DNA of 64,000 nucleotides, taken from contig CATKHK010000016.1 of assembly GCA_949751835.1 (NCBI GenBank), positions 248,001 to 312,000 on the forward strand, given 5' to 3'. The notes beneath the pieces were generated by a model, which was given only the letters and a program-made list of their open reading frames with translations, searched no databases and was not told the origin of the DNA. Position 1 is the first letter of the stretch. Each line of letters opens with the position of its first letter. This document shows positions 1-64,000 of the stretch, one piece after another. A program made the position numbers and the translations under genes. The stretch comes from Blepharisma japonicum. Taxonomy: Eukaryota > Ciliophora > Heterotrichea > Heterotrichida > Blepharismidae.

Positions 1-28
1 GCCATTTTAATTAGTCATATAGAAAGAC

Positions 29-602
29 TAAGCTAGAAAATTTCAGATCTTGTGATAGCTAATGCTTTGACTTTATTCCCACAGACTCTTTTTCAGTGTT
101 GCTCGATTTTAAAGTCTATCATCAGATGATAATTAAATAGACCTCATGCTTTGTAAAAAGTTAAAATTGAGGTAGGGGTCAAATCTCTCCACTACTATTA
201 AAATTATTCCAGTTGAACTTTTGAGCTAATCGAGTTTTTACTTAGAAAACAACTTAACTTTATTTAATTGTCTAAAATTAAGATTACTTCACAGCTAGAA
301 TTTGAAAAAAGTCTCATTCTAAGCAGAAGCTCTCTCTATTTTCTGTTAGCGTATAAATGGCGAAAGTTTCGGTATCAGTGGATGACAAAGAGAGCAATCA
401 AATAGAGATTGAATCGGCATCTTCCAAATTAGATAACAATTTCTCTAATGAAATACCTTTAGAGGTCAATAGACACCGACCGGACCATAAAATAAAGGTT
501 CAGTTGACTTGGGAAAATATCAGCTATGCCATAGAGAAGAGGAACGAGATAAGTGCAATTCTAAAAGGAGTATCAGGAGTTGCTAATTTTGGAGAGCTCT
601 TA
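29..602 (+). repeat. Tandem duplication, upstream copy
   Basis: This is the first copy of a direct tandem repeat of about 570 bp; the second copy follows at once (603-1172). The two are near identical, differing by scattered substitutions and one- or two-base indels. The unit covers about 325 bp of upstream flank plus the first 80 or so codons of the ABCG transporter gene. The junction is visible at 591-610, where the coding sequence runs straight back into the flank sequence that also occurs at about 29-36. The high identity of the non-coding part points to a recent event. Confidence 0.93.
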
Positions 603-608
603 AGCTAG
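357..608 (+). pseudogene. Truncated 5' copy of the ABCG transporter gene
   Basis: This 83-codon frame has the same start context and almost the same protein as the first 80 residues of the intact transporter at 927-2828. Visible differences are R for Q after NRH, E for K in LTWxN, and F for P in VANxGEL. It ends with TAG at the repeat junction, before the Walker A motif, so it cannot make an ATPase. It carries a full copy of the putative promoter and could be transcribed as a short decoy message. It is best read as a by-product of the tandem duplication. Confidence 0.85.
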
Positions 609-1172
609 AGAATTCTGATCTTATGATAGCTAATGCTTTGATTTTATTCTCATAGACTTTTTTAGTGTTGCTCGATTTTAAAGTCTATCATCAGATGATA
701 AGTAAATAGACCTCATGCTTTGTAAAAAGTTAAAATATAAGGCAGGGGTCAAATCTCTCCACTACTATTAAAATTATTCCAGTTGAACTTTTTAGATAGT
801 TGAGTTTTTACTTAGAAAACAACTTAACTTTATTTAATTGTCTAAAATTAAGATTACTTCACAGCTAGAATTTGAAAAAAGTCTCATTCTTAGCAGAAAC
901 TCTCTCTATTTTCTGTTAGCGTATAAATGGCGAAAGTTTCGGTATCAGTGGATGACAAAGAGAGCAATCAAATAGAGATTGAATCGGCATCCTCCAAATT
1001 AGATAACAATTTCTCTAATGAAATACCTTTAGAGGTCAATAGACACCAACCGGACCATAAAATAAAGGTTCAGTTGACTTGGAAAAATATCAGCTATGCC
1101 ATAGAGAAGAGGAACGAGATAAGTGCAATTCTAAAAGGAGTATCAGGAGTTGCTAACCCTGGAGAGCTCTTA
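603..1172 (+). repeat. Tandem duplication, downstream copy
   Basis: Second copy of the 570 bp unit described for 29-602. Its 3' end runs on into the intact transporter gene, so it supplies the real start codon and the immediate upstream region of that gene. Confidence 0.92.
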
Positions 1173-2828
1173 GCAATAATGGGATCTTCAGGAGCTGGGA
1201 AAACAACTCTCTTAAATATCCTTGCTGGGCGACTTAAAAGTGTTGGAGAAATTAAGATTAATGGGACTGTCGCCATAAATGGCACCAACATAAAAGACAT
1301 TAACTTTGGCTACTATTCAGCCTATGTGACACAAGAAGACATACTATTGCCGACTTTAACGCCAAGAGAGTCTTTACTTTTCTCTTCCAAATTGAGATTG
1401 CCAGGGTCTCATGAAGACCATGTACAAAGAGTGGAAAAAATTCTTGAAGACTTAAGACTCACAAGAGTGGCTGAAAATGTGATTGGAAGTGTCACTAGTA
1501 AAGGATTATCGGGAGGTGAAAGGAAAAGAGTTTGTATTGGAATCGAACTTATCACAGAGCCTCTCATTTTAATTCTTGATGAACCCACATCAGGACTTGA
1601 CAGCCATACAGCTGAAATTGTGGTTGACTTATTATTACAGCAAGCAAGAAAAGGCAGAACAGTTATAACAACCATTCATCAGCCAAGCTCGGGAGTCTTT
1701 AATAAATTTGATAGGCTTGTTTTGATGAGTGAAGGAAATATAGTTTATCAAGGACAGGCTTGTGAATCTCGAAAATATTTTGCCGAACTAGGCTACAAGT
1801 GCCCAAAATTGATGAATCCAGCTGATTATTTCATGAGACTTCTGCATGTAGTTGATAGGAGAAATTTATCAAAAGAAGAGAGAGAAAAATTAAAAATTTT
1901 AGTAGAAGAATACTCCTCAAAAAAACATGAAAAGCAAGCTATTGCTCCAAATGAACTTGAGCATCTAGTTAACAAAACCTTTAAAAGGCCTTCAACTGTT
2001 TATGAGCAGTTTTGGCTTTTACTTAAAAGAGCCAACATAAACTCAAGGAGAAATCCTATTTTTGGAAGAGTCAAATATTTGCAAGTCATAATGTTAGCAG
2101 CTCTTCTAGATTTAATCTACAATAACATTGGAACAAGCTACAGCTCTATTCAAGATAGGAATGGAGTCTTGTTTGTACTTACAATGACAGCTGCAACATT
2201 TGGCAACCAAAATGCTTGTTTGTCATTTCCAAGTGAGCTGCCTCTTTTCTTAAAAGAATCGAAGCAAGGATTATATAGCACAATTTCATATTATATTGCA
2301 AAGACAATAGCTGAGCTTCCAAATTTAATCATAGCAATCTTTTTGCAAAGTATCATTTTGTATTGGGCGGTTGGATTAAATGACTATGATGCCAGCAAAT
2401 TTTTCATTTTTTATGCAGCTTTACTTATTTTAAATATCTGTGGTACAGGAATTGGGTATATAGTAGGTGCATTGTTTCATACAGAAACAGCTGCAATGGC
2501 TGCAGGCCCTCTTTTTGTAATTCCATTTCTTCTTTTCGCCGGGCAATTTGTAAATGTTGAGAGAATTCCTATTGCTTTTCGATGGGTGCAGTATATTTCC
2601 CCTTTTAAATATGGTTTTGAAGCTTTGAGCATAAATGAGTACACAGATTTAAATTTACCTTGCCAAAGTTGTGATTCGGATGATTGTACTAAATGTGATC
2701 CTATCAGTGACCTTGGATTTCATGAAACTTTAGCAGAGAGTTTTTATTATAACATTATTATTGTGATTATTGTAAGAGTTATAGCTTATTTGCTATTGTG
2801 GAATACAGCATCAAGAGCAAAAAGATAA
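927..2828 (+). CDS. ABCG-type half transporter
   Basis: A 633-residue ABC transporter of the ABCG/White type, a half transporter with the nucleotide-binding domain before the membrane domain, which acts as a dimer to export lipids or other hydrophobic compounds. The NBD lies at about residues 50-300: Walker A GSSGAGKTT near 86-94, signature LSGGERKR near 194, and Walker B with D-loop LILDEPTSGLD near 215. The membrane domain (about 370-630) has around six hydrophobic segments and a Cys-rich extracellular loop near the end (CQSCDSDDCTKCD), as is usual before the last TM helix of this family. The frame is unbroken and ends with TAA. The substrate cannot be told from sequence. The 5' end has been tandemly duplicated (29-1172). 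Confidence 0.95.
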   Translation: MAKVSVSVDDKESNQIEIESASSKLDNNFSNEIPLEVNRHQPDHKIKVQLTWKNISYAIEKRNEISAILKGVSGVANPGELLAIMGSSGAGKTTLLNILAGRLKSVGEIKINGTVAINGTNIKDINFGYYSAYVTQEDILLPTLTPRESLLFSSKLRLPGSHEDHVQRVEKILEDLRLTRVAENVIGSVTSKGLSGGERKRVCIGIELITEPLILILDEPTSGLDSHTAEIVVDLLLQQARKGRTVITTIHQPSSGVFNKFDRLVLMSEGNIVYQGQACESRKYFAELGYKCPKLMNPADYFMRLLHVVDRRNLSKEEREKLKILVEEYSSKKHEKQAIAPNELEHLVNKTFKRPSTVYEQFWLLLKRANINSRRNPIFGRVKYLQVIMLAALLDLIYNNIGTSYSSIQDRNGVLFVLTMTAATFGNQNACLSFPSELPLFLKESKQGLYSTISYYIAKTIAELPNLIIAIFLQSIILYWAVGLNDYDASKFFIFYAALLILNICGTGIGYIVGALFHTETAAMAAGPLFVIPFLLFAGQFVNVERIPIAFRWVQYISPFKYGFEALSINEYTDLNLPCQSCDSDDCTKCDPISDLGFHETLAESFYYNIIIVIIVRVIAYLLLWNTASRAKR

Positions 2829-3463
2829 TTCAATAATAATAAAATTATTTATTTTGTTCTAAAATCCCATAATTTTTTGATCAGTTCATATAAGTTTTAT
2901 ATACTAATTGATTGTTGGTCCAGTAAAATGGGTGATAACCACTAATAATATATATTAATCGAAAGATGATAAATTGGACCAATTTAGTAAAGTTATTAAA
3001 ATAATCAATAGTAGTGGATTTTGCCTCAAATAATTTTCGTTAAAGAATTAAAGTCAAAACTAAAGATGAAACTGAGGATATGCTTCTAAACTTTTATTTT
3101 GGGTAAGGCCTGGATCTTAGCATCTATTATTATGATTATTAAATAAGCCGCGAAATTATTCTTAAAAATATTAAATTGTGCTATCCGCTGATTTATAATT
3201 ATTTGAATTGCTAATAATATAATCAAGCTGTTTGAGATAGAAAATCTTTTATTCCATTTTATTGAACTTAAAGTTTAGTAAATGGTTATTTATAAGTAAA
3301 TTTTATATATAAGGTTGCTTAGAAAAATCTAACTCTTTTTCTTTCTCTTATTTAATCATCTATAGCTTGAGTAATCTATTTTGTTAGAGATACAGAAGTA
3401 TAAAATTGATTTATTAGTAAACAAATTTACTGAGCGAAAGAGCTGACTAAGTTACTTTATTTA
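2829..3463. other. Intergenic, AT-rich
   Basis: About 630 bp of very AT-rich sequence between the transporter and the convergent phosphatase-like gene. I see no open frame of useful length on either strand and no RNA gene. A weak inverted pair (ttggtcc near 2914, ggaccaa near 2975) is probably chance. Confidence 0.6.
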
Positions 3464-3943
3464 TTAAAATATGAAACACTTTTTAATTTCAATGTCTTGA
3501 AATTTTCTTTTTTGTCGGCTCAGTACAAAATTTTGATATTCTCTTAGTTGGCTGATAATCTCTGGGTTTTGTTTTATGCATGGATGCTTATTCTTGACGA
3601 ATTCAAATGCCTGGGCAAAAGTTGAGGATTTGTAAGACATGATATAGGCTATGATAAATGCTGGAGCCAAATATTCACCATTTTCACAGCAAACTAGAAT
3701 GTTTTTATTGGATTTAAGTACAGATTTGATATAATCATTACATGGAGAAAAATATTTGCTAATGCTTAAGTAGCAGTCAGTGTCGATTCTTATAGTCTTC
3801 CATATGGCTCTAGATTTTTCAGCGCCAGTTGTTTCATTTCCTATATATAAAACATGAGTTATTTTGTGTGAGTCAAATAATTTTCGATCTCTTATAGCCT
3901 CATGATTCCCAAGAAAGAGCCCTTTGGAGACTTCACTTATCAT
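3464..3943 (-). CDS. Dual-specificity phosphatase-like protein, probably inactive
   Basis: A 159-residue protein with the fold pattern of a small dual-specificity phosphatase: the start SEVSKGLFLGN, a central ITHVLYIGN strand, and a helix after the P-loop (AFIIAYIMSYKSSTFAQAF). The catalytic signature HCxxGxxRS is changed: the loop reads VCCENGEYLAP, with Cys for the His and Leu where the phosphate-binding Arg should be. From knowledge of the family, loss of that Arg abolishes catalysis, so this looks like a STYX-type pseudophosphatase that may bind phosphoproteins. An intact relative lies at 39668-40150. The frame is unbroken and ends with TAA. Confidence 0.72.
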   Translation of the reverse strand: MISEVSKGLFLGNHEAIRDRKLFDSHKITHVLYIGNETTGAEKSRAIWKTIRIDTDCYLSISKYFSPCNDYIKSVLKSNKNILVCCENGEYLAPAFIIAYIMSYKSSTFAQAFEFVKNKHPCIKQNPEIISQLREYQNFVLSRQKRKFQDIEIKKCFIF

Positions 3944-4223
3944 TATTTAATTATTTACTTATATATATGCTAAAAATAATTCTCATTTATATTAATGCTA
4001 ATTAATTAAAAAATAAAGACTGATACTAGCTAATATTGAAAACTTGTAAACTTAAATGACAAGTACAAAATTATGAGCTTACCCAATAATTGACATTTAT
4101 TTTGTGTTTAAATAATAAAAATTCCTATATCTATCAGTGAGAAACCAAAATATAGATTATGGGTGATATATAAAAGCATTATCATATGCTTTAATTTAAT
4201 ATATGAGTAAATAAAACATTAAA

Positions 4224-5048
4224 ATGGAGGATAAAGTAGAACTCCCTCAGAAACGTGAACGTCTCCAACCAAAGAAGGCAGATTTCAGAATGAGAGCTCA
4301 CTGCAATCCTCTTAGCGATTCAAATTGGCCCTTGTAATTTTGAAGCAGCCCTATGTCTCCAAGCCACGTTGACTGAAGTTTATTTTTCGAGCAAAATGAT
4401 CATATCTACTGCAACAGTAAAACTTATTCAGCAATTGAGCATCCTCTCTATTTCTCTACAATTAAACTTCCTCCTCCTTCTCAGCCAGTAGAAATTGCTG
4501 ATATTGGCTGCGGATATGGAGGACTGCTTTTTGCATTAAGTAAAATAATGCCAAATACTCGCATGCTCGGCATGGAAATCCGTAACAAAGTCACAAACTA
4601 CGTTGCCCAGAAAATTTGAGCATCCAGAATAGAAACCAATGAAGTAAATTTTACATAGTTTTGAAACATTGGCGTCCTTCGTGCAAATGCAATGAAACAA
4701 ATCACAAATTATTTTCCTAAATCTTCTTTGACAAAATTATTCTTCTGTTTCCCAGACCCTCACTTCAAGAAATCAGTTCATCGGCGAAGAATTGTGCACA
4801 GGAATTTATTATCTGAATACGCCTATGTCCTTAAATCTGGAGGGAAAATATATGCTATCACCGATGTATTACAGCTGCACGAATGGCATTTAGACCAATT
4901 CAAGCAGCATCCTTTATATAAAGAAGTTCCTCAAGAAGAAATAGAAGCAGACCCATGCGTCACTGCTATGATAAATGAAACAGAAGAGGGAAAAAAGGTG
5001 GAAAGAAATAAAGGCAAAAAATATTATTGCGTTTATCAGAGGATTTAG
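4224..5048 (+). CDS. METTL1: tRNA (guanine-N7)-methyltransferase
   Basis: Homologue of METTL1/Trm8, which uses S-adenosylmethionine to methylate G46 of tRNAs with a WDR4-type partner. Two 15-nt introns (4334-4348, 4644-4658) are removed to give about 264 residues. In order: RAHCNPLSD (family RAHSNP), VDWSLFF, the SAM-binding motif ADIGCGYGGLLF, GMEIRNKV, LRANAMK, and the active-site segment FFCFPDPHFKK, then EYAYVLKSGGKIYAITDV and EEGKKVERNKGK. Trp in VDWS (TGA, 4374-4376) matches the family MDWS, and further Trp-TGA codons lie at 4617-4619 and 4662-4664. The stop is TAG. Without the introns and the alternative code only the 3' part would be seen as open. Confidence 0.96.
4334..4348 (+). other. 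15-nt intron, METTL1 intron 1
   Basis: gtaattttgaagcag. It interrupts a codon after its second base (phase 2). Removing it joins two halves of the conserved N-terminal region; leaving it in puts TAA in frame at once. Confidence 0.9.
4644..4658 (+). other. 15-nt intron, METTL1 intron 2
   Basis: gtaaattttacatag. Phase 0; its own last three bases form an in-frame TAG if retained. Splicing links the SAM-binding half to the LRANAMK and FPDPHFK half in the correct family order. Confidence 0.93.
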
Positions 5049-5087
5049 GTAATAAAAAGTCTCTTTTATCATTAATTATATATTTAG

Positions 5088-5756
5088 ATGGAGAGCGATT
5101 GGGATCGAGTGAAGAGTCAAATAGCTCATATGCTTGATAGCAGGATTGCTCCAATAGAGCAAGAACTTGAACAGCAACGTGCATTGGTAAGTCAGCTTAC
5201 TCAAGTAATCCAAACTCTGACAGGAGCTCTTGATATATCCCCGCCTCAATCACTTGTCAAACCTGCTGAGAGGGTAGCGCCAAGCCCACCACCTGCAGTT
5301 GTTGAAAATCACGAACATCAGCAGCCAGAACATAGTGAAGACCAAGCTCAAGAAGCTCCAAAGGAAGCAGAAAAAATTGCAGAAGATGCTGAACCTCCAA
5401 AAAGTGAAGAAGAACATAAAGAAGAGGAAAAGCATGAAGAACCGCATGAAGAAAAACATGAAGAGGTTCATGAAGAGGTTCATGAAGAGGCCCATGAAGA
5501 GGCTCATGAAGAGGCTCATGAAGAAGTCCATGCTGCTGAAACTGAAGAGCCAAAAATTGAAGAAAAACCTACAGAATCTATTGAGCCAGAGACTAAGCAT
5601 GAAGAAGTCAAAGCGGAGGAAAAACCAAAAGAGGCTCATAAAGAAGTTCATAAAGAGGAAAAGAAAAAGCTTCCAGCTCCAAAAGGGAAAGTTGAAGCCC
5701 ATGCGAAAAAAGTTGAGGAAGAGAAAAAAACTATTAAAAAGGTAGGCAAAAAATAA
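5088..5756 (+). CDS. Acidic His/Glu/Lys repeat protein
   Basis: A 222-residue protein I cannot assign. Residues 1-45 look like a short amphipathic coiled coil (IEQELEQQRALVSQL). The rest is low complexity: Pro-rich around 50-70, then Glu/Lys/His-rich with a run of HEE(V/A/K/P) tetrapeptide repeats at about 116-148, and a basic tail ending KKVGKK. No signal peptide or membrane segment. It begins only 39 bp after the METTL1 stop, so its promoter must be very short or overlap that gene. Ends with TAA. The antisense strand is also open here, but only because of the repeat. Confidence 0.8.
   Translation: MESDWDRVKSQIAHMLDSRIAPIEQELEQQRALVSQLTQVIQTLTGALDISPPQSLVKPAERVAPSPPPAVVENHEHQQPEHSEDQAQEAPKEAEKIAEDAEPPKSEEEHKEEEKHEEPHEEKHEEVHEEVHEEAHEEAHEEAHEEVHAAETEEPKIEEKPTESIEPETKHEEVKAEEKPKEAHKEVHKEEKKKLPAPKGKVEAHAKKVEEEKKTIKKVGKK
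5433..5532 (+). repeat. 12-bp coding tandem repeat
   Basis: About eight imperfect copies of a 12-bp unit of the form catgaagaggyt, coding for His-Glu-Glu-Val/Ala. Some neighbouring units are identical at the DNA level, which suggests recent slippage or unequal exchange inside the gene. Confidence 0.85.
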
Positions 5757-6024
5757 ATTAAGCTAACTAAAATAAAATATATTTACTTTTGCTTTTCACC
5801 TAAGTATCGTAACCAAGCAGATATATACAACAGTAAATATAATTATAAGCATTTAAAATAGATAACTTGCAGAATTAGAAATATATGTTGTCTATGAAAT
5901 TCATTTAAGGAACAAAACTTAATATGTATCTTTCAAAGATATTTGTTTTTTTTATGATTATCTGGCAATCTATAAAACTCAAAATATCAATTATAAATTA
6001 ATTGCATTCAGAATTTAAGAAAAA

Positions 6025-7275
6025 ATGTCAATAGAATATGCACCAGCTTGGTCAATGCCTGGAAGGCAATCTGTAAAACGCCTTAATGAAGTTCCAGGTC
6101 CAGGATCATATTCACCAAAAGATCAGCTTGATTCTCCAAATTACAAAATTGGGACCAGCTCAAGATCTAACTTAACCAAGCCCAATAACATTTCTCCTGG
6201 ACCTGGAACTTATAATCCTTTGCTTGACACAAGTATCAACAAATCCCAAAAATTTAGCAGAAGCGTTCGAAAATTTTTAGTTTCTAATAACATTGCTCCA
6301 GGACCTGGTGCCTATGATAATAAAAACATAATTGGAGAAGGTCCTCATTTTTCAATGCTTGGCCGTTTAATCAGATCAGCTTCTAACCAAAGTTTGCCAG
6401 GCCCTGGCCAGTATAATTTAAACACTTATGAAAAATTTATTCCTCGTGCTCCTGGATATTCTATGGGATCTTCAAAGAGAGGCGAAAAACTGTCAAAATC
6501 CAATGGAAGTATACCTGGGCCTGGGACTTATGACAATAAATCTTCTGCTATAGATGGCCCTCGTTGGAAATTTGGAAATGAAACAAGAAGTCATAATACA
6601 AAAAGTTTGAATCCAGGACCTGGAACTTACAATTTTGGAAGTTCTTTGGATAGTAAAGGATTTAGCATTTCAGGACGTGGAGGAGAAGGCAAAGAAAGGT
6701 CTGTCACGCCTGGACCTGGAGCTTATGATATAAAAGTAGGAGCAGAATCTCCACAATACAGTGTAGGGAAATCAAATAGAGGCGTATACAATAATACTCT
6801 TAAGAAATTTATACCAGGGCCAGGTGCTTATAATCCTGCACATACAGAGCCAAACTTTGCATCAGTTTTTGGGTCAAGTAAGCGCAAAGCTTTAAGCACA
6901 ACTCTAAATAATCCAGGACCTGGGGCCTATTCTTTATCTAATCAGCCTGATGGGCCTGTTTATACAATTAAAGGAAAATACAAAAGCAAAAATTCTGATT
7001 TTGTGCCAGGTCCAGGACAATATAACCCTCAAAAACGAGACAAATCACCTTCCTATTCAGTCAGTCGAGCTAACCGAGGCCATATCACCCATTCCAAGAA
7101 CGAAGTCCCAGGTCCAGGCACTTACAACTCAAACAACTCAGACCGAGCTCCAGGATGGGGATTTGGGAGTGACCGTTGGAAAAAGAGATCATTCCTTGCA
7201 TCTCCAGGGCCAGGCTACTATGACATCGGAACAACCATAGGACAATTACCTTCATATGCATTATCTAAAAGATAA
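6025..7275 (+). CDS. PGPG-repeat (SHIPPO/ODF3-like) ciliary protein
   Basis: A 416-residue protein made almost wholly of about 33-residue repeats, each ending in the motif PGPGxY; I count twelve (PGPGSY, PGPGTY, PGPGAY, PGPGQY, PGPGYY and so on). This is the sperm-tail PG-rich repeat of ODF3/SHIPPO/CIMAP proteins, which line or bind axonemal and cortical microtubules. Between motifs are short Ser/Arg/Lys-rich stretches with aromatic residues (YSMGSSKRGEK, YSVGKSNRG). No membrane segment. Single exon, TAA stop, tail to tail with the Tousled-like kinase gene only 19 bp away. Confidence 0.93.
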   Translation: MSIEYAPAWSMPGRQSVKRLNEVPGPGSYSPKDQLDSPNYKIGTSSRSNLTKPNNISPGPGTYNPLLDTSINKSQKFSRSVRKFLVSNNIAPGPGAYDNKNIIGEGPHFSMLGRLIRSASNQSLPGPGQYNLNTYEKFIPRAPGYSMGSSKRGEKLSKSNGSIPGPGTYDNKSSAIDGPRWKFGNETRSHNTKSLNPGPGTYNFGSSLDSKGFSISGRGGEGKERSVTPGPGAYDIKVGAESPQYSVGKSNRGVYNNTLKKFIPGPGAYNPAHTEPNFASVFGSSKRKALSTTLNNPGPGAYSLSNQPDGPVYTIKGKYKSKNSDFVPGPGQYNPQKRDKSPSYSVSRANRGHITHSKNEVPGPGTYNSNNSDRAPGWGFGSDRWKKRSFLASPGPGYYDIGTTIGQLPSYALSKR

Positions 7276-7294
7276 GTAATTTATAGCAAATTAT

Positions 7295-9259
7295 TTATTT
7301 TTTGCCACTAAGATAAGGAGAACTGCAAGCTTCAAGTACATCAAAACGTTCATCTTGGTTATATTCAAGACATTTTCTTATAAATTCTTTACATTCATTT
7401 GAAACAACTGGTTTGTTTGGAAACGCCACCCCAGACGAGTTTACTATGACTTGGTCTTTAAATACTGATTCTTGACTCATGCCTTGGCCAAAAGGTTTTA
7501 CTCCATATAATAGTTCGTAAAAAATAACTCCAGCGCTCCAGACATCTACCTTTGAAGAAATAAGAGGTGGAAGTTGGCCTCGCTGGTGGCACTCAGGGGC
7601 TTGGTACCATATAGTTCCTGCTCCTTGACTTGTTAGCTCCGTATTCGTCTTATTTGGGTCCATTACCTTAGAAAGGCCAAAATCAGTTATTTTTACTTCT
7701 CCATTGTTTAATAAAATATTGGAAGGCTTGAGATCATAATGAATAATCTTTTCTGGCTGGTCATTCAGGTATTTTAGGCCTGTAAAAAGCTGCTGCATTA
7801 TAATTTTCGCTTCTTTTTCTGTTAAGTTGTTATGCTTTTTCAGGTACATTGACAAGTCTTCTCCTGGACAATACTCGAGAATTGTGCAAAAGCAATTGTT
7901 GTCAATCTCTAGAGTGTCAAAATGTTTTACAATGCGAGTGTGGTTAAGCTCGCGGTGGATTTGGTTTTCTCTTAATGCGTGCTTTATATAGTTTGCCTTT
8001 ATAGCTTCGCTCCATACTGGATTAAGCTGATGGAACTTAATTGCTATATAAGTGTGCTCGAATAGGTCATACGCTTTATACACCTCAGAGTACCCTCCTT
8101 TTCCTAGTAACGACAGTAATAAATATCTTTTATGAAGCACAGGCCATGCTTCGTACTCACTCGTTGTTTTTGAATATTTCGCGTTTTCTTCTTCAGTTAC
8201 TCTTTTGCACTCTTGGACGTATATACATTTCTCAACCTCCAGCCTTTCAAGCTTGTCTTTTAGTTCGCTTTCTTCTCTTGTTAATAAAGCTAGTTTTAGT
8301 GGTAAAGTTGCAAGTAAGTCTTCATCAAGCTTTTTCGATTGCTTTTTTTGTTTTTCTACCGTTTCCTTTTGGCTGCTGACTGAAATCAGTCTTTCTTTGG
8401 TCTCTAAGATTTCTTTGCCGTCTTCCCAAGTTTCAATGAACTTAGCTCCTATTCTTGCCATAGTGACTTTTCCAAGTCTGAAAGAGTCAGTGAAGAGCTT
8501 TTCTTTGAGCTCTTTTCTCTTTTTTTCTTCTAATTGCTTCATTGTTTTTATTAAAGCTGCTTTCCCTTTGTCAGCTGATTGTACAATTTTTTTGGTATCT
8601 TCACTAAGTGTCTTGTATTCTTGGTCTTTTAGCTCTAATTGATGCTTATAATTAGAGATTAAGGCATCTTTGCATTGGATTGTCTTGTTTAGTTCTTGGA
8701 CAGTCCCTTCCAGCTGTTTCATGTCTTGTTGCATTTTGGCAATTTTTTGGCTCAATGAATTGACCAATGTGGGAACAATGAATTCAGAGCAGCTGTCGTT
8801 TTTGAAGAAATCGGAGACTTCGTTTGGATTCGAGACAATGTCCATGCCTAATGATCTTGAATTTTCTTGATCAACTGACAATTCATCACTTTGGCGCCTT
8901 TTTGATCCGCTGAAGCTCCCTTTTTTCTTTAGATTCCCAAACGAATAATCAGAGAAGTCGTTAGATCTTGAACGCTTTGCAGATTCAGTAGGAATGGCTT
9001 CAGAGCTCGCGTAACCTCTTGATGCCTAAATAGTAAGTAACAATTGATATTTTTTCCTTACATTTTTTTGAGATGAAGAGTCGAAAAAGTTTGTCATCGA
9101 TGACTGATCAGAAGTCTGAGATTTTTCAGACTGAGGACTCCCAGGTTTCAAAGGAGAAAGCGGGCCTGTGAGCCGAGCCTCTAAGTTGACAAGCCGATGG
9201 TTTACGAAAGATAAACAATCATCTAAGTGGCTGTCGCTATTTGATACGAGTGCTTGCAT
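7295..9259 (-). CDS. TLK: Tousled-like kinase
   Basis: A 642-residue Ser/Thr kinase of the Tousled-like family, nuclear kinases that act on the histone chaperone ASF1 in chromatin assembly. The first 66 codons lie in exon 1 (9062-9259), followed by a 36-nt intron and one long exon. The N-terminal third is Ser-rich with basic, possible nuclear-localisation patches (SAKRSRS, SGSKRRQ); the middle is a long coiled coil; the kinase domain occupies about 365-640. Visible motifs are GKGGYSEVYKA, IAIKFHQLN, the TLK-type HYDLKPSN, ITDFGLSKVMD and LTSQGAGTIWY. All catalytic residues are present. Stop TAA. The ATG at 9257-9259 is preferred because its exon joins the kinase frame through a good splice pair. 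Confidence 0.94.
9026..9061 (-). other. 36-nt intron of the Tousled-like kinase gene
   Basis: Starts gtaagg and ends ttactatttag on the minus strand. It is longer than every other intron seen here (15-16 nt) but keeps the GTAA start and an A six bases from the 3' end. Phase 0; it ends in an in-frame TAG if retained. Shorter splice choices do not restore the kinase frame. Confidence 0.75.
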
Positions 9260-10292
9260 GTTGTATTTATTATTATAGCTTCAGACCTCAGGAGACAGTT
9301 TTCTTGGCCACTATTTGCTCACTTGAAAATTTGAGTCTGAAAATTGCACAAAAAATGTAAAAATTTTTTATGGAATTATGAATGAATTAGAAATAAATAT
9401 TTACTATTAGAATTCAAACGATGAAGTAAGATTGTCAGTGAAGTTCTTGGAGCCATTTTTAGATTCTTGCTTTCATATTGGGTATCCATGATGTTCCATA
9501 AATAATTAAAAAATTTTGTCTAGCTGGCGGGAGTGAAGAATAAAGTCCAGACGAATAACAAATAATTTTCATATTGCTTCTCTTCACACAATTATTTATT
9601 ATTATAAAAAATTGTAAGTATAGGTTTTATATAAATAATTTTTAAAGTTAAAAATATGCTAGTGTTTTAAGTTAAGTATCTTTGGACTTTGCTTAATACA
9701 TGTCTACATTGCATTCAACCATTTTATTTGAAAGTAATTTCTTAAGATGAATTCATTTTTAGCCTTATTTATACACAAATATGTTGATACCATCAGAATA
9801 ATAAGCTTAATATAAAAGGTGTTATAAAATTCCAAATATAAAAATCTGATAGTCTCTAATGAATAGAATAAGAATAAACCTTTATTAAAGCTATTTATTC
9901 ATTGATAAAGATTAATAGCCAATATATAGAGAAATGCTTGCCCTTTTTATTGGAATTTCTTCTATTTGACTTTTTCTTCAAATCAAAAACATTTGATATC
10001 CTTAAATATTATACAATACAATTCATCAATCTCATTACTCATCTTTCATATGCATTATTGCTACAAAAGCCAAATCAAAAATAAGTATTATTCAGACATC
10101 AGTGAAAAATATTAATTGATCCTATATAAGTTTGGTCTTAATTAAGTTTACAGTTGAATCCCCAATTTTAAATTTAGTTGTATTTGGCTAATCATATTTA
10201 GAGAAAATATGATTAACAAATTTTTAAATTTAATTACAGAGTTAAACCTAATTTCTATTATTAATTTAATCTAATAAAATATCAGCTCACTC
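9260..10292. other. Intergenic region between TLK and the 7TM-pseudokinase gene
   Basis: About 1 kb, mostly very AT-rich, lying upstream of the kinase gene. The segment 9400-9560 is less AT-rich and holds a 30-codon minus-strand frame (9407-9499) with one TGA read as Trp; it could be an upstream ORF in the TLK leader or chance. A 60-codon frame at 9902-10084 has skewed, low-complexity composition and is probably chance. Confidence 0.5.
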
Positions 10293-12032
10293 TTAATTTG
10301 AAATTCTTTCTAAAGATCTAGCTAATAAAGATATTGGAGGTCTTTTTTCTGGATCTGTATTTCAGCACGACATTATTAAGTTACAGAGAACTTCAGGTAT
10401 ATTTGCAGGTATTTTCGGTCTGTATCCTTCAACAACTACCTGTTGGCAGAGTTGATCTTTAGAATATCCAGGGAATGGTTCTTGCTCACTCATGATTTCC
10501 CAAACCATCATTCCAAAACTATATACATCATCACTTGGCGCTACTTTCAAAGGTGTCAGTCTCTTTTCCTTTATGAATTCTGGCGAGCTCCATCCTGATT
10601 TATTTGTATATCCAGAGATAATTCCCGCATATTTTTTTACCTTAAGAAACCCAAGGTCAGAGATTAATGCCTCCCCATCATCTTTAAGTAAAATATTATC
10701 TGATGTAAGATGCCCATGAGCTTTGCCTTGGGAATGGACTTGTTCAAGACATTCAGCAATATCACAAGCAATTCTCAGTTTTTCTCTATATGAAAATTTG
10801 ACCTTTTCAACATGTAAAGCATTGTAGAGAGATCCGCGCTCAATAAATGGATATACAATGCCTATGGTTGGAAGCTCTATAATGACTCCAATTATAGGGA
10901 GTAAATGGTTGCATACCATGGTCTGTATTATATTGATTTCTTCTTGAAATTCTTCAATAACATAGCCACTTAGTCTTTTAAAGACGATTTTTCTAAGAAT
11001 TACAGTCATGCCTTTGTAGGTTGCTTTGTAGAGTTTTCCTAGACCATTTTTCTTTGAAAAATATTCATCAATGATCGTTAAATCAGACATTTTAATTGAG
11101 GTCTCAGCAACCATGCTGAGTGTAGAAAACTCATGCGATTTTTCATCAAGAACTGAATTCTTCTCATCAATGTCAAGGATACTTTGATCACCCTCTTCTT
11201 CAGAAAACAAAAATATTCCTATAAACCCATAATCTAGTACCAGCGCCATGCATATAACTTCGCTTATTATTAAGCTTAATATCATTAAAGCAGCTGCAGT
11301 TGTATCCATTGCATGATCCGCTCTATTTGTAATGTTTTCACTAATATTTGGTTCTGAATATTCTGCTAAAATGTCGTCAATTCCTTCAGCGAACCTAGCA
11401 AGTGACCAAAACAAGGCAACACAATTTATTCTATTAAGCTTGGACTTCCATACTTTAGATCTTGTAGGCAGTCCTGAGTATTTTATTTGAAAATAAACCA
11501 TCATTGCCATTACAAAGCTTGGTAGAATAAAATTAACAATCCCAATTTCCTTTGATATGTCTCTTTCATGCAGCATTGAACAACACAGTAAAAAGTATAA
11601 CATTATTTGTGTGCCTATCCAAATTGTAAGTATAAATGCGATAGCTTTGCTAGCCTTACTATATTTAGGTCTCTTAGAAATCTCATTAAAAAATGTCATC
11701 CGAAGCTGAGAGATGTGGGCATAATAAAAGACAGTCAGCATCTGCCATATAAGTAAAAGATAGCTTACGATAAAAAGTGAATCAGGAACTGAAAGTAGTA
11801 GGAAAAGAAAAACATCAGATAAACTTTTCAGGTTTGTTATGATTACTAAAAAGCAAATTGCACGTAAGAGTGATTGAAAAAGGACTGTCACATAAAATAT
11901 TTTGGTTTGCCGCCATTCTGTCGTGAAGTTGTGCAACCGTATAGCACGAAAAAGGCAAAGGCAAGATATTGCAGTATAGATAAGGAATAGGCAAAGAAAT
12001 ACAAGTAAAGCTGTGCTATCTGTTGAGTCCAT
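10293..12032 (-). CDS. Seven-TM protein fused to a C-terminal pseudokinase
   Basis: A 579-residue protein with two parts. Residues 1-280 hold about seven hydrophobic segments (for example LLVFLCLFLIYTAISCLCLF near 9-28 and IAFILTIWIGTQIMLYFLL near 130), a receptor-like layout. Residues 320-579 form a protein-kinase fold of the tyrosine-kinase-like type, ending with the subdomain XI pattern MSCWNTDPEKRPP, whose Trp is TGA (10362-10364). Catalysis looks lost: HRDL reads HGHL, the ATP-site Lys region reads VILRK, and DFG reads DLG. I infer a membrane receptor whose kinase domain acts as a scaffold or switch. The stop is TAA at 10293; stopping at TGA would cut off the last helix. Confidence 0.83.
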
Positions 12033-12161
12033 AAGTATTATTCTAACTCTTTTAAGCTAAATATTTATTTACTAAAACTTGATTTATACAAGATTATTAT
12101 CAGATATCTAAAAATCTATTAATTCGATTATATTTGTTATGAAAAAACTCTAATAAATTCC

Positions 12162-14090
12162 TTAATTCTTATTGCTGCTTGCTCTTTTTTGTGAAATATG
12201 TAATGTTCTTCCTGATAGCGTTTTGTCTTCAAGATTTATTGCTTTTTGAACTTCTTCTTGACTGCTAAATTCAATGATCCCATACCCCAGAATTTTCCCA
12301 TTCTCTCTCCTAGCTAAATGCACATGGACAATTTTCCCACACTGAGAGAAAAATTCTTTCAGATCTTTTTCGTCTATTCCATGAAATGGAATATTTCCTA
12401 CTAAAATGCTTAAAGAATCCCTCCGTTCAAACACGGACCCTATTTCCCTATTTTCATCTGTAAATAGCTTTATGTCTAATGGAAAATTTTTGTAAATTAA
12501 TTTGTCTTTTTTGGCGGCGGCCTGTGCTTGCTCTAAACTCTCAAATCCAACAAAGCAGACATCAATTTTATTGCCAAATCGATCAGTTGGGAAATGCAAC
12601 TTTGTTATATTTCCGCAATCTCCAAAAATCTGCTTTACTTCGTCTTCACTAGCATCTCGTGGCAAAAATTTGACACATACGTCAAATCCTTTGGATGATT
12701 TTGGTAATCGTGTCTGGATTTTTATATTACAGCCATCATAATCAATATTACCAAGTTGTATAGCATTTTCAGCACTCACTTGATCATTAAATATAATGAT
12801 TCCACTATTTTTGGGAAGTTTATTAAGTGAAGAACTTACTACGACGTTCTCTACTTCCCCACATGATTTGAATAGTACTTTTAGATCGTTTTTGCTTACA
12901 TTTGGAGGTAAATTTGATAAAAAGACACTGCATCGTTTTTCTTCTTCATCGGCATCAACGATTTTATTGGGTTGATCTGAATCAAGATTCTGATTTACGG
13001 TTTTGAGATTTTTAGAGGTATCATTGGGCTTCCCATTTTGACAAGCATCTGAAGTGTTCCCAAAATCTTTTAAGCTTGAAAATGTTAAATCTTTAGGATT
13101 TTGTGTAGCACTTGCTGGTTCATTTTTGTCTTCAGAAGATTTGTAAGCTCCAGTTGAAGAAACATAAATTTGAGCTCCCTTGAATTCTTGCTCATTCAAT
13201 TTTAAAGCGTTTTCAAAGCCTTCAGAATTTTTAAATTTTATAAGAGCATAGCCTACCCCATGATCTCTGATATCGATTGTTTCAATCTCTCCACAATGAC
13301 TAAAATGAGTTTTTATTTCTTCAAGAGTGGATAATTCAGGTAACTTCCTTACATATATCCTATTCTCATTTAGCCTGTCTTTGTTTTGCTTGAGCGACAC
13401 GGACATTGTTCTCGATTCTAGCTCTTTTCCATTCATATTTTCTACAGCTGCTTTAGCCATTTCGGGCGATTGATAAGTTATAAATGCAATACCAGGAGGA
13501 AGATCTCTTCTATTTCTATTTCTAACATCAATTGCAAGAATTTCTCCAAATTCCTCAAATTTTTCTTTTAATAATCCAACTCCGATATTAAATGGGAGAT
13601 TTCTAATATAAATAATGCAATCATTATTTTTAGATCTGCTTTCAAGTTTTACTTTTTCTTTACTTCTATCAGCATCAAGGCTGACTTCAATGATCCTTCC
13701 ATTAAAAATCTTTGAATTCTCTTCAAGAGCAAGTTTAGTGCTTTCTGGATTGTCATAAGTAATAAATGCTTTTCCTCTGAAGGAGCCATCTGGACCATTT
13801 AGGAGTGAAAATCTTAAGAATCTTCCAAATTGTCCGAAGTATTCTCTAATTTCTTTTTCTGTGGCATCATATGGTAGATTTCCAACATAAATTTCTTGGT
13901 TTGCTCTGAGATTTTTCAATGGAATTTTTTGGTAATTTTCATTATTAAGAAAATCATAGTGTGACGAAAAGGCTCTAGATTGGATATTGCTGAAAATTAG
14001 GGTACTTTGAAATGAACTTAGAATTGTATTGGAGCCAGATAAAAATGAAATTTGCTTTGATAAATGCCATGGTTTGAACGCAAATCTCAT
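12162..14090 (-). CDS. Six-RRM RNA-binding protein, probably mitochondrial
   Basis: A 642-residue protein with six RNA-recognition motifs. RNP2-type strands that mark them are EIYVGNLPYD (near 66), IIYIRNLPFN (near 158), RIYVRKLPEL (near 247), SVFLSNLPPN (near 389), DVCVKFLPRD (near 471) and SILVGNIPFH (near 561). The first 45 residues are rich in Arg/Lys/Ser/Phe with no acid residues (MRFAFKPWHLSKQ to SRAFSS), which looks like a mitochondrial presequence, so I infer a role in mitochondrial RNA handling. A nuclear or cytoplasmic PABP- or nucleolin-like role remains possible. Single exon, TAA stop. Confidence 0.86.
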   Translation of the reverse strand: MRFAFKPWHLSKQISFLSGSNTILSSFQSTLIFSNIQSRAFSSHYDFLNNENYQKIPLKNLRANQEIYVGNLPYDATEKEIREYFGQFGRFLRFSLLNGPDGSFRGKAFITYDNPESTKLALEENSKIFNGRIIEVSLDADRSKEKVKLESRSKNNDCIIYIRNLPFNIGVGLLKEKFEEFGEILAIDVRNRNRRDLPPGIAFITYQSPEMAKAAVENMNGKELESRTMSVSLKQNKDRLNENRIYVRKLPELSTLEEIKTHFSHCGEIETIDIRDHGVGYALIKFKNSEGFENALKLNEQEFKGAQIYVSSTGAYKSSEDKNEPASATQNPKDLTFSSLKDFGNTSDACQNGKPNDTSKNLKTVNQNLDSDQPNKIVDADEEEKRCSVFLSNLPPNVSKNDLKVLFKSCGEVENVVVSSSLNKLPKNSGIIIFNDQVSAENAIQLGNIDYDGCNIKIQTRLPKSSKGFDVCVKFLPRDASEDEVKQIFGDCGNITKLHFPTDRFGNKIDVCFVGFESLEQAQAAAKKDKLIYKNFPLDIKLFTDENREIGSVFERRDSLSILVGNIPFHGIDEKDLKEFFSQCGKIVHVHLARRENGKILGYGIIEFSSQEEVQKAINLEDKTLSGRTLHISQKRASSNKN

Positions 14091-14197
14091 ATTTTTATTA
14101 CTGAGCCATTTAAAATGATATTTAAATTTTATAATATATTTCTCTAAATAATGATGAGGCGAAAGCTATTTACCTTCTCATATAATTCCAATTTAGC

Positions 14198-14998
14198 TTA
14201 ATTAACTTCTTCAATTGAAATCTTTGTTATCAATTCAAGCTTATCCTCTAACACAAGTAATTCAACAGTCCCCAGCGTAAAAATGCATACATCTCCCACA
14301 ACTGATTTCATTCCTAAGCATGGTTTAACCATCTTAGAAAACATCTCCCCACTTTTAATTTTTACATTTACATTGACCCTCTTATTTAAAGTCAGTACCA
14401 TAACTCCAAGTTCATATGCTTCAAATAAATGTGAAAGCGTTACTAGCACATATTTTTGCTTAATCATTACAAGCTTTTTTCGGTACATAAAATCTGAATT
14501 CAATGTTTTTCCTCAATTTAAGGTAACTGAAGATTGAGTATTTACTTCAGGAATTAAATTATGATCCGCTTGAAAGTGGTCAATTAATTTATCGATATTG
14601 TTTCTTCATTTACACATATCAGGGGGATTGTTGTCGTTGGCAGTAAAGTTAAAAACTGGGCAATTTACCTCTTTGTCAAATGGACAGGATTTTTCGTGGT
14701 CATGACGATTAGAGAGATTTAAAGATTCTTTGCAGCCATCATTCGCATATTTGCAAGAGCTAGGGTAAGTTTCAAGCATGGACTCAAGAAGGAAATTTCG
14801 AATTGGAGTAGGTGGATATCGGATTCGGCAAAGAGGGCAGATAGGGTTTACTCTTGACAAATTTTGATAACAGCAAGCACAGATTGAATGGCCTTTTGAG
14901 CATTGGTATGTGGGTTTACTAAAATAGTCGACACAGATAGGGCAAGTTAATTTGTTCATGATGTCCCTTGAGGCTTCAGATCGCTTTCTTTTTGACAT
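14198..14998 (-). CDS. SIAH-like RING E3 ubiquitin ligase
   Basis: A 266-residue protein joined across two in-frame TGA codons (14606-14608 and 14513-14515), both read as Trp. Residues 18-58 are a RING finger (CPICVDYFSKPTYQCSKGHS then CACC and CPLCR). Residues 80-110 form the SIAH-type zinc finger (CKYANDGCKES, RHDHEKSC), and the C-terminal part would be the substrate-binding, TRAF-like beta domain. Such ligases select proteins for proteasomal breakdown. No intron is needed and the stop is TAA. The substrate-binding part is divergent, so the target is unknown. Confidence 0.85.
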
Positions 14999-15208
14999 TT
15001 ATATCCCGCCTTTATAATAAACTGAATGTGCTTTATTTGGCTTAAGCAATAAAACTTAAGTAAGTAAAGCCCATATTACTGCTGCAGCTCTTGCAAATTT
15101 AAATAATTTCAAATTTACTTCTTATTTTTGTATTTTAATTTCTAAATTATGAGCAAAATCAAGAATGGATCTTTGAATTCATATAAACTATATTATTAAG
15201 TTGAGTTA

Positions 15209-16018
15209 TTATTTTTTGGTATCCCCATATTCTTTCAAATTTGCTACAAACTGTTGATGCAGCTCTGGATCAGACACAACATTAATATTTTTTGCTTTTG
15301 GTTCCCCTTCCTTAGGTTCATGAACCGGTATTAGTCTCCTAAAATCTTCAAGTGATATTTTTCCATCCAAGTCAGCGTCAGCGCACTCAACTAAAATTTG
15401 CAAATCTCCATAAGTTAAGTCTTCATAGCCCAGAAGCGAAAATATTTCTCTTAACCTTTCTAAATCAACATATCCAGTCCCTTCAGGATCATAAAATTTA
15501 AAAGCTTCTGCAATTGGGTCAAAATCTTCAAGTTCGTTATATTTCAAAATGTCATGAAGTTCTCTAATGCTGATATCATTTTTACCTGCCATCAAGAATT
15601 TGAAGTCTCTATTGGTCATTTCTTTCGCGAAAAGGGATACTTTTTTCTTTAGATCTTGCATTGTAATTCTGCCGTAATTGTGAGTGTCTATGAAGCGGAA
15701 AAGCGTTTCGATGTCTTTTTCATGGACATAAATGCCACCTTGCGGATTTCGATGAAGGAAAATTTCTGGTGGGGTTTCTTTCATAGGCTGAGATGCTTCT
15801 GGAGCTTTTGGTTGGACTTGAAAATTGGCTGTATCTATTTTTCGACGGCTGTGCTCTTTATGCTGTAAAATTTTGTTTACATCGCGAGAGTTGGTGGTTT
15901 CTGGGGAGGCTTCTCGAGGAATTTTAAATTTAGGAGGACTTTTGAAGTCTTCATAGTTTCTTTCGGGGCTTAGAGAAGCATTGTGAGGTGGATTTTCAGG
16001 TTGCGCTTTCTTTCGCAT
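15209..16018 (-). CDS. EF-hand calcium-binding protein
   Basis: A 269-residue protein with a charged, Pro-rich N-terminal 90 residues and a calmodulin-like C-terminal part of four helix-loop-helix units. Loops 1 and 2 (FIDTHNYGRITMQD and the region MAGKNDISIREL) are degenerate; loop 3 (DPEGTGYVDLER) and loop 4 (DADLDGKISLED) keep most Ca2+ ligands. The layout resembles centrins and ciliary EF-hand proteins with an extended N-terminus, but the match is not exact. Single exon, TAA stop. Confidence 0.85.
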   Translation of the reverse strand: MRKKAQPENPPHNASLSPERNYEDFKSPPKFKIPREASPETTNSRDVNKILQHKEHSRRKIDTANFQVQPKAPEASQPMKETPPEIFLHRNPQGGIYVHEKDIETLFRFIDTHNYGRITMQDLKKKVSLFAKEMTNRDFKFLMAGKNDISIRELHDILKYNELEDFDPIAEAFKFYDPEGTGYVDLERLREIFSLLGYEDLTYGDLQILVECADADLDGKISLEDFRRLIPVHEPKEGEPKAKNINVVSDPELHQQFVANLKEYGDTKK

Positions 16019-16704
16019 ATTTAACTATGAAGTTACAAAAATGATAATACAAAAAATGGGCTTATTGTTAGCTAAATTAATTTTATCATAACATTATCTT
16101 AAACTTTTTATTGATCTCATAATTTTTATATGTATATATTTAATTGATTTATTCTGAAGTGGCATATGCATTAATTAGTAAAACAATAAGATATTGAAAT
16201 GTTTATCGTATTTATCCAATATATATTCAATAACATTTCCCTAGTTTTCTTGATTCTTAATATGTTTTTTACATGAATCAAATAGGTTAAAGATTAACTT
16301 TAATTTATAATTAGAGGTAATATTTCTCTAAATTATCCTTCTGTTAGTATCTTAAATCGTTTATTTATTAACCTTCTGGATGAATTTTAATGCTTAATAA
16401 TTTGATACTTTATTTATATTTTATGTGAACAAAATTCAATTAAATGGTTTTCTAAAGTCGCCTCATAGGCTTAGTACGGAGTTTTATTACCATGGAAATT
16501 TCAAGACAATGCCAATATCATCAATTAAAGGCAATAACAAGTTGATTTATTTTACAAATTTCCAACAATGAGGAGAGAATGAAATAAATACACTTATAGC
16601 ATATACAAAGATTAAAATCAATTGCAGTGCAGATTCTTTCACAAGAAATATTTATTTATAAATAATATCAATAGCTATACTTTGATTAAAGTATTTATCT
16701 AAAA
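16019..16704. other. Intergenic, AT-rich
   Basis: About 690 bp between the EF-hand and TOM7 genes. A 31-codon plus-strand frame (16493-16588, one TGA) lies in its only GC-richer part; I cannot tell it from chance. No RNA gene recognised. Confidence 0.5.
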
Positions 16705-16869
16705 TTAAAATCCAAATAAGCTTCTGATGTTCGGCTTTGGTTCTGTTGTGAATGCCAAGTATAGAATTGTTGGTATGAACCCCCAGTAGATTGCAGTTTT
16801 AGCTAAATTCCCTCCGCTTTCAAGCCCTTTTCCAATATTCTTACCTAGAGTCTTCAAGCTTCGAGCCAT
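16705..16869 (-). CDS. TOMM7: TOM7, small subunit of the mitochondrial protein import pore
   Basis: A 54-residue protein, short enough to be missed by usual length cut-offs. It has the TOM7 layout: a short basic amphipathic N-terminus (MARSLKTLGKNIGKG), then a single membrane segment with the family hallmark WGFIP (YWGFIPTILYLAF), a Pro-containing linker (TTEPKP) and the short tail RSLFGF matching the family SLLWG. TOM7 is a tail-anchored outer-membrane protein that tunes assembly of the TOM complex around TOM40. ATG at 16867-16869, stop TAA. No intron and no TGA needed. Confidence 0.88.
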   Translation of the reverse strand: MARSLKTLGKNIGKGLESGGNLAKTAIYWGFIPTILYLAFTTEPKPNIRSLFGF

Positions 16870-17101
16870 ATTAATATTACAAATCCATTTCTTTATTATT
16901 TCAATACAAGTAGTTATGATAATTGTTCATCCACTATCGAGTTATTAACGTAAATTTATTTAAAACAAATATCAAAATCATTTTTTTACTTTGAGATAAA
17001 CATATTTTATTAAAGTCGCTTGACCAGCTTTACAAAAAATTAGAAGACTAAAAGAGAAGAAATCTTCTGTTGTAAGGTAATTGAAATAGTAATAAAAATA
17101 T

Positions 17102-17551
17102 ATGGTAGAGCTTTCTTGTATTATATGTAGCATTAATCTGTCTCACTTATCAGAGCTTGATCAAATAAATCACATTAATGATTGCATCGAAGGAAAACTA
17201 GAACCAAAAAATTCAGAAAGTGATCAAATTTATGAAACTCAAAACGAACAAAATTATTTAGCTATGGCTAATGAGCCTAATGATTTTTACCTAGAAAATG
17301 AACCGATAATTGAAAATCTTCAAAGATTTGAAGCAGAAAACATAGAACCAATTAAAGAAAACAAAGATATTGATATGAAAGGTATGCCAGATTACTCGAA
17401 AATGAGTGTTGGCGAAATCAAATCAGAATTAGATAAATATGGAATGAAGAAAACACTTGACATGAAAAGCTCAAGAGAGATTTTAAAGCAGACATGGCTA
17501 TATCTTAATAGAGGAGTCTTCCCGGAATTTTTAAATAAATATATGAAATAG
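17102..17551 (+). CDS. Possible SLX4-like protein (UBZ-type finger plus C-terminal domain)
   Basis: A 149-residue protein with two islands of recognisable sequence. Residues 6-28 (CIICSINLSHLSELDQINHI then NDC) fit a UBZ4-like C-x2-C...H-x3-C ubiquitin-binding finger of the sort found in SLX4 and other DNA-repair proteins. Residues 95-145 (MSVGEIKSELDKYGMKK, LKQTWLYL) resemble the C-terminal SLX1-binding domain of SLX4. The region between is acidic and disordered. If right, this is a minimal SLX4 that recruits the structure-specific nuclease SLX1; the small size makes this tentative. Stop TAG. Confidence 0.5.
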   Translation: MVELSCIICSINLSHLSELDQINHINDCIEGKLEPKNSESDQIYETQNEQNYLAMANEPNDFYLENEPIIENLQRFEAENIEPIKENKDIDMKGMPDYSKMSVGEIKSELDKYGMKKTLDMKSSREILKQTWLYLNRGVFPEFLNKYMK

Positions 17552-17691
17552 CATGCTAATATATTAAAAATTAGAAGAAAATTTCTTATAATTTTCTAAT
17601 TTTTGTTTTTTAAAATTTTGATAATGCCACTTACTACTTTTAAGATTATTTAGATATAATTGATAGCTTTATTCTTTTAACCCCCCTATAA

Positions 17692-18012
17692 ATGTCAGAA
17701 TTCAATCCAAATGCTAATAGAGAGCTTAGTCGTGTTGATGAAGAAACAGATTGGTCACAAAAACAGTATTATGAAGATGAAATTGATTTTGAAGTTGACA
17801 AAACGATGAGAAGGTCAGAAATTGAAAAGGCCTTAAGAGTGATTCATAACGATACGAAAAACAGTATCTTGTTTGAAGCTTTTAATATATATCCACAAGC
17901 AAGAACATACAGAGATGAAATAATCATTAGAATTGGTGAAGTTGATGGCAATTTTTGCAGATGGATTTTACAGCTTGCAGAAGAAGATAAGAGGCCTGTT
18001 GATATTGATTAA
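17692..18012 (+). CDS. Small uncharacterised protein
   Basis: A 106-residue acidic protein I do not recognise. An N-terminal disordered third (NPNANRELSRVDEETDW) is followed by predicted helices (MRRSEIEKALRVIHND, ILFEAFNIYPQ, FCRWILQLAEED). No signal peptide, membrane segment or metal motif. Clean ATG and TAA, with AT-rich flanks on both sides, make it a likely real gene. Confidence 0.65.
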   Translation: MSEFNPNANRELSRVDEETDWSQKQYYEDEIDFEVDKTMRRSEIEKALRVIHNDTKNSILFEAFNIYPQARTYRDEIIIRIGEVDGNFCRWILQLAEEDKRPVDID

Positions 18013-18279
18013 TAAAAGCCAAAATTAAAAATAGTTAATATAAAGAATGTTTTATGTAAACCTCTAAAAATTATCAACTCTATTATTGCATATATGAATT
18101 GCTAATTAATATTGGTTGTAGGTTTAAATTTAATGCTATGAAAGCATCGCAGCATAAAGAAAAATCTAATTTTTGCCTCTATAATAATGGTTGTTTTGGT
18201 TTTTTCTTTTAATATTTATCAGAATTTAACTATTCTATTTTTAGTTTTTAAATCATCCATTTTTCTGATACTATAGTCA

Positions 18280-19284
18280 ATGGATTCTTATCAGCCATCT
18301 TCAAATGCATGCATAAAATGTGTTCACTCGCTTGCAGAGCAAGCTGATAATGATCATAATTTTATCGCAGTACCTCATGGGTAAAAGAAATTCAGACAAT
18401 TTCAAGCTCAAAAAGTATCAAAACTGAGCGATAGACGTGAATTAACGAAATGTAGAGTTATTCAAAGAAATTTGGTTTATTTGATAGGCCTTCCACCTAG
18501 TATAGCAGACGAAGAGGTAAAAAATAAATAGACTATGATTGAAGACAAGTATTTTGGACAGTATGGCCACATAAAGAAATGCGCTGTCAACAAAACAAGT
18601 CCATATATAAGCCCTTTAGGAATTTCCTATAGTGCTTTTATTACATACAACACTGAAATAGAAGCCACACTCTGCATAAAAGCATGTGATGGCTTCAAAA
18701 TTGAAGGCAGAAGGCTAAAAGCTACATTTGGGACCTCTAAATACTGCAATTCCTATATAAAAGGGCAGAAGTGCCTTAATGCAGATTGTTTATATCTTCA
18801 CGAATTAGGGAGTCAAATTGATACTTTTACAAAAGAAGATATTCAAAGAAATAAACATATACAGCCCCACAATTCAATTTTTCCACTTTTGAATGTTGTG
18901 GTATCAAAGACAGATAGTAACCATGTGCTTCCAGTAGCTTTATTATTACAGAGAAAAAGAGTATTCAGCGAGGATATTCATAGCATAAAAGCAGAGAAGC
19001 CAAGGCTTTATAGCTTTGACGCTTCAAGTAAAAGGCAGTTTAGCAGATTTGGATTTGATGAAGAAAGCATGGAAGAACCTGCAGAAGCTCCTAAGTTTTT
19101 AAAAGAAATTTTGGCAAAGAACTCTCCTGCGAAAGATATAGCACATATACATGTCGGCGATATCCCTGAGTTGATGAGTCATAGTTGGGCTAAGGATTTG
19201 ATTGATATTAAAATACCTGAGATTTATGCAAGCAGTCTGCAAGATGAAGACAGAGTGATTGCGTCTCCGCGATCTGCGTGATAA
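18280..19284 (+). CDS. CNOT4: NOT4 (CNOT4)-like RNA-binding protein lacking the RING
   Basis: A 324-residue protein after removal of two 15-nt introns. Residues 42-165 match the RRM plus C3H region of CNOT4/Not4: RVIQRNLVYLIGLPPSIADE, EDKYFGQYGHIKK, GRRLKATFGTSKYC, and CLNADCLYLHELG, followed by the family FTKEDIQ. The N-terminal RING that makes Not4 an E3 ligase in the CCR4-NOT complex is absent: only about 40 residues precede the RRM, with two Cys (ACIKCVHS). The C-terminus is unknown, and TGA (Trp) precedes the TAA stop. Either the RING has been lost or it is supplied by another gene. Confidence 0.85.
18381..18395 (+). other. 15-nt intron, NOT4-like gene intron 1
   Basis: gtaaaagaaattcag. 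Phase 2; retention gives an immediate TAA. Confidence 0.85.
18517..18531 (+). other. 15-nt intron, NOT4-like gene intron 2
   Basis: gtaaaaaataaatag. Phase 0, inside the RRM; its last codon is TAG. Removal joins two parts of the RRM that are contiguous in the family. Confidence 0.92.
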
Positions 19285-19523
19285 TGATAGCGAGGCTGAA
19301 GACAGATAGTTTTAATGCAGAATAATTTGTATTTTTTCTTTAATTATTGCATTTTTTTTTATTTTAATTTTTCTTTAAACTATCATGCTTTTAATTACTA
19401 TTTCTATAAAGATATTAACTATAAGCTATGTATACAATATAAATTTTCAAATCCAAATTATGGTGACATATTCTCAATAGTATTTTAATTGCAGCGAGTT
19501 TGGCATATATATAATCTTTTTTA

Positions 19524-20462
19524 ATGGAAAGAACAATACAAAAATGTTTCTATCACGATTTGAAGCCTGGAAAAGTGGTATTTAAGCCGGAGCATATAAA
19601 ATCACAAGATATTTTGATTTCGAAATATAAAAGAACTAAAATTAAACTCAGAAAGAAAAATATGACAAAGATAGAAAATAAATTCAGAAATTTCTTAATG
19701 CTGAAATCAATAAAAGAAAAGGATAATCAATGCCTACAAAACAATGGAAAATTAATATTTGCTTATGGGAATAGTATTATAAGTATAAACCTTGAGTCGA
19801 TGGAAACTACTAAAAAAAATTTTTTTGGAGATAGTCAAATATCTTTATGCGCAATGCCTAATCAAATATATTTTTGTATTAATTTTGAGAAGAGTTTAGC
19901 ATTTATCATTGACCAAGATTTGTCGCTCTCTCAAATAAAAAATATTAAGCCCAGAGAATTTGGTACAATTGTGTATCTTGATGGATTAATTTACAGTTTT
20001 AGCAAATCCGGAGCAATAGATATATATGATTTAAAAAAAAATAATTGACTAAAAGCAGCAAATATTATACAGAGTAGTAATTATAATATGAATTTTTGTG
20101 TAATTTTTGAGGGAAAAGTAATTATTGCCCAAAGTGGATGTGAAAGTATAAGGGCTTTTGATCCTTTTAGTAACAGTCTTTCAAACATATTAAGGATGGG
20201 GCTAGGGTATGGAATTGTTCTTTTTGTTGCAGGAAATAAATTGTATTGCATCCAATCTGCAAAGTGTGTGTATGAGAGCTTATCAAAAAGCTACTTAGAA
20301 TGATACTGCATAGGCCAAAATAGCATTCCAATTCAAATTTATAGGCAACAATATTCTTTATATAATGGCTCAATATATTTTGTAGGAAGTCCATATTGCT
20401 TATTTTTGTATAAATTCAATTTGAAAAATCGAAAAATAGCTTACATTAATAGACTGTTTTAA
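19524..20462 (+). CDS. Beta-propeller (Kelch-like) protein
   Basis: A 312-residue protein joined across two TGA codons read as Trp (about 20046 and 20301). The first 60 residues are basic and helical (FYHDLKPGKVVFKPEH, SKYKRTKIKLRKK); the rest is a series of short beta-rich repeats of the kind IYSFSKSGAIDIYD, LYCIQSAKCVYESL and SIYFVGSPYCLFLY, as in Kelch-type propellers, a family abundant in ciliates. No catalytic motif. Stop TAA. Decayed copies of its N-terminal region follow within 500 bp. Confidence 0.7.
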
Positions 20463-20559
20463 TAGCAAGGAGTTTAGATCTAAATAATTTTTTTTCTATA
20501 AAAATGCCAAGCAATAAATTAATTGATTCGATTTTTGAAATTTATTTTATTAAGAGACA

Positions 20560-20814
20560 ATGTGTAGAGCTATGACAACAGATTTTTGAAAGTTTCTACA
20601 TATCAAGCCTGGAACAAGTGTTTTTAGAGTAAAACATACTATATCAAAAGATATATTGATAACAAAATATAAAAAAATCCCAAAAAGTAAGAAAAGAGAA
20701 AAATGCATGCAAAAAGGCACTAAATTTATTATATGTATAAAAATTTGCTTTCAAGGTTTTAAGAGACTTAAAAAATATGTAATTTCTCATAAGATGCTGA
20801 ACAAACAAAATTAA
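20560..20814 (+). pseudogene. Truncated paralogue of the propeller gene
   Basis: An 84-codon frame whose first 50 residues match the start of the gene at 19524: FWKFLHIKPGTSVFRVKH against FYHDLKPGKVVFKPEH, then SKDILITKYKK against SQDILISKYKR. After about residue 50 the likeness ends and the protein is low complexity. A weaker third trace (about 20880-20960) repeats the same DNA pattern around tatatcaaatata. I read this as a tandem duplication array in which only the first copy is intact. Confidence 0.7.
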
Positions 20815-21463
20815 AATTGAAAGCAAGATACGAAATAAACAATATTAAGCCAATACTATTCTGCAAAAGAAAATAAGTTGATAAAAGGCATCAAAGTCAA
20901 AGCATATTATATCAAATATATTTGGATTACAGATATTAAAAAATTGCCAAAATAAAAAACCCTCAAATATTCTATAGACTTGAACTAGAATTTGCCTCCA
21001 AAACTTAATTTTGTATCATAAAAGCAAAAGAAATTGTAGTTTTGCATATAATTGAACAATATTCTCGCTGGAAATTAAATTTTAAACAAAATGATCAATA
21101 GGCTGCACCGAGATAATGATATTGAAAATTATAAAAGAATAAATAGCAAATGTTTTCAGACTAACGAAAAATTGAAATTTCATTATTATAAAATTTATGG
21201 CATTATTTAAGGGCTCAGTATATTTAATTTGCAATGCAATATAGCCTTTCCCCGTTTTGGTTTAATTTTAAATCACGAAAATTTCTTTCATTGATAAATT
21301 GTCAGTTAAAATAAATAAATCATAAAATATTAATATCATTTGAACTTATAGAAGCCGCCTTTTCTTTTTTTGTATCTTTAATTTAGATCAATCTCTCTAT
21401 TATCATTTATTACTTAAAATTTTAGAAACTTTAATAGGCTCTTCCTTTATTCTTATTTATTTA

Positions 21464-23290
21464 ATGGAGCTTGAACTTTCAGCAGTTATTGGATTTTCAG
21501 GAAATGTAATTCAAGGACTTATACTTCACCCAGACAACGAGCATATTATCTATCCTTTGGGTTCTACAATTGTCGTCCGTCACATTGTTTCTAGAGTTCA
21601 AACTTTCCTACGCGGGCATGACCAGCGAGTATCATGTATAACAATTTCCAGATCTGGCAACCTCATCGCAAGTGGCCAGCAAACTCATATGGGCTTTCAA
21701 GCACAAGCTATAATCTGGGATTTCAACACTAAGCAGCCCCTTCAAACAATCAAGCTCCACAAAGTGTTAGTCCAGTCACTCCACTTTTCCCCAAACGAAC
21801 TTTATTTAGCTTCTTTAGGAGGCCAAGATGATAATATGCTCGTCATATGAGATGTGGCCACTGGAAAAGGCTTATGTGGAAGCACTATTGGCCATGAGCC
21901 AGGGTTTGAAGTAAAGTTTTATAATAGTTCAGATTCAAAACTTATTACAGTGCAAAACTTAATTGTGAAAATCTGGGATGCAGACTATGTCAGCAAAAAA
22001 TTGAATTTCCAAGCAGTAAATTTAGGAAATATAAAAAGACAGATACTTAATGTAGTTATTCATCCTAGCGACAGATTTGCATATGTTGGTACCCGTACAG
22101 GAGATATTTTAGAGCTTAACTTAGAAACTGCTTTATATAGAAGAGCCGGACCAGCTCGAAAACTGTTTTCTCAAGGGGTTCAGTGTATGGCACTTTTGCC
22201 TAATGGCGATTTATTAGTAGGTGCTGGAGATGGAACACTAGCTAAGCTAGGAAGCCAAAATTTGCAAGTAAAAGTGCAAGCTGAAGTATTAGGTGGCCCA
22301 ACTTCTATAAGTCTAACTTCAGATGCCACCCATATGTTCCTTGGGACTTCTCAGTCAAATATTTATTTCGTTGACTCTGACGAACTTAAAGCAGAACTTA
22401 GAAACACCTGCCATTATGAAAGAATAAACGATATAGCTTTCCCTTTAAACTATTCAGAAGTCTTTGCAACTTGCTCAATCAATGATATTCGTGTATGGAA
22501 TGCTAGAAACCGCCAAGAACTTCTCAGAATTCAAGTCCAAAATTTAGAATGCAACTGCATTGGATTCACTCCTGACGGAAAAAGTATCATAAGTGGGTGG
22601 AATGATGGAAAAATCAGAGCCTTTTTGCCTCAGTCTGGAAAATTGTTGTATGCTATTAATGATGCGCATAGGCATGGAGTCACTGCTATTATATCAGCAA
22701 ATAACTCAACCAGAGTGTTATCAGGAGGAATTGAAGGAGAAGTCAGGATTTGGAAAATTGGAAAGCAAACTCAAACAATGGAATCTTCAATGAAAGAGCA
22801 CAGAGGAAGAGTCTGGGCAATACAAATAAACAGGAATAACGATCTTGCTGTAACTGCCAGTTCTGATGGATCTTGCATTGTGTGGGACTTAAGGTCATTT
22901 ACTCGAGTAATTTGTTTATTTGAAAGCACAATGTTTAAACAAGTCCTTTATAATGCTGACGAAAGTCAATTATTGACTACAGGATCTGACAGAAAAATAA
23001 CTTATTGGGATACATTTGATGGACAATCTATAAGAATGTTGGATGGTTCTGAAGAAGGCGAAGTTAATGCTTTAGCTATAACAAGAGAAGGAGATTATTT
23101 TGTATCTGGAGGTGAAGACCAAAGAGTCAAGTTTTGGAGCTACGATGAAGGAGTTATTTTATATGAAGGAATAGGGCACTCTGGAAGCATTAATAAAATA
23201 GCATTCAGTCCAGATCAAAGAAACATTGTTACTGTTGGTGCTGAAGGAGCTATATTCATGTGGAACGTTCCAGAAACTCCTCAGCAATAA
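21464..23290 (+). CDS. CFAP52: CFAP52 (WDR16), ciliary WD-repeat protein
   Basis: A 608-residue WD40 protein that matches CFAP52 from end to end: AVIGFSGNVIQGL at the start, SRSGNLIASGQ, TCHYERINDIAFP, CSINDIRVWNARNRQELLRI, SIISGWNDGKIRAF, INDAHRHGVTAI, SGGIEGEVRIWKIG, TGSDRKITYWDTFDG and GHSGSINKIAFSP. CFAP52 is a microtubule inner protein of ciliary doublets, formed of two propellers. One TGA (21848-21850) codes for the Trp of the WD blade VIWDVATG. Single exon, TAA stop. Confidence 0.97.
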
Positions 23291-23376
23291 TTTTAATTTC
23301 ATATTAAATAAATGCGAATTCTGAGTTCACACATATTTAAGATAAACCTATTAGAGTTTAACTAGATAACTTAAGC

Positions 23377-24792
23377 TTATCTAAGCTTCTCCTGGAAAGT
23401 TTGGGCAGTCAAGATTCCATGAGGATTTCCACCAAGAACCACAAGAGTTGGCTTGCTCTTAAATATAGTTGCAGCTGCCTTCTTAACTTGATCAGTAGTG
23501 ACGTCGTCAATTTCTTTTTCGAAATTTTCATAGCCCGCAAGTTTTCCTGTTTGAGAGAAGTCTCTAGTCAATTTCTTCATCCTGAAATCAGGGTCTTGGT
23601 ATTTATTAAAGGTGATTCTCTTAAGCCTGTTCTTAGCTCTAGAAACTTCTTCATCAGTCACATTTTGTAAGTCTTGGATCTCTTTGATGAGGACTTCGCT
23701 TAGTTCTGCAGCCTTTTCATTAGGAGCAGCTACATTAATTCTGAAATTTCCTGAATCTTCAAAAGTGGTGTGGTGAGGTCTAACATAGCAAAGCCATGGA
23801 TTTTTCTGATGGAAATTGGTGTATGCTCTGTTGAAAAGTCCTGTTTTGCTTTCTCCTATGACGTATTTAAGGACATAAGCAGCGTTGTGCTCAATTTGGG
23901 ATCTGGAAAATCCTTTAAATGACAAACTCACATGAGTCAAAGGTGAATCACAAATTTCTCTGAATTCGCCACCCAAGTAGACAGTTGGAGCTCTTTTTGG
24001 AGCTTTAATTGGGTCAATAAAGCGATAATAATCAGCAACAGTGTTAACAAACTCTTCATGCTTGTTAATTCCAGCTCCCCAGACTACAATTCTGTCAGGA
24101 GTAATGACTGCCTTTCTCCAATTATTCAGCATATAAAATCCTATACTCTGGAAATGTGCTTGGTGTCCCATAAGTGGATTTCCGAAGCCTTTGTATCCAT
24201 AAGCAGTGCTGAGCCAGACATTTTCGATTTTCTTTGGCAATGTCAAGTTGTATTCGTCAAGTCTGAACTTCTCGTCAGTTCTCCATTGAGCTGCTTCTTC
24301 ATCGATGACGGTCTTTTCATCAAGAACACAGTCAGCAAGCATTTGGTTCATATCGTAGAAGTCGTGGGCTAAGCAGTGGCCTGTATAATTCATAAATTCT
24401 TGGTTGAAGTCCATTGCGAAGGCCCCGCCAGAACTTTGAATCATACAATAGTTGATTTGCTCATTGGTTCGAGTATTGGTCTTTAAGAAAGTTTGTCTGA
24501 GAGCGTTCACAACGCCTGAGGTTTCTTCAGTCTCATCACGGGTGCCTGCATTGATGGTCACTCCGAATCTGACGTTTGATGGGAAATTGGTGCTTTCGGT
24601 GACGACACGAACACCATTAGGGAGAGTGGTCGATTGTACCTTTGAAATCTCGTCAGTTCTTGTTATTGGTTGATGGTCAGGGATTTCGCGGCCTGGTGGA
24701 TAACCTCCAATAATAACTCCTGTGGTTGAAGGGGACAATAGCCCAAAGAAATTGCTGAGCATTCCAAACCTTCTGCTAATTGTGGTCAACAT
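23377..24792 (-). CDS. Mitochondrial processing peptidase / complex III core subunit, non-catalytic
   Basis: A 471-residue M16-family protein. After a presequence-like start (MLTTISRRFGMLSNFF) come the family opening TTLPNGVRVVTES, VGVTINAG-type strand VRFGVTINAGTRDE, and a C-terminal half with TVYLGGEFREICD and LTHVSLSFKGF. The catalytic zinc motif HxxEH is missing; the equivalent stretch reads SGVVNALRQTFL. It therefore resembles alpha-MPP or a complex III core protein rather than the active beta subunit. These subunits sit in the mitochondrial matrix arm of complex III. Single exon, TAA stop. Confidence 0.87.
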   Translation of the reverse strand: MLTTISRRFGMLSNFFGLLSPSTTGVIIGGYPPGREIPDHQPITRTDEISKVQSTTLPNGVRVVTESTNFPSNVRFGVTINAGTRDETEETSGVVNALRQTFLKTNTRTNEQINYCMIQSSGGAFAMDFNQEFMNYTGHCLAHDFYDMNQMLADCVLDEKTVIDEEAAQWRTDEKFRLDEYNLTLPKKIENVWLSTAYGYKGFGNPLMGHQAHFQSIGFYMLNNWRKAVITPDRIVVWGAGINKHEEFVNTVADYYRFIDPIKAPKRAPTVYLGGEFREICDSPLTHVSLSFKGFSRSQIEHNAAYVLKYVIGESKTGLFNRAYTNFHQKNPWLCYVRPHHTTFEDSGNFRINVAAPNEKAAELSEVLIKEIQDLQNVTDEEVSRAKNRLKRITFNKYQDPDFRMKKLTRDFSQTGKLAGYENFEKEIDDVTTDQVKKAAATIFKSKPTLVVLGGNPHGILTAQTFQEKLR

Positions 24793-25521
24793 ATTGTTTA
24801 TTAATAGTCAATGAACTATATATCTTTGATAGGCTGGATAAGAGATGAAGGAAAGTGAGGATTAATCATGTGTATTATATTGAAAAATAAAGATAAATAA
24901 AGTTTAAATATACAGATTTAATTATTTTATTAGCCGAATTTGTCAAGGAATGCTTTGGAGAGATGATGAATTATGATTGAGATTATATTGCAGTTAGAAT
25001 ATTTCATTTTACAAATATCGTTGAAATGCTGAGTGATTCAAACTTGATGAATTTGAAATTAAAATGATAGAAAGATGCTCCTCGTATTTATAGTTTAATA
25101 ATGCAGTGCTATCAGAGTTACAATATATTAATATTGAGTACTTTTTTTCTAGTAGGAATTGGGAACTTCTTTGCTTATGCCAAGCTAACATTGCAATTCA
25201 TGAAATATTAGAGTATTACTTTCAATGAAATTAATAATGAAATCTAAAGCGATTACAAGTATATTGAAGCAACTTAATAATATTAAATGTATAATAGCAT
25301 TATATCAACTTTTAGATTACTCTTATTGATTAAAAAAATTAATAACTTATAATATAAAAGATATTCTTCCAATAGATTTGAAATGCACTCCTAATCAAAT
25401 CATTTGTATCATAAGAGTAAAATTAAGGAAAAAAATTACATATATAGCTTATTATACCTTTATTTCATTTAAATAATAATTTCAGAATTTGTAAATTAAA
25501 AAACTAATTATTTTTTTACAA
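24793..25521. other. Intergenic, AT-rich
   Basis: About 730 bp. The only frame of note is a 60-codon minus-strand ORF (25009-25191) beginning MLAWHKQRSSQF. It has no recognisable motif, and I would not call it a gene without transcript support. Confidence 0.5.
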
Positions 25522-26715
25522 TTAGAATAAACACGGCGAGCAATAGTTAAGAAGTTCCCTACTCGGCAAAAATCGATTCAACAATGACAGCTTAATATTG
25601 TGCATTTTCATAGAAAGCAGCACATCCATGTCCCCAAAAAGTGTTGTATGTTCTTGAAACTTTAAAGTCAAAGACGTAGCAGTCTTATTAACTCTAATTG
25701 ACATAGAATTTTTATGTGAATCAGCCGTCGACACCACAATAAATGGGAACTGTATTGCAGGCGGTGTTTTTGGGTTATTTGTATTTCTATAAATAAGGTT
25801 TTGTATCGCCAGATACTTGTTGAGTATTTCTTTAAACTCATTTCTTTTTGCTTCAACTTCTTTTCTCCTTTTCTCCAATTCATTTCTTTTTTCATCAATT
25901 TCAAGTGCACTCCATTCTTCTTTTCAGTTTACTGTACTGCCATTTCTTTCTAGAACTCCTGCAGCTATTAATACGTTGATTGCGTCATAGACGCGTCTCC
26001 TGACATTTTTTTCTTCTTTAATTCTATCAGCCCCTTCAGACGTAATTAATTCGTCAATAAGTTTAAGGGCAACTTCTTTGAAAGAAGTAGGCTGCTGTTT
26101 GCAAACTAATTGTTTTACGAGGGTTGTAAGGTATTTTAGACCTTTTGTGGACCTCGGGGTGCCCATATCTGAGTCACATTCTGAAAAAGGGGTCGAATTA
26201 TAAGATAGTGGTGTAAAAAGCCAGGTGGCCTGGGTGCTTGGACTTTGGTGGGCTCTCCTCGGTTTTGGTGTAGAAAATTGCACTGCCTTAGGCAAGACAC
26301 TAAAACAGTCCCACATGCTTGCATGAGGTGGCTCCGATGCCACTTCTAAGCCGATTTCAGCTCCCGCGGCAATTTCATCAATTCCCTGCTCATAAAAAGT
26401 CTTCATCATTTCGTGCCTTAATTCAGTATCAGGGTCTGCTTGTTTTGCTGGCGTATTCGCCAAAAAGCTATCAATATTAGGTTGATGGAGAGGAACCCCA
26501 TACTCTTGTGATATCAGGCATAATGCCTGCTGAGATGTAGGAGAACTGACAAATTGATTGGTTTGCAGACTGTAGCCCAATTGCAAATAAACCTGCATAA
26601 GTGTGACATCCTGTGAGATCAGGCTAGAACCGTTCAAAAGAACCTGCTCTGTTTTCGAGCTATGGTTTAGCTCATATATTAATCTTTCGATGTGAAGAGG
26701 AATATTTCGCTCCAT
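25522..26715 (-). CDS. TFDP1: DP, dimerisation partner of E2F
   Basis: A 397-residue transcription factor of the DP family. The DNA-binding winged helix lies at about 190-265, with the DP hallmark NVRRRVYDAINVLIAAGVLE followed by STVNW; this Trp is TGA (25924-25926) and matches the family IKW. A coiled coil for E2F pairing follows (RNELEKRRKEVEAKRNEF), then QNLIYRN and IQFPFIVVSTA as in DP1. The N-terminal half is unlike animal DP and is probably disordered. The ATG at 26713-26715 is chosen; the frame is open 15 codons further upstream but without an ATG. With E2F it would drive S-phase genes. Stop TAA. Confidence 0.92.
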
Positions 26716-26834
26716 TTCCCGCGTTTTTAATTTAAATTCGTGATAGAAAATGGTAATCAAGCTGAATCCTAAAAGATTTTTTTAAAACAGAAAAAACTAG
26801 AATTTTGAAGGCAAATTAAATTTAGGTGAGGCTA

Positions 26835-28349
26835 TTAGTCATCTGCTTCGTCAACAACTAAAATCTTCATAATGTTCGCTCTGTTAACGTCAGCTTCTGA
26901 TTTACCGTGAATAGCGATAACAGTGTCTCCTGACTTGACGAGGTTTCTGGATTTGGCGACTTCAATGGCATATCTTAATAAATTGTCTGTGCCTTCATAT
27001 GATGGGACTTTGAGGGTAAGGCCACCCCTGACAATAGTCATTTGATTGATGGTTGCTTGGCTCATACTTACACAAAGAATAGGCATTGGAGGGTTGAATT
27101 TGGCGATTTGAAGAGGGGTCGAACCGGTGTCTGTAACTGCAATAATTAAATGTACATTGAGGTCAAGAGCAGTTCTGACAGCTGCACAACAGACGGCTTC
27201 AGTTGTACTGAGACTCCATGGGATTGATTCTCTGATTTTATAGAATTCTTGGGAGTAATCGATGCATCTTTCAGCTTCTACACAGATTTTGGCCATAATT
27301 TCAATAGCATTGAGGTTAAATTGGCCATTTGCAGTTTCTCCTGAAAGCATAACTGCGTCAGTTCCATCCAATACAGCATTTCCTACATCACTAGCTTCTG
27401 CACGAGTAGGTCTTGGGTTGTTGATCATTGATTCCAACATTTGAGTAGCTGTGATCACCGATTTCCCATAAATTTTGCATTTCTGAATCATCATTTTCTG
27501 AGCTAAAAACACTTTTTCAGCAGGGATTTCCATTCCTAAGTCACCTCTTGCGACCATAATCCCATCAGTTGCTTTCAAAATTTCTTCAAAGTTTTCTAGC
27601 CCTTCATGGTTCTCAATTTTGCTGATGATTTTTATATGGGCACCTCTAGGTCCTAAAATATCTCTGATAGTCTCTACATCAGAAGGTTTTCTCACAAAGC
27701 TTGCCGCAATGAAGTCTACGTTATATTTCAGTGCGAAATTTTCTAAATCGTCTTCATCTTTTTCAGTAATAGTTGGCAAATTTACAATACACCCAGGCAA
27801 GCACATATTTTTCTTTTCTCCTACTTTGGCGTTATTTTTGACCAAAACCTTGATCCAAGTATCTCCGATTTCAGTGACTTCAGTCACAATAGAGCCATCA
27901 GCAATAAGCACAGTGCCTCCAATTTTGACAGAAGTTGGCAAATCTGGGTAGCTGCAAGCTATAATTTCGTGATTGCCTTGAAATGAGTAATCAGTTGTAA
28001 TTGTCAATTCTTGGCCAGCGTTTAATTGGATGGTTCCGTGCCCTTCAAGCTCTCCTGTTCTGATTTCTGGGCCTTTAGTATCAAGCATGATAGCGCAGAC
28101 CTTTTCAGGACGCTGTTTGCAGGCTTCACGGATTCTTCTAACAGTTTCTGCGTGGCCTTTGTGATCGCCATGGGAAAAGTTGAGTCTTGCGATATTCATA
28201 CCAAGATCCAACATCTTAACTAGGTTATCAATTTCCCAACAGGCAGGGCCCATGGTGCAGACTATTTTAGTCTTTCTGGAAGATGGGTCTGAAGTTCCCA
28301 TTACGTCAGCTACACTTAAAAGACCTCTAGATCGATGGTCTGTCTCCAT
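26835..28349 (-). CDS. PK: Pyruvate kinase
   Basis: A 504-residue glycolytic enzyme that transfers phosphate from phosphoenolpyruvate to ADP. Seen in order: TKIVCTMGPACW, MNIARLNFSHGDH, the active-site strand AIMLDTKGPEIRTG, a B domain (residues about 110-215), ISKIENHEGLENF with the catalytic Lys, MVARGDLGMEIP, TQMLESMI, RAEASDVGNAVLDGTDAVML and SGETA. The C-terminal domain ends GDTVIAIHGKS. Length and motifs are typical, with no break. Cytosolic, no presequence. Stop TAA. Confidence 0.97.
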   Translation of the reverse strand: METDHRSRGLLSVADVMGTSDPSSRKTKIVCTMGPACWEIDNLVKMLDLGMNIARLNFSHGDHKGHAETVRRIREACKQRPEKVCAIMLDTKGPEIRTGELEGHGTIQLNAGQELTITTDYSFQGNHEIIACSYPDLPTSVKIGGTVLIADGSIVTEVTEIGDTWIKVLVKNNAKVGEKKNMCLPGCIVNLPTITEKDEDDLENFALKYNVDFIAASFVRKPSDVETIRDILGPRGAHIKIISKIENHEGLENFEEILKATDGIMVARGDLGMEIPAEKVFLAQKMMIQKCKIYGKSVITATQMLESMINNPRPTRAEASDVGNAVLDGTDAVMLSGETANGQFNLNAIEIMAKICVEAERCIDYSQEFYKIRESIPWSLSTTEAVCCAAVRTALDLNVHLIIAVTDTGSTPLQIAKFNPPMPILCVSMSQATINQMTIVRGGLTLKVPSYEGTDNLLRYAIEVAKSRNLVKSGDTVIAIHGKSEADVNRANIMKILVVDEADD

Positions 28350-28397
28350 TTATACAAATTAGTATTGGAAGCAGTTAAATAAAACATTATTTTGAAA

Positions 28398-30411
28398 TTA
28401 TAGACGGGATAAAGCAATACTGGCTTTGGCTTTCTCTACAATTTTAAGGCCTTTTTCGAGCTTGTTGTTATGAAGTTTTAGAGCTTCATTGATTTCTTGC
28501 ATATTCTGAAAAATATTTTTTTGGCTGGAATTTTTGGTTTTTAGCTTCTGTTTTTGTTTTTCGCTATAAATGAGATCAGTGAGAGAATCTTCTGTGTTTA
28601 TTTCTTTTATGTCCATACTGTGCAAGTCTTTCCATGTGATTTTGGTGGTTTCTAAATTAATTAAGGGTGGAGCCTTTATCACTTTTGTGCTTTGAACTGG
28701 TTTTAATATTTTTTGAACTTCTGTTTTAGGTGAGCTAGCCTCAATTTCATTTGTTTTGATGAGAATTATTTTTTTATTTTCAGTTGGAATCTCTTCTAGT
28801 GACCTTCGTGAAGATGACGTTTCTTTTGCTTCTATTGAAATTATTGGTTTTAATATTTCTGATTTCGGAGTTTTACTAATGGCTTTTGATTTTGATCTTC
28901 TTTTGTCTTTCTTTTTATCAGTTATTTTTGGCCTTGGCTTAATAATTATTCCTTTTTTTTTTAGCTCATCAGTATTATTGACTCCTAGATATTCATAAAG
29001 TAATTTTCTTTTAACTGAAAGCGATTGGTTTGCAAAATTCGTTTGATAAGTTTCATCATATTTTTTATTATAAAAAATCGCAGCCAGCTTATCTAAAGCA
29101 TCCTAATATAACCCTTACAAAAAAATGGGATTCTTTCATAATCCTACTACTTACTGAAACTCTTTTGAAAACAATTTTTACTTCATCTTTTGAGATAAAG
29201 CGGCATTGCTGTGATGGGATGCCAATTAGATTGAAATCTATACAAAATTGTATGAATCTGGGTAGGGTCAAGACTGACTGGTTATCTTTGATTTCTTCAA
29301 AAGTTGAAGATTTTCCAAGCATTTTGACTTGAGAATAAAATTGGAAGATTCCTTTTAAATTCTCTTTTTGCTTGCCTAGAACCTCCTTTTCTGCAATTTT
29401 TTCTTTATTTGATTTATAATCTTTCAATTCTTTCTGTAAATTTGAAATTAAAATTTCAATTGGTTTGGTATCTTGGTCGTTAATTGCCATCAATCGGCAT
29501 ACTTCAGTATATTCTTTAATAGTTTTGTTTATTTTTAAGATATTATCATCTTGCACAGGCTCCACGCTTGTTTCTGCTCAAGTTTCAATAATATCTAAAA
29601 CTTCATCTAGGCTTATTTTAGGGAAAACCAAAGAAGGATCAATTCCTAATTTTGCGAGCTCTTCAATTGCTTCTGGCCTAAGCTCAAGAAGTTCATTTTC
29701 ATCGCATTTCTTAGGTGGATATTGCTTATCCATATATCTAAAAATCTTTTTTATTTCTTTTTCGCCGACATCGACTTTGATTATCTCAAAAATATTCTGC
29801 ACAATTTCTTTGCATACCCTTATGTCCATCAACCCTTGCAACTGATTGAAATTTGTATTAAAAATCTCCTCAATTTCCTTTTTATGCTCTTCTAATTTTT
29901 TACTTATTCATGTATTTTTGCTTTCCCTTTTTGGCAGTGCAGGTTCATTTTGATTAGTTTGAGGAGCATCTTCATTAATAAAGCTGTCTTCTTTGGTAGA
30001 CTCTTGGATTGAAAATTTCTCTGTAGGCTGATGACGTGTATCTTCTATAAGCTGAGCTATTCCTCCTTCATAACCTGTGATGTCGTAAGCTTTTTCTAAT
30101 ATATAATTTCCTAATCTCCTTTTGAAAGACTCAAAGCGAATATTATTGGGATCAATTATATCATCAGGGTCATTTTTATTTGTTTTCTTTTGAAAATACG
30201 TATGTGCTTGAGTAAAATCATAAGTAAATGCTATGGACAGTTCTTTTAATGCTTTCTTGACTTTTTCTAATGTGATTGGTTTTTCGATTTGGTCATAAAC
30301 TCGCTCAATTTCTGATCCTTGCTCGATTTCTTCATATACATATTTAAGAAAATCTATATCTGGTACTCTTAATAGAGCTTACAATGTTGATTCAAAGGTT
30401 TCCTCGATCAT
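28398..30411 (-). CDS. Large uncharacterised protein (two tiny introns)
   Basis: A 660-residue protein I do not recognise. It needs a 15-nt intron (30368-30382), a 16-nt intron (29103-29118) and TGA as Trp (for example 29578-29580). Residues 1-120 are acidic and helical, followed by Ser/Glu-rich linker. Residues about 170-440 look globular and helical (VQNIFEIIKVDVGEKEIKKI, LTLPRFIQFCIDFNLIG, HFFDALDKLAAIFYNKKY), somewhat like EF-hand-like helical repeats of ciliary proteins but without Ca2+ loops. The C-terminal third is basic and disordered, with a last coiled coil. The 16-nt intron shifts the frame, which is why the 3' part looks separate before splicing. Stop TAA. Confidence 0.78.
29103..29118 (-). 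other. 16-nt intron
   Basis: gtaagggttatattag. Removing 16 nt shifts the frame and opens roughly 700 bp downstream; without removal a TAA follows within a few codons. Position 10 is A, as in the 15-nt introns. Confidence 0.85.
30368..30382 (-). other. 15-nt intron
   Basis: gtaagctctattaag. Phase 2, ten codons after the presumed ATG. The 3' end is AAG rather than TAG or CAG, so this is the least typical of the short introns. Confidence 0.7.
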
Positions 30412-30472
30412 TTGTAACTTATCTCTTTTTATATTTTAATATTAAATATTTTTAAATCTATTGGAATTTATA

Positions 30473-31333
30473 TTACTTTCCTTTTAGAAGAATTTCAGCT
30501 GAGCACTTGATATCATATTTTGATTGAGCAAGAGCTGACATACATTTACGTGAATTGGTAAAACCTAATAATTTAAGATCAGCTATCATTTTTTTGAGTT
30601 GTTTACCAGTAGGTCTTTTGAACAAAGCTCCTGAGTAATCGACATCGATTGGAAGATATCTAGTTTTTCTTATTTCCATCTGGGGCTGGATTATAGGCTT
30701 TTTTAATGGTTCGATAACTAGACATGAGCTAATTCTTGGTTTTGCTTTATTTACTCTGGATTTAATTTTAATAAGAGGATGGCTATGATCAATATTGTCT
30801 TCGCACGCTTGACAAAGAAAGTAGTTGCATACTTGACAATGATATATCGCTCCTATAATTGGATTAGCTTTACAAATTTTGCATTCAACTCCAGCTTGAA
30901 TTTTTGACTCATAGATGCTTTTCTCTAAGTATAATTCAGCTTTTACAATATTCCTGATACTATCCAACAAAGCATTAGAAATGGTTAAAACAGGCTCAGC
31001 CTCTTTAGTCTGGACACTTTGATCGCTATAACTCCCTCTTCCATTTAATTCATATTTATCTTGTTCCAAAACAGAGCTATCAGAAATTTCTGATCCAAGT
31101 ATAACAAGGTTATCAGCTTGCAGAAGAGAGCACTGAAGCATATCAAAACTTTCCAGTCTTCTTTCTTCCTCACTTTCACTAGTCTGAGTAAAGAACTCTA
31201 CATCTTCATGTGTATAGCTCAAGTCATCAGAATTTGTTAGTGGTATATTCTCAAGAACAGACTGTTTATTTTCTTCCATAAACTCATCTATGTCAGTGAA
31301 CAATTTCTGAATCTCAGACTCATTTGAAACCAT
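30473..31333 (-). CDS. ZZ-finger and UBA protein, candidate selective-autophagy receptor
   Basis: A 286-residue protein. Residues about 151-188 form a ZZ-type zinc finger (CKICKANPIIGAIYHCQVC then CQACEDNIDHSH), close to the ZZ of p62/SQSTM1 and NBR1. The last 40 residues (LKKMIADLKLLGFTNSRKC, ALAQSKYDIKCSAEILL) fit a UBA ubiquitin-binding domain. Residues 63-66 (FDML), after a run of acidic residues, could be an LC3/ATG8-interacting motif. An N-terminal PB1 domain, present in p62 and NBR1, is absent. With ATG7 in the same window, a cargo-receptor role is attractive but inferred. Single exon, TAA stop. Confidence 0.68.
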   Translation of the reverse strand: MVSNESEIQKLFTDIDEFMEENKQSVLENIPLTNSDDLSYTHEDVEFFTQTSESEEERRLESFDMLQCSLLQADNLVILGSEISDSSVLEQDKYELNGRGSYSDQSVQTKEAEPVLTISNALLDSIRNIVKAELYLEKSIYESKIQAGVECKICKANPIIGAIYHCQVCNYFLCQACEDNIDHSHPLIKIKSRVNKAKPRISSCLVIEPLKKPIIQPQMEIRKTRYLPIDVDYSGALFKRPTGKQLKKMIADLKLLGFTNSRKCMSALAQSKYDIKCSAEILLKGK

Positions 31334-31413
31334 CTTTATAATAACCTAATATATTTTTTAAATCGATTACTGACCATTTCAAGCAATTTTTTTTAATAAA
31401 TGGCATCATTTAA

Positions 31414-33264
31414 TTATTGATCAATTGACTTCCTTTTAAAAGTTTTCATTGTCCTCAAGCTCCGATGAAGACTCTTTTCTTCTTCTAACTGTTCTGTATC
31501 AAGACTAACTCTATTAATATCCTGATCAAATGGTAAGTCTTTTTTAATCTTCAATAAATCTTTAAATGATCTTCCTGCATAGTCGATATTTTCTAAGCTT
31601 TCTTCTGTAATTTCATAATCTGTCGCTTCTCTTTCGAGCATGTTTTCTTTAATTAAGTTCATCATCCTGTCTTGGATATCATTCTCTAGCACGTGAGATT
31701 TTTTCTTATTTTTTGCAACATCTAAAATTCGCTCAAGTTCATCTTTTGGCTCATATTTTGTCCTTGCGTTAGGATCTCTTGGACATTCATGTGCAAAATG
31801 GCCAAGTGTTCTGCAGCTCTATGTAAAAATTACTGTGCATCTATTAGAAAGTCTGGAGATTTCATTTGCAATTTCAATTTCGTCATCATCTTTTGAGACA
31901 TGTTTAGAAGAAACGCAACCTGGAGCATCTTTACCTGCTCTGCCGCAGCATCAATATAGATCTCCACTGAACTTGCTTTTGTGAGTTTTGCAAGATCAAT
32001 TAAAATTTTCAGACTCAATATAAAGTTTCTGGCAATTTTTGCAAAGTTTTTCTTCAAGCTCTGATTGGAATTTGAATTGTTTGAGCCTCTGCCTCATACG
32101 GTTATATTCGTTTGAGATGTCTGCAAATTTCTTTTCGAGAGTTGAAAAATCTTGCTTTGTGGCTGCATTTTCTTGCTGGGTTTTTGTGAGTTCTTGTTCA
32201 AGATAGGATACTCTATCTTTGAATGATTTGTATATTTTGTCTCGCTGACCTTGAAGCTCACTTTTCAACTCAACCAGTTCCACAGAGTCCTTAAAAAGTT
32301 CGTCTCGGTTTGTTGTTACATCTTTAAGTTCATTATATAAGCTAATATATTCATTTGCTATTTCTTTGCTTCATGCACTGAAAATTGCATACTCCTCTGT
32401 TAATTTTTCCTCAGTGCTTTGAGCTTTAGTGAGAAACTCAAAGGACTCAAAAAGTCCTTTCAATCTTTCACCCATAATCTCACTTTGCATTACTAGCAAA
32501 GAGTTGCCATGATGCAATTGTAACGCAATATTTTTCAATTTATCATTCACAGCCATTTCGTCATGAAGTTGCCTTCCAAGCTCAATGGCTTTTGTGTCAA
32601 GCTCGGTGTTTTGTTTTTGATATTGCTGCGTCTGCTCTTTAAGAAGATTATGACACTGTTCCGTTTCTTGCAGTTGCTTAGTGATTTCTATAAGTTCCAA
32701 ATTTAGAGCTGCATAATTCGCTTCACTTCTAAATAGTGCTTCTTTTACATGCCCAAACTCATTTTTAATCAATTCTTTCTCTTGTTCAGCTCTTTTGACA
32801 CATTGTATTTGGTGGTCAAGTTCTTCTCTCAATGACTTAATTTCTTGATTCAGCTTGTCGCTCAGCTTTAATTCTGCATAAACAGGCCCATCAAAAGCAG
32901 AATTTTGCCTTGACCTTTCAGTTCTTGGGATTCCAAAGGTTTTCGATCTTGCAGAATCTTTAGTATTTCTTGCATCAATTTCGAACATTGGCAGTATATA
33001 TTTTTTTACTACTTCAGCAGCTATATCAGTAGACACTTGCAAGTTTACGCTTTTAGAATTTCTATGTGAAATCCGAGCAGTTGCTGAAAGGCCTTGCAGA
33101 TCGGTTCGAGTTGTACGTCCTCGACTAACCGTTGTATCTCGCAATGTTGATTCTGAATTTTGTTGGTGGAGAAGGGGAGTTAGTCTAAGAGTCTTTGGGG
33201 TATTATTTGAAATATTTGAAAGGGATAAAGAGGAAAGCAAGTCTTTTCTGTTTCCTACGATCAT
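31414..33264 (-). CDS. Coiled-coil protein with C-terminal zinc-binding motifs
   Basis: A 611-residue protein after removing one 15-nt intron (31819-31833) and reading TGA as Trp (32371-32373, 31996-31998 and one more). Residues 1-130 are basic and disordered (RKDLLSSLSLSNISNN); 130-400 are a long coiled coil. A Cys/His module follows, with CKTHKSKFSG, YWCCGRAGKDAPGC and SKH spaced like half of a CHORD domain. A CCHC knuckle (CTSCRTLGHFAHEC) comes next; the intron lies between its first Cys pair. The tail is acidic and basic helices. The mix suggests a cytoskeletal or basal-body scaffold, but I cannot name it. The divergent gene begins only 30 bp away. Confidence 0.8.
31819..31833 (-). other. 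15-nt intron in the zinc-knuckle region
   Basis: gtaatttttacatag. Phase 0, ending in an in-frame TAG. Removal brings RCT and SCR together to build a perfect C-x2-C-x4-H-x4-C knuckle, strong support for the splice. Confidence 0.93.
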
Positions 33265-33294
33265 ATTTTAATTCTTGTAATTAGCATAATAATA

Positions 33295-34623
33295 ATGACT
33301 GAAGAATTAGAAAACTTTGTGAAATCTTACTCACCTAAAGCACTTTCTAAGAGTTTTCCGACAGAAACCGAGCTATGAGTAGCTATATTTCAAGAAATCA
33401 TTGAAGGGCCTAATTTTTCAAGTTCAATATTCCACAGGGTAAAAAAACGAATGGAGCTGATTAGTCCCGTTGCCTGAATTCAAGCAATTACGAATGTCCT
33501 TAATTCTTTTAACCCAACAACTCATGAGCTTGCTTTGCTTAATCTTACCCATGTAAGTATTGCAGAAATCCAAGACGGCTGCTGCTTTACGCTTTATCAT
33601 CTATATGAGCTCCGAGCCAACTTATTCATGCACCTTAATTCTTTAATAACTCTCCCAACAACCCAAGCCACAAAACTTGCATTACAGTTTATCAAATTTA
33701 TTGACTTATGGTGCACAAATTTGCATGTTGATGAGCTTGATCTCGCTGAAGTTTTATTAAGGATCGTTCGGTTTACTTCAAAACTCGGCCTGGGCGAAGA
33801 AGATTTAAGAGTAAAATTGCTATGTGAAAAACTATCAGCACCGATGGTGACTCTTTGCAAGCAATATCAATGCTTCCAATATGCCAGCTCTAATTTACTT
33901 GCCCATGCCTTACCATTTGGGTATGTTGCTTGTGGATCTGATAGAGACGTACCAAGTATTGCGTGCTTATTACTTAAAGATTTAATGAAATCCCCTGAAG
34001 AAGGAGAAGTTGAAGAATCAGGAATTAGAGATAAGTTCTATTTTCTGCATTCGAAATTTGATTTTAATTATAGAGCACCACCTCAGTCTGTTTATTCAAT
34101 TTCAAAAGAAACTGATACACCTTCAGAAAAGGTGCAGATTTTAATACAGCATTATAGCGAAGTGCTGCCAAATTTATCAAATTCTAATTGGGACACACTT
34201 TTTATTAGAAGGCAAGTGCTTTCTGATACTTATACATTGAAAATTGTTTCGCTAATTGTAGGGGGAGGGAATAAACTTGCTTTACAGATGATTGATTTGC
34301 TGTTAAGCATTTTGGCAAACTTGATTGGAATGTATAATCAATCAAGGCAAGACTTGCCAAATACAATGCTGTTACTTAAACTCTTAGCTGAGCTTGGCTG
34401 GGTTCCATCCCTTGCAGGATCAATTTCTAACTATTTACACTTAATCCCTAATTCTAGCATAAAAGAGTTCCTTTTAATTATCTGGAATTACTTAAGAGAA
34501 CACCAACCTACAAATCCAGGAAAAAGCAACACTGAGCCATATATACGCTCCTTAAAAATGCTTATCCATAAAAACATCGAAAAATTAGGGAGTTTATATT
34601 TAGAGCTCCAGCATTCGACATAA
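33295..34623 (+). CDS. Uncharacterised helical-repeat protein
   Basis: A 442-residue protein joined across two TGA codons read as Trp (in TELWVAIF and SPVAWIQAI). It is composed of amphipathic helices throughout (LRIVRFTSKLGLGEEDLRVK, ALQMIDLLLSILANLIGMY), so an armadillo- or HEAT-like solenoid is likely. No catalytic or metal motif, signal peptide or membrane segment. I considered subunits of large transcription complexes but see no diagnostic match. ATG at 33295, 30 bp from the start of the divergent gene; stop TAA. Confidence 0.75.
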
Positions 34624-34710
34624 ATTTCTTTAATCAATATAATATTTTCAATAATCTTTTTCACTTTAGAATTAAGCTAAAGAAATGGCTTATAATTTTA
34701 CGACAAATTA

Positions 34711-35355
34711 ATGAAACGCGAATGGATTTTTCTTTCAATTTTGATCGTAGCATTCGCCTGCGATCAGGCATGTCAAAGTAAATGCACAAAACAAAACAAA
34801 GGCAAAAGCTGCTATGACTCGTGCCAGTGCGAGTCTCCGCTGCCTCCACCCTTAGAAGAGTTTGTTGCCAAAGGCAACCAATATTCTCTACCTAAAATTA
34901 AGCAAGACGAAAAGTTATGGGCCGAACGCGAGCTTGGTTGTGATGTCACCTCGCTTGAAATTTGTCTCCAACTTGCACAAAAAGGAGAAGACAAATATCA
35001 ATGTGCAATATATTCGGGCTGTGAAGACCTCCTTGTTGAGCAAAAGAAAGGACAAATTATAGAGGTCACTACAACTAGTGCGGAATGCACTAAAAGTTGT
35101 AACTTGCTATGCATTGGGATCGATAGTGGCGAATTATGCAAAAATAATTGCCAACAGCACTTTTGTACAGAAAAAGAAGACACAAATGAGGATAATGAGT
35201 TTGGCTGAAGTATAACAATTCAACTCATACTCATTTTTGCTTTGGGAGTTACACTATTGCTGACAATCAAAAAGCAAATTATCCGCAGAGCTGCAAAAAG
35301 GCGGTGGAATGAACCGTTGCTTGTCAGCTACGAACAAAATCATTTTTCAATTTAA
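34711..35355 (+). CDS. Cys-rich type I membrane protein
   Basis: A 214-residue protein with a signal peptide (residues 1-17, EWIFLSILIVAFAC), a Cys-rich ectodomain with about 19 Cys in short spacings (CDQACQSKC, CYDSCQCES, CTKSCNLLC, CKNNCQQHFC), a membrane segment near 168-188 (SITIQLILIFALGVTLLL) and a basic cytoplasmic tail (KKQIIRRAAKRRW). TGA codes for Trp just before the membrane segment; stopping there would give a secreted form without an anchor. Function unknown; a surface or endomembrane protein is likely. It converges on the Nudix gene with 12 bp between stops. Confidence 0.8.
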
Positions 35356-35367
35356 ACTTAATAGAAT

Positions 35368-36213
35368 CTATTGATTTTGCTGATAAATCATGTCTAATGC
35401 GTGCTTGTGGCCTTCTGCAACTCCTTCGCCGATTTGATTTGGAGCTATTCCTAATAATTGCTGGCTTGAAATATGAGCATTTTCATTTGTATAGTGAATT
35501 CCAGGTATTGTAAAATTTATCCCTCTATTTATATTTTCATAATCCTCTTTAGATATTCATACTGCATAATCTACCTCAGACCGTTGTAGAGACAAAGAAA
35601 TTTCATTTGATGAAAAATTTAAATTCATCGTGAAAAATACAATCAAATGCTGAGCTTTTGGAGGTCCAATACAAGGGAATGAACTTTCATATATGAATAA
35701 AGGAGTTGCAGTTACTGTTGTACTCCGATATTTAAAATGGCCTTCAGATATTTCAAACTCAATTCCTGTTTCTTCAGCAGCTTCTCTAATAGCACAGTAT
35801 TCAAGACTTTCTCCCAACTCCATACGTCCACCAGGAAAAACCCAATTTTTTGGAAAAAGGCTTAAGCTTTCAGTTCTCCTGGTGATAAGAACTTTTGAAT
35901 CAGAGCTCATGATTATGGCACAGCATGCTAGTTTAATTTTTCTATTAAGCTGGAAAATTGAGTTGAACTCTCTGAAATAGGCTCTCGCAGGACATGTAAG
36001 GCTATGGAGTAAAGGCAACCTGTAAAAAGCGTCTTCCTCTTGCTGAAAATCTGATGATAGATGGCATCTTGCATTTGCTATTGAATGCTTAAGCCCAATT
36101 AAAGCTGTTCTATTAATTTCTGGATATCCTAGTAGATCTAATAAGCACTGCCCAGTCAATATGTCTTGATTTTCATAGGATAAGTAGACATAAGGATCAG
36201 AGTTATGATTCAT
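35368..36213 (-). CDS. Nudix hydrolase, NUDT17-like
   Basis: A 281-residue protein with a complete Nudix box, G-x5-E-x7-REUxEExGU, seen as GGRMELGESLEYCAIREAAE then ETGI near residues 127-150, preceded by ITRRTESLSLFPKNWVFPGG. The TRRT...W..PGG arrangement is like NUDT17/NUDT8-type enzymes, which hydrolyse nucleoside diphosphates linked to another moiety; the substrate is not fixed by the sequence. The N-terminal 90 residues are outside the Nudix fold. One TGA (35557-35559) reads as Trp, and translation then continues for 63 codons to TAG. Confidence 0.88.
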
Positions 36214-36269
36214 TTATATAATATACATTATTAAAAGAAATCTAATTATGAATATTATGAATTTTAATT

Positions 36270-37187
36270 TTATTCAATAAATGGAAAAGTGTCAAATACT
36301 TCAGCAGTGCTCCATCCCTTTTCAGTTGCCATTTTGAAGTAGATGTCTCTTATGTTTGTGAACATCTTAATAGCTGGATCATCTTCACTCCTAGGTGTAA
36401 CCATTGAAAGCCCAATGTCCATATCTTTAACTAATGCGTTGGCTTTAAAGCTGTAATCAATTGTTCTGTTATGGGTTACATATTCGTGCACCCTCAGCAT
36501 TGAATTTGAACCTCCTGAAGAAGTCATCATTGCTTTTAAGGCTACATCAGGATCAATTCCTTCCTTTTCCAAAGTCTGAGCAACTTTCATTGCTAGTAAA
36601 ATATTGCAGCCATATAATAAATTGTTTAAACCTTTTACAGCATGTGCAGATCCTACGTCACCTATGTGAGCTATATTTTTACCCATTTTTTGCAGGATTG
36701 GCAATATTCTTTCGTAATCTGGTTTTGGTCCTCCTACCATAATGGTTAATGTAGCATTTGTGGCACCTTTACGTCCTCCGCTTATTGGGACGTCTAAGAA
36801 CTGCACTGATCTCTGTTGCAATAGTTCAGCTATTTGTCTTGATTGATGAGGTACACCAGAAGTGTTATCTAACCATAAGAGTCCTTGTTTCAATTGACTT
36901 TGGCTAGCTATCAAATGATCAGCAAAGATTTTAACTTCATTTGAAGTCGGCAGGCAAGATAAAATGACATCAATATGTGAAATGTCATGGGCAAAAGGAT
37001 TTGGCCCTGCTAGAGCTGTAGTTCCATATTCGCTAGCATGACTTACAGCTTTCTCATTGGTGCGGTTCCAAACAGTCATAGGGTAGGTTTTGCTGAGAGT
37101 CCCTGCAATGCGATACCCCATTTCCCCTAAGCCGACATAAAGCAGATTAGGAACTGTTGAAAAGCATCTTTGAGCTCCACTGATCAT
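36270..37187 (-). CDS. 3-hydroxyisobutyrate dehydrogenase-type enzyme
   Basis: A 305-residue beta-hydroxyacid dehydrogenase. The NAD(P)-binding start is LLYVGLGEMGYRIA, followed by VWNRT; the substrate-binding loop is DVPISGGRKGA and the catalytic Lys sits in AVKGLNNLLYG. A C-terminal all-helical domain follows. The first 14 residues (MISGAQRCFSTVP) resemble a short mitochondrial presequence, fitting a role in valine breakdown; glyoxylate or succinic-semialdehyde reductase activity in the same family cannot be excluded. Single exon, TAA stop. Confidence 0.9.
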   Translation of the reverse strand: MISGAQRCFSTVPNLLYVGLGEMGYRIAGTLSKTYPMTVWNRTNEKAVSHASEYGTTALAGPNPFAHDISHIDVILSCLPTSNEVKIFADHLIASQSQLKQGLLWLDNTSGVPHQSRQIAELLQQRSVQFLDVPISGGRKGATNATLTIMVGGPKPDYERILPILQKMGKNIAHIGDVGSAHAVKGLNNLLYGCNILLAMKVAQTLEKEGIDPDVALKAMMTSSGGSNSMLRVHEYVTHNRTIDYSFKANALVKDMDIGLSMVTPRSEDDPAIKMFTNIRDIYFKMATEKGWSTAEVFDTFPFIE

Positions 37188-37293
37188 TTTAAATTAATAA
37201 TAAAACTTTAACATTTCTTATATATGGTAAATCAAACACCTTATTGTATCATAATAAACATTGCTTATAAGTGTTAAATATACACTAATTAAT

Positions 37294-38388
37294 CTATGAT
37301 GCCAATCTTCTTGAACTCTTGCCATAATTTTTGATTTGCACAGTTGATTCATCATCTTTGCTATTCAAGAAATGGGAATCAAACTGATACCCAACAAAAA
37401 GTCCTTGAATAGATTCTTGCACAAGTGATTCATCAATTTCATCTTTAAAATCGCTGAAAATTCTTGCATCATAGTTCTCTTGCCTTGGAGGCAAAAACGG
37501 GGCATCAAGGGATTTTTCTAGTAATTTTTTCCATTGAAAGTCTCTTAGTCATGCGTGGTTTTTGACTTCTGAAGGTCCATTATTTCCCAACCTGTTCTGA
37601 GCTTTTCTCTGCAGTAACTTATTAATAAAATCTGCAGCTTCCATAGACCATCCAGGTGGGACATCTGATTTTTTTAGCTGGACTTGTCTAGACAAAATTT
37701 GCTCTTTAATTTCTTTTCTATTTCTGCCCAAATACGGTCTTCTTCCAGTCATAAATTCATAGCCGATTACTCCAACTGCAAAGTAATCGACAGCCATCCC
37801 ATGATTTTGCCTGCACATGACCTCAGGAGCCATATATCCAGGCGTTCCTGAGGTATCCCTATAATTTTCCGGTGCCATAACTTTAGAAATCCCAAAGTCT
37901 GTTATTCTTAAATATCCTTTATGATCGAAAACTAAATTCTCTGGTTTCATATCTCTATGTATAATTCCATTTATATGGAGATATTCCAGGCCTGTTATTA
38001 TGCAGGCTATAAAGAACCGTGTCTGCTCTTCGGTGAACCTCTTGTGTTGTCCGAGATGATATCGCAGATCTCCACCTGTCATGAGGTCCATTGCAAGATA
38101 AAGGTTTTCTCTATCTTGGAATGCATACTGCATATTCACTATAAAAGGGTGCTTTATCATTGAGAGAAGTCGCCGCTCATTCATTACAGAAGACACGCTG
38201 CGTTTACTGACGACTCTCAACTTAAGCATTTCCTTCATGGCATAAAGTTTCTTAGATTTTTTTAGTTCAACTTTCCAGACCCTGCCAAAGCCTCCACGTC
38301 CAATTATGTTGATAAAATTGAAATGATACCTGGATAGAATTGGGTTGTCCACTTCTTCGTGATTCGGTTTTTCTTGAGCATTGCCCAT
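37294..38388 (-). CDS. AGC kinase of the YANK (STK32) type, probably N-myristoylated
   Basis: A 364-residue Ser/Thr kinase. Motifs: IGRGGFGRVWKV, YAMKEM, IIHRDMKPEN, ITDFGISKVM, the activation-segment GTPGYMAPEV and the YANK hallmark GRNRKEIKEQILSRQVQ. After NHAW (the Trp is TGA, 37549-37551, matching the AGC H-x-W/F pattern) comes LRDFQWKKL and a C-tail with VGYQFDSHFL. I start the protein at the internal ATG 38386-38388: it is the first ATG in frame and gives MGNAQEKP, a consensus N-myristoylation signal as in mammalian YANKs, which would anchor it to membranes. Stop TAG. Confidence 0.9.
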
Positions 38389-38653
38389 TATTTGTAATTT
38401 ATTAATCAAACTTGTATTGCTCTACATAGATGATTCTAAGAAGCTTCTAAATAAAATTAAAGACAGTAGGATATGGTAGAAATAATTAATTAGACAGGAA
38501 ATTTTTTTTAGAAAATTGGAGAAGTAATGATATTGCTACTATTAAATTTAACTATTTTAGAAATTAAATTTATTCATATATTACTCATATATATATAAAA
38601 TATATTGAACTTATAAAGCACTCATTCATGCTAATTATGAAATAATATTCAAA

Positions 38654-39580
38654 ATGTCTGAATTATTTGATATCAATAGAGGCCAACTTCAAAAAATTTT
38701 CGATTCTCACCAGCAAAATAAAGAACTTGGATTTAACGATATTTTGAAATTCTGCAGCTCAGCAAGAATTTTCCCAGACCTTTTAACTTCGCAGAGTATA
38801 AGGAAAATAGTAATTTACTCATCTGGAGTCCCAATCGGTACTGAATCTTCAGCAAAGCTTAATTATCTTCAGTTCGAGAAATTATTAAAATTAATAGCTC
38901 AGCAATGCTTCAAATCCAGGAAAGGTGGCAACGATGAGTATCAATTATTCTTTTCACACATAAAGAATTCATGCCATATCAGATACAGAGTCGACTTCGA
39001 AACAATTACACCGGTTAAAAAAACGTCCAAGTCTCTTATCGAAAAGAAAATCCCCAAGCTTAATTTTGAGCATTTTGTGGGCGATCAAGAAAATAAAAGT
39101 AATGCTGCTACATTATTCAGACCATCAACTACAAGAAATTCAAAATCTTCATTATTTATGTTTGGTGATTCTCCTTCAAAGATGAGCTTGCTCAGTGAAA
39201 AACTGAAAAAAATCCACGAAGCAAGTTCTCCAAAAATAAGAAATTCATCATTAAGCAAAAAGGTTCCAGCAGATAAAACTTTTGGTAGATCTTTAACCCG
39301 ACCATCCCCAAAACCTCCTTTGACAGACAGAATGAGGAAAAATAATGCATCATCATTTGTTTCTTCAGATAGCCCAAGCCCAGTCCCACTTAAGCAAGTA
39401 AAAGATATTTTTTCGAAGTTTAAGATTCAATGCGAGAAAACATTCCAAGTGAAAAAACCAACAAAAATCCTTTTTAGTGATATACAAAGAATGATGGAGA
39501 TCAGGGAGAAGAGAAAACTGAGAATGTCCCAAGTAAGACTGAGTTTTAATCTTTGGAAATGTTTGACTAAATTAATGTAA
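38654..39580 (+). CDS. Uncharacterised protein with an EF-hand-like N-terminus
   Basis: A 308-residue protein. Residues 1-90 (RGQLQKIFDSHQQ, FNDILKFCSSARIFPDLLTS, LNYLQFEKLLKLIAQQCF) follow a helix pattern common in ciliate cytoskeletal proteins, where paired degenerate EF-hands lack Ca2+ ligands. The middle (130-250) is Ser/Lys/Pro-rich and disordered, with clusters suited to phosphorylation (DSPSPVPLK); the end is a basic helix. No name can be given. Clean ATG and TAA, single exon. Confidence 0.7.
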   Translation: MSELFDINRGQLQKIFDSHQQNKELGFNDILKFCSSARIFPDLLTSQSIRKIVIYSSGVPIGTESSAKLNYLQFEKLLKLIAQQCFKSRKGGNDEYQLFFSHIKNSCHIRYRVDFETITPVKKTSKSLIEKKIPKLNFEHFVGDQENKSNAATLFRPSTTRNSKSSLFMFGDSPSKMSLLSEKLKKIHEASSPKIRNSSLSKKVPADKTFGRSLTRPSPKPPLTDRMRKNNASSFVSSDSPSPVPLKQVKDIFSKFKIQCEKTFQVKKPTKILFSDIQRMMEIREKRKLRMSQVRLSFNLWKCLTKLM

Positions 39581-39667
39581 TGAGAAATTAAATAAAGAAA
39601 TAACAATTCATTTAAATAAAATGTGTTGTTTTATTATTTTTCAATAAAACCACGTATCTGCTAAATC

Positions 39668-40150
39668 TTAAAGGAATTTTCTAAGCTGTTCTGGGCCTGC
39701 ATTTCTGAGCTGCCTCCTAAAGCCATCATTTGGAAAGACGCATCCTCTTTTCGATCTCACAATTGCATAAGCTTCTTCAAATTGGATATTATATTTAGCC
39801 ATTATATAAGCAATCACAATAGTTGCACTTCTTGAAACACCAGCGGCACAATGAACCAATACTTTATCACCTCTTTGCAGGCTGGTGTGTATAAAATTTA
39901 ATGCCCCAGGCAAATGTTGCATCATATTTTCTCTAGCTAAATCATCAATCTGAACATAATAGTACGTTAGATTATCAAATCTGAATACGCTAGGCCTTTC
40001 CAATGCCTGGACAACATATTTGATTCCAGAAGATTTTAAAAGTTTCTCATTTTCTGCAGCATCTAAACTTCCTAAATATAGGTTTGGCTCAATCTCATGC
40101 ATAGGAGTCCTTGAAGCCTCAAGAAAATCTTGGATACTCATTCCTTCCAT
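39668..40150 (-). CDS. Active dual-specificity protein phosphatase
   Basis: A 160-residue DUSP with the full catalytic signature VHCAAGVSRSATI near residues 99-111 and the general-acid Asp in QIDDLARENM. The start EIEPNLYLGSLDAAEN and the helix AYIMAKYNIQFEEAYAIV are typical of small atypical DUSPs, which remove phosphate from Ser/Thr and Tyr. It has no other domain. It contrasts with the inactive relative at 3464-3943. Single exon, TAA stop. Confidence 0.93.
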   Translation of the reverse strand: MEGMSIQDFLEASRTPMHEIEPNLYLGSLDAAENEKLLKSSGIKYVVQALERPSVFRFDNLTYYYVQIDDLARENMMQHLPGALNFIHTSLQRGDKVLVHCAAGVSRSATIVIAYIMAKYNIQFEEAYAIVRSKRGCVFPNDGFRRQLRNAGPEQLRKFL

Positions 40151-40508
40151 ATTTTAGCAATTAAAGTTACAAGTAAATTTTAAATTAATTTGAGAACAAT
40201 TCTATATGTGAGAACTATTATTTAATAGTTTTTCTTAAGAAGTATTTTAGCTTTAAATGATCTTTTTAATAGGTTGCGTTGCATTTTTTGAGAAAGCTTT
40301 TATAATAAATCCTAAAAGACCTCGATCAAACTTTGTTTTATATTTTTAAGCAAAGAAGCTCATTTTTTGGCTCAAATAGTTCAAATGTTCTTTCTAATAA
40401 AATAAAATTATTAAGACTTTACCTTTAAAACTAAGCTATGATTCATTTCTCATAAAAATAAATATTTTTATAAATACAAAAGAATTTACAATAAATATAT
40501 AATTATGC
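40151..40508. other. Intergenic, AT-rich
   Basis: About 360 bp with no open frame or RNA gene that I can recognise. Confidence 0.5.
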
Positions 40509-41714
40509 TTACAGTTCATTTTTCAATTTTTTGTAACAATATCCATTATTTTTCATGTACTTGACTTTTGCTAATAATTTCAACTCATAAGAATCAAGCA
40601 TATACTTAAAACACTTTATATTCTCCTTACTTTCAAAGTCAAATGCATAATCCAATAAGATTTTCTTTGTCGTTTTGTCTCCTGGCCTTCTTAAAATAGT
40701 TAAAATAAGGCTATCTTGCTGAAACTCTGGCAGCAGCTTCATATCAATATTCAACTCCTCAATCAGGCATCTTAGTAGAATTAAGTCACCTTTTTTAACA
40801 GCAATTTGCAAAAGTCTCAAATAGCTTGCTCATTCACTATTTGGATCATTTGTTGCAAAATCAAGTTTTACAATATAAAAGCAATATCTAAAAATCATCA
40901 CGTTTCCATTCTGTGCTGCTCTTCCAAAGGTGTTTATTAAGCATGATTTTGGAGCTGGCTCAGTTTCTCCTCAAGGCATTATTTTTTTCGGATTAAAAAG
41001 CATTCGAAAATATGTGATAAGAAACTCAACCACTTCAATTGACCCCTGAATTGCTGCATTTCTAAGTGCAAGCTCAAGCGTTGCTTGTTCTCTGTAATCT
41101 GTAATTCCCATACCAAATCTAATAAATCTCAACGATTCAATCGACTCTCCTTTTACCGCTGCTTTAATAAGTATTTCACCACGGCCAGGATTAATCCCTA
41201 CCTCTCTTCAAAGGTATTCCAAAATATCTACCCTATCAAGTTTGGCCGCTCTTTCCAATAAACAGCTTTCGTCGCTTGTCAAGCCGAATTCTTCTTTCAA
41301 AACCTTCATCATTTCATATTGTCCTGCATAAGAAGCTTGCTCAAACAAATTGCATTTTGATGAGTTTAATACGTTGACTGGCGTCCCAAAAGAATCAATT
41401 ATTTGCTTAAGGAGCTTGATTTCTCCACGGCTAGCGACTTCAAAAAGGTAATCGACAATCATTTGTTCAGTATAAGTGTCACAAAAGCATAAAAAAGGAA
41501 ACAGGTCGAATATGTGGAGGGCCTCGTCTATCCTTTGATTCCACAGAAGTCGTTTAAAAGCTGTAAGTGTTAAGAACACAAACTGTTCATGGCTGAGCTC
41601 TTCGAGCTCTTTTAGGGTGCCAAACAGCACTGGAAGATTTTCTGACTCAATAAGTTCGCCAATGATATCGACGAGATTGTTATCTTTTTCATAAATGTCG
41701 TCTTGGCTTGACAT
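40509..41714 (-). CDS. Ankyrin-like repeat protein
   Basis: A 401-residue protein assembled across three TGA codons read as Trp (41208-41210 and two more between 40820 and 41000). The helices recur at roughly 30-40 residues: VASRGEIKLLKQIIDSFG, QASYAGQYEMMKVLKEEFG, AAVKGESIESLRFI, AAIQGSIEVVEFLITYF, AAQNGNVMIFRYC and AVKKGDLILLRCLIEE. The A-x-x-G-x-x-x-x-x-x-x-L pattern is that of divergent ankyrin repeats. No other domain. Stop TAA. Read with the standard code it looks like three fragments. Confidence 0.78.
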
Positions 41715-41836
41715 TTACAATTCCATATTAGAAATAATAGATATGGCCCAATCAAAAATCAAATTATCTTTTATTCGAAAATAGAAAACTAAAAATTTTT
41801 AAGGGGTTAATCGGATAAGAATTATTTAATGTAATT

Positions 41837-42739
41837 TTACATGAAGGATTGGTCTTTAAACTCAAGCAATTTGCCTGTGTTTAAATTTATTTTCGCATTG
41901 TAGTTAGTCAAGATTGACACCATTTCATTGCAGTTGAAGCAATAGTCAATGAGGAACTTTTTCAGTTCGTTTAGGGCTTCAAGCACAGGCCCTCGGATAT
42001 ATATTTGTTCGTGTTTTAGAAGTACCTGTCGGGCAAGAATGTAAATTGCTAATGCAAGATGAGAAGGCTTCAGGGACGATAATTCGTAACTGAGCTGTGA
42101 TAATTCAGAGATTACAATGGCTGTTTTTGAAAACTCTTCATTTTGGCCTTTTAAATGGGGATATAAAAATTCCAATACAGTCGGGAAATCTAACTGATAA
42201 TTCAAGGTAAAAAGAATATCTCTTTCAACCTTTTTAATGTAACTTATTGGCAGGATACAGTGAACTACCTTTGAATATAAAGTATTCATAGTCAATGGAA
42301 CTATATCTTGAAATTTCGATGCTATGTATATACTGGCTGTACCAATTACGTGAAGTTCTTCAATGCCAACAGTCCTTTTTAGCAACTTAAAATACCGATC
42401 CATGATTTTTACTGCTAAAAAGAAAGTCTCTATTGAGCAATTGAAAATGTGAATGACTTCTGCAATTCAATCAACCATTTTGCTTCGTTGTTCCTCAGTG
42501 ATACGATGGTTTGCCAAGCAATCTGAAGTGTCATATTCGGTTTCTTTAGCAATCAAAATTGATTTTATACAAGAACCGTAATCAGAATAAACGATATCGT
42601 TTAAATTAAGCTTTCTTCTTAGGTTTTTTGATGGATTTATTGGTTCCTCATTCATATGAGCAAGTTTGTTCTCATTTTCTTTTTCATTTGCTACTTCATC
42701 AAAATCAGAATTTTTAAATCTATCAATAAGAAATGACAT
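41837..42739 (-). CDS. B-type cyclin
   Basis: A 300-residue cyclin. After an acidic, disordered 60 residues, the cyclin box opens with the mitotic-cyclin hallmark RSKMVDWIAEV; the Trp is TGA (42467-42469). It continues with ETFFLAVKIMDRYF, LHVIGTASIYIASKFQD, VERDILFTLNYQLDFPTVLEF and a second cyclin fold with HLALAIYILARQVLL. Such cyclins bind and activate CDK1-type kinases. No clear destruction box (RxxL) stands out in the short N-terminus, though RRKLNLND (near 41) is a candidate. Stop TAA. The standard code would split it at the hallmark Trp. Confidence 0.93.
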
Positions 42740-43014
42740 TTTTATTTGAAGAAATGAAAAAGGAGGAAAATATCAATAGAAATGTGCTGTTTTTAAGAAA
42801 TTGTGATCTTCCTTAAATCAAATGTAATAATTATAAAATTAAGAAATATATGTTCTTAATAAATGAGTTTTAAAAGTGAATATAGATAGAACTAACTAGG
42901 CATTTATTAGGCTAGTTATATTATTAGCTAATTAAAAGTATAGTAAAATTAAAAAAATTCAAAGTTTTCATTAAATTCTCACAAATGGCTTTATGGTTTA
43001 TTTGATAAATAAAG

Positions 43015-46000
43015 ATGATTATCAAAAGACTTTTTTCCATTGAGAAATGAAAAGTCTTTACGGTCAATCAGCTGAAAATGGAATTAAAGTCAAGGAATCT
43101 TCCAGTCTCTGGTGTAAAAGATCAATTAATCCAAAGAATGGTAGAATATGAAAATAATCTCAATAAAGGAAAAATTGATAGTGAGAAGGCAGAAAACACT
43201 ATGGAATATCAATCTTCTCCACAAGAGCAATCTAAAAGCATTACCAGACAAATAAAAACAACAAAAAAGTTTCTTACTGGTGATGCGATAAATAATAATG
43301 CACAATCATTTTCAATTGATCTAAATGAAGCAAAACCATTACCCAACCACCCAGACCCTTACGTTCAAAACTTTTTAACCAGACAAAAATTAAATGAGGA
43401 GATTGATTTCAAAGATATCATTAAGTATCTTGAAATGAGTGAAGAAAATATAATATATGATGACAAAATGTGAAAATTAATAGATGGACTATCCAATATT
43501 CTTCAAATATCTTTATACAATCTTGGGATTTTGCAATCCATAGATCGCAAAAAATTAAAGGAATTTTTACAAAAAATCCCATTTTCAGTTATAAATGCTC
43601 AGAAAGGGGTTAAAATTTTAAAAGCAATGATAACGATTGATGATGCAAATTACAGCTGAAATGAAGCTGAGGCATCTTCTAAAAATTGGGTATTTGTTTT
43701 ACTTCGGCATATTATAAATACAATTAACGACTTAGATTTGGTGGATGTAGCATTTTTAAGATGGAATCGCATAGATGGCCTTGATTATCCTCAATCTATT
43801 TATATTCAAATTAATGACGCTTTTATTGAAAAATTTTCGAACATTTCCGATTTCAGCAATTATACTGAGCAAGAATTATTATTTATTCTCAAAACACTAC
43901 CAGCTTTCGAAAAGTCAAATCCTAAAATTTGTTCAAGTGTAAGTAAGCTAGTGCCACTTATAAGTGACAAATTCAAAAATTCCAAAAGCATAGATGCATT
44001 ATTAGCAGTGTTAAGCATAGACAATTATGGTTTGCCGATACCCACTCAATTACTAATTGAAATACATAGAAAGCCGCTAGAGTATTGAATGCTAAAAAAG
44101 GCTTCCAATTTTACCTTAATGATGGAAATATGCTTCATTTTACACAAAAATAATTTTTTATCTTATAGCATCTTAAATGAAGTGATTAAGGCTGCAGAAA
44201 ATTTTATTCAAAATGAAGGACTTTTGCAGAAGACTCTTGAATTTTTTTACAATTTGTCACAAACCAAGCCATATCCTCCAAAATTGGACTTGGAGAAATA
44301 TATTGGTAAAGTTTTAGAACTTGATAACGAGCAAATTACAGCCAATGGTCTTATGTCTCTCGCCATAAGCTCGCTGCAAGCTGATGCAGAAATTGATGAC
44401 CTTTCATTGGATTTAGTTGACAAATTAATACTTAAGCTCCAAGAATCTCCAATAATTATTGACCAAAGACTTGGAGAGCAATTACTATGGAAGATTCTTG
44501 AGTTAGTAAAGGAAAAGCCAATTTTTAATTATCAAGTCCACTCCTCAATGCCACCTATTAAAGATGAGATCAAAACTCTCGCCCTTGAGCTTCTAAAGCA
44601 TTTGAAAGATAATCCAGAATGCAAAAAAATTGTTTGTGAATATTATTTAAGCATGCTTGTGAACACAATCCCAGCTTTAGATATCCTCACAGGAATTCCT
44701 ACAATTTCTACAGTAGACTCATTTGCAAAGCTTATATGGGTATACCAAGCTCATCTATCACCAAGTATGCTTTCAAAATCAATCACAAGATCGTTAGAAT
44801 TACTCAATCAAATCTCTCCTAACCCGGAAACCATTTTTTATTTATCTTCTATACACAGTCAGCTAGCTCGCTCCAAAAAACTAGACAAAAACGAGCTCCG
44901 AAACTTAAGAAATGAGATTTTGAACCTTTCTTCTAACTTTAGAGAGTATTCGTTCGCCATTCAATATAACTTATTTGAGGTTCCTCCACAAAATATGCAT
45001 AAAGTCATTACAAAAACCAGATATCAGAACCTATACGGAGAAGCCTTGATCAATACTATTATTATGCTAGGAAAAATCGGTGAATATCAAACAGCAGCAC
45101 GCCTCAGTGAAAATTTAAGCTATATTCAAAACAAATACCCTCCAATAGCAAAACCTGTTATAAAGGAATTTGTAAATTGGCTTGATAAGTTAGTAAGCCA
45201 CGATTTACAGTATTTGCCTCTTTCAATGTTTTTAGCAAATTGCCTTGATGATGAAAACCCTGCCCTTGTCAAATTAATTTATCAATTTATCCAAAAGCAC
45301 GCAGAAGAGGACGATATCAGTGAAGAGTTCAAAGCAAAAATTGATAAAATCAATTCAAATTTATCTGGTGAAAGCAGAGCTATAGAATCAGAAGAAGAGA
45401 TCAAAGAGCATATAAATTTATCAGCAATTGATATTAATTATGATAGCCTAACTATATTAGAGACTTTGATAAGCAAAAGGATTTTTATAAAAGATTTGCC
45501 TCAAAAATTTTCAAGATTACTTAGAGATACCACAGAGAAAGAAGAATTATTTGAAGTGATTAAAAAAATCCTTGATTATTTAACTGTTGTTGGAGACAAT
45601 GACAGAATTGTTGATCAAGTTTATAGTAAAATTGATAGTCTCAAGCTATGGTCAGATGCTCCTCAAGAAGTAATTGCCAACCTTTTATTTTTGAATCTTG
45701 ATAAGCTAGACACTCTCTCACATTTAATTCAAAAATTCCTTCATGCAATTTATGCGGGAGAGCCAGTCGAGTCCCCAGTGATAAATCCTAAATCAAACAT
45801 GTTCTGTTTCCAGCCATTCTTGCTAAATTCAGTATTGGAGCCAAGATATGCCCAATCCAATTTTAAACCAAGGTCTAACACAGATGCCTTTGAAGTTTTA
45901 AAAGTTTCTAAGATGACAGAATCTCATATTGCTTATAATTGGAGAGTCCATGCTATTTTGAATGCCCTCAATGAAAGTCCAACTGAAGAAAGTCTTCAAG

Positions 46001-46386
46001 CTGTTGCGTATCAATATGAAAAATGGGACAAGAGAAAATCAAGAAGAGAGTTTAAACTTGATTTCTTAAAATGCTTAGGAGAATCTCAGAAATCTAAAAA
46101 AGAGCTCGAAGGTGAAAAAGAAGATCCAATAACAAAATGGAGAGCAGATGTGATTTTGACAAAATATAAAACAGTAGTTTTATATGCACCTGATGAAAAT
46201 ATGGTATATGATGAAAGCGGCCAAGAAGTAGGGACAACGTATCTTATTAAAGTCATACAAGATCAGCTTGAAAAAATCGGTGGATTAAGGTGCATTACTG
46301 TGAGAGGTAAAGACTGGAAAGGAATGGATTATTCTGCTCGAAAAGAATATGTTAAAAGCTTAGGCATAGGTACAGATACTAAATAA
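43015..46386 (+). CDS. Large SAP-domain helical-repeat protein, possibly mitochondrial
   Basis: A 1,123-residue protein joined across at least four TGA codons read as Trp (43048-43050, 43471-43473, one near 43658, 44086-44088). A SAP domain lies at about 15-50 (TVNQLKMELKSRNLPVSGVK then DQLIQRM). The bulk (150-950) is helical repeats. The last 80 residues (YKTVVLYAPDENMVYDESG, LRCITVRGKDWKGMDYSARK) recall RAP-type or small nuclease-like C-terminal domains of organelle RNA-binding proteins. The first 13 residues (MIIKRLFSIEKWK) could be a mitochondrial presequence. I infer organellar RNA metabolism, with low certainty. ATG 43015 is the first after an in-frame TAA. Confidence 0.82.
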
Positions 46387-46448
46387 TACAAATCATTTTA
46401 CAAGATTACTATTTTACTAAAGTATTTGATATATTTTTATATAAATAA

Positions 46449-47096
46449 ATGGGAGCAAGAAGGGAATAGTAATTTCTAATCAGCGATTACCTTTTTAAAT
46501 TAGTAATTATTGGTGACTCTGGGGTTGGAAAATCATGCTTATTGATTCGCTTTGCAGATGACTCTTTCACAGAAAGCTACATCACAACAATTGGTGTTGA
46601 TTTCAGGTTCAGAACTTTAGCTTTAGAAGAGACCTCTGTTAAATTACAGATTGTAAGCGCTACTTAGTGGGATACAGCAGGGCAAGAGCGATTTCGCACA
46701 ATCACAACAGCTTATTATAGAGGTGCTGACGGAGTTATGATAGTTTTTGACAAAACAGACCGTAGTTCCTTTCAAAATACAGATGGGTGGATGAATGAAG
46801 TAAATAAGCACGCAAGTGAAAACGCCATCAAGATGCTGGTTGGCAACAAATCAGATATCATGGATGCTCAAGTTACTAAAGAAGAAGGCGAAGAAAAAGC
46901 CAAGAGGTATGGCATCCCTTACATTGAAACAAGTGCAAAGAACGCGCACCAGGTCGATTTAGCTTTTACAACGATAGCTAGAGAATTAATGAAGCAAAGA
47001 AAAATGTTTGGAGCCCCTATAGTTTCTAAGCCTGCTCCAAAGGTTAGCTTGACTACAGAAAAGAAAAATGCAATAAACCAGAACTGCTGCAAATAA
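46449..47096 (+). CDS. Rab-family small GTPase
   Basis: A 205-residue Rab after removal of two 15-nt introns. All G motifs are present: GDSGVGKSC (P-loop, near 17), [11 protein letters not shown] (switch I), [19 protein letters not shown] (switch II; the second intron lies directly before this W), GNKSD and ETSAK. The sequence is closest in style to Rab1/Rab8. The C-terminus NCCK fits the XCCX prenylation type, for membrane attachment. It would act in vesicle traffic. ATG at 46449, TAA stop, with the CEP44 gene starting 26 bp later. Confidence 0.95.
46469..46483 (+). other. 15-nt intron, Rab gene intron 1
   Basis: gtaatttctaatcag. Phase 2; the unspliced codon reads TAG followed by TAA. Removal puts the start codon in frame with the P-loop. 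Confidence 0.92.
46653..46667 (+). other. 15-nt intron, Rab gene intron 2
   Basis: gtaagcgctacttag. Phase 0, between KLQI and WDTAGQE; removal restores the invariant KLQIWDTAGQ of Rabs. This is the clearest intron in the window. Confidence 0.98.
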
Positions 47097-47122
47097 TTCT
47101 TATATTTCTTTGAAATTTATAA

Positions 47123-48202
47123 ATGTCTGTAGGCGATTTAAGTAATAACAGAGAAAAACTTAGGAATGAGCTAAAAGCAATCAGGTACTCAGAGCCTATT
47201 AACTTAAAAGGACTCACTGAGGGACATCCTTCTACATCTCTGCCGATAATTCATTTTTGCCTTTTGGGATACTCAAGATTAGTATCAGAATATCTTACAG
47301 AGCAAGGCTTTGACTTGTATATGAAAAATGACTATAGCTTCATGGAAACTGTTTTTAAGATATTGAGACAGATGTTTAACTATAGGCCTGTGCTCACTAT
47401 AGGCCAGTTTTTAGCAATTGGGTATGCAGAAAGGAAAATTTTGATGTGCTTAGATGTGATAGGGCTCATGAAAGAAAAACATTTGGAATTATTGAGGTTT
47501 AAGCAGCTTGATGAAAGAAAAACAACGAAATCACCAATTAGGACCCCAAGAAAAGCAGAAGAAGAGGTAAAAACACAAACAATATCTAGACCTCTGCCCA
47601 AAGCACCAAGCCAGACTTATAAGCAGCCAGAAGAAATGCTGAATGATTTTGGGAACATTTTGAAAGATTCCTCAAAGCAGACAATGCAGTCTGTGTTTAG
47701 ATATGATACCCCAGAAAGAAAACAAGCTCAGCCTGTCGAAGAGCCAAATATTTTCTACAAAGGGAAGGCTGGCAGTAGCTCTACTGCTAATATTCAAGAT
47801 CAATACTTTGAGTATACAACAAAACAGTATAATGATGCAGATTCAAACATGGGCATGAAACAGTTATTTATGATTATGAAGGAGTTAGAAAATAAAGTCG
47901 TTAAGTTGGAAAGTAGACTTAGCGCTTGCATGGAGCAAACTGATGCAAAGCTTAATTTGATCAATGGGAAAATCAAAATGCTGGAACAAGACCAAAACCA
48001 GCAAAATATCCCTGAAAAAATAAATAATATTGAAAGACCTGTTTTAGCTGAAAAGCCTCCAATTCAGAAAAAACCTGAAGTAAGCATAAAAAAGCCACAA
48101 GAAGGACTGCTTGCTAAATTAGGGATATCAAATAGCATCCTAGGATACACAAATAGCAAAGGAGAAGAAGAGTCTTCCATTGATACTTTCTATGAGTATT
48201 AA
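47123..48202 (+). CDS. CEP44: CEP44, centrosomal/basal-body protein
   Basis: A 359-residue protein whose first 130 residues match the CEP44 domain: GDLSNNREKLRNELKAIRY, GHPSTSLPIIHFCLLGYS, FMETVFKILRQMFNYRPVLT and QFLAIGYAERKI, against family members with the order GDL, G.P.ASLPII.Y, F.NYKP.LT and QF...GFAE.KI. The middle is disordered; a coiled coil lies at about 250-295 (LFMIMKELENKVVKLESRL). In animals CEP44 binds microtubules and the centriole and links duplication to centrosome conversion; here a basal-body role is inferred. Single exon, TAA stop. Confidence 0.93.
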   Translation: MSVGDLSNNREKLRNELKAIRYSEPINLKGLTEGHPSTSLPIIHFCLLGYSRLVSEYLTEQGFDLYMKNDYSFMETVFKILRQMFNYRPVLTIGQFLAIGYAERKILMCLDVIGLMKEKHLELLRFKQLDERKTTKSPIRTPRKAEEEVKTQTISRPLPKAPSQTYKQPEEMLNDFGNILKDSSKQTMQSVFRYDTPERKQAQPVEEPNIFYKGKAGSSSTANIQDQYFEYTTKQYNDADSNMGMKQLFMIMKELENKVVKLESRLSACMEQTDAKLNLINGKIKMLEQDQNQQNIPEKINNIERPVLAEKPPIQKKPEVSIKKPQEGLLAKLGISNSILGYTNSKGEEESSIDTFYEY

Positions 48203-48349
48203 TGCATACTATTTAATGCATTACTGAATTTTCGTTAAAACTCAATTTTTTATATTTACTTTCGCATTTTTACTTCATATGATATCAGACATATTATTCG
48301 TTAATTTCTTAAGCTGTAATATTTTAAAATAGGTATACTTAAACATAAA

Positions 48350-49858
48350 ATGAATAAAGAAAATCTAGATCTTAATGATCAAGATATAATGTTTGATAAT
48401 CTCTGCCACGCATCCCAGAAGCAAGACATACACAAAATCGAATCAATCCTCAAAAATAGCAATTCATTATTGAATTTTAAAGACACAAAACTTGGACTCA
48501 CTCCTTTATCTCATGCAGTTTTATGTGGATCTGTTGAAGCTACTGCTTATCTTCTCAAGCAAGGAGCAGATCCAAACATTGCCAATAACTTAGGAGAAAC
48601 CCCACTTCATAATGCTGCAGATAATTCAGAATTCGCCCTATTAAAGTTGCTGTTAGATTCCAATGCAAACCCTAACTTAAAAACGTTTGAAGGAGAAACT
48701 CCACTTCACCAAGCCACTTTTAGAGGGGACTATAAAATCGTCCAAATGCTTCTAAATAAAGGAGCCAATCCTAACGAAATTAATCCAATTACCGGTCAAA
48801 CACCTTTGCATATTGCATCTGAAAATTCACAAATTGATTGTATTAGTTTACTGCTTGGCTTTGGGGCAAGCCTGAAAATACGAGATAAATCAGGATGTAT
48901 TCCTATAGAATTAGCGAAAGATAAAACTGTCATAAAGATACTGAATGATTATGCAGCAGATTACACATATGAAGATGGCGTGGGACTCTTTAATATTACC
49001 GAAGTAAGCCCTGCAGAAGAGGATAAAAGCAATTTATCAGCCATTTATGCGACACCAAGGATTAATGATTATCCAGTTTCGTTGATTGTCCCTACAGCTA
49101 TAAGGCAAAAAAGGAATAGTATTTGTATTTCTGAGCATGCATCTCCACAGAACTCATTTATAGAAAAGACTCATCACCGTTATAAATCCCATGCTACAGT
49201 TTCCACCTTATCATTGGTTGACAATATAGAATATTGCGATAAAATTGATTTATTCCCTAAGGTAAAATCTACATCATTATTTAGATTTCTTGAAAGGATC
49301 AGATTAAGAGAATATTTTATTTTATTTGAAAGATCAGGATTTGATGACCTTGACAGCTTAGTTGAGCAGATGAGAACACCTCTTCCAATAAACCATGACG
49401 TTTTAACAAGAATTGGCATTAAAAAGCACGGGCATAGAGCACGAATTCTTATGAAATTAGAAATGAAAGCTGGAATTCGACCAAGATTTTTGCATGAAGA
49501 AACGTCTTTTACAGAAGCTTATTCTAAAAGAAAAGAAAATAGGCGAGCTTATTCAATACCGCAACTTAGACAAATAAATACGAAGCTGATGGACTGGCTT
49601 GGCAATTTGAAACTTGGGGATTTATATTCTTCATTTGAGGAAAATGGGTATGATGATATGGAGATGCTGATTGCTCATATGTACTCAAATTACCCAATAA
49701 CTGATGAGTTGCTAGAAACTATTATTGGGATTGAAAAGCCTGGATACAGATATAGGATTTTGGGAAAGCTAGAAGACGAAGTTCAGAAATTAAATAGAAA
49801 AATTATGTTTACTGAAGAAAGGGCGAAAACATGCAACCCAGGGTGCGTGCTACTGTAA
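48350..49858 (+). CDS. Ankyrin-SAM protein with a C-terminal prenylation box
   Basis: A 502-residue protein. Residues about 10-205 hold five ankyrin repeats (TPLSHAVLCGSVEATAYLLK, TPLHNAADNSEFALLKLLLD, TPLHQATFRGDYKIVQMLLN, TPLHIASENSQIDCISLLLG). Two SAM-like domains follow a linker (LFRFLERIRLREYFILFERS near 310 and MDWLGNLKLGDLYSSFEENG near 415), both with the DxDxLVxxM-type core. The last four residues are CVLL, a CaaX box ending in Leu, which favours geranylgeranylation. This would be a membrane-tethered scaffold. Single exon, TAA stop, 10 bp from the stop of the convergent RCC1-like gene. Confidence 0.88.
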   Translation: MNKENLDLNDQDIMFDNLCHASQKQDIHKIESILKNSNSLLNFKDTKLGLTPLSHAVLCGSVEATAYLLKQGADPNIANNLGETPLHNAADNSEFALLKLLLDSNANPNLKTFEGETPLHQATFRGDYKIVQMLLNKGANPNEINPITGQTPLHIASENSQIDCISLLLGFGASLKIRDKSGCIPIELAKDKTVIKILNDYAADYTYEDGVGLFNITEVSPAEEDKSNLSAIYATPRINDYPVSLIVPTAIRQKRNSICISEHASPQNSFIEKTHHRYKSHATVSTLSLVDNIEYCDKIDLFPKVKSTSLFRFLERIRLREYFILFERSGFDDLDSLVEQMRTPLPINHDVLTRIGIKKHGHRARILMKLEMKAGIRPRFLHEETSFTEAYSKRKENRRAYSIPQLRQINTKLMDWLGNLKLGDLYSSFEENGYDDMEMLIAHMYSNYPITDELLETIIGIEKPGYRYRILGKLEDEVQKLNRKIMFTEERAKTCNPGCVLL

Positions 49859-49868
49859 ATATGCAACT

Positions 49869-50852
49869 TTAAGAACTAATAATGTAACTAATTGCACCTC
49901 CACATATAACCTGTATTGGATTCTCAATAGAAACTTGCAATGGGACAGTTTGATTTTCTTGTGTCCCAATTCCTAAATTTCCATGTTCATTTCACCCCCA
50001 GCTGAAAACTCTACCATTAGAAATAGCTAGATTGTGCTCGCTTCCGCATGAAAAATCATCAACGTCACTCATAATAAGTTTGAATTCATTGCTATTGAAA
50101 CTTTCGCCATTTCCTTGTTGGCCTAAATCTCCTCTTCCAGTTATATATAATTCTTTATCAACTGTTGAAAATGCTGTATGATATCACCCACAGCCAATTT
50201 TAGAGATTTCTTTGTGAAAATTTACTTGGGTTGGCACTTGAGACTCCATTGCTAGAATTCCTAATTGTCCATAGTTATTTTGGCCTCAAACAAACAATTT
50301 GCCTTTGTTTAATGAAACAGTATGCTTATTCCCTCCTTCAATTATTTCAGGTATTTCTATCAGTGAGTTTAAAGTAGGCTCTTTTATATTTTGTTTAATA
50401 GGCAGTCCTAGCTGATATCCTCTATTTTCTCCAAAGCAAAAAGTCCCTTCTCTTGTTATTACGAATGAAGTTCTGAATCCACAGCCCACATTTATGCATC
50501 CATTTATTTGCAACTTTTCTGGATTAGTGCATCTTTTTACATTGCCAAGACCCAATTGGCCAAATGCACCTTGACCATATGAATAAGCACTTTCTTCACT
50601 TATAAGTAAAGCATGTGTCCATCCACAGGCAATTTTGGTCACATTTGGCTTAAGCATTATTTTTAACCCTTCTGATCAAAATCAAGCTTGCTCTTCATTG
50701 TCAATTCCTATGCCAACAACTCCAGATAATTTAATAACTTTTAGATTTCATGGTATCCTTGCAATTTGAAAATCCTTATAATCAAGATTATCTCCTGTGA
50801 ATAAAAGTTCTGAACTTCCAGATCCGCATGAATATGCATTTAATTGATACAT
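49869..50852 (-). CDS. RCC1-like propeller protein
   Basis: A 327-residue RCC1-family protein that needs at least seven TGA codons read as Trp, many of them at the conserved blade Trp: LFVWGQNNYGQLG, IGCGWYHTAF, FSWGWNEHGNLG, and an AWFWSEG strand. Blades with the family GQ/LG pattern are SYGQGAFGQLGLGN, CFGENRGYQLGL, YITGRGDLGQQG and the ones above. RCC1-like proteins act as exchange factors or scaffolds; lack of other domains leaves the partner open. TAA stop; ATG at 50850-50852. Confidence 0.9.
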
Positions 50853-50981
50853 TATTGATAATTACTTTTACTTAATATTAGACTGCTTAAACACTTGCTA
50901 GGAAGCTACTCTAGTAAAAATTTCTTATTATATGAAAAATTCTCTTACCATTTCAGCTATTCAAATGATTATTTTACCTAT

Positions 50982-52217
50982 CTAATAAATTGAGGAGATT
51001 GAATATAGCGTGCACAGCAAGGAAGGTCCTCCAATGATCCCAGTCCAAAACAAGTTGAGTCCAAACTCTTTTCCACCAACTTTGGCAATCAGCACCAAAG
51101 GAATCTGTGCCATCATAAGAATTGACAAGTAAGGCCTTATTGTTTTACAAATCAACGCTACCACCATCTCATGGCACACTGCTGAGAAAAAGTATGTAAA
51201 GTACGTAGAGTTCTTCTCAGTGAATTTTCATCTTTCTTTAGCTTCAAGATAAATATGCTTGTACAAGAAAAGATGGACTGGCCTATTTCACTTCCTTGAA
51301 AAATCAGCCCAAGTATTCGAGTTCCATCAGTCCTGATAAAATTCTCTATCTCCAAATAAAGAAAGCTCTGCAAATAAGTTCAAAATTTGTTCAAAAATAA
51401 TGAAAAACAAGAGTCAGTATGAGGCGAGACATGGAATCACAAGTTTCATCCAGGACGTGAAGAATGGGTTCCTCTCTTTGACGATTGGAAGAATATGGTC
51501 CGATACACATATATACAAACTGACGATCTGAACAGAAAACAAGGTGAGCTTCTTAAGAAAGTAACTTATTCGGAATTTGGGAATGGATGGGTAAGAGGTC
51601 TGGTACACTAAAACTGGTCTTACTAAATAAATAAAGTAGTCATATGCTGTTATATTCTTGGGATAGGCTGAGTCTTTTGGATTCTTAAGCCAGTCTTCTC
51701 TGAGGTCTCTGTTTACTTGGGTATATGAGTGCATCTTCATGAAATGTGTAAAGCAAAGTCCTGTTACGAATAATGTTTGAGGCAAGCCCCATTCTCGGGT
51801 TAAAACAAGGTAGGTTGAAACCAAAAACATTAAGCTTTGAGAGGAGTGCTGGAATATGCAGGAAATTGCTTTTGGGAGACCAGCTAATATAAGAAGCTGG
51901 TGGAAAAATGCCAGCCAAGAATAAAGAAATACACTTGGCCAGATCAAGATAACGAATTTTCCATCAGTTATCATGTTGTCAAAGAAGGTTTCTTCAAAAA
52001 ATGAGCCTTCTGACATGAATTTTACGTAGCATGAAATTAGAATATAATAGCTGCTAAGTAAAACCATCATGTTGTAAAAGCCCTTCATTTCGCATTTATG
52101 AACAGGTGCTGTCGGCTCAGTAATGTCGAAGAAAGATGGTCTGATTGTTGTATAAGTCAATCTTTTCTTATCTCCTGACATAATTTTGTATCCATTTTCA
52201 TTTTTCACAAACGCCAT
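50982..52217 (-). CDS. DGAT1: Diacylglycerol O-acyltransferase 1-like MBOAT enzyme
   Basis: A 411-residue, many-TM acyltransferase of the MBOAT superfamily. Family motifs: MKMHSYTQVNRDLRE, YDYFIYLVRPVLVYQTSYP, the signature FYQDWWNS (first Trp TGA, 51326-51328; second TGG), WNRPVHLFLYKHIYLEA, the catalytic-His segment FFSAVCHEMVV and MMAQIPLVLIA, which is the DGAT1 rather than sterol-acyltransferase form. It would make triacylglycerol in the ER from diacylglycerol and acyl-CoA. At least five TGA codons are read as Trp. The ATG at 52215-52217 is the first in frame; the N-terminus is shorter than the animal enzyme. Stop TAG. Confidence 0.92.
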
Positions 52218-52709
52218 TATCAAATGCAATGCCAAAAAAATGGTTAAAAGTCAACAAAAATCTAAAATTTTGATTGACAATAGTTAATAAATAGAACCAG
52301 ATAATTTCATAATCTTAGATAGTAAAAAAGTTCATAAGTTCATTTTATAAAGTATTGCTTAGTAAAATATAATAAGTTTTTACATTTATATTGCTTTATT
52401 TTGTGTTTCACTTCTGTTCTATAACTCCAATAAAAGTAAAACTATAATAAAATTGCATTTCACAAACAAATTTGATAAACAAAAATGGATATAATCTAGG
52501 TAATTTATATTAATATATCAATATTTGAAATGACTTTTAGGTTTCACAACAATAATTGAATTTTTTATGCTATTTTTCGATATTTTTATAATCATATAAA
52601 GTTTTATAAATTTATTTGAAATTAAATAAAATCTATTGAAAAAAAGTCCAGTAATATCAAAGAATAAAAAGCAATTCTCCAATAAAAAATCATATTTAAT
52701 TACGTTGAA
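52218..52709. other. Intergenic, AT-rich
   Basis: About 490 bp upstream of the DGAT1-like gene and downstream of the next minus-strand gene. Very AT-rich, with no convincing frame or RNA gene. Confidence 0.5.
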
Positions 52710-53441
52710 TTATTTTTTCTTCCTCGTATACTTAGATCTGCTAATCACCTCGCTTGATTTTCCTTTTACAGCGCTTGTTCCTTTCGCTTCAATAGTTTCA
52801 GAAGCTTTTTCTTTATGACTTATTTTGGCACTTTTAAGCAATACTGGCAAAATTTTTTCGGCAAATATTATATCAAATTTTTCGGACTTCATAAGATTTG
52901 GCTTGCTAATTTTAATTTTTTCATTGGAAGATTTCTGGACTTCCTTTTTTTCCCTATTAGAGATTTTTGCATTTGTTTCTGGAAGAGGGCGTATTGGGGA
53001 AACATCGGGTGATTTTGGAGGGAGATTGATCATTGAAGCATGCTTAATGATATTTCCAGATTTTTTTGCGATTTTCATTGAAGACTCTTTTATTACCAAA
53101 CTTGTTTCTGAGCCAGAAGTTGACAGTTTGCTTTCAGCATGAACTTCATTTTCTCTCTTTAAAACTGTTGATAATGACTTATTTGCAGCTGATGCTAGCT
53201 CCATAATTAATCCGCTATATTCTAGACTTGCCTCACTTCTTCGTTTATAAATTGGTGACTGAAGTTTGCATCTCATGGAGCTTTCATTGCTTATAAAGGA
53301 GTTTGTCAGATTTAAGGCTGCGTCATCTGAGAAAATAGCTGAGTCACTGGCACTTGATTCTTGATTTTTCCCTAGTTTTTTCATGAGAGCTCTTTCTTCA
53401 TTGAGGTTCCGAAGACGGATCGGTTTTCATTTGTTTTGCAT
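52710..53441 (-). CDS. Uncharacterised Ser/Lys-rich protein
   Basis: A 243-residue, mostly disordered basic protein. It opens MQNKWKPIRLRNLNEERALM, with TGA as Trp at the fifth codon, so the frame reaches back 19 codons beyond the next Met. A short hydrophobic-helical stretch (EYSGLIMELASAANKSLSTV) near 75-95 and another near 190-210 (FDIIFAEKILPVLLKSAK) are the only ordered parts. Ends with the basic RSKYTRKKK. No family recognised; chromatin or cytoskeletal binding would fit the composition. Stop TAA. Confidence 0.68.
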
Positions 53442-53741
53442 ATGTTAAATTATTTTTAAGTAAATTTTTGTCAGCATAATGCATGGTATTTTAATGTTAA
53501 TTAGTAAAAAGTCTATAGATTATAGTGGAATTTGAAATATTAGACTCCAATTCAGTTAATTTTAAATTAGATTCAACAATAAATATGCATATTTTATAAA
53601 GAAGCATATTTTTTAATTTTTCAATCAGCCTCCTCTTATGTAGCAATTAATCATAATTTTATATATATTGCAGAACCTTGATTATAATTAATAATTTTTA
53701 TATAAATGGAAAAAATTATTGTTATTTCCTCAATATTTATC

Positions 53742-56423
53742 TTAATTTAAGCTCCTCTCATTTAGCTCACTTGATAGACCTCCTTCACTTCTTTGACGTC
53801 TAAGCCACATTCTTCGCTTATAATATTTATAACCATAATACCCTCCAACTGCTCCTCCGACTAAAAATAGTGAGAGCAGAAACCAGACCCACCACAAACT
53901 ACTTCCTGAGTCACTTGATGAAGATCCGCTTGATTTCTTCACACAAGCATTTTTCTTTGGATCCCATTTATACTTATCATCGCAAGAGCATGTCCCGTCT
54001 CCATTATTTTTCATATTTGCACTAGTAATACACTCTTGGCAATCATTTTTTGCATTGCAATTAGCACAAGTAGGATCACAAGCTAAGCAATCCCCTGTGG
54101 TTTCATAAAACCCTTTTGCGCATAAACATTGTTTAACTGATGTATCGAATTGAGCTTGAGGATTCTTACAGGTGCATTGTCCATTTGTAAAATTCATATT
54201 TAAAGAATCTTGACAAGATATACATGAAGTTGAATCGCTGCAGGACAAGCATACAGGCTCACAATTCGTGCATATATTATCACTATTATAAAACATTCCA
54301 CTTATGCATTCACATTTTTCATTCCCTACATTATAACTGGCGTTACTATCGTCACATTTACATCCTCCAGTATTATCAATTTTTGCTCTGCCCGGATCAA
54401 AGCATTGTTCGCATTGAGTTTGAGAGCTACAAACTGCACATCCAGCAACGCATGGAGAACAGCCAGTTTGTATTGAATAATATCCTGGATCGCACTCGCA
54501 TTCATTTTTTTCGTCATTAAAATAAGCATCCCCATCTTTGCAGGTGCATGTTCCACTCTCCGGATTCAGTACCATTTGAGTAGGATCGAAACAAGTATTA
54601 CAAGAACCATCATCATTGCATTGAGCACATCCAGAGCCGCATATTGTGCAGATCCCAAGGTCTTGGTTTTCATAATATCCAGGATTGCAGGTGCATTGAT
54701 GTGTGCTTGTGTTAAAATATGCATTTGAATCATCGCAGATGCATTCTCCATTATCATTAGTGTTCATATTAGTGTCATAACATTCAAAACATTCAGTTGC
54801 GCTGGTACAGTTTTGGCAGCCATCTCCACAAGTCCCACAAGTAGTCCCATCGTTTCTGGAAAAATGCCCTTCAGGACATTTTGTACAAGTATATGTGACT
54901 GGGTCTGGGTAATCAGTTGAGTCTTTGCAAAAGCAAGTTCCATCATTTTTGTTTATCATATTGTCAATATCCCAGCATTCGGAGCAAGAAGTTGGACTTT
55001 TACAGGTGACGCATCCAATTGAACAAGGCTCACATTTCCCGTTATTATCATAGAATCCATCAGCACAGACACATATATTGATCACATTATCAAAATGTGC
55101 ATTTGGATCCAAACAGGAGCATTTTCCATTTGTAAGTGTTTGGTTTTGTTGATCAAAACAAGTGTTGCAGTTTTCAAAACTGGGGCAAACTTCGCAACCT
55201 AAACTGCACAATGAACAGCCCAGCCCATCTCCATTAGAATATTGCCCAGGAGGGCATTCTTGACACTCTTGATCATCAAATCTGTCAATCCATTGGGTAA
55301 GATTCTTACAATAGCAGCCTCCTGTGTCTTTGCTAAGTTCTTGGGTATTTGAGTTTACACATAGCAGGCAATCGGTATCATTTTTGCATGTATTGCAGCC
55401 TACTCCACACAGCTCACATATTCCGTTCTCAGTATTATTGTAATACGTTGGAAGGCATACACATTTTTGTATGCTTGCATCAATATAAGCATTTTCATCG
55501 ATGCACCCACAAATCCCTTCAACAAGAATCATCGTATCATCGCTTTGGTAGCATTCTGTGCATTCATTATATCCAGTGCAATTTTTGCAACCTTTATCGC
55601 ATGCTGCACATACATTATTCATATACTCGAAATATCCTTCTTTACACACGCATTCTTCAGTTTTTATGTCAATTTCGGCATTTGGGTCTTTGCATGTGCA
55701 ATTAACCCCAGAAGGCTCCATTGCTGGGTTATAGCATTCAGTGCATTCTTTTTCGGAGCAAGCCTTACATGCAAGTCCACAAGCTGTACAAACGCCTTCA
55801 GTGTTATTGTAAAACCCAGTGCTGCAAGGGCAATTAAGCTCTGAGGCATCAAAATATGAGTTTGGATCGGAGCAAGAACATCTGCCATCACCATTATTTT
55901 TCATTTCCTTTGGATTTGCACACTCATCACAAACTGCTAATTCACTACATTTTGCACAAGTAGTGAAACAAGGGCTGCAAAGCCCAGTTGTGCTATTGAA
56001 AAAATAGAATGGATTGCAACTGCAAGTGTCTCCATGAGTGCAAACACATGAAGAGCCAGTAAGTGTGGCATTTTTGTCAATGCAGCTGCATGTTCCATTG
56101 AGATTATTAACTTGAGCTCCTGGGTCATCACAAAGAGTACAATTAGTGGGAGAAGAACATAGGCTGCATCCTTCTCCGCATGTGCCATCTGTAACTAAAA
56201 TATCCTCAGAACCACCTTCAGCTGTTTCTTTAGGTAAAATCTTCATCTTGTCTGACGAATGTTTTCTGATATGGTTTTTAAAAGTCATATCATCATTTCT
56301 ATATGAAGAGAGACTTATTTCATTTTCTTCATTTGAGGCATATAGTGAGCTGTCTACATATGAATGCACATTAGAAATTACCATGAAAAGCAAAAGCAGC
56401 ACTCCAAAGATCTGCTTTACCAT
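53742..56423 (-). CDS. Large Cys-rich repeat surface protein
   Basis: An 893-residue type I membrane protein. A signal peptide (residues 1-21, QIFGVLLLLFMVISNVHS) is followed by about sixteen repeats of 45-50 residues, each with the pattern C-x2-C...C-x2-C...GxCxCxDxNAxxD...CxCxxGxY, for example CSIGCVTCKSPTSCSECWD. A membrane segment at about 850-873 (WWVWFLLSLFLVGGAVGG) and a short basic tail (YKYYKRRMWLRRQR) end it. The repeats resemble furin-like/growth-factor-receptor Cys-rich modules of protist surface proteins. Many N-glycosylation sites (NCT, NGT, NNT). Role unknown: adhesion, mating or coat. No internal TGA; stop TAA. Confidence 0.88.
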   Translation of the reverse strand: MVKQIFGVLLLLFMVISNVHSYVDSSLYASNEENEISLSSYRNDDMTFKNHIRKHSSDKMKILPKETAEGGSEDILVTDGTCGEGCSLCSSPTNCTLCDDPGAQVNNLNGTCSCIDKNATLTGSSCVCTHGDTCSCNPFYFFNSTTGLCSPCFTTCAKCSELAVCDECANPKEMKNNGDGRCSCSDPNSYFDASELNCPCSTGFYNNTEGVCTACGLACKACSEKECTECYNPAMEPSGVNCTCKDPNAEIDIKTEECVCKEGYFEYMNNVCAACDKGCKNCTGYNECTECYQSDDTMILVEGICGCIDENAYIDASIQKCVCLPTYYNNTENGICELCGVGCNTCKNDTDCLLCVNSNTQELSKDTGGCYCKNLTQWIDRFDDQECQECPPGQYSNGDGLGCSLCSLGCEVCPSFENCNTCFDQQNQTLTNGKCSCLDPNAHFDNVINICVCADGFYDNNGKCEPCSIGCVTCKSPTSCSECWDIDNMINKNDGTCFCKDSTDYPDPVTYTCTKCPEGHFSRNDGTTCGTCGDGCQNCTSATECFECYDTNMNTNDNGECICDDSNAYFNTSTHQCTCNPGYYENQDLGICTICGSGCAQCNDDGSCNTCFDPTQMVLNPESGTCTCKDGDAYFNDEKNECECDPGYYSIQTGCSPCVAGCAVCSSQTQCEQCFDPGRAKIDNTGGCKCDDSNASYNVGNEKCECISGMFYNSDNICTNCEPVCLSCSDSTSCISCQDSLNMNFTNGQCTCKNPQAQFDTSVKQCLCAKGFYETTGDCLACDPTCANCNAKNDCQECITSANMKNNGDGTCSCDDKYKWDPKKNACVKKSSGSSSSDSGSSLWWVWFLLSLFLVGGAVGGYYGYKYYKRRMWLRRQRSEGGLSSELNERSLN

Positions 56424-56647
56424 ATTTTACTACAGAGAAGTTTTCCTCATTTTGAAGTAGAAACAGAAATTCTAGATTTGTAAACACTGCTAAAACTAAA
56501 AATTATTCCAAAAAGGTCAATAATATTATTGGAATAGGAAAAACGTCATCAATATTTCTCAAAATTTTATTAGTATTAGAAGAAGGGCCAAATTTATTAA
56601 TTCATCTAAATTTTGGAGAAGTAATTACCCTAATTAAATTGGCTTTA

Positions 56648-59176
56648 CTAAATAGAGTTAATCAAGTTTAATGCCCAGAGTGAAATTTCTCTTAGCCTGG
56701 AATTACTGGACTGTTTGAATCTTTGGACATAATTCACAACTTCGGGTATTTTTACGAAATCTCTTGCCCTATCTTTATAAGCTCCAGCAATATCTCCAAT
56801 AATCCCAATCGCCGTTCTATGCATGCTCTACATAAATCTTACAGGATTTGGCTTAAATGAATCTTGGGTCACTATCAAAGAATACCTTACAATATTAGGT
56901 GTATAAGGAATCAGTACTTCAAGCTGACCTCCTGCTATGAGTCCTTGTATAAACCCTTCATAGAACTGTAAAAGTGCATCTCTCATGCTTGCAAGGTACT
57001 CGTACATGTCTGGGTCATTTTCTTCTTTTATGACTGTCAAGCTTGCATTTGCAGCAGCTTCAATTAAAGCTAAAACTTGAGGGACATAAGGGACAAATGC
57101 TTCTTTTGAGTTAGATGCTATATCAGCAAGGGATTCTATACTTCTCAGCTTTACTGAAGAAGAAGCTTGCTCATTTTGCAAATTTCCTACAAGTGGTAAT
57201 ACTAAATCATTGATAAGAGGCTTGGAGTTTTCACCTAAAGCTCTAGCAATGTCTCCAATAACCATTGTTCCGGACATGCATAAGCCTACAATATCTTGCT
57301 TTTGTAAAGCATAAGCAATATAAGGGGCAAGAATCTGCAAATACCCTGAAAACCTTGACTCTAAAAGCTGAGCGAAATTTCCTATAGCTTGGATTCCTTC
57401 TTCATAGACCGAGCTTCTTACTGTAAATGACTGTATAAGGGCTTCAAGGAAGCTTTTGCAAAGATCTTCAGTCATAGATTCTGGCCTTACTCTACTTAAA
57501 GCTGAGGAGATACTGGATGCAATCAAAGCTTGCATATTTTCAGTGGCTTCAGAATATGAACAGTGCTTTAGCATATTAATTAAATCTGGGAGCTTTCTTT
57601 CAATAATTGGAATACAGTCATTTGCTGACCTTTCTAATAGTGTAGATAATGTCGAAAATGATGCTACTTGCAGATTATTTTCAGAGGAAACAACCCCAGC
57701 TCGGCCTGCTGACTCAAGAAGTGCTTGGAAAAGAGGCTCAAATATATCAGCTTTAAACAGCTGTTTTTCTTCAGAATGTTCTATAAGATGAATAAGAGTC
57801 CAACAGCAGCTGCAAGCAATCTTAGGCAAATCTTTTAGCGAATTAACAGCTCCGTTAAGAATTTGCATAAAATAAGAAGTTGAAACCACTTTAAATTGGA
57901 GATCACAAACCCTTGACAGTGCCCAAGCTGCAGATTCTCTTACAGACACATTTTCATCTCCCATCAGTCTTAATACATGGGGGGTAGTTTCAATAATCAG
58001 TCCATTAAGCTTGATAGCTGAAGGTCCTTCCAAAATCATCCCAAGAGCCATGCAAGCACTAGCCTTACATTTCCAGTCTGAAGAGTTGGCATTTGCTTTA
58101 ATAAATTGTATAGGAGCATCGATAAATTTATCATTGGTTAGCTGGGCAACTAATGATAATAGCAATCCACATGACTTGTGCAGATCCCAGTCGTCTTCTT
58201 CGAAATCCCCTCTTATGATGTTTTCAAGGATGATTGGGATAAGAATTGGAGCTGCAGTCATGATGAATCCTCTTACTGGAAGTGCAGGATTTTGCTTTGC
58301 CTGCCTGCTGCATTCAATATCTCCGATTTCGTTTCATACTTCTATAGCAAGTATGGCAATTTCAATTTGGTCTTGTTTGATAGCTTGTAAAGTCATATTT
58401 CCGATTTCTGATAGATGAGCAGGGAGGAAGTCATAATAATGCTCTACCAATTCACAGAATATTTGGAAACAAGCTTTTCTGACCTCGAGATCTTGATATA
58501 CTGCTACTTGATATAACATGTTTAATATAAATTCTCGCTCCTCTTTAACTTGCATAATATTTGACGCCAATTGTAAAGAATTAGACAATGCAGTCAGCGC
58601 CACAAGCTTAATTTCGGTGGTCGTATCTTGGGCTGTTATATTTGCTGCGATAGCACTGAATATTTGGTTAGAAAGTTCAGGCTTGATTATTTCAGCAGTG
58701 ACGCCTTCACATATATATCCTAAGGTCATTAAGCTCGCAAGCTTATAGCTTACGTTCGGATTTATGGCGTTCGAGACCAATATTTGGATGCTTTCAGCCC
58801 ATTCTCCTTTGGAAAGGTCTTTTTTAGCGACCGCTGCTACAGCTTGTGAAGCACTCAACCTGATATCTTTGTCATCACTTGCAAGAGTACCCAGAACATT
58901 GTTGCGGACTGTCGTTTTCAATGATGGATCAACCTTATCCCAGAAATCTGCTAAGAAATCTTCGTTATTGAGATTTGATAGCACGTTCTTGATATTAAGT
59001 CCAGCAAGCTGCCTTGATGGTTTTGGATCAGTCTGGGATGCAAGAACTGCAGAAAGGCTCAAGATATATTGTGTGGGGTTTGTTTGCTTTAATTGCTGCA
59101 GAGCCTCGAAAGCTGCTTGTCGAATGTTTGTGTCGTCGGACTGAGCATTCACAAGGATCTCACCCAAGCTTGACAT
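56648..59176 (-). CDS. KPNB1: Importin beta
   Basis: An 837-residue nuclear import receptor made of HEAT repeats, which carries importin-alpha or direct cargo through nuclear pores and is released by Ran-GTP. Family stretches include RQLAGLNIKNVL, DDDW-type acidic loop FEEDDWDLHKSCGLLLSL, CMALGMILEGP and VSVRESAAWALSRVCDL. The Trp of EVWNEIGDIE is TGA (58334-58336). A 15-nt intron (56828-56842) lies near the 3' end; spliced, the frame continues SMHRTAIGIIGDIAGAYKDR to TAG at 56648, matching the family GLIGDLCTAFG region. Unspliced, the protein would lose its last 60 residues. Confidence 0.95.
56828..56842 (-). other. 15-nt intron, importin beta gene
   Basis: gtaagatttatgtag. Phase 0, ending in in-frame TAG. 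Removal adds the C-terminal HEAT repeat expected of the family. Confidence 0.93.
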
Positions 59177-59293
59177 TTTTACAATGCCGCGCTTAGTTCT
59201 GACAAATAAGGAAAAAATTCCTAAAAAAGTTATTAAAGCTTAAAATCTGTGTAGGAATTATTTTATAAGGTTGAAAACTTTTACTAATATATT

Positions 59294-61165
59294 ATGGCAA
59301 ACAAGCTGAAATTCTATAACTTTACAAGCGCAATAGATGTTGGGTTTTGGCAAGTTTTGGCGAAGAAAAAATTAGAAGAAATTAAGCTGCAAGACGATTT
59401 CATTGATATTTTTGGGTATTATTCTCCTTCTCAGCATAAAGATCTGCCTCCTTTATTCCATGTTGTGTCAGATTCATTGATTGCTATAGCTAGCAACATT
59501 CCTCATGGGAGTATTAAAGTCAATGGCTACTTAAAAATATTCAACACTCTTGAAGAATTCAAAAATGCTGACAGAGAAAAATTATTAGCTGAGGCAGGCA
59601 AAAATGTATTAACAGACGGTAACCAAAATGCCTTTATTTTAATAGTTTTTGCTGACTTGAAGTCTTATGTATTTTATTACTGGTAAAATCTATATAGAAT
59701 TGCGTTTCCAATGATAAACTTTGAGCCTGTTGAATATTCTATACATCCTTTAGCTGACCATTTTGATGTAGATAAGCTTAAAGAAGCTTTAGCTGCAAAA
59801 TTGCAAAAAGGTGAAAATCTTTCTGCATTTTTAGGATTAAAAAGAATTGATGAAGGCTATGAATTTGTAGATGGGCCCTCAGATATTATTTGCTTTATAG
59901 ATCCTGCACCGAAGCATGATTTTCCTGGCGCTCCTTTAAGAAATATTTTATCTTATATTTCCCAGTCCCATTCAAGAAGTATAGATGTTGTCTCTATTAA
60001 AGACCTGATTTCAAGCAACCCAAACAATTTTTCATTAGGAAATTCTCAGTTTTATCAAATAACTTTGCCCGAAATTAATGAAGTAAAGTTTCTTGGATGG
60101 GAATTAAACGCAAAAGGAAAGCTTGGCCCAAGAGTCGTTGATTTAAGACCACAGCTAGACCCATTGGTTTTAGCTCAGAGTGCAGTTGATTTGAACCTAA
60201 AGCTTATGAGATGGAGAATGCTCCCTGAACTGAACCTTGATACAATTTCTGAGAGATCATGTCTCTTATTGGGATCTGGAACTCTAGGTTGCCAAGTCTC
60301 TAGAAACCTTATGGCATGGGGCATTAAGAAAATTACATTTGTAGATTCAGGAAAAGTATCCCACTCTAATCCTGTCAGGCAAAGCTTATTTGATTTTGAA
60401 GACGCCAGACTTGCTAAACTTAAAGCAAAAGCTGCTGCAGATAACTTGAGAAGAATATACCCAGGGGTTGAAACAGAAGGTGTTCAGCTTGAAATTCCTA
60501 TGCCCGGCCACTCGATAACTGGAAAGGAAGCTTTTGTAAAAGAGCAATTTGAGAAACTTGAAGAACTTATAAGATCTCATGATATCATATTTTTGTTAGC
60601 AGACACAAGGGAGTCGAGATGGGTACCGACTTTAATTGCGACTGCTCTGGATAAAACATGCATTTCTGTAGGACTAGGATTTGATAGTTTTGTGGTCGTT
60701 AGACATGGAGGGACTCCATTTGTACAAAATTCAGAAAGACTTGGCTGTTATTTTTGCAATGATGTAGTGGGCCCAAGAAACAGTACGAATGATAGAACTC
60801 TTGATCAAATGTGCACAGTCACAAGGCCAGGGCTTTCATTTCTTGCCAGCTCATTTGCAGTAGAACTGCTTATATCTCTTTTGCATCATCCTGATGTGCA
60901 TAAGGCGCCCCATAATTCTGAAACTCCGCTTGGAATATTGCCACACCAGCTCAGAGGGAATTTTGGTGGTTTTTCAATAATGAACTACTATGGAACTGCT
61001 TTTTCTAAATGCACAGGATGTGGAGTCACTGTGGTTTCCGAGTACTTAGAAAAAGGATTCGATTTTGTTGCAAATGCCTGCAATGACCCAGAATTCCTCG
61101 AAGAAATATGCGGCCTTAAGAGCTTAGACAGCCTAAATGAAGGAGACTTGATAGAAATAGATTAA
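59294..61165 (+). CDS. ATG7: ATG7, E1-like enzyme of autophagy
   Basis: A 618-residue enzyme that activates ATG8 and ATG12. The N-terminal domain has KLKFYNFTSAIDVGFWQVLA, LKSYVFYYW and LGPRVVDLRP; the E1 fold has CLLLGSGTLGCQVSRNLMAW (ATP site), FVDSGKVSHSNPVRQSL, DIIFLLADTRESRW and the catalytic Cys in DQMCTVTRPG (about residue 502). Zinc Cys pairs are CYFC and CTGC. A 15-nt intron (59682-59696) splits the codon for the Trp of FYYW; spliced it is TG+A = TGA (Trp). The C-terminus is shorter than in animals. The divergent importin beta gene starts 117 bp away. Stop TAA. Confidence 0.96.
59682..59696 (+). other. 15-nt intron, ATG7 gene
   Basis: gtaaaatctatatag. Phase 2. Unspliced, the message reads TGG TAA and stops after 130 residues; spliced, TG joins A to form TGA read as Trp, and the frame runs on into the rest of ATG7. 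Confidence 0.95.
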
Positions 61166-61199
61166 AATTTGCATTTCCTTTAAAAAAGATTAATACTTA

Positions 61200-61793
61200 A
61201 TGGAGTGTCCTATTTGCCAGAGAGCCTTCATACATAAAGGCAAGCTAAATAGACATATCCTCACACATTCTTCAATTAAGTTATTCAGTTGCACTATCTG
61301 TGACCAAAAGTTATCGACTAAATATGCATTAGACCGTCATATGACTGTCCATACAGACCATAAGTCATATGTTTGTGAAGAATGCAAAAAAGAATTCACC
61401 ACAAAAGAACACTTGCATCGCCATTTGAACTCAAGAAAGCATGAGCCCTTGTCTTGTGAAAAATGTGGGGCCTTATTTCAGAGAGAAGATGCTTTTAAAA
61501 GGCACAACTGTCAAGACATAAAGGAATTTTTGATTGAATCCTGGTGAGAAGAAAGAGAAAGCAAGCCAGTTAAAGTTGCAGGTGAAGAATGGGTATGCCC
61601 TGCTCCTTTTTGCTATAAAAAATACACAACGAGGTCTAATTTAAGGACTCACTATAGGACTGCTCATGAGAAGCGTGGATTGGTTTGTCCAAATTGCAAC
61701 GCAACGATGATGCACAAGCACACGCTGGTAAAGCATCTTAATAAGTGTACACAGAGTAAGGGGAATCCAAGTTCAACTGAATGTTCTAATTAG
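61200..61793 (+). CDS. C2H2 zinc-finger protein, possibly TFIIIA-like
   Basis: A 197-residue protein with about six zinc fingers. Standard C2H2 units: CPICQRAFIHKGKLNRHILT-H, CTICDQKLSTKYALDRHMTV-H, CEECKKEFTTKEHLHRHL-SRKH and CPAPFCYKKYTTRSNLRTHY-TAH; two are C2HC (CEKCGALFQREDAFKRHNC and the last, CPNCNATMMHKHTLVKHL with C). One TGA after SW reads as Trp and opens the last 82 codons. Several fingers in close array with a C-x4-C spacing recall TFIIIA, the 5S rRNA gene factor, but this is not proved. It lies 34 bp after ATG7. Stop TAG. Confidence 0.83.
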
Positions 61794-62083
61794 AATATTT
61801 TTGCTCAAATTTAATAGTTATAAAAATGAACTTGATACTATATTATGATTATTTTTTAATTATATAAAATTATTATAATTTTTGGGTAAATATTTTCAAA
61901 ATATTAAAATTATAGAGTTCAATATTCTTTTATTATTTCAAATCATTTCTTAGTAAATTCCGAAATTAAAATGCTTCACAGCATTTCATCATAAAAATAT
62001 AAATGCTCTCTTAGCAAATAGTTATCTCCAAATTACAGTTTAAATTAGCAGGCACACTAAGGAATATCTTCCTGGTAAAGGAT

Positions 62084-62305
62084 CTAGTGAGAAGAATTCA
62101 CAATTTTTTGAGGGTCGTGCCCTTCACAACAAGAGATAATATCCTGAAGATGTGACGTTCTGTTTGGTGGTTGGAAAAAAAATTCTATTTGAACTGAACG
62201 CAGTTGAAGTTCTAGCATTTGTGGAAAGATGACTCACTGTTCAGAGTGAAGATTGATCTCGTTTCCAGACCTGATGGCAAGAGATTGAAATTTATTAAGG
62301 CTCAT
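62084..62305 (-). CDS. Small uncharacterised protein (73 residues)
   Basis: A 73-codon minus-strand frame, ATG at 62303-62305 and TAG at 62084-62086, with one TGA read as Trp. The segment is clearly richer in GC than its flanks, as expected of coding DNA here, and the protein is well mixed in composition: SLAIRSGNEINLHSEQWVIF, QIEFFFQPPNRTSHLQDII, SCCEGHDPQ. I do not recognise a family; a small organelle protein would fit. The plus strand is also fairly open here, with one TAG, but has a poorer start and composition. A tiny intron extending the C-terminus is possible. Confidence 0.55.
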
Positions 62306-62838
62306 AAAGATTTTAGTCAAAAAAATTCAAATTTTCCTTGCATTATTGAATTATACAGCATGAAATTATTATGCTGATATGCCTCAAAATTCATTTTTTA
62401 CACGCAAATTCAAATTAGCATTATATTCTCTTCTCAAATGTGTTTACAATCTAACTATTTTTCTCCTATTTGAAATTCCTTTTTATGTTATTATATATTG
62501 ATTTTGATCATCTCAAATAAAATAGAAAAAGAATCACAAGGATACAGCATATTGGAAAGGATTGCTTGAGCTTAACTGGATAAAGCTTCAAAAAATGCGT
62601 TATTAGTTTCATCATCATATAAAATTTTATACTTTATAATATTTTTTTGCAGACAATTTATGACCAAACTTGTATTAGAAGCTATAGCAATAGAAATAAA
62701 ATAAATCTAATATTATATGTAAAGTATAATTTTTTAATCTTCAATAAATTTCTATTTTCTTTTTGTAATTCAATTAAATTCTAAATTAAAGCAACGTCAT
62801 TTTTCTTGAAATTTTGGCCATAACAATTCAGAATCAAT
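62306..62838. other. Intergenic, AT-rich
   Basis: About 530 bp with no clear gene. A 50-codon minus-strand frame (62466-62618) has a possible membrane segment (CCILVILFLFYLRW) and one TGA but little else in its favour. The stretch 61794-62083 on the other side of the small gene is likewise empty. Confidence 0.45.
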
Positions 62839-63387
62839 ATGGACCTTCAAACAAACATCAGTTTAAGCTCCCAGATTTGCAAAAGCCACTTTACTACTCA
62901 CATTCAGAACGACAACAGAATCCTTTTCAAATGCACAACCTGTACTAAAACATTTTTCTCATTATCTCAAATGAGAGATCACATAATCGCTGAATTCGAC
63001 CTAGATAAAGAGTTGGTTGATTTCTTGAATTTTGAAATGGGAATAGGTCAATATAGCGATGATAGTGACATTCAGACAAGTTCACCTGTGTCTGAGGATA
63101 ATTCTAATTTTGAACCTATAGAATGCTATAAGTGCTTGAAAATATGCAAAGGTTCCAAAGGACTTAACCAACATTTAGGAAAAAGACATTCGGATGATAA
63201 AAATAAAGAAATATGCGAAGTGTGCGGGAAAAGTTTTAAGCATAAGTATGCTGTGAATTTTCATATAAATCAGGTTCACGCCAAGGCAACTAGAGTTAAA
63301 TGCCAAGTTTGTGGCAAACAGTTGTACAACAAATATGTGCTGTCGCAACATTTGAAGAAAGAGCATTCTATTCAGTCTCTTAGTTAG
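62839..63387 (+). CDS. C2H2 zinc-finger protein
   Basis: A 182-residue protein with one N-terminal finger (CTTCTKTFFSLSQMRDH) separated by an acidic linker (EMGIGQYSDDSDIQTS) from three C-terminal C2H2 fingers: CYKCLKICKGSKGLNQHL, CEVCGKSFKHKYAVNFHINQ and CQVCGKQLYNKYVLSQHLKK, each followed by its second His. Probably a nuclear DNA- or RNA-binding protein. No TGA or intron needed; ends with TAG. It is the second zinc-finger gene within 1.7 kb, but the fingers are not close copies of those at 61200. Confidence 0.85.
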   Translation: MDLQTNISLSSQICKSHFTTHIQNDNRILFKCTTCTKTFFSLSQMRDHIIAEFDLDKELVDFLNFEMGIGQYSDDSDIQTSSPVSEDNSNFEPIECYKCLKICKGSKGLNQHLGKRHSDDKNKEICEVCGKSFKHKYAVNFHINQVHAKATRVKCQVCGKQLYNKYVLSQHLKKEHSIQSLS

Positions 63388-63408
63388 TTTATAATTGAAA
63401 TAATATTA

Positions 63409-64000
63409 ATGGATCGAATATCCCCAAAATTCCTTCCAAGGCCTGAAGCGCCAGGCCCATGACTTCCTAAGCCAATTAAAGAAAATGAAACAACAGCCCG
63501 CGAGGAAACTGATGAGTGGTTCGAGCAAAATAAGTCTCTCAACAGCAAGATTGCAGATCTCAGAAACGAAATCTTAGATTATAAGAAAGATAACAGCGAT
63601 TTATTAAAGAAGGCTAACTTACTTGAAAACGAAAATACAGGATTGTTGAGGAAAGTTGCAGGGCTTGAAAAAGAAATTCAGGACTTAAAAAATCAACCTA
63701 GATCTTCAGTAAGTGATTTCGGAAGTAGAGAGAACAAATACGAGCTAGAAAACGAAAATCTAACACTTAAAAAAGAAATAGAAGAGAAAAACAATAAGCT
63801 CCACAATATAGCTCTAAATAATTTTGCGCTAAGAGCTAAATTGATCACTTGGGTCAGAACTAATGAAATAGAAAAACAAAGGAAAGTCCCAGCTGAAGAA
63901 AAATACAGAGACATAAGACAAGAAGTTGAATTCACTCCTAATAAAACCCAAAAATTTAAAGCAGTGCCTCCTATCAGTCCAAGAGCGAAAATAAGAAATG
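63409..64000 (+). CDS. Coiled-coil protein, 3' end beyond the window
   Basis: A frame of 197 codons from ATG 63409 that is still open at the window edge. One TGA (63460-63462) reads as Trp in EAPGPWLPK. After a Pro-rich start (SPKFLPRPEAPG) the protein is a long coiled coil (KIADLRNEILDYKKD, LLENENTGLLRKVAGLEKEI, NKYELENENLTLKKEIEEK), ending in a more basic, Pro-containing stretch at the edge. It begins 21 bp after the previous gene's stop. No family can be named from this part. Confidence 0.75.

What the first reader, a model, noticed from the sequence alone, without database searches (positions are those of the whole stretch)
4334..59696. Eleven introns of 15-16 nt, all GTAA...AG with A at position 10
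Seen: ten 15-nt introns and one 16-nt intron, in METTL1 (2), NOT4-like (2), Rab (2), the 28398 gene (2), the zinc-knuckle gene, importin beta and ATG7. Every one starts GTAA and has A at position 10; in the 15-nt ones this is six bases from the 3' end, a natural branch-point candidate. Established: heterotrich ciliates have the shortest spliceosomal introns known. A lariat in 15 nt leaves almost no room between 5' site, branch point and 3' site, so the spliceosome must handle them in an unusual way.
Basis: partly seen in the sequence, partly recalled or inferred. Interest (0 to 1): 0.82.

Follow-up and report, generated by a model that had tools for sequence, protein, structure and literature searches.

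The report
Heterotrich ciliate's tiny fifteen-base introns
A single-celled ciliate seems to cut 15- and 16-base introns, among the shortest known, out of its genes, with a fixed adenine ten bases in; they look real but belong to a kind already described for its relatives.

Summary
All eleven segments are at the stated places: ten of 15 nt, one of 16 nt, all GTAA...AG with A at 10. Removing them restores conserved proteins. An intron caller that assumes only GT...AG finds a sharp 15-nt peak in 314 kb of this genome: 42 calls, against 0-8 for 15 decoy dinucleotide pairs. Of 40 unique ones 39 have A10; the exception has a better alternative boundary. Two generalisations fail. GTAA starts only 30 of 40 (GTA 38 of 40). 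A10 is not a rule for 16-nt introns: genome-wide pattern counts give 117 A10 and 122 A11 forms against 49 for one 17-nt control. TGA reads as Trp, so the genome looks like Blepharisma. The class is in print for B. stoltei (PMC9942806) and Stentor (PMC9505925, with A10 and A11). Added here: no excess U2 pairing around A10, and Cwc25 and Isy1 with altered N-termini, as reported for Stentor. No RNA data were available, so splicing and the branch A are inferred.

The parts
4334..4348 (+). 15-nt intron, METTL1 gene, phase 2
   Evidence: no gap at the junction in the best PDB alignment
4644..4658 (+). 15-nt intron, METTL1 gene, phase 0
   Evidence: 3-residue gap two residues before the junction
18381..18395 (+). 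15-nt intron, NOT4-like RRM gene, phase 2
18517..18531 (+). 15-nt intron, NOT4-like RRM gene, phase 0, inside the RRM_1 match
46469..46483 (+). 15-nt intron, Rab1-like gene, phase 2
   Evidence: no gap in the best PDB alignment
46653..46667 (+). 15-nt intron, Rab1-like gene, phase 0, in front of WDTAGQE
29103..29118 (-). 16-nt intron, 28398 gene, after codon 426, needed for the frame; A at 10 and 12, T at 11
30368..30382 (-). 15-nt intron, 28398 gene, near the start codon
31819..31833 (-). 15-nt intron, zinc-knuckle gene, between the first two cysteines of the CCHC motif
56828..56842 (-). 15-nt intron, importin beta gene; alternative in-frame boundary 56817-56831 fits yeast importin beta less well
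59683..59697 (+). 15-nt intron, ATG7 gene, inside the ATG7_N match
4417..4431 (+). candidate 15-nt intron without in-frame stop in METTL1 (GTAA, A10, phase 1); unproven
   Evidence: (phase-1 matches 4 observed, 1.4 expected in 80,567 codons)
9026..9061 (-). candidate 36-nt intron in a kinase gene (Tousled-like by eye), outside the 15/16-nt class; unproven

Best explanation
These are ordinary U2-type spliceosomal introns of the 15/16-nt class of heterotrich ciliates, in a Blepharisma-like genome. Proposed working: U1 and then U6 read GUA(A) at positions 1-4; U2 and its proteins place the bulged A10 as branch point with little base pairing; the 2'-OH of A10 attacks G1 to give a 10-nt loop with a 5-nt tail; (U/C/A)AG at 13-15 is the 3' site. 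Position 10 is fixed by distance, because most positions from 5 to 12 other than 9 and 10 carry little information and show no excess pairing to the U2 GUAGUA motif. 16-nt introns put the extra base either in the tail (A10) or in the loop (A11). Room in the active site may come from altered N-termini of Cwc25 and Isy1. Shown: sequence, reading frames, length peak, A10, the snRNA and protein genes. Inferred: splicing itself, the branch A, the 16-nt classes as introns genome-wide, and the role of Cwc25 and Isy1.
For: All 11 segments verified. Restored conserved proteins. GT-AG-only caller: 42 calls of 15 nt against 0-8 in 15 decoy pairs. A10 in 39 of 40 unique, and in 39 of the 40 calls (of 42) whose in-frame stop does not touch position 10, so the stop criterion does not create A10. 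Information mainly at 1-4, 9-10 and 13-15. U1, U2 (3 genes) and U6 found, with ACUUACCU, GUAGUA and ACAGAGA read. SF1-HH and Saf4_Yju2 matches present. U2 pairing 2.83 of 6 against 3.06 in shuffles. Cwc25 begins MGLKFLNKKSW; Isy1 residue 10 aligns with residue 5 of worm and 9l5s chains. Published parallels: PMC9505925, PMC9942806.
Against: No RNA reads and no lariat data. The caller sees only introns with an in-frame stop or a frame shift (all 42 15-nt calls had stops). 16-nt calls are near decoy level in number (7, decoys 1-6, mean 3.4). Real GTAA donors do not pair better with U1 than 519 control GTAA sites, so what separates a real intron from a look-alike is unexplained. Whether the Cwc25 and Isy1 changes are special to heterotrichs was not tested: no other ciliate orthologue was at hand.
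Confidence: 0.9

Rival explanations
1. Some segments are not introns but five-codon insertions with stop read-through, or assembly or pseudogene artefacts.
For: 15 nt is a multiple of three, so the 15-nt segments do not shift the frame; no RNA evidence.
Against: The large 15-nt peak appears for GT-AG only (42) and for none of 15 other dinucleotide pairs (0-8); A10 in 39 of 40; the retained form would break CCHC spacing and the Rab and METTL1 alignments; the 16-nt case needs a frame shift.
Confidence: 0.03
2. The introns are real but the branch point is not A10 in all of them, for example A11 or A12 in some, and A10 is kept for another contact.
For: U2 pairing with A10 bulged is no better than shuffled; several introns have further interior As.
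Against: A10 is the only position from 5 to 13 that is A in all ten 15-nt introns of the window; the same position in 8005 of 8173 Stentor 15-nt introns (PMC9505925, Results read).
Confidence: 0.07
3. Minor (U12-type) or self-splicing introns.
For: Unusual size only.
Against: GT-AG ends with U1, U2 and U6 present; no U12 match (but its controls rang nowhere, so absence is not shown); 15 nt is far too short for a group I or II intron (general knowledge).
Confidence: 0.01

Closest known systems
15/16-nt introns of Stentor coeruleus (Nuadthaisong et al. 2022, PMC9505925; Results and part 1 of 2 of figures and tables read)
   Same: Length 15 with a 16-nt minority, GT-AG, AT-rich (75.63% there; 73% in the window's 11 and 75% in 39 unique 15-nt introns here), A at 10 in 15-nt introns, no exonic G needed, conserved snRNA motifs, Cwc25 without the GGG plug and a divergent Isy1 N-terminus.
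   Different: There A sits at 11 in 442 of 633 16-nt introns; here A10 and A11 16-nt patterns appear in similar excess, and of 6 sampled all have A10 and 3 also A11. Counted by A11 alone, 3 of 6 is not distinguishable from 442 of 633. Stentor uses the standard code (recalled); this genome reads TGA as Trp.
15/16-bp introns of Blepharisma stoltei (Singh et al. 2023, PMC9942806; passages read)
   Same: 'Tiny, predominantly 15 and 16 bp introns', UGA = Trp, compact AT-rich genome.
   Different: Published assembly 41 Mb in 64 telomere-to-telomere sequences; this one 45.19 Mb in 224 contigs, so strain or species is not established. Its intron figure is in a supplement that I could not read.
Introns of the karyorelict Loxodes magnus (PMC11441545; passages read)
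   Same: Very short introns in the sister group of heterotrichs.
   Different: Mode 17 bp, mean 19.3 bp, under 16 bp negligible.

Membership tests
Heterotrich 15/16-nt spliceosomal introns | Length 15, minority 16 | tested here: met
   ten and one in the window; 42 of 15 nt and 7 of 16 nt among 63 calls in 314 kb; the other 14 have other lengths, fewer than in the decoys (28-56 calls in all)
Heterotrich 15/16-nt spliceosomal introns | GT...AG ends | tested here: met
   42 calls of 15 nt for GT-AG; 15 decoy pairs 0-8. The highest decoy, TA-AG (8, six with A10), may overlap real GTA...AG ends; not looked into
Heterotrich 15/16-nt spliceosomal introns | A at position 10 in 15-nt introns | tested here: met
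Heterotrich 15/16-nt spliceosomal introns | Spliced in RNA | not testable with these tools
   no transcript reads
Stentor-type 16-nt introns | A at position 11 in most 16-nt introns | tested here: inconclusive
   A11 in 3 of 6 sampled, A10 in 6 of 6; genome-wide 117 A10-type and 122 A11-type patterns against 49 for one 17-nt control. A mix, not an A11 rule, but without gene context
Major (U2-type) spliceosome substrate | U1, U2 and U6 present with their recognition motifs | tested here: met
   U4 and U5 not searched
Genus Blepharisma | UGA = Trp | tested here: met
   TGA at Trp positions conserved in PDB chains: Cwc25 11 and 23, METTL1 46; METTL1 127 and 137 are TGA where the yeast chain has no Trp
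Genus Blepharisma | Telomere repeat CCCTAACA | tested here: inconclusive
   not in the first 500 bases of contig C1, which need not be a telomere; no other contig end looked at
U12-type introns | U12 snRNA | tested here: inconclusive
   no match, but no control rang

The most novel reading that the evidence does not exclude
The heterotrich spliceosome picks the branch point by a distance ruler rather than by U2 pairing. In 15-nt introns the ruler is exact (A10). In 16-nt introns the one spare base goes to either side of the branch, about equally in this genome and mainly into the loop in Stentor. The ruler works because Cwc25 and Isy1, which project into the active site, have been reshaped in both genera.
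Probability: 0.3. Interest if true: 0.6.

Novelty: already known. Interest (0 to 1): 0.3.

Why it matters
A 10-nt lariat loop leaves very little room in the active site (an inference, also made in PMC9505925), so these introns bear on how much of branch-point choice is geometry and how much is pairing. That this genome shows the same A10 and the same kind of Cwc25 and Isy1 changes as Stentor makes a single-species remark testable across heterotrichs. The introns themselves are not a discovery.

Tried and rejected
A10 as a general rule for 16-nt introns: my six sampled ones fit it (chance 0.004 for a named position, 0.04 for any of ten) and a register test favoured it by about 6-8 log10 units, but the genome-wide counts did not bear it out. 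Stronger U2 pairing around A10: not seen. Donors better paired to U1 or to the variant U1: no clear excess over 519 control sites (p = 0.24 and 0.08). The pattern count against its reversed control is uninformative (10,415 against 12,882), as the reversed pattern is the richer one although introns are counted in the forward one. The first caller run at penalty 12 found only 4 introns in the window, and at flat penalties it merged some 15-nt introns into longer ones; the penalty favours 14-18 nt, for the decoys as well.

Rows dropped: of seven 16-nt calls in 314 kb one (start GTTT) was dropped and two identical paralogue copies counted once; of two 16-nt calls in the 11 search loci one inside a U2 gene was dropped. 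Two 15-nt duplicates were counted once (42 to 40). One search was given four of its ten proteins as parts (WD40 protein, importin, 28398 gene, zinc-knuckle protein).

Errors of mine: start coordinates off by one base for two genes and for the kinase; corrected.

Full report
What was checked. The window is G000:C16:248001-312000 of a 45.19-Mb genome in 224 contigs. All 11 reported segments are present: ten of 15 nt and one of 16 nt, all GTAA...AG with A at 10. Spliced gene models are METTL1, a NOT4-like RRM protein, Rab1-like, the 28398 gene, a zinc-knuckle protein, importin beta and ATG7. Pfam matches: Methyltransf_4, RRM_1, Ras, ATG7_N plus ThiF, TPR_IMB1, and zf-CCHC just under its cut-off (18.5 against 20.8 bits); the 28398 gene has only sub-threshold matches, so its exons rest on their open frames (importin, the zinc-knuckle protein and the 28398 gene were given in part). 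The best PDB alignment runs through both Rab junctions without a gap, through the first METTL1 junction without a gap, and has a 3-residue gap two residues before the second. The zinc-knuckle intron lies between the first two cysteines of the CCHC motif, so the retained form would break its spacing.

Importin. My caller placed this intron at 56817-56831, in frame and without A10. Against the vertebrate chains the two hardly differ (for example 20.7 and 20.7 for 2p8q; 20.2 and 20.3 for 1ukl).

Is it more than chance? I wrote a gene model that allows any GT...AG gap of 10-60 nt with no other intron signal, and ran it on C1:1-200000 and C16:218001-332000, 314 kb in all, with a milder penalty for 14-18 nt. 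GT-AG gave 63 calls, 42 of 15 nt and 7 of 16 nt. Fifteen decoy dinucleotide pairs, under the same penalty, gave 0-8 calls of 15 nt (mean 1.9) and 1-6 of 16 nt (mean 3.4). With a flat penalty on 264 kb the 15-nt calls were 17 against 0-3 in 11 decoy pairs. The 15-nt class is far above background; single 16-nt calls need support from their genes. Of 40 unique 15-nt introns 39 have A10; the exception is importin. GTAA starts 30 of 40, GTAT 5, GTAC 2, GTGA 2, GTAG 1; position 9 is T in 30, position 13 T in 31; the exon base before the intron is not G in 28 of 40. All 42 calls contain an in-frame stop, as the method demands; in 40 that stop does not touch position 10, and 39 of these have A10, so the stop does not create the A. 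In the window's ten 15-nt introns 25% of the other interior bases are A, so ten A10 by chance has P about 1e-6.

The 16-nt introns. Six unique plausible ones (five in the 314 kb, one in search locus L032) have A10 in 6 and A11 in 3. This looked like a rule of fixed distance from the 5' site. I then counted genome-wide: GTAANNTTTANNNTAG (A10) 117, GTAANNNTTTANNTAG (A11) 122, and the 17-nt control GTAANNTTTANNNNTAG 49. The reversed patterns gave 192, 217 and 150, so background differs between patterns; scaled by these the two 16-nt forms still stand in similar excess. The window's single 16-nt intron with A10 therefore does not stand for its class. These are pattern counts without gene context and with one control, so their tie to introns is indirect.

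Hidden introns. Strong intron-like 15-mers inside predicted coding sequence number 7: one, four and two in phases 0, 1 and 2, against codon-shuffled means of 0.6, 1.4 and 0.2 in 80,567 codons. One of the phase-1 cases lies in METTL1 at 4417-4431. Homologues do not decide it, because it falls in a stretch that the yeast chain lacks.

The machinery. U2 (three genes), U1 (one above the Rfam cut-off, one below) and U6 (one) are in the genome (counts are lower bounds). Read, the main U1 carries ACUUACCU, U2 GUAGUA and U6 ACAGAGA. SF1-HH and Saf4_Yju2 domains are present. No U12 was found, but no control rang, so this shows nothing. With A10 bulged, introns pair to the U2 motif at 2.83 of 6 positions against 3.06 when interior bases are shuffled. 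Donor pairing to U1 is not clearly better than at 519 GTAA sites in intronless genes (p = 0.24; variant U1 p = 0.08). What tells a real intron from a look-alike remains open.

Cwc25 and Isy1. Cwc25 here begins MGLKFLNKKSWH; its residue 8 aligns with residue 9 of the human chain, and its first conserved Trp is residue 11. The human GGG at 2-4 and Trp12, 24 and 72 are taken from PMC9505925. Isy1 residue 10 aligns with residue 5 of the worm chain (8ro0) and of 9l5s, and 14 with 9 in yeast chains; the human alignment starts only at 31 on 25 (worm and yeast as species names are recalled). So the N-terminus is about 5 residues longer; no other Met lies between it and the stop upstream. PMC9505925 reported loss of the plug motif in Cwc25 and a non-conserved Isy1 N-terminus in Stentor and proposed relief of a steric clash. 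This genome shows the same kind of change in both proteins. I could not test ciliates with longer introns, so a link to intron size is unproven.

What is in print. PMC9942806 (passages read) states that B. stoltei has 'tiny, predominantly 15 and 16 bp introns' and UGA = Trp. PMC9505925 (Results and part of the tables read) gives 8173 15-nt and 633 16-nt Stentor introns, with A10 in 8005 and A11 in 442. PMC11441545 (passages read) says that about 95% of heterotrich introns are 15 bp. Slabodnick et al. 2017 is not held and was not read. A search for Cwc25 with ciliate and introns held two papers, PMC9505925 and one on Paramecium bursaria (listing only). A search with Blepharisma and spliceosome terms (10 of 66 listed) showed by title no study of its splicing machinery; that is not proof that there is none.

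Verdict. Of the two regularities drawn from eleven cases, GTAA is too strict, and A10 holds for the 15-nt class only.

Noticed in passing
L005:1501-1661 (G000:C17:419159-419319): A second U1 snRNA gene (61.8 bits, cut-off 69.5) whose 5' end reads CAAUUACAAU instead of CACUUACCU and could pair with AUU|GUAAUU. It keeps the upstream elements at the same spacing as the main U1, but has more non-standard pair marks (20 against 12), some in its first stem, so it may be a working variant or a decaying copy.
   Followed up: partly
L001-L006, 26-61 bases upstream of the RNA: All six snRNA genes found (two U1, three U2, one U6) share TCCC(A/T)TAA(C/T/A)A starting at -55 to -61 and a TATA-like box at -26 to -30; TCCCWTAAYAAA occurs 0 times in 314 kb, both strands. 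One paper search with ciliate and proximal sequence element found only a beetle study.
   Followed up: partly
9026-9061, minus strand: A kinase gene, Tousled-like by eye, seems to need removal of 36 nt (GTAAGG...TTTAG, frame kept, one stop inside): a candidate intron outside the 15/16-nt class.
   Followed up: partly
   Followed up: partly
29-600 and 601-1170: The 5' part of an ABC transporter gene is duplicated in tandem, 548 of 569 aligned bases identical; the first copy breaks off.
   Followed up: no
G000:C16:221879-222014 and 224792-224927: A truncated tandem copy of a WD40-repeat gene carries the same 15-nt and 16-nt introns as the fuller copy.
   Followed up: no
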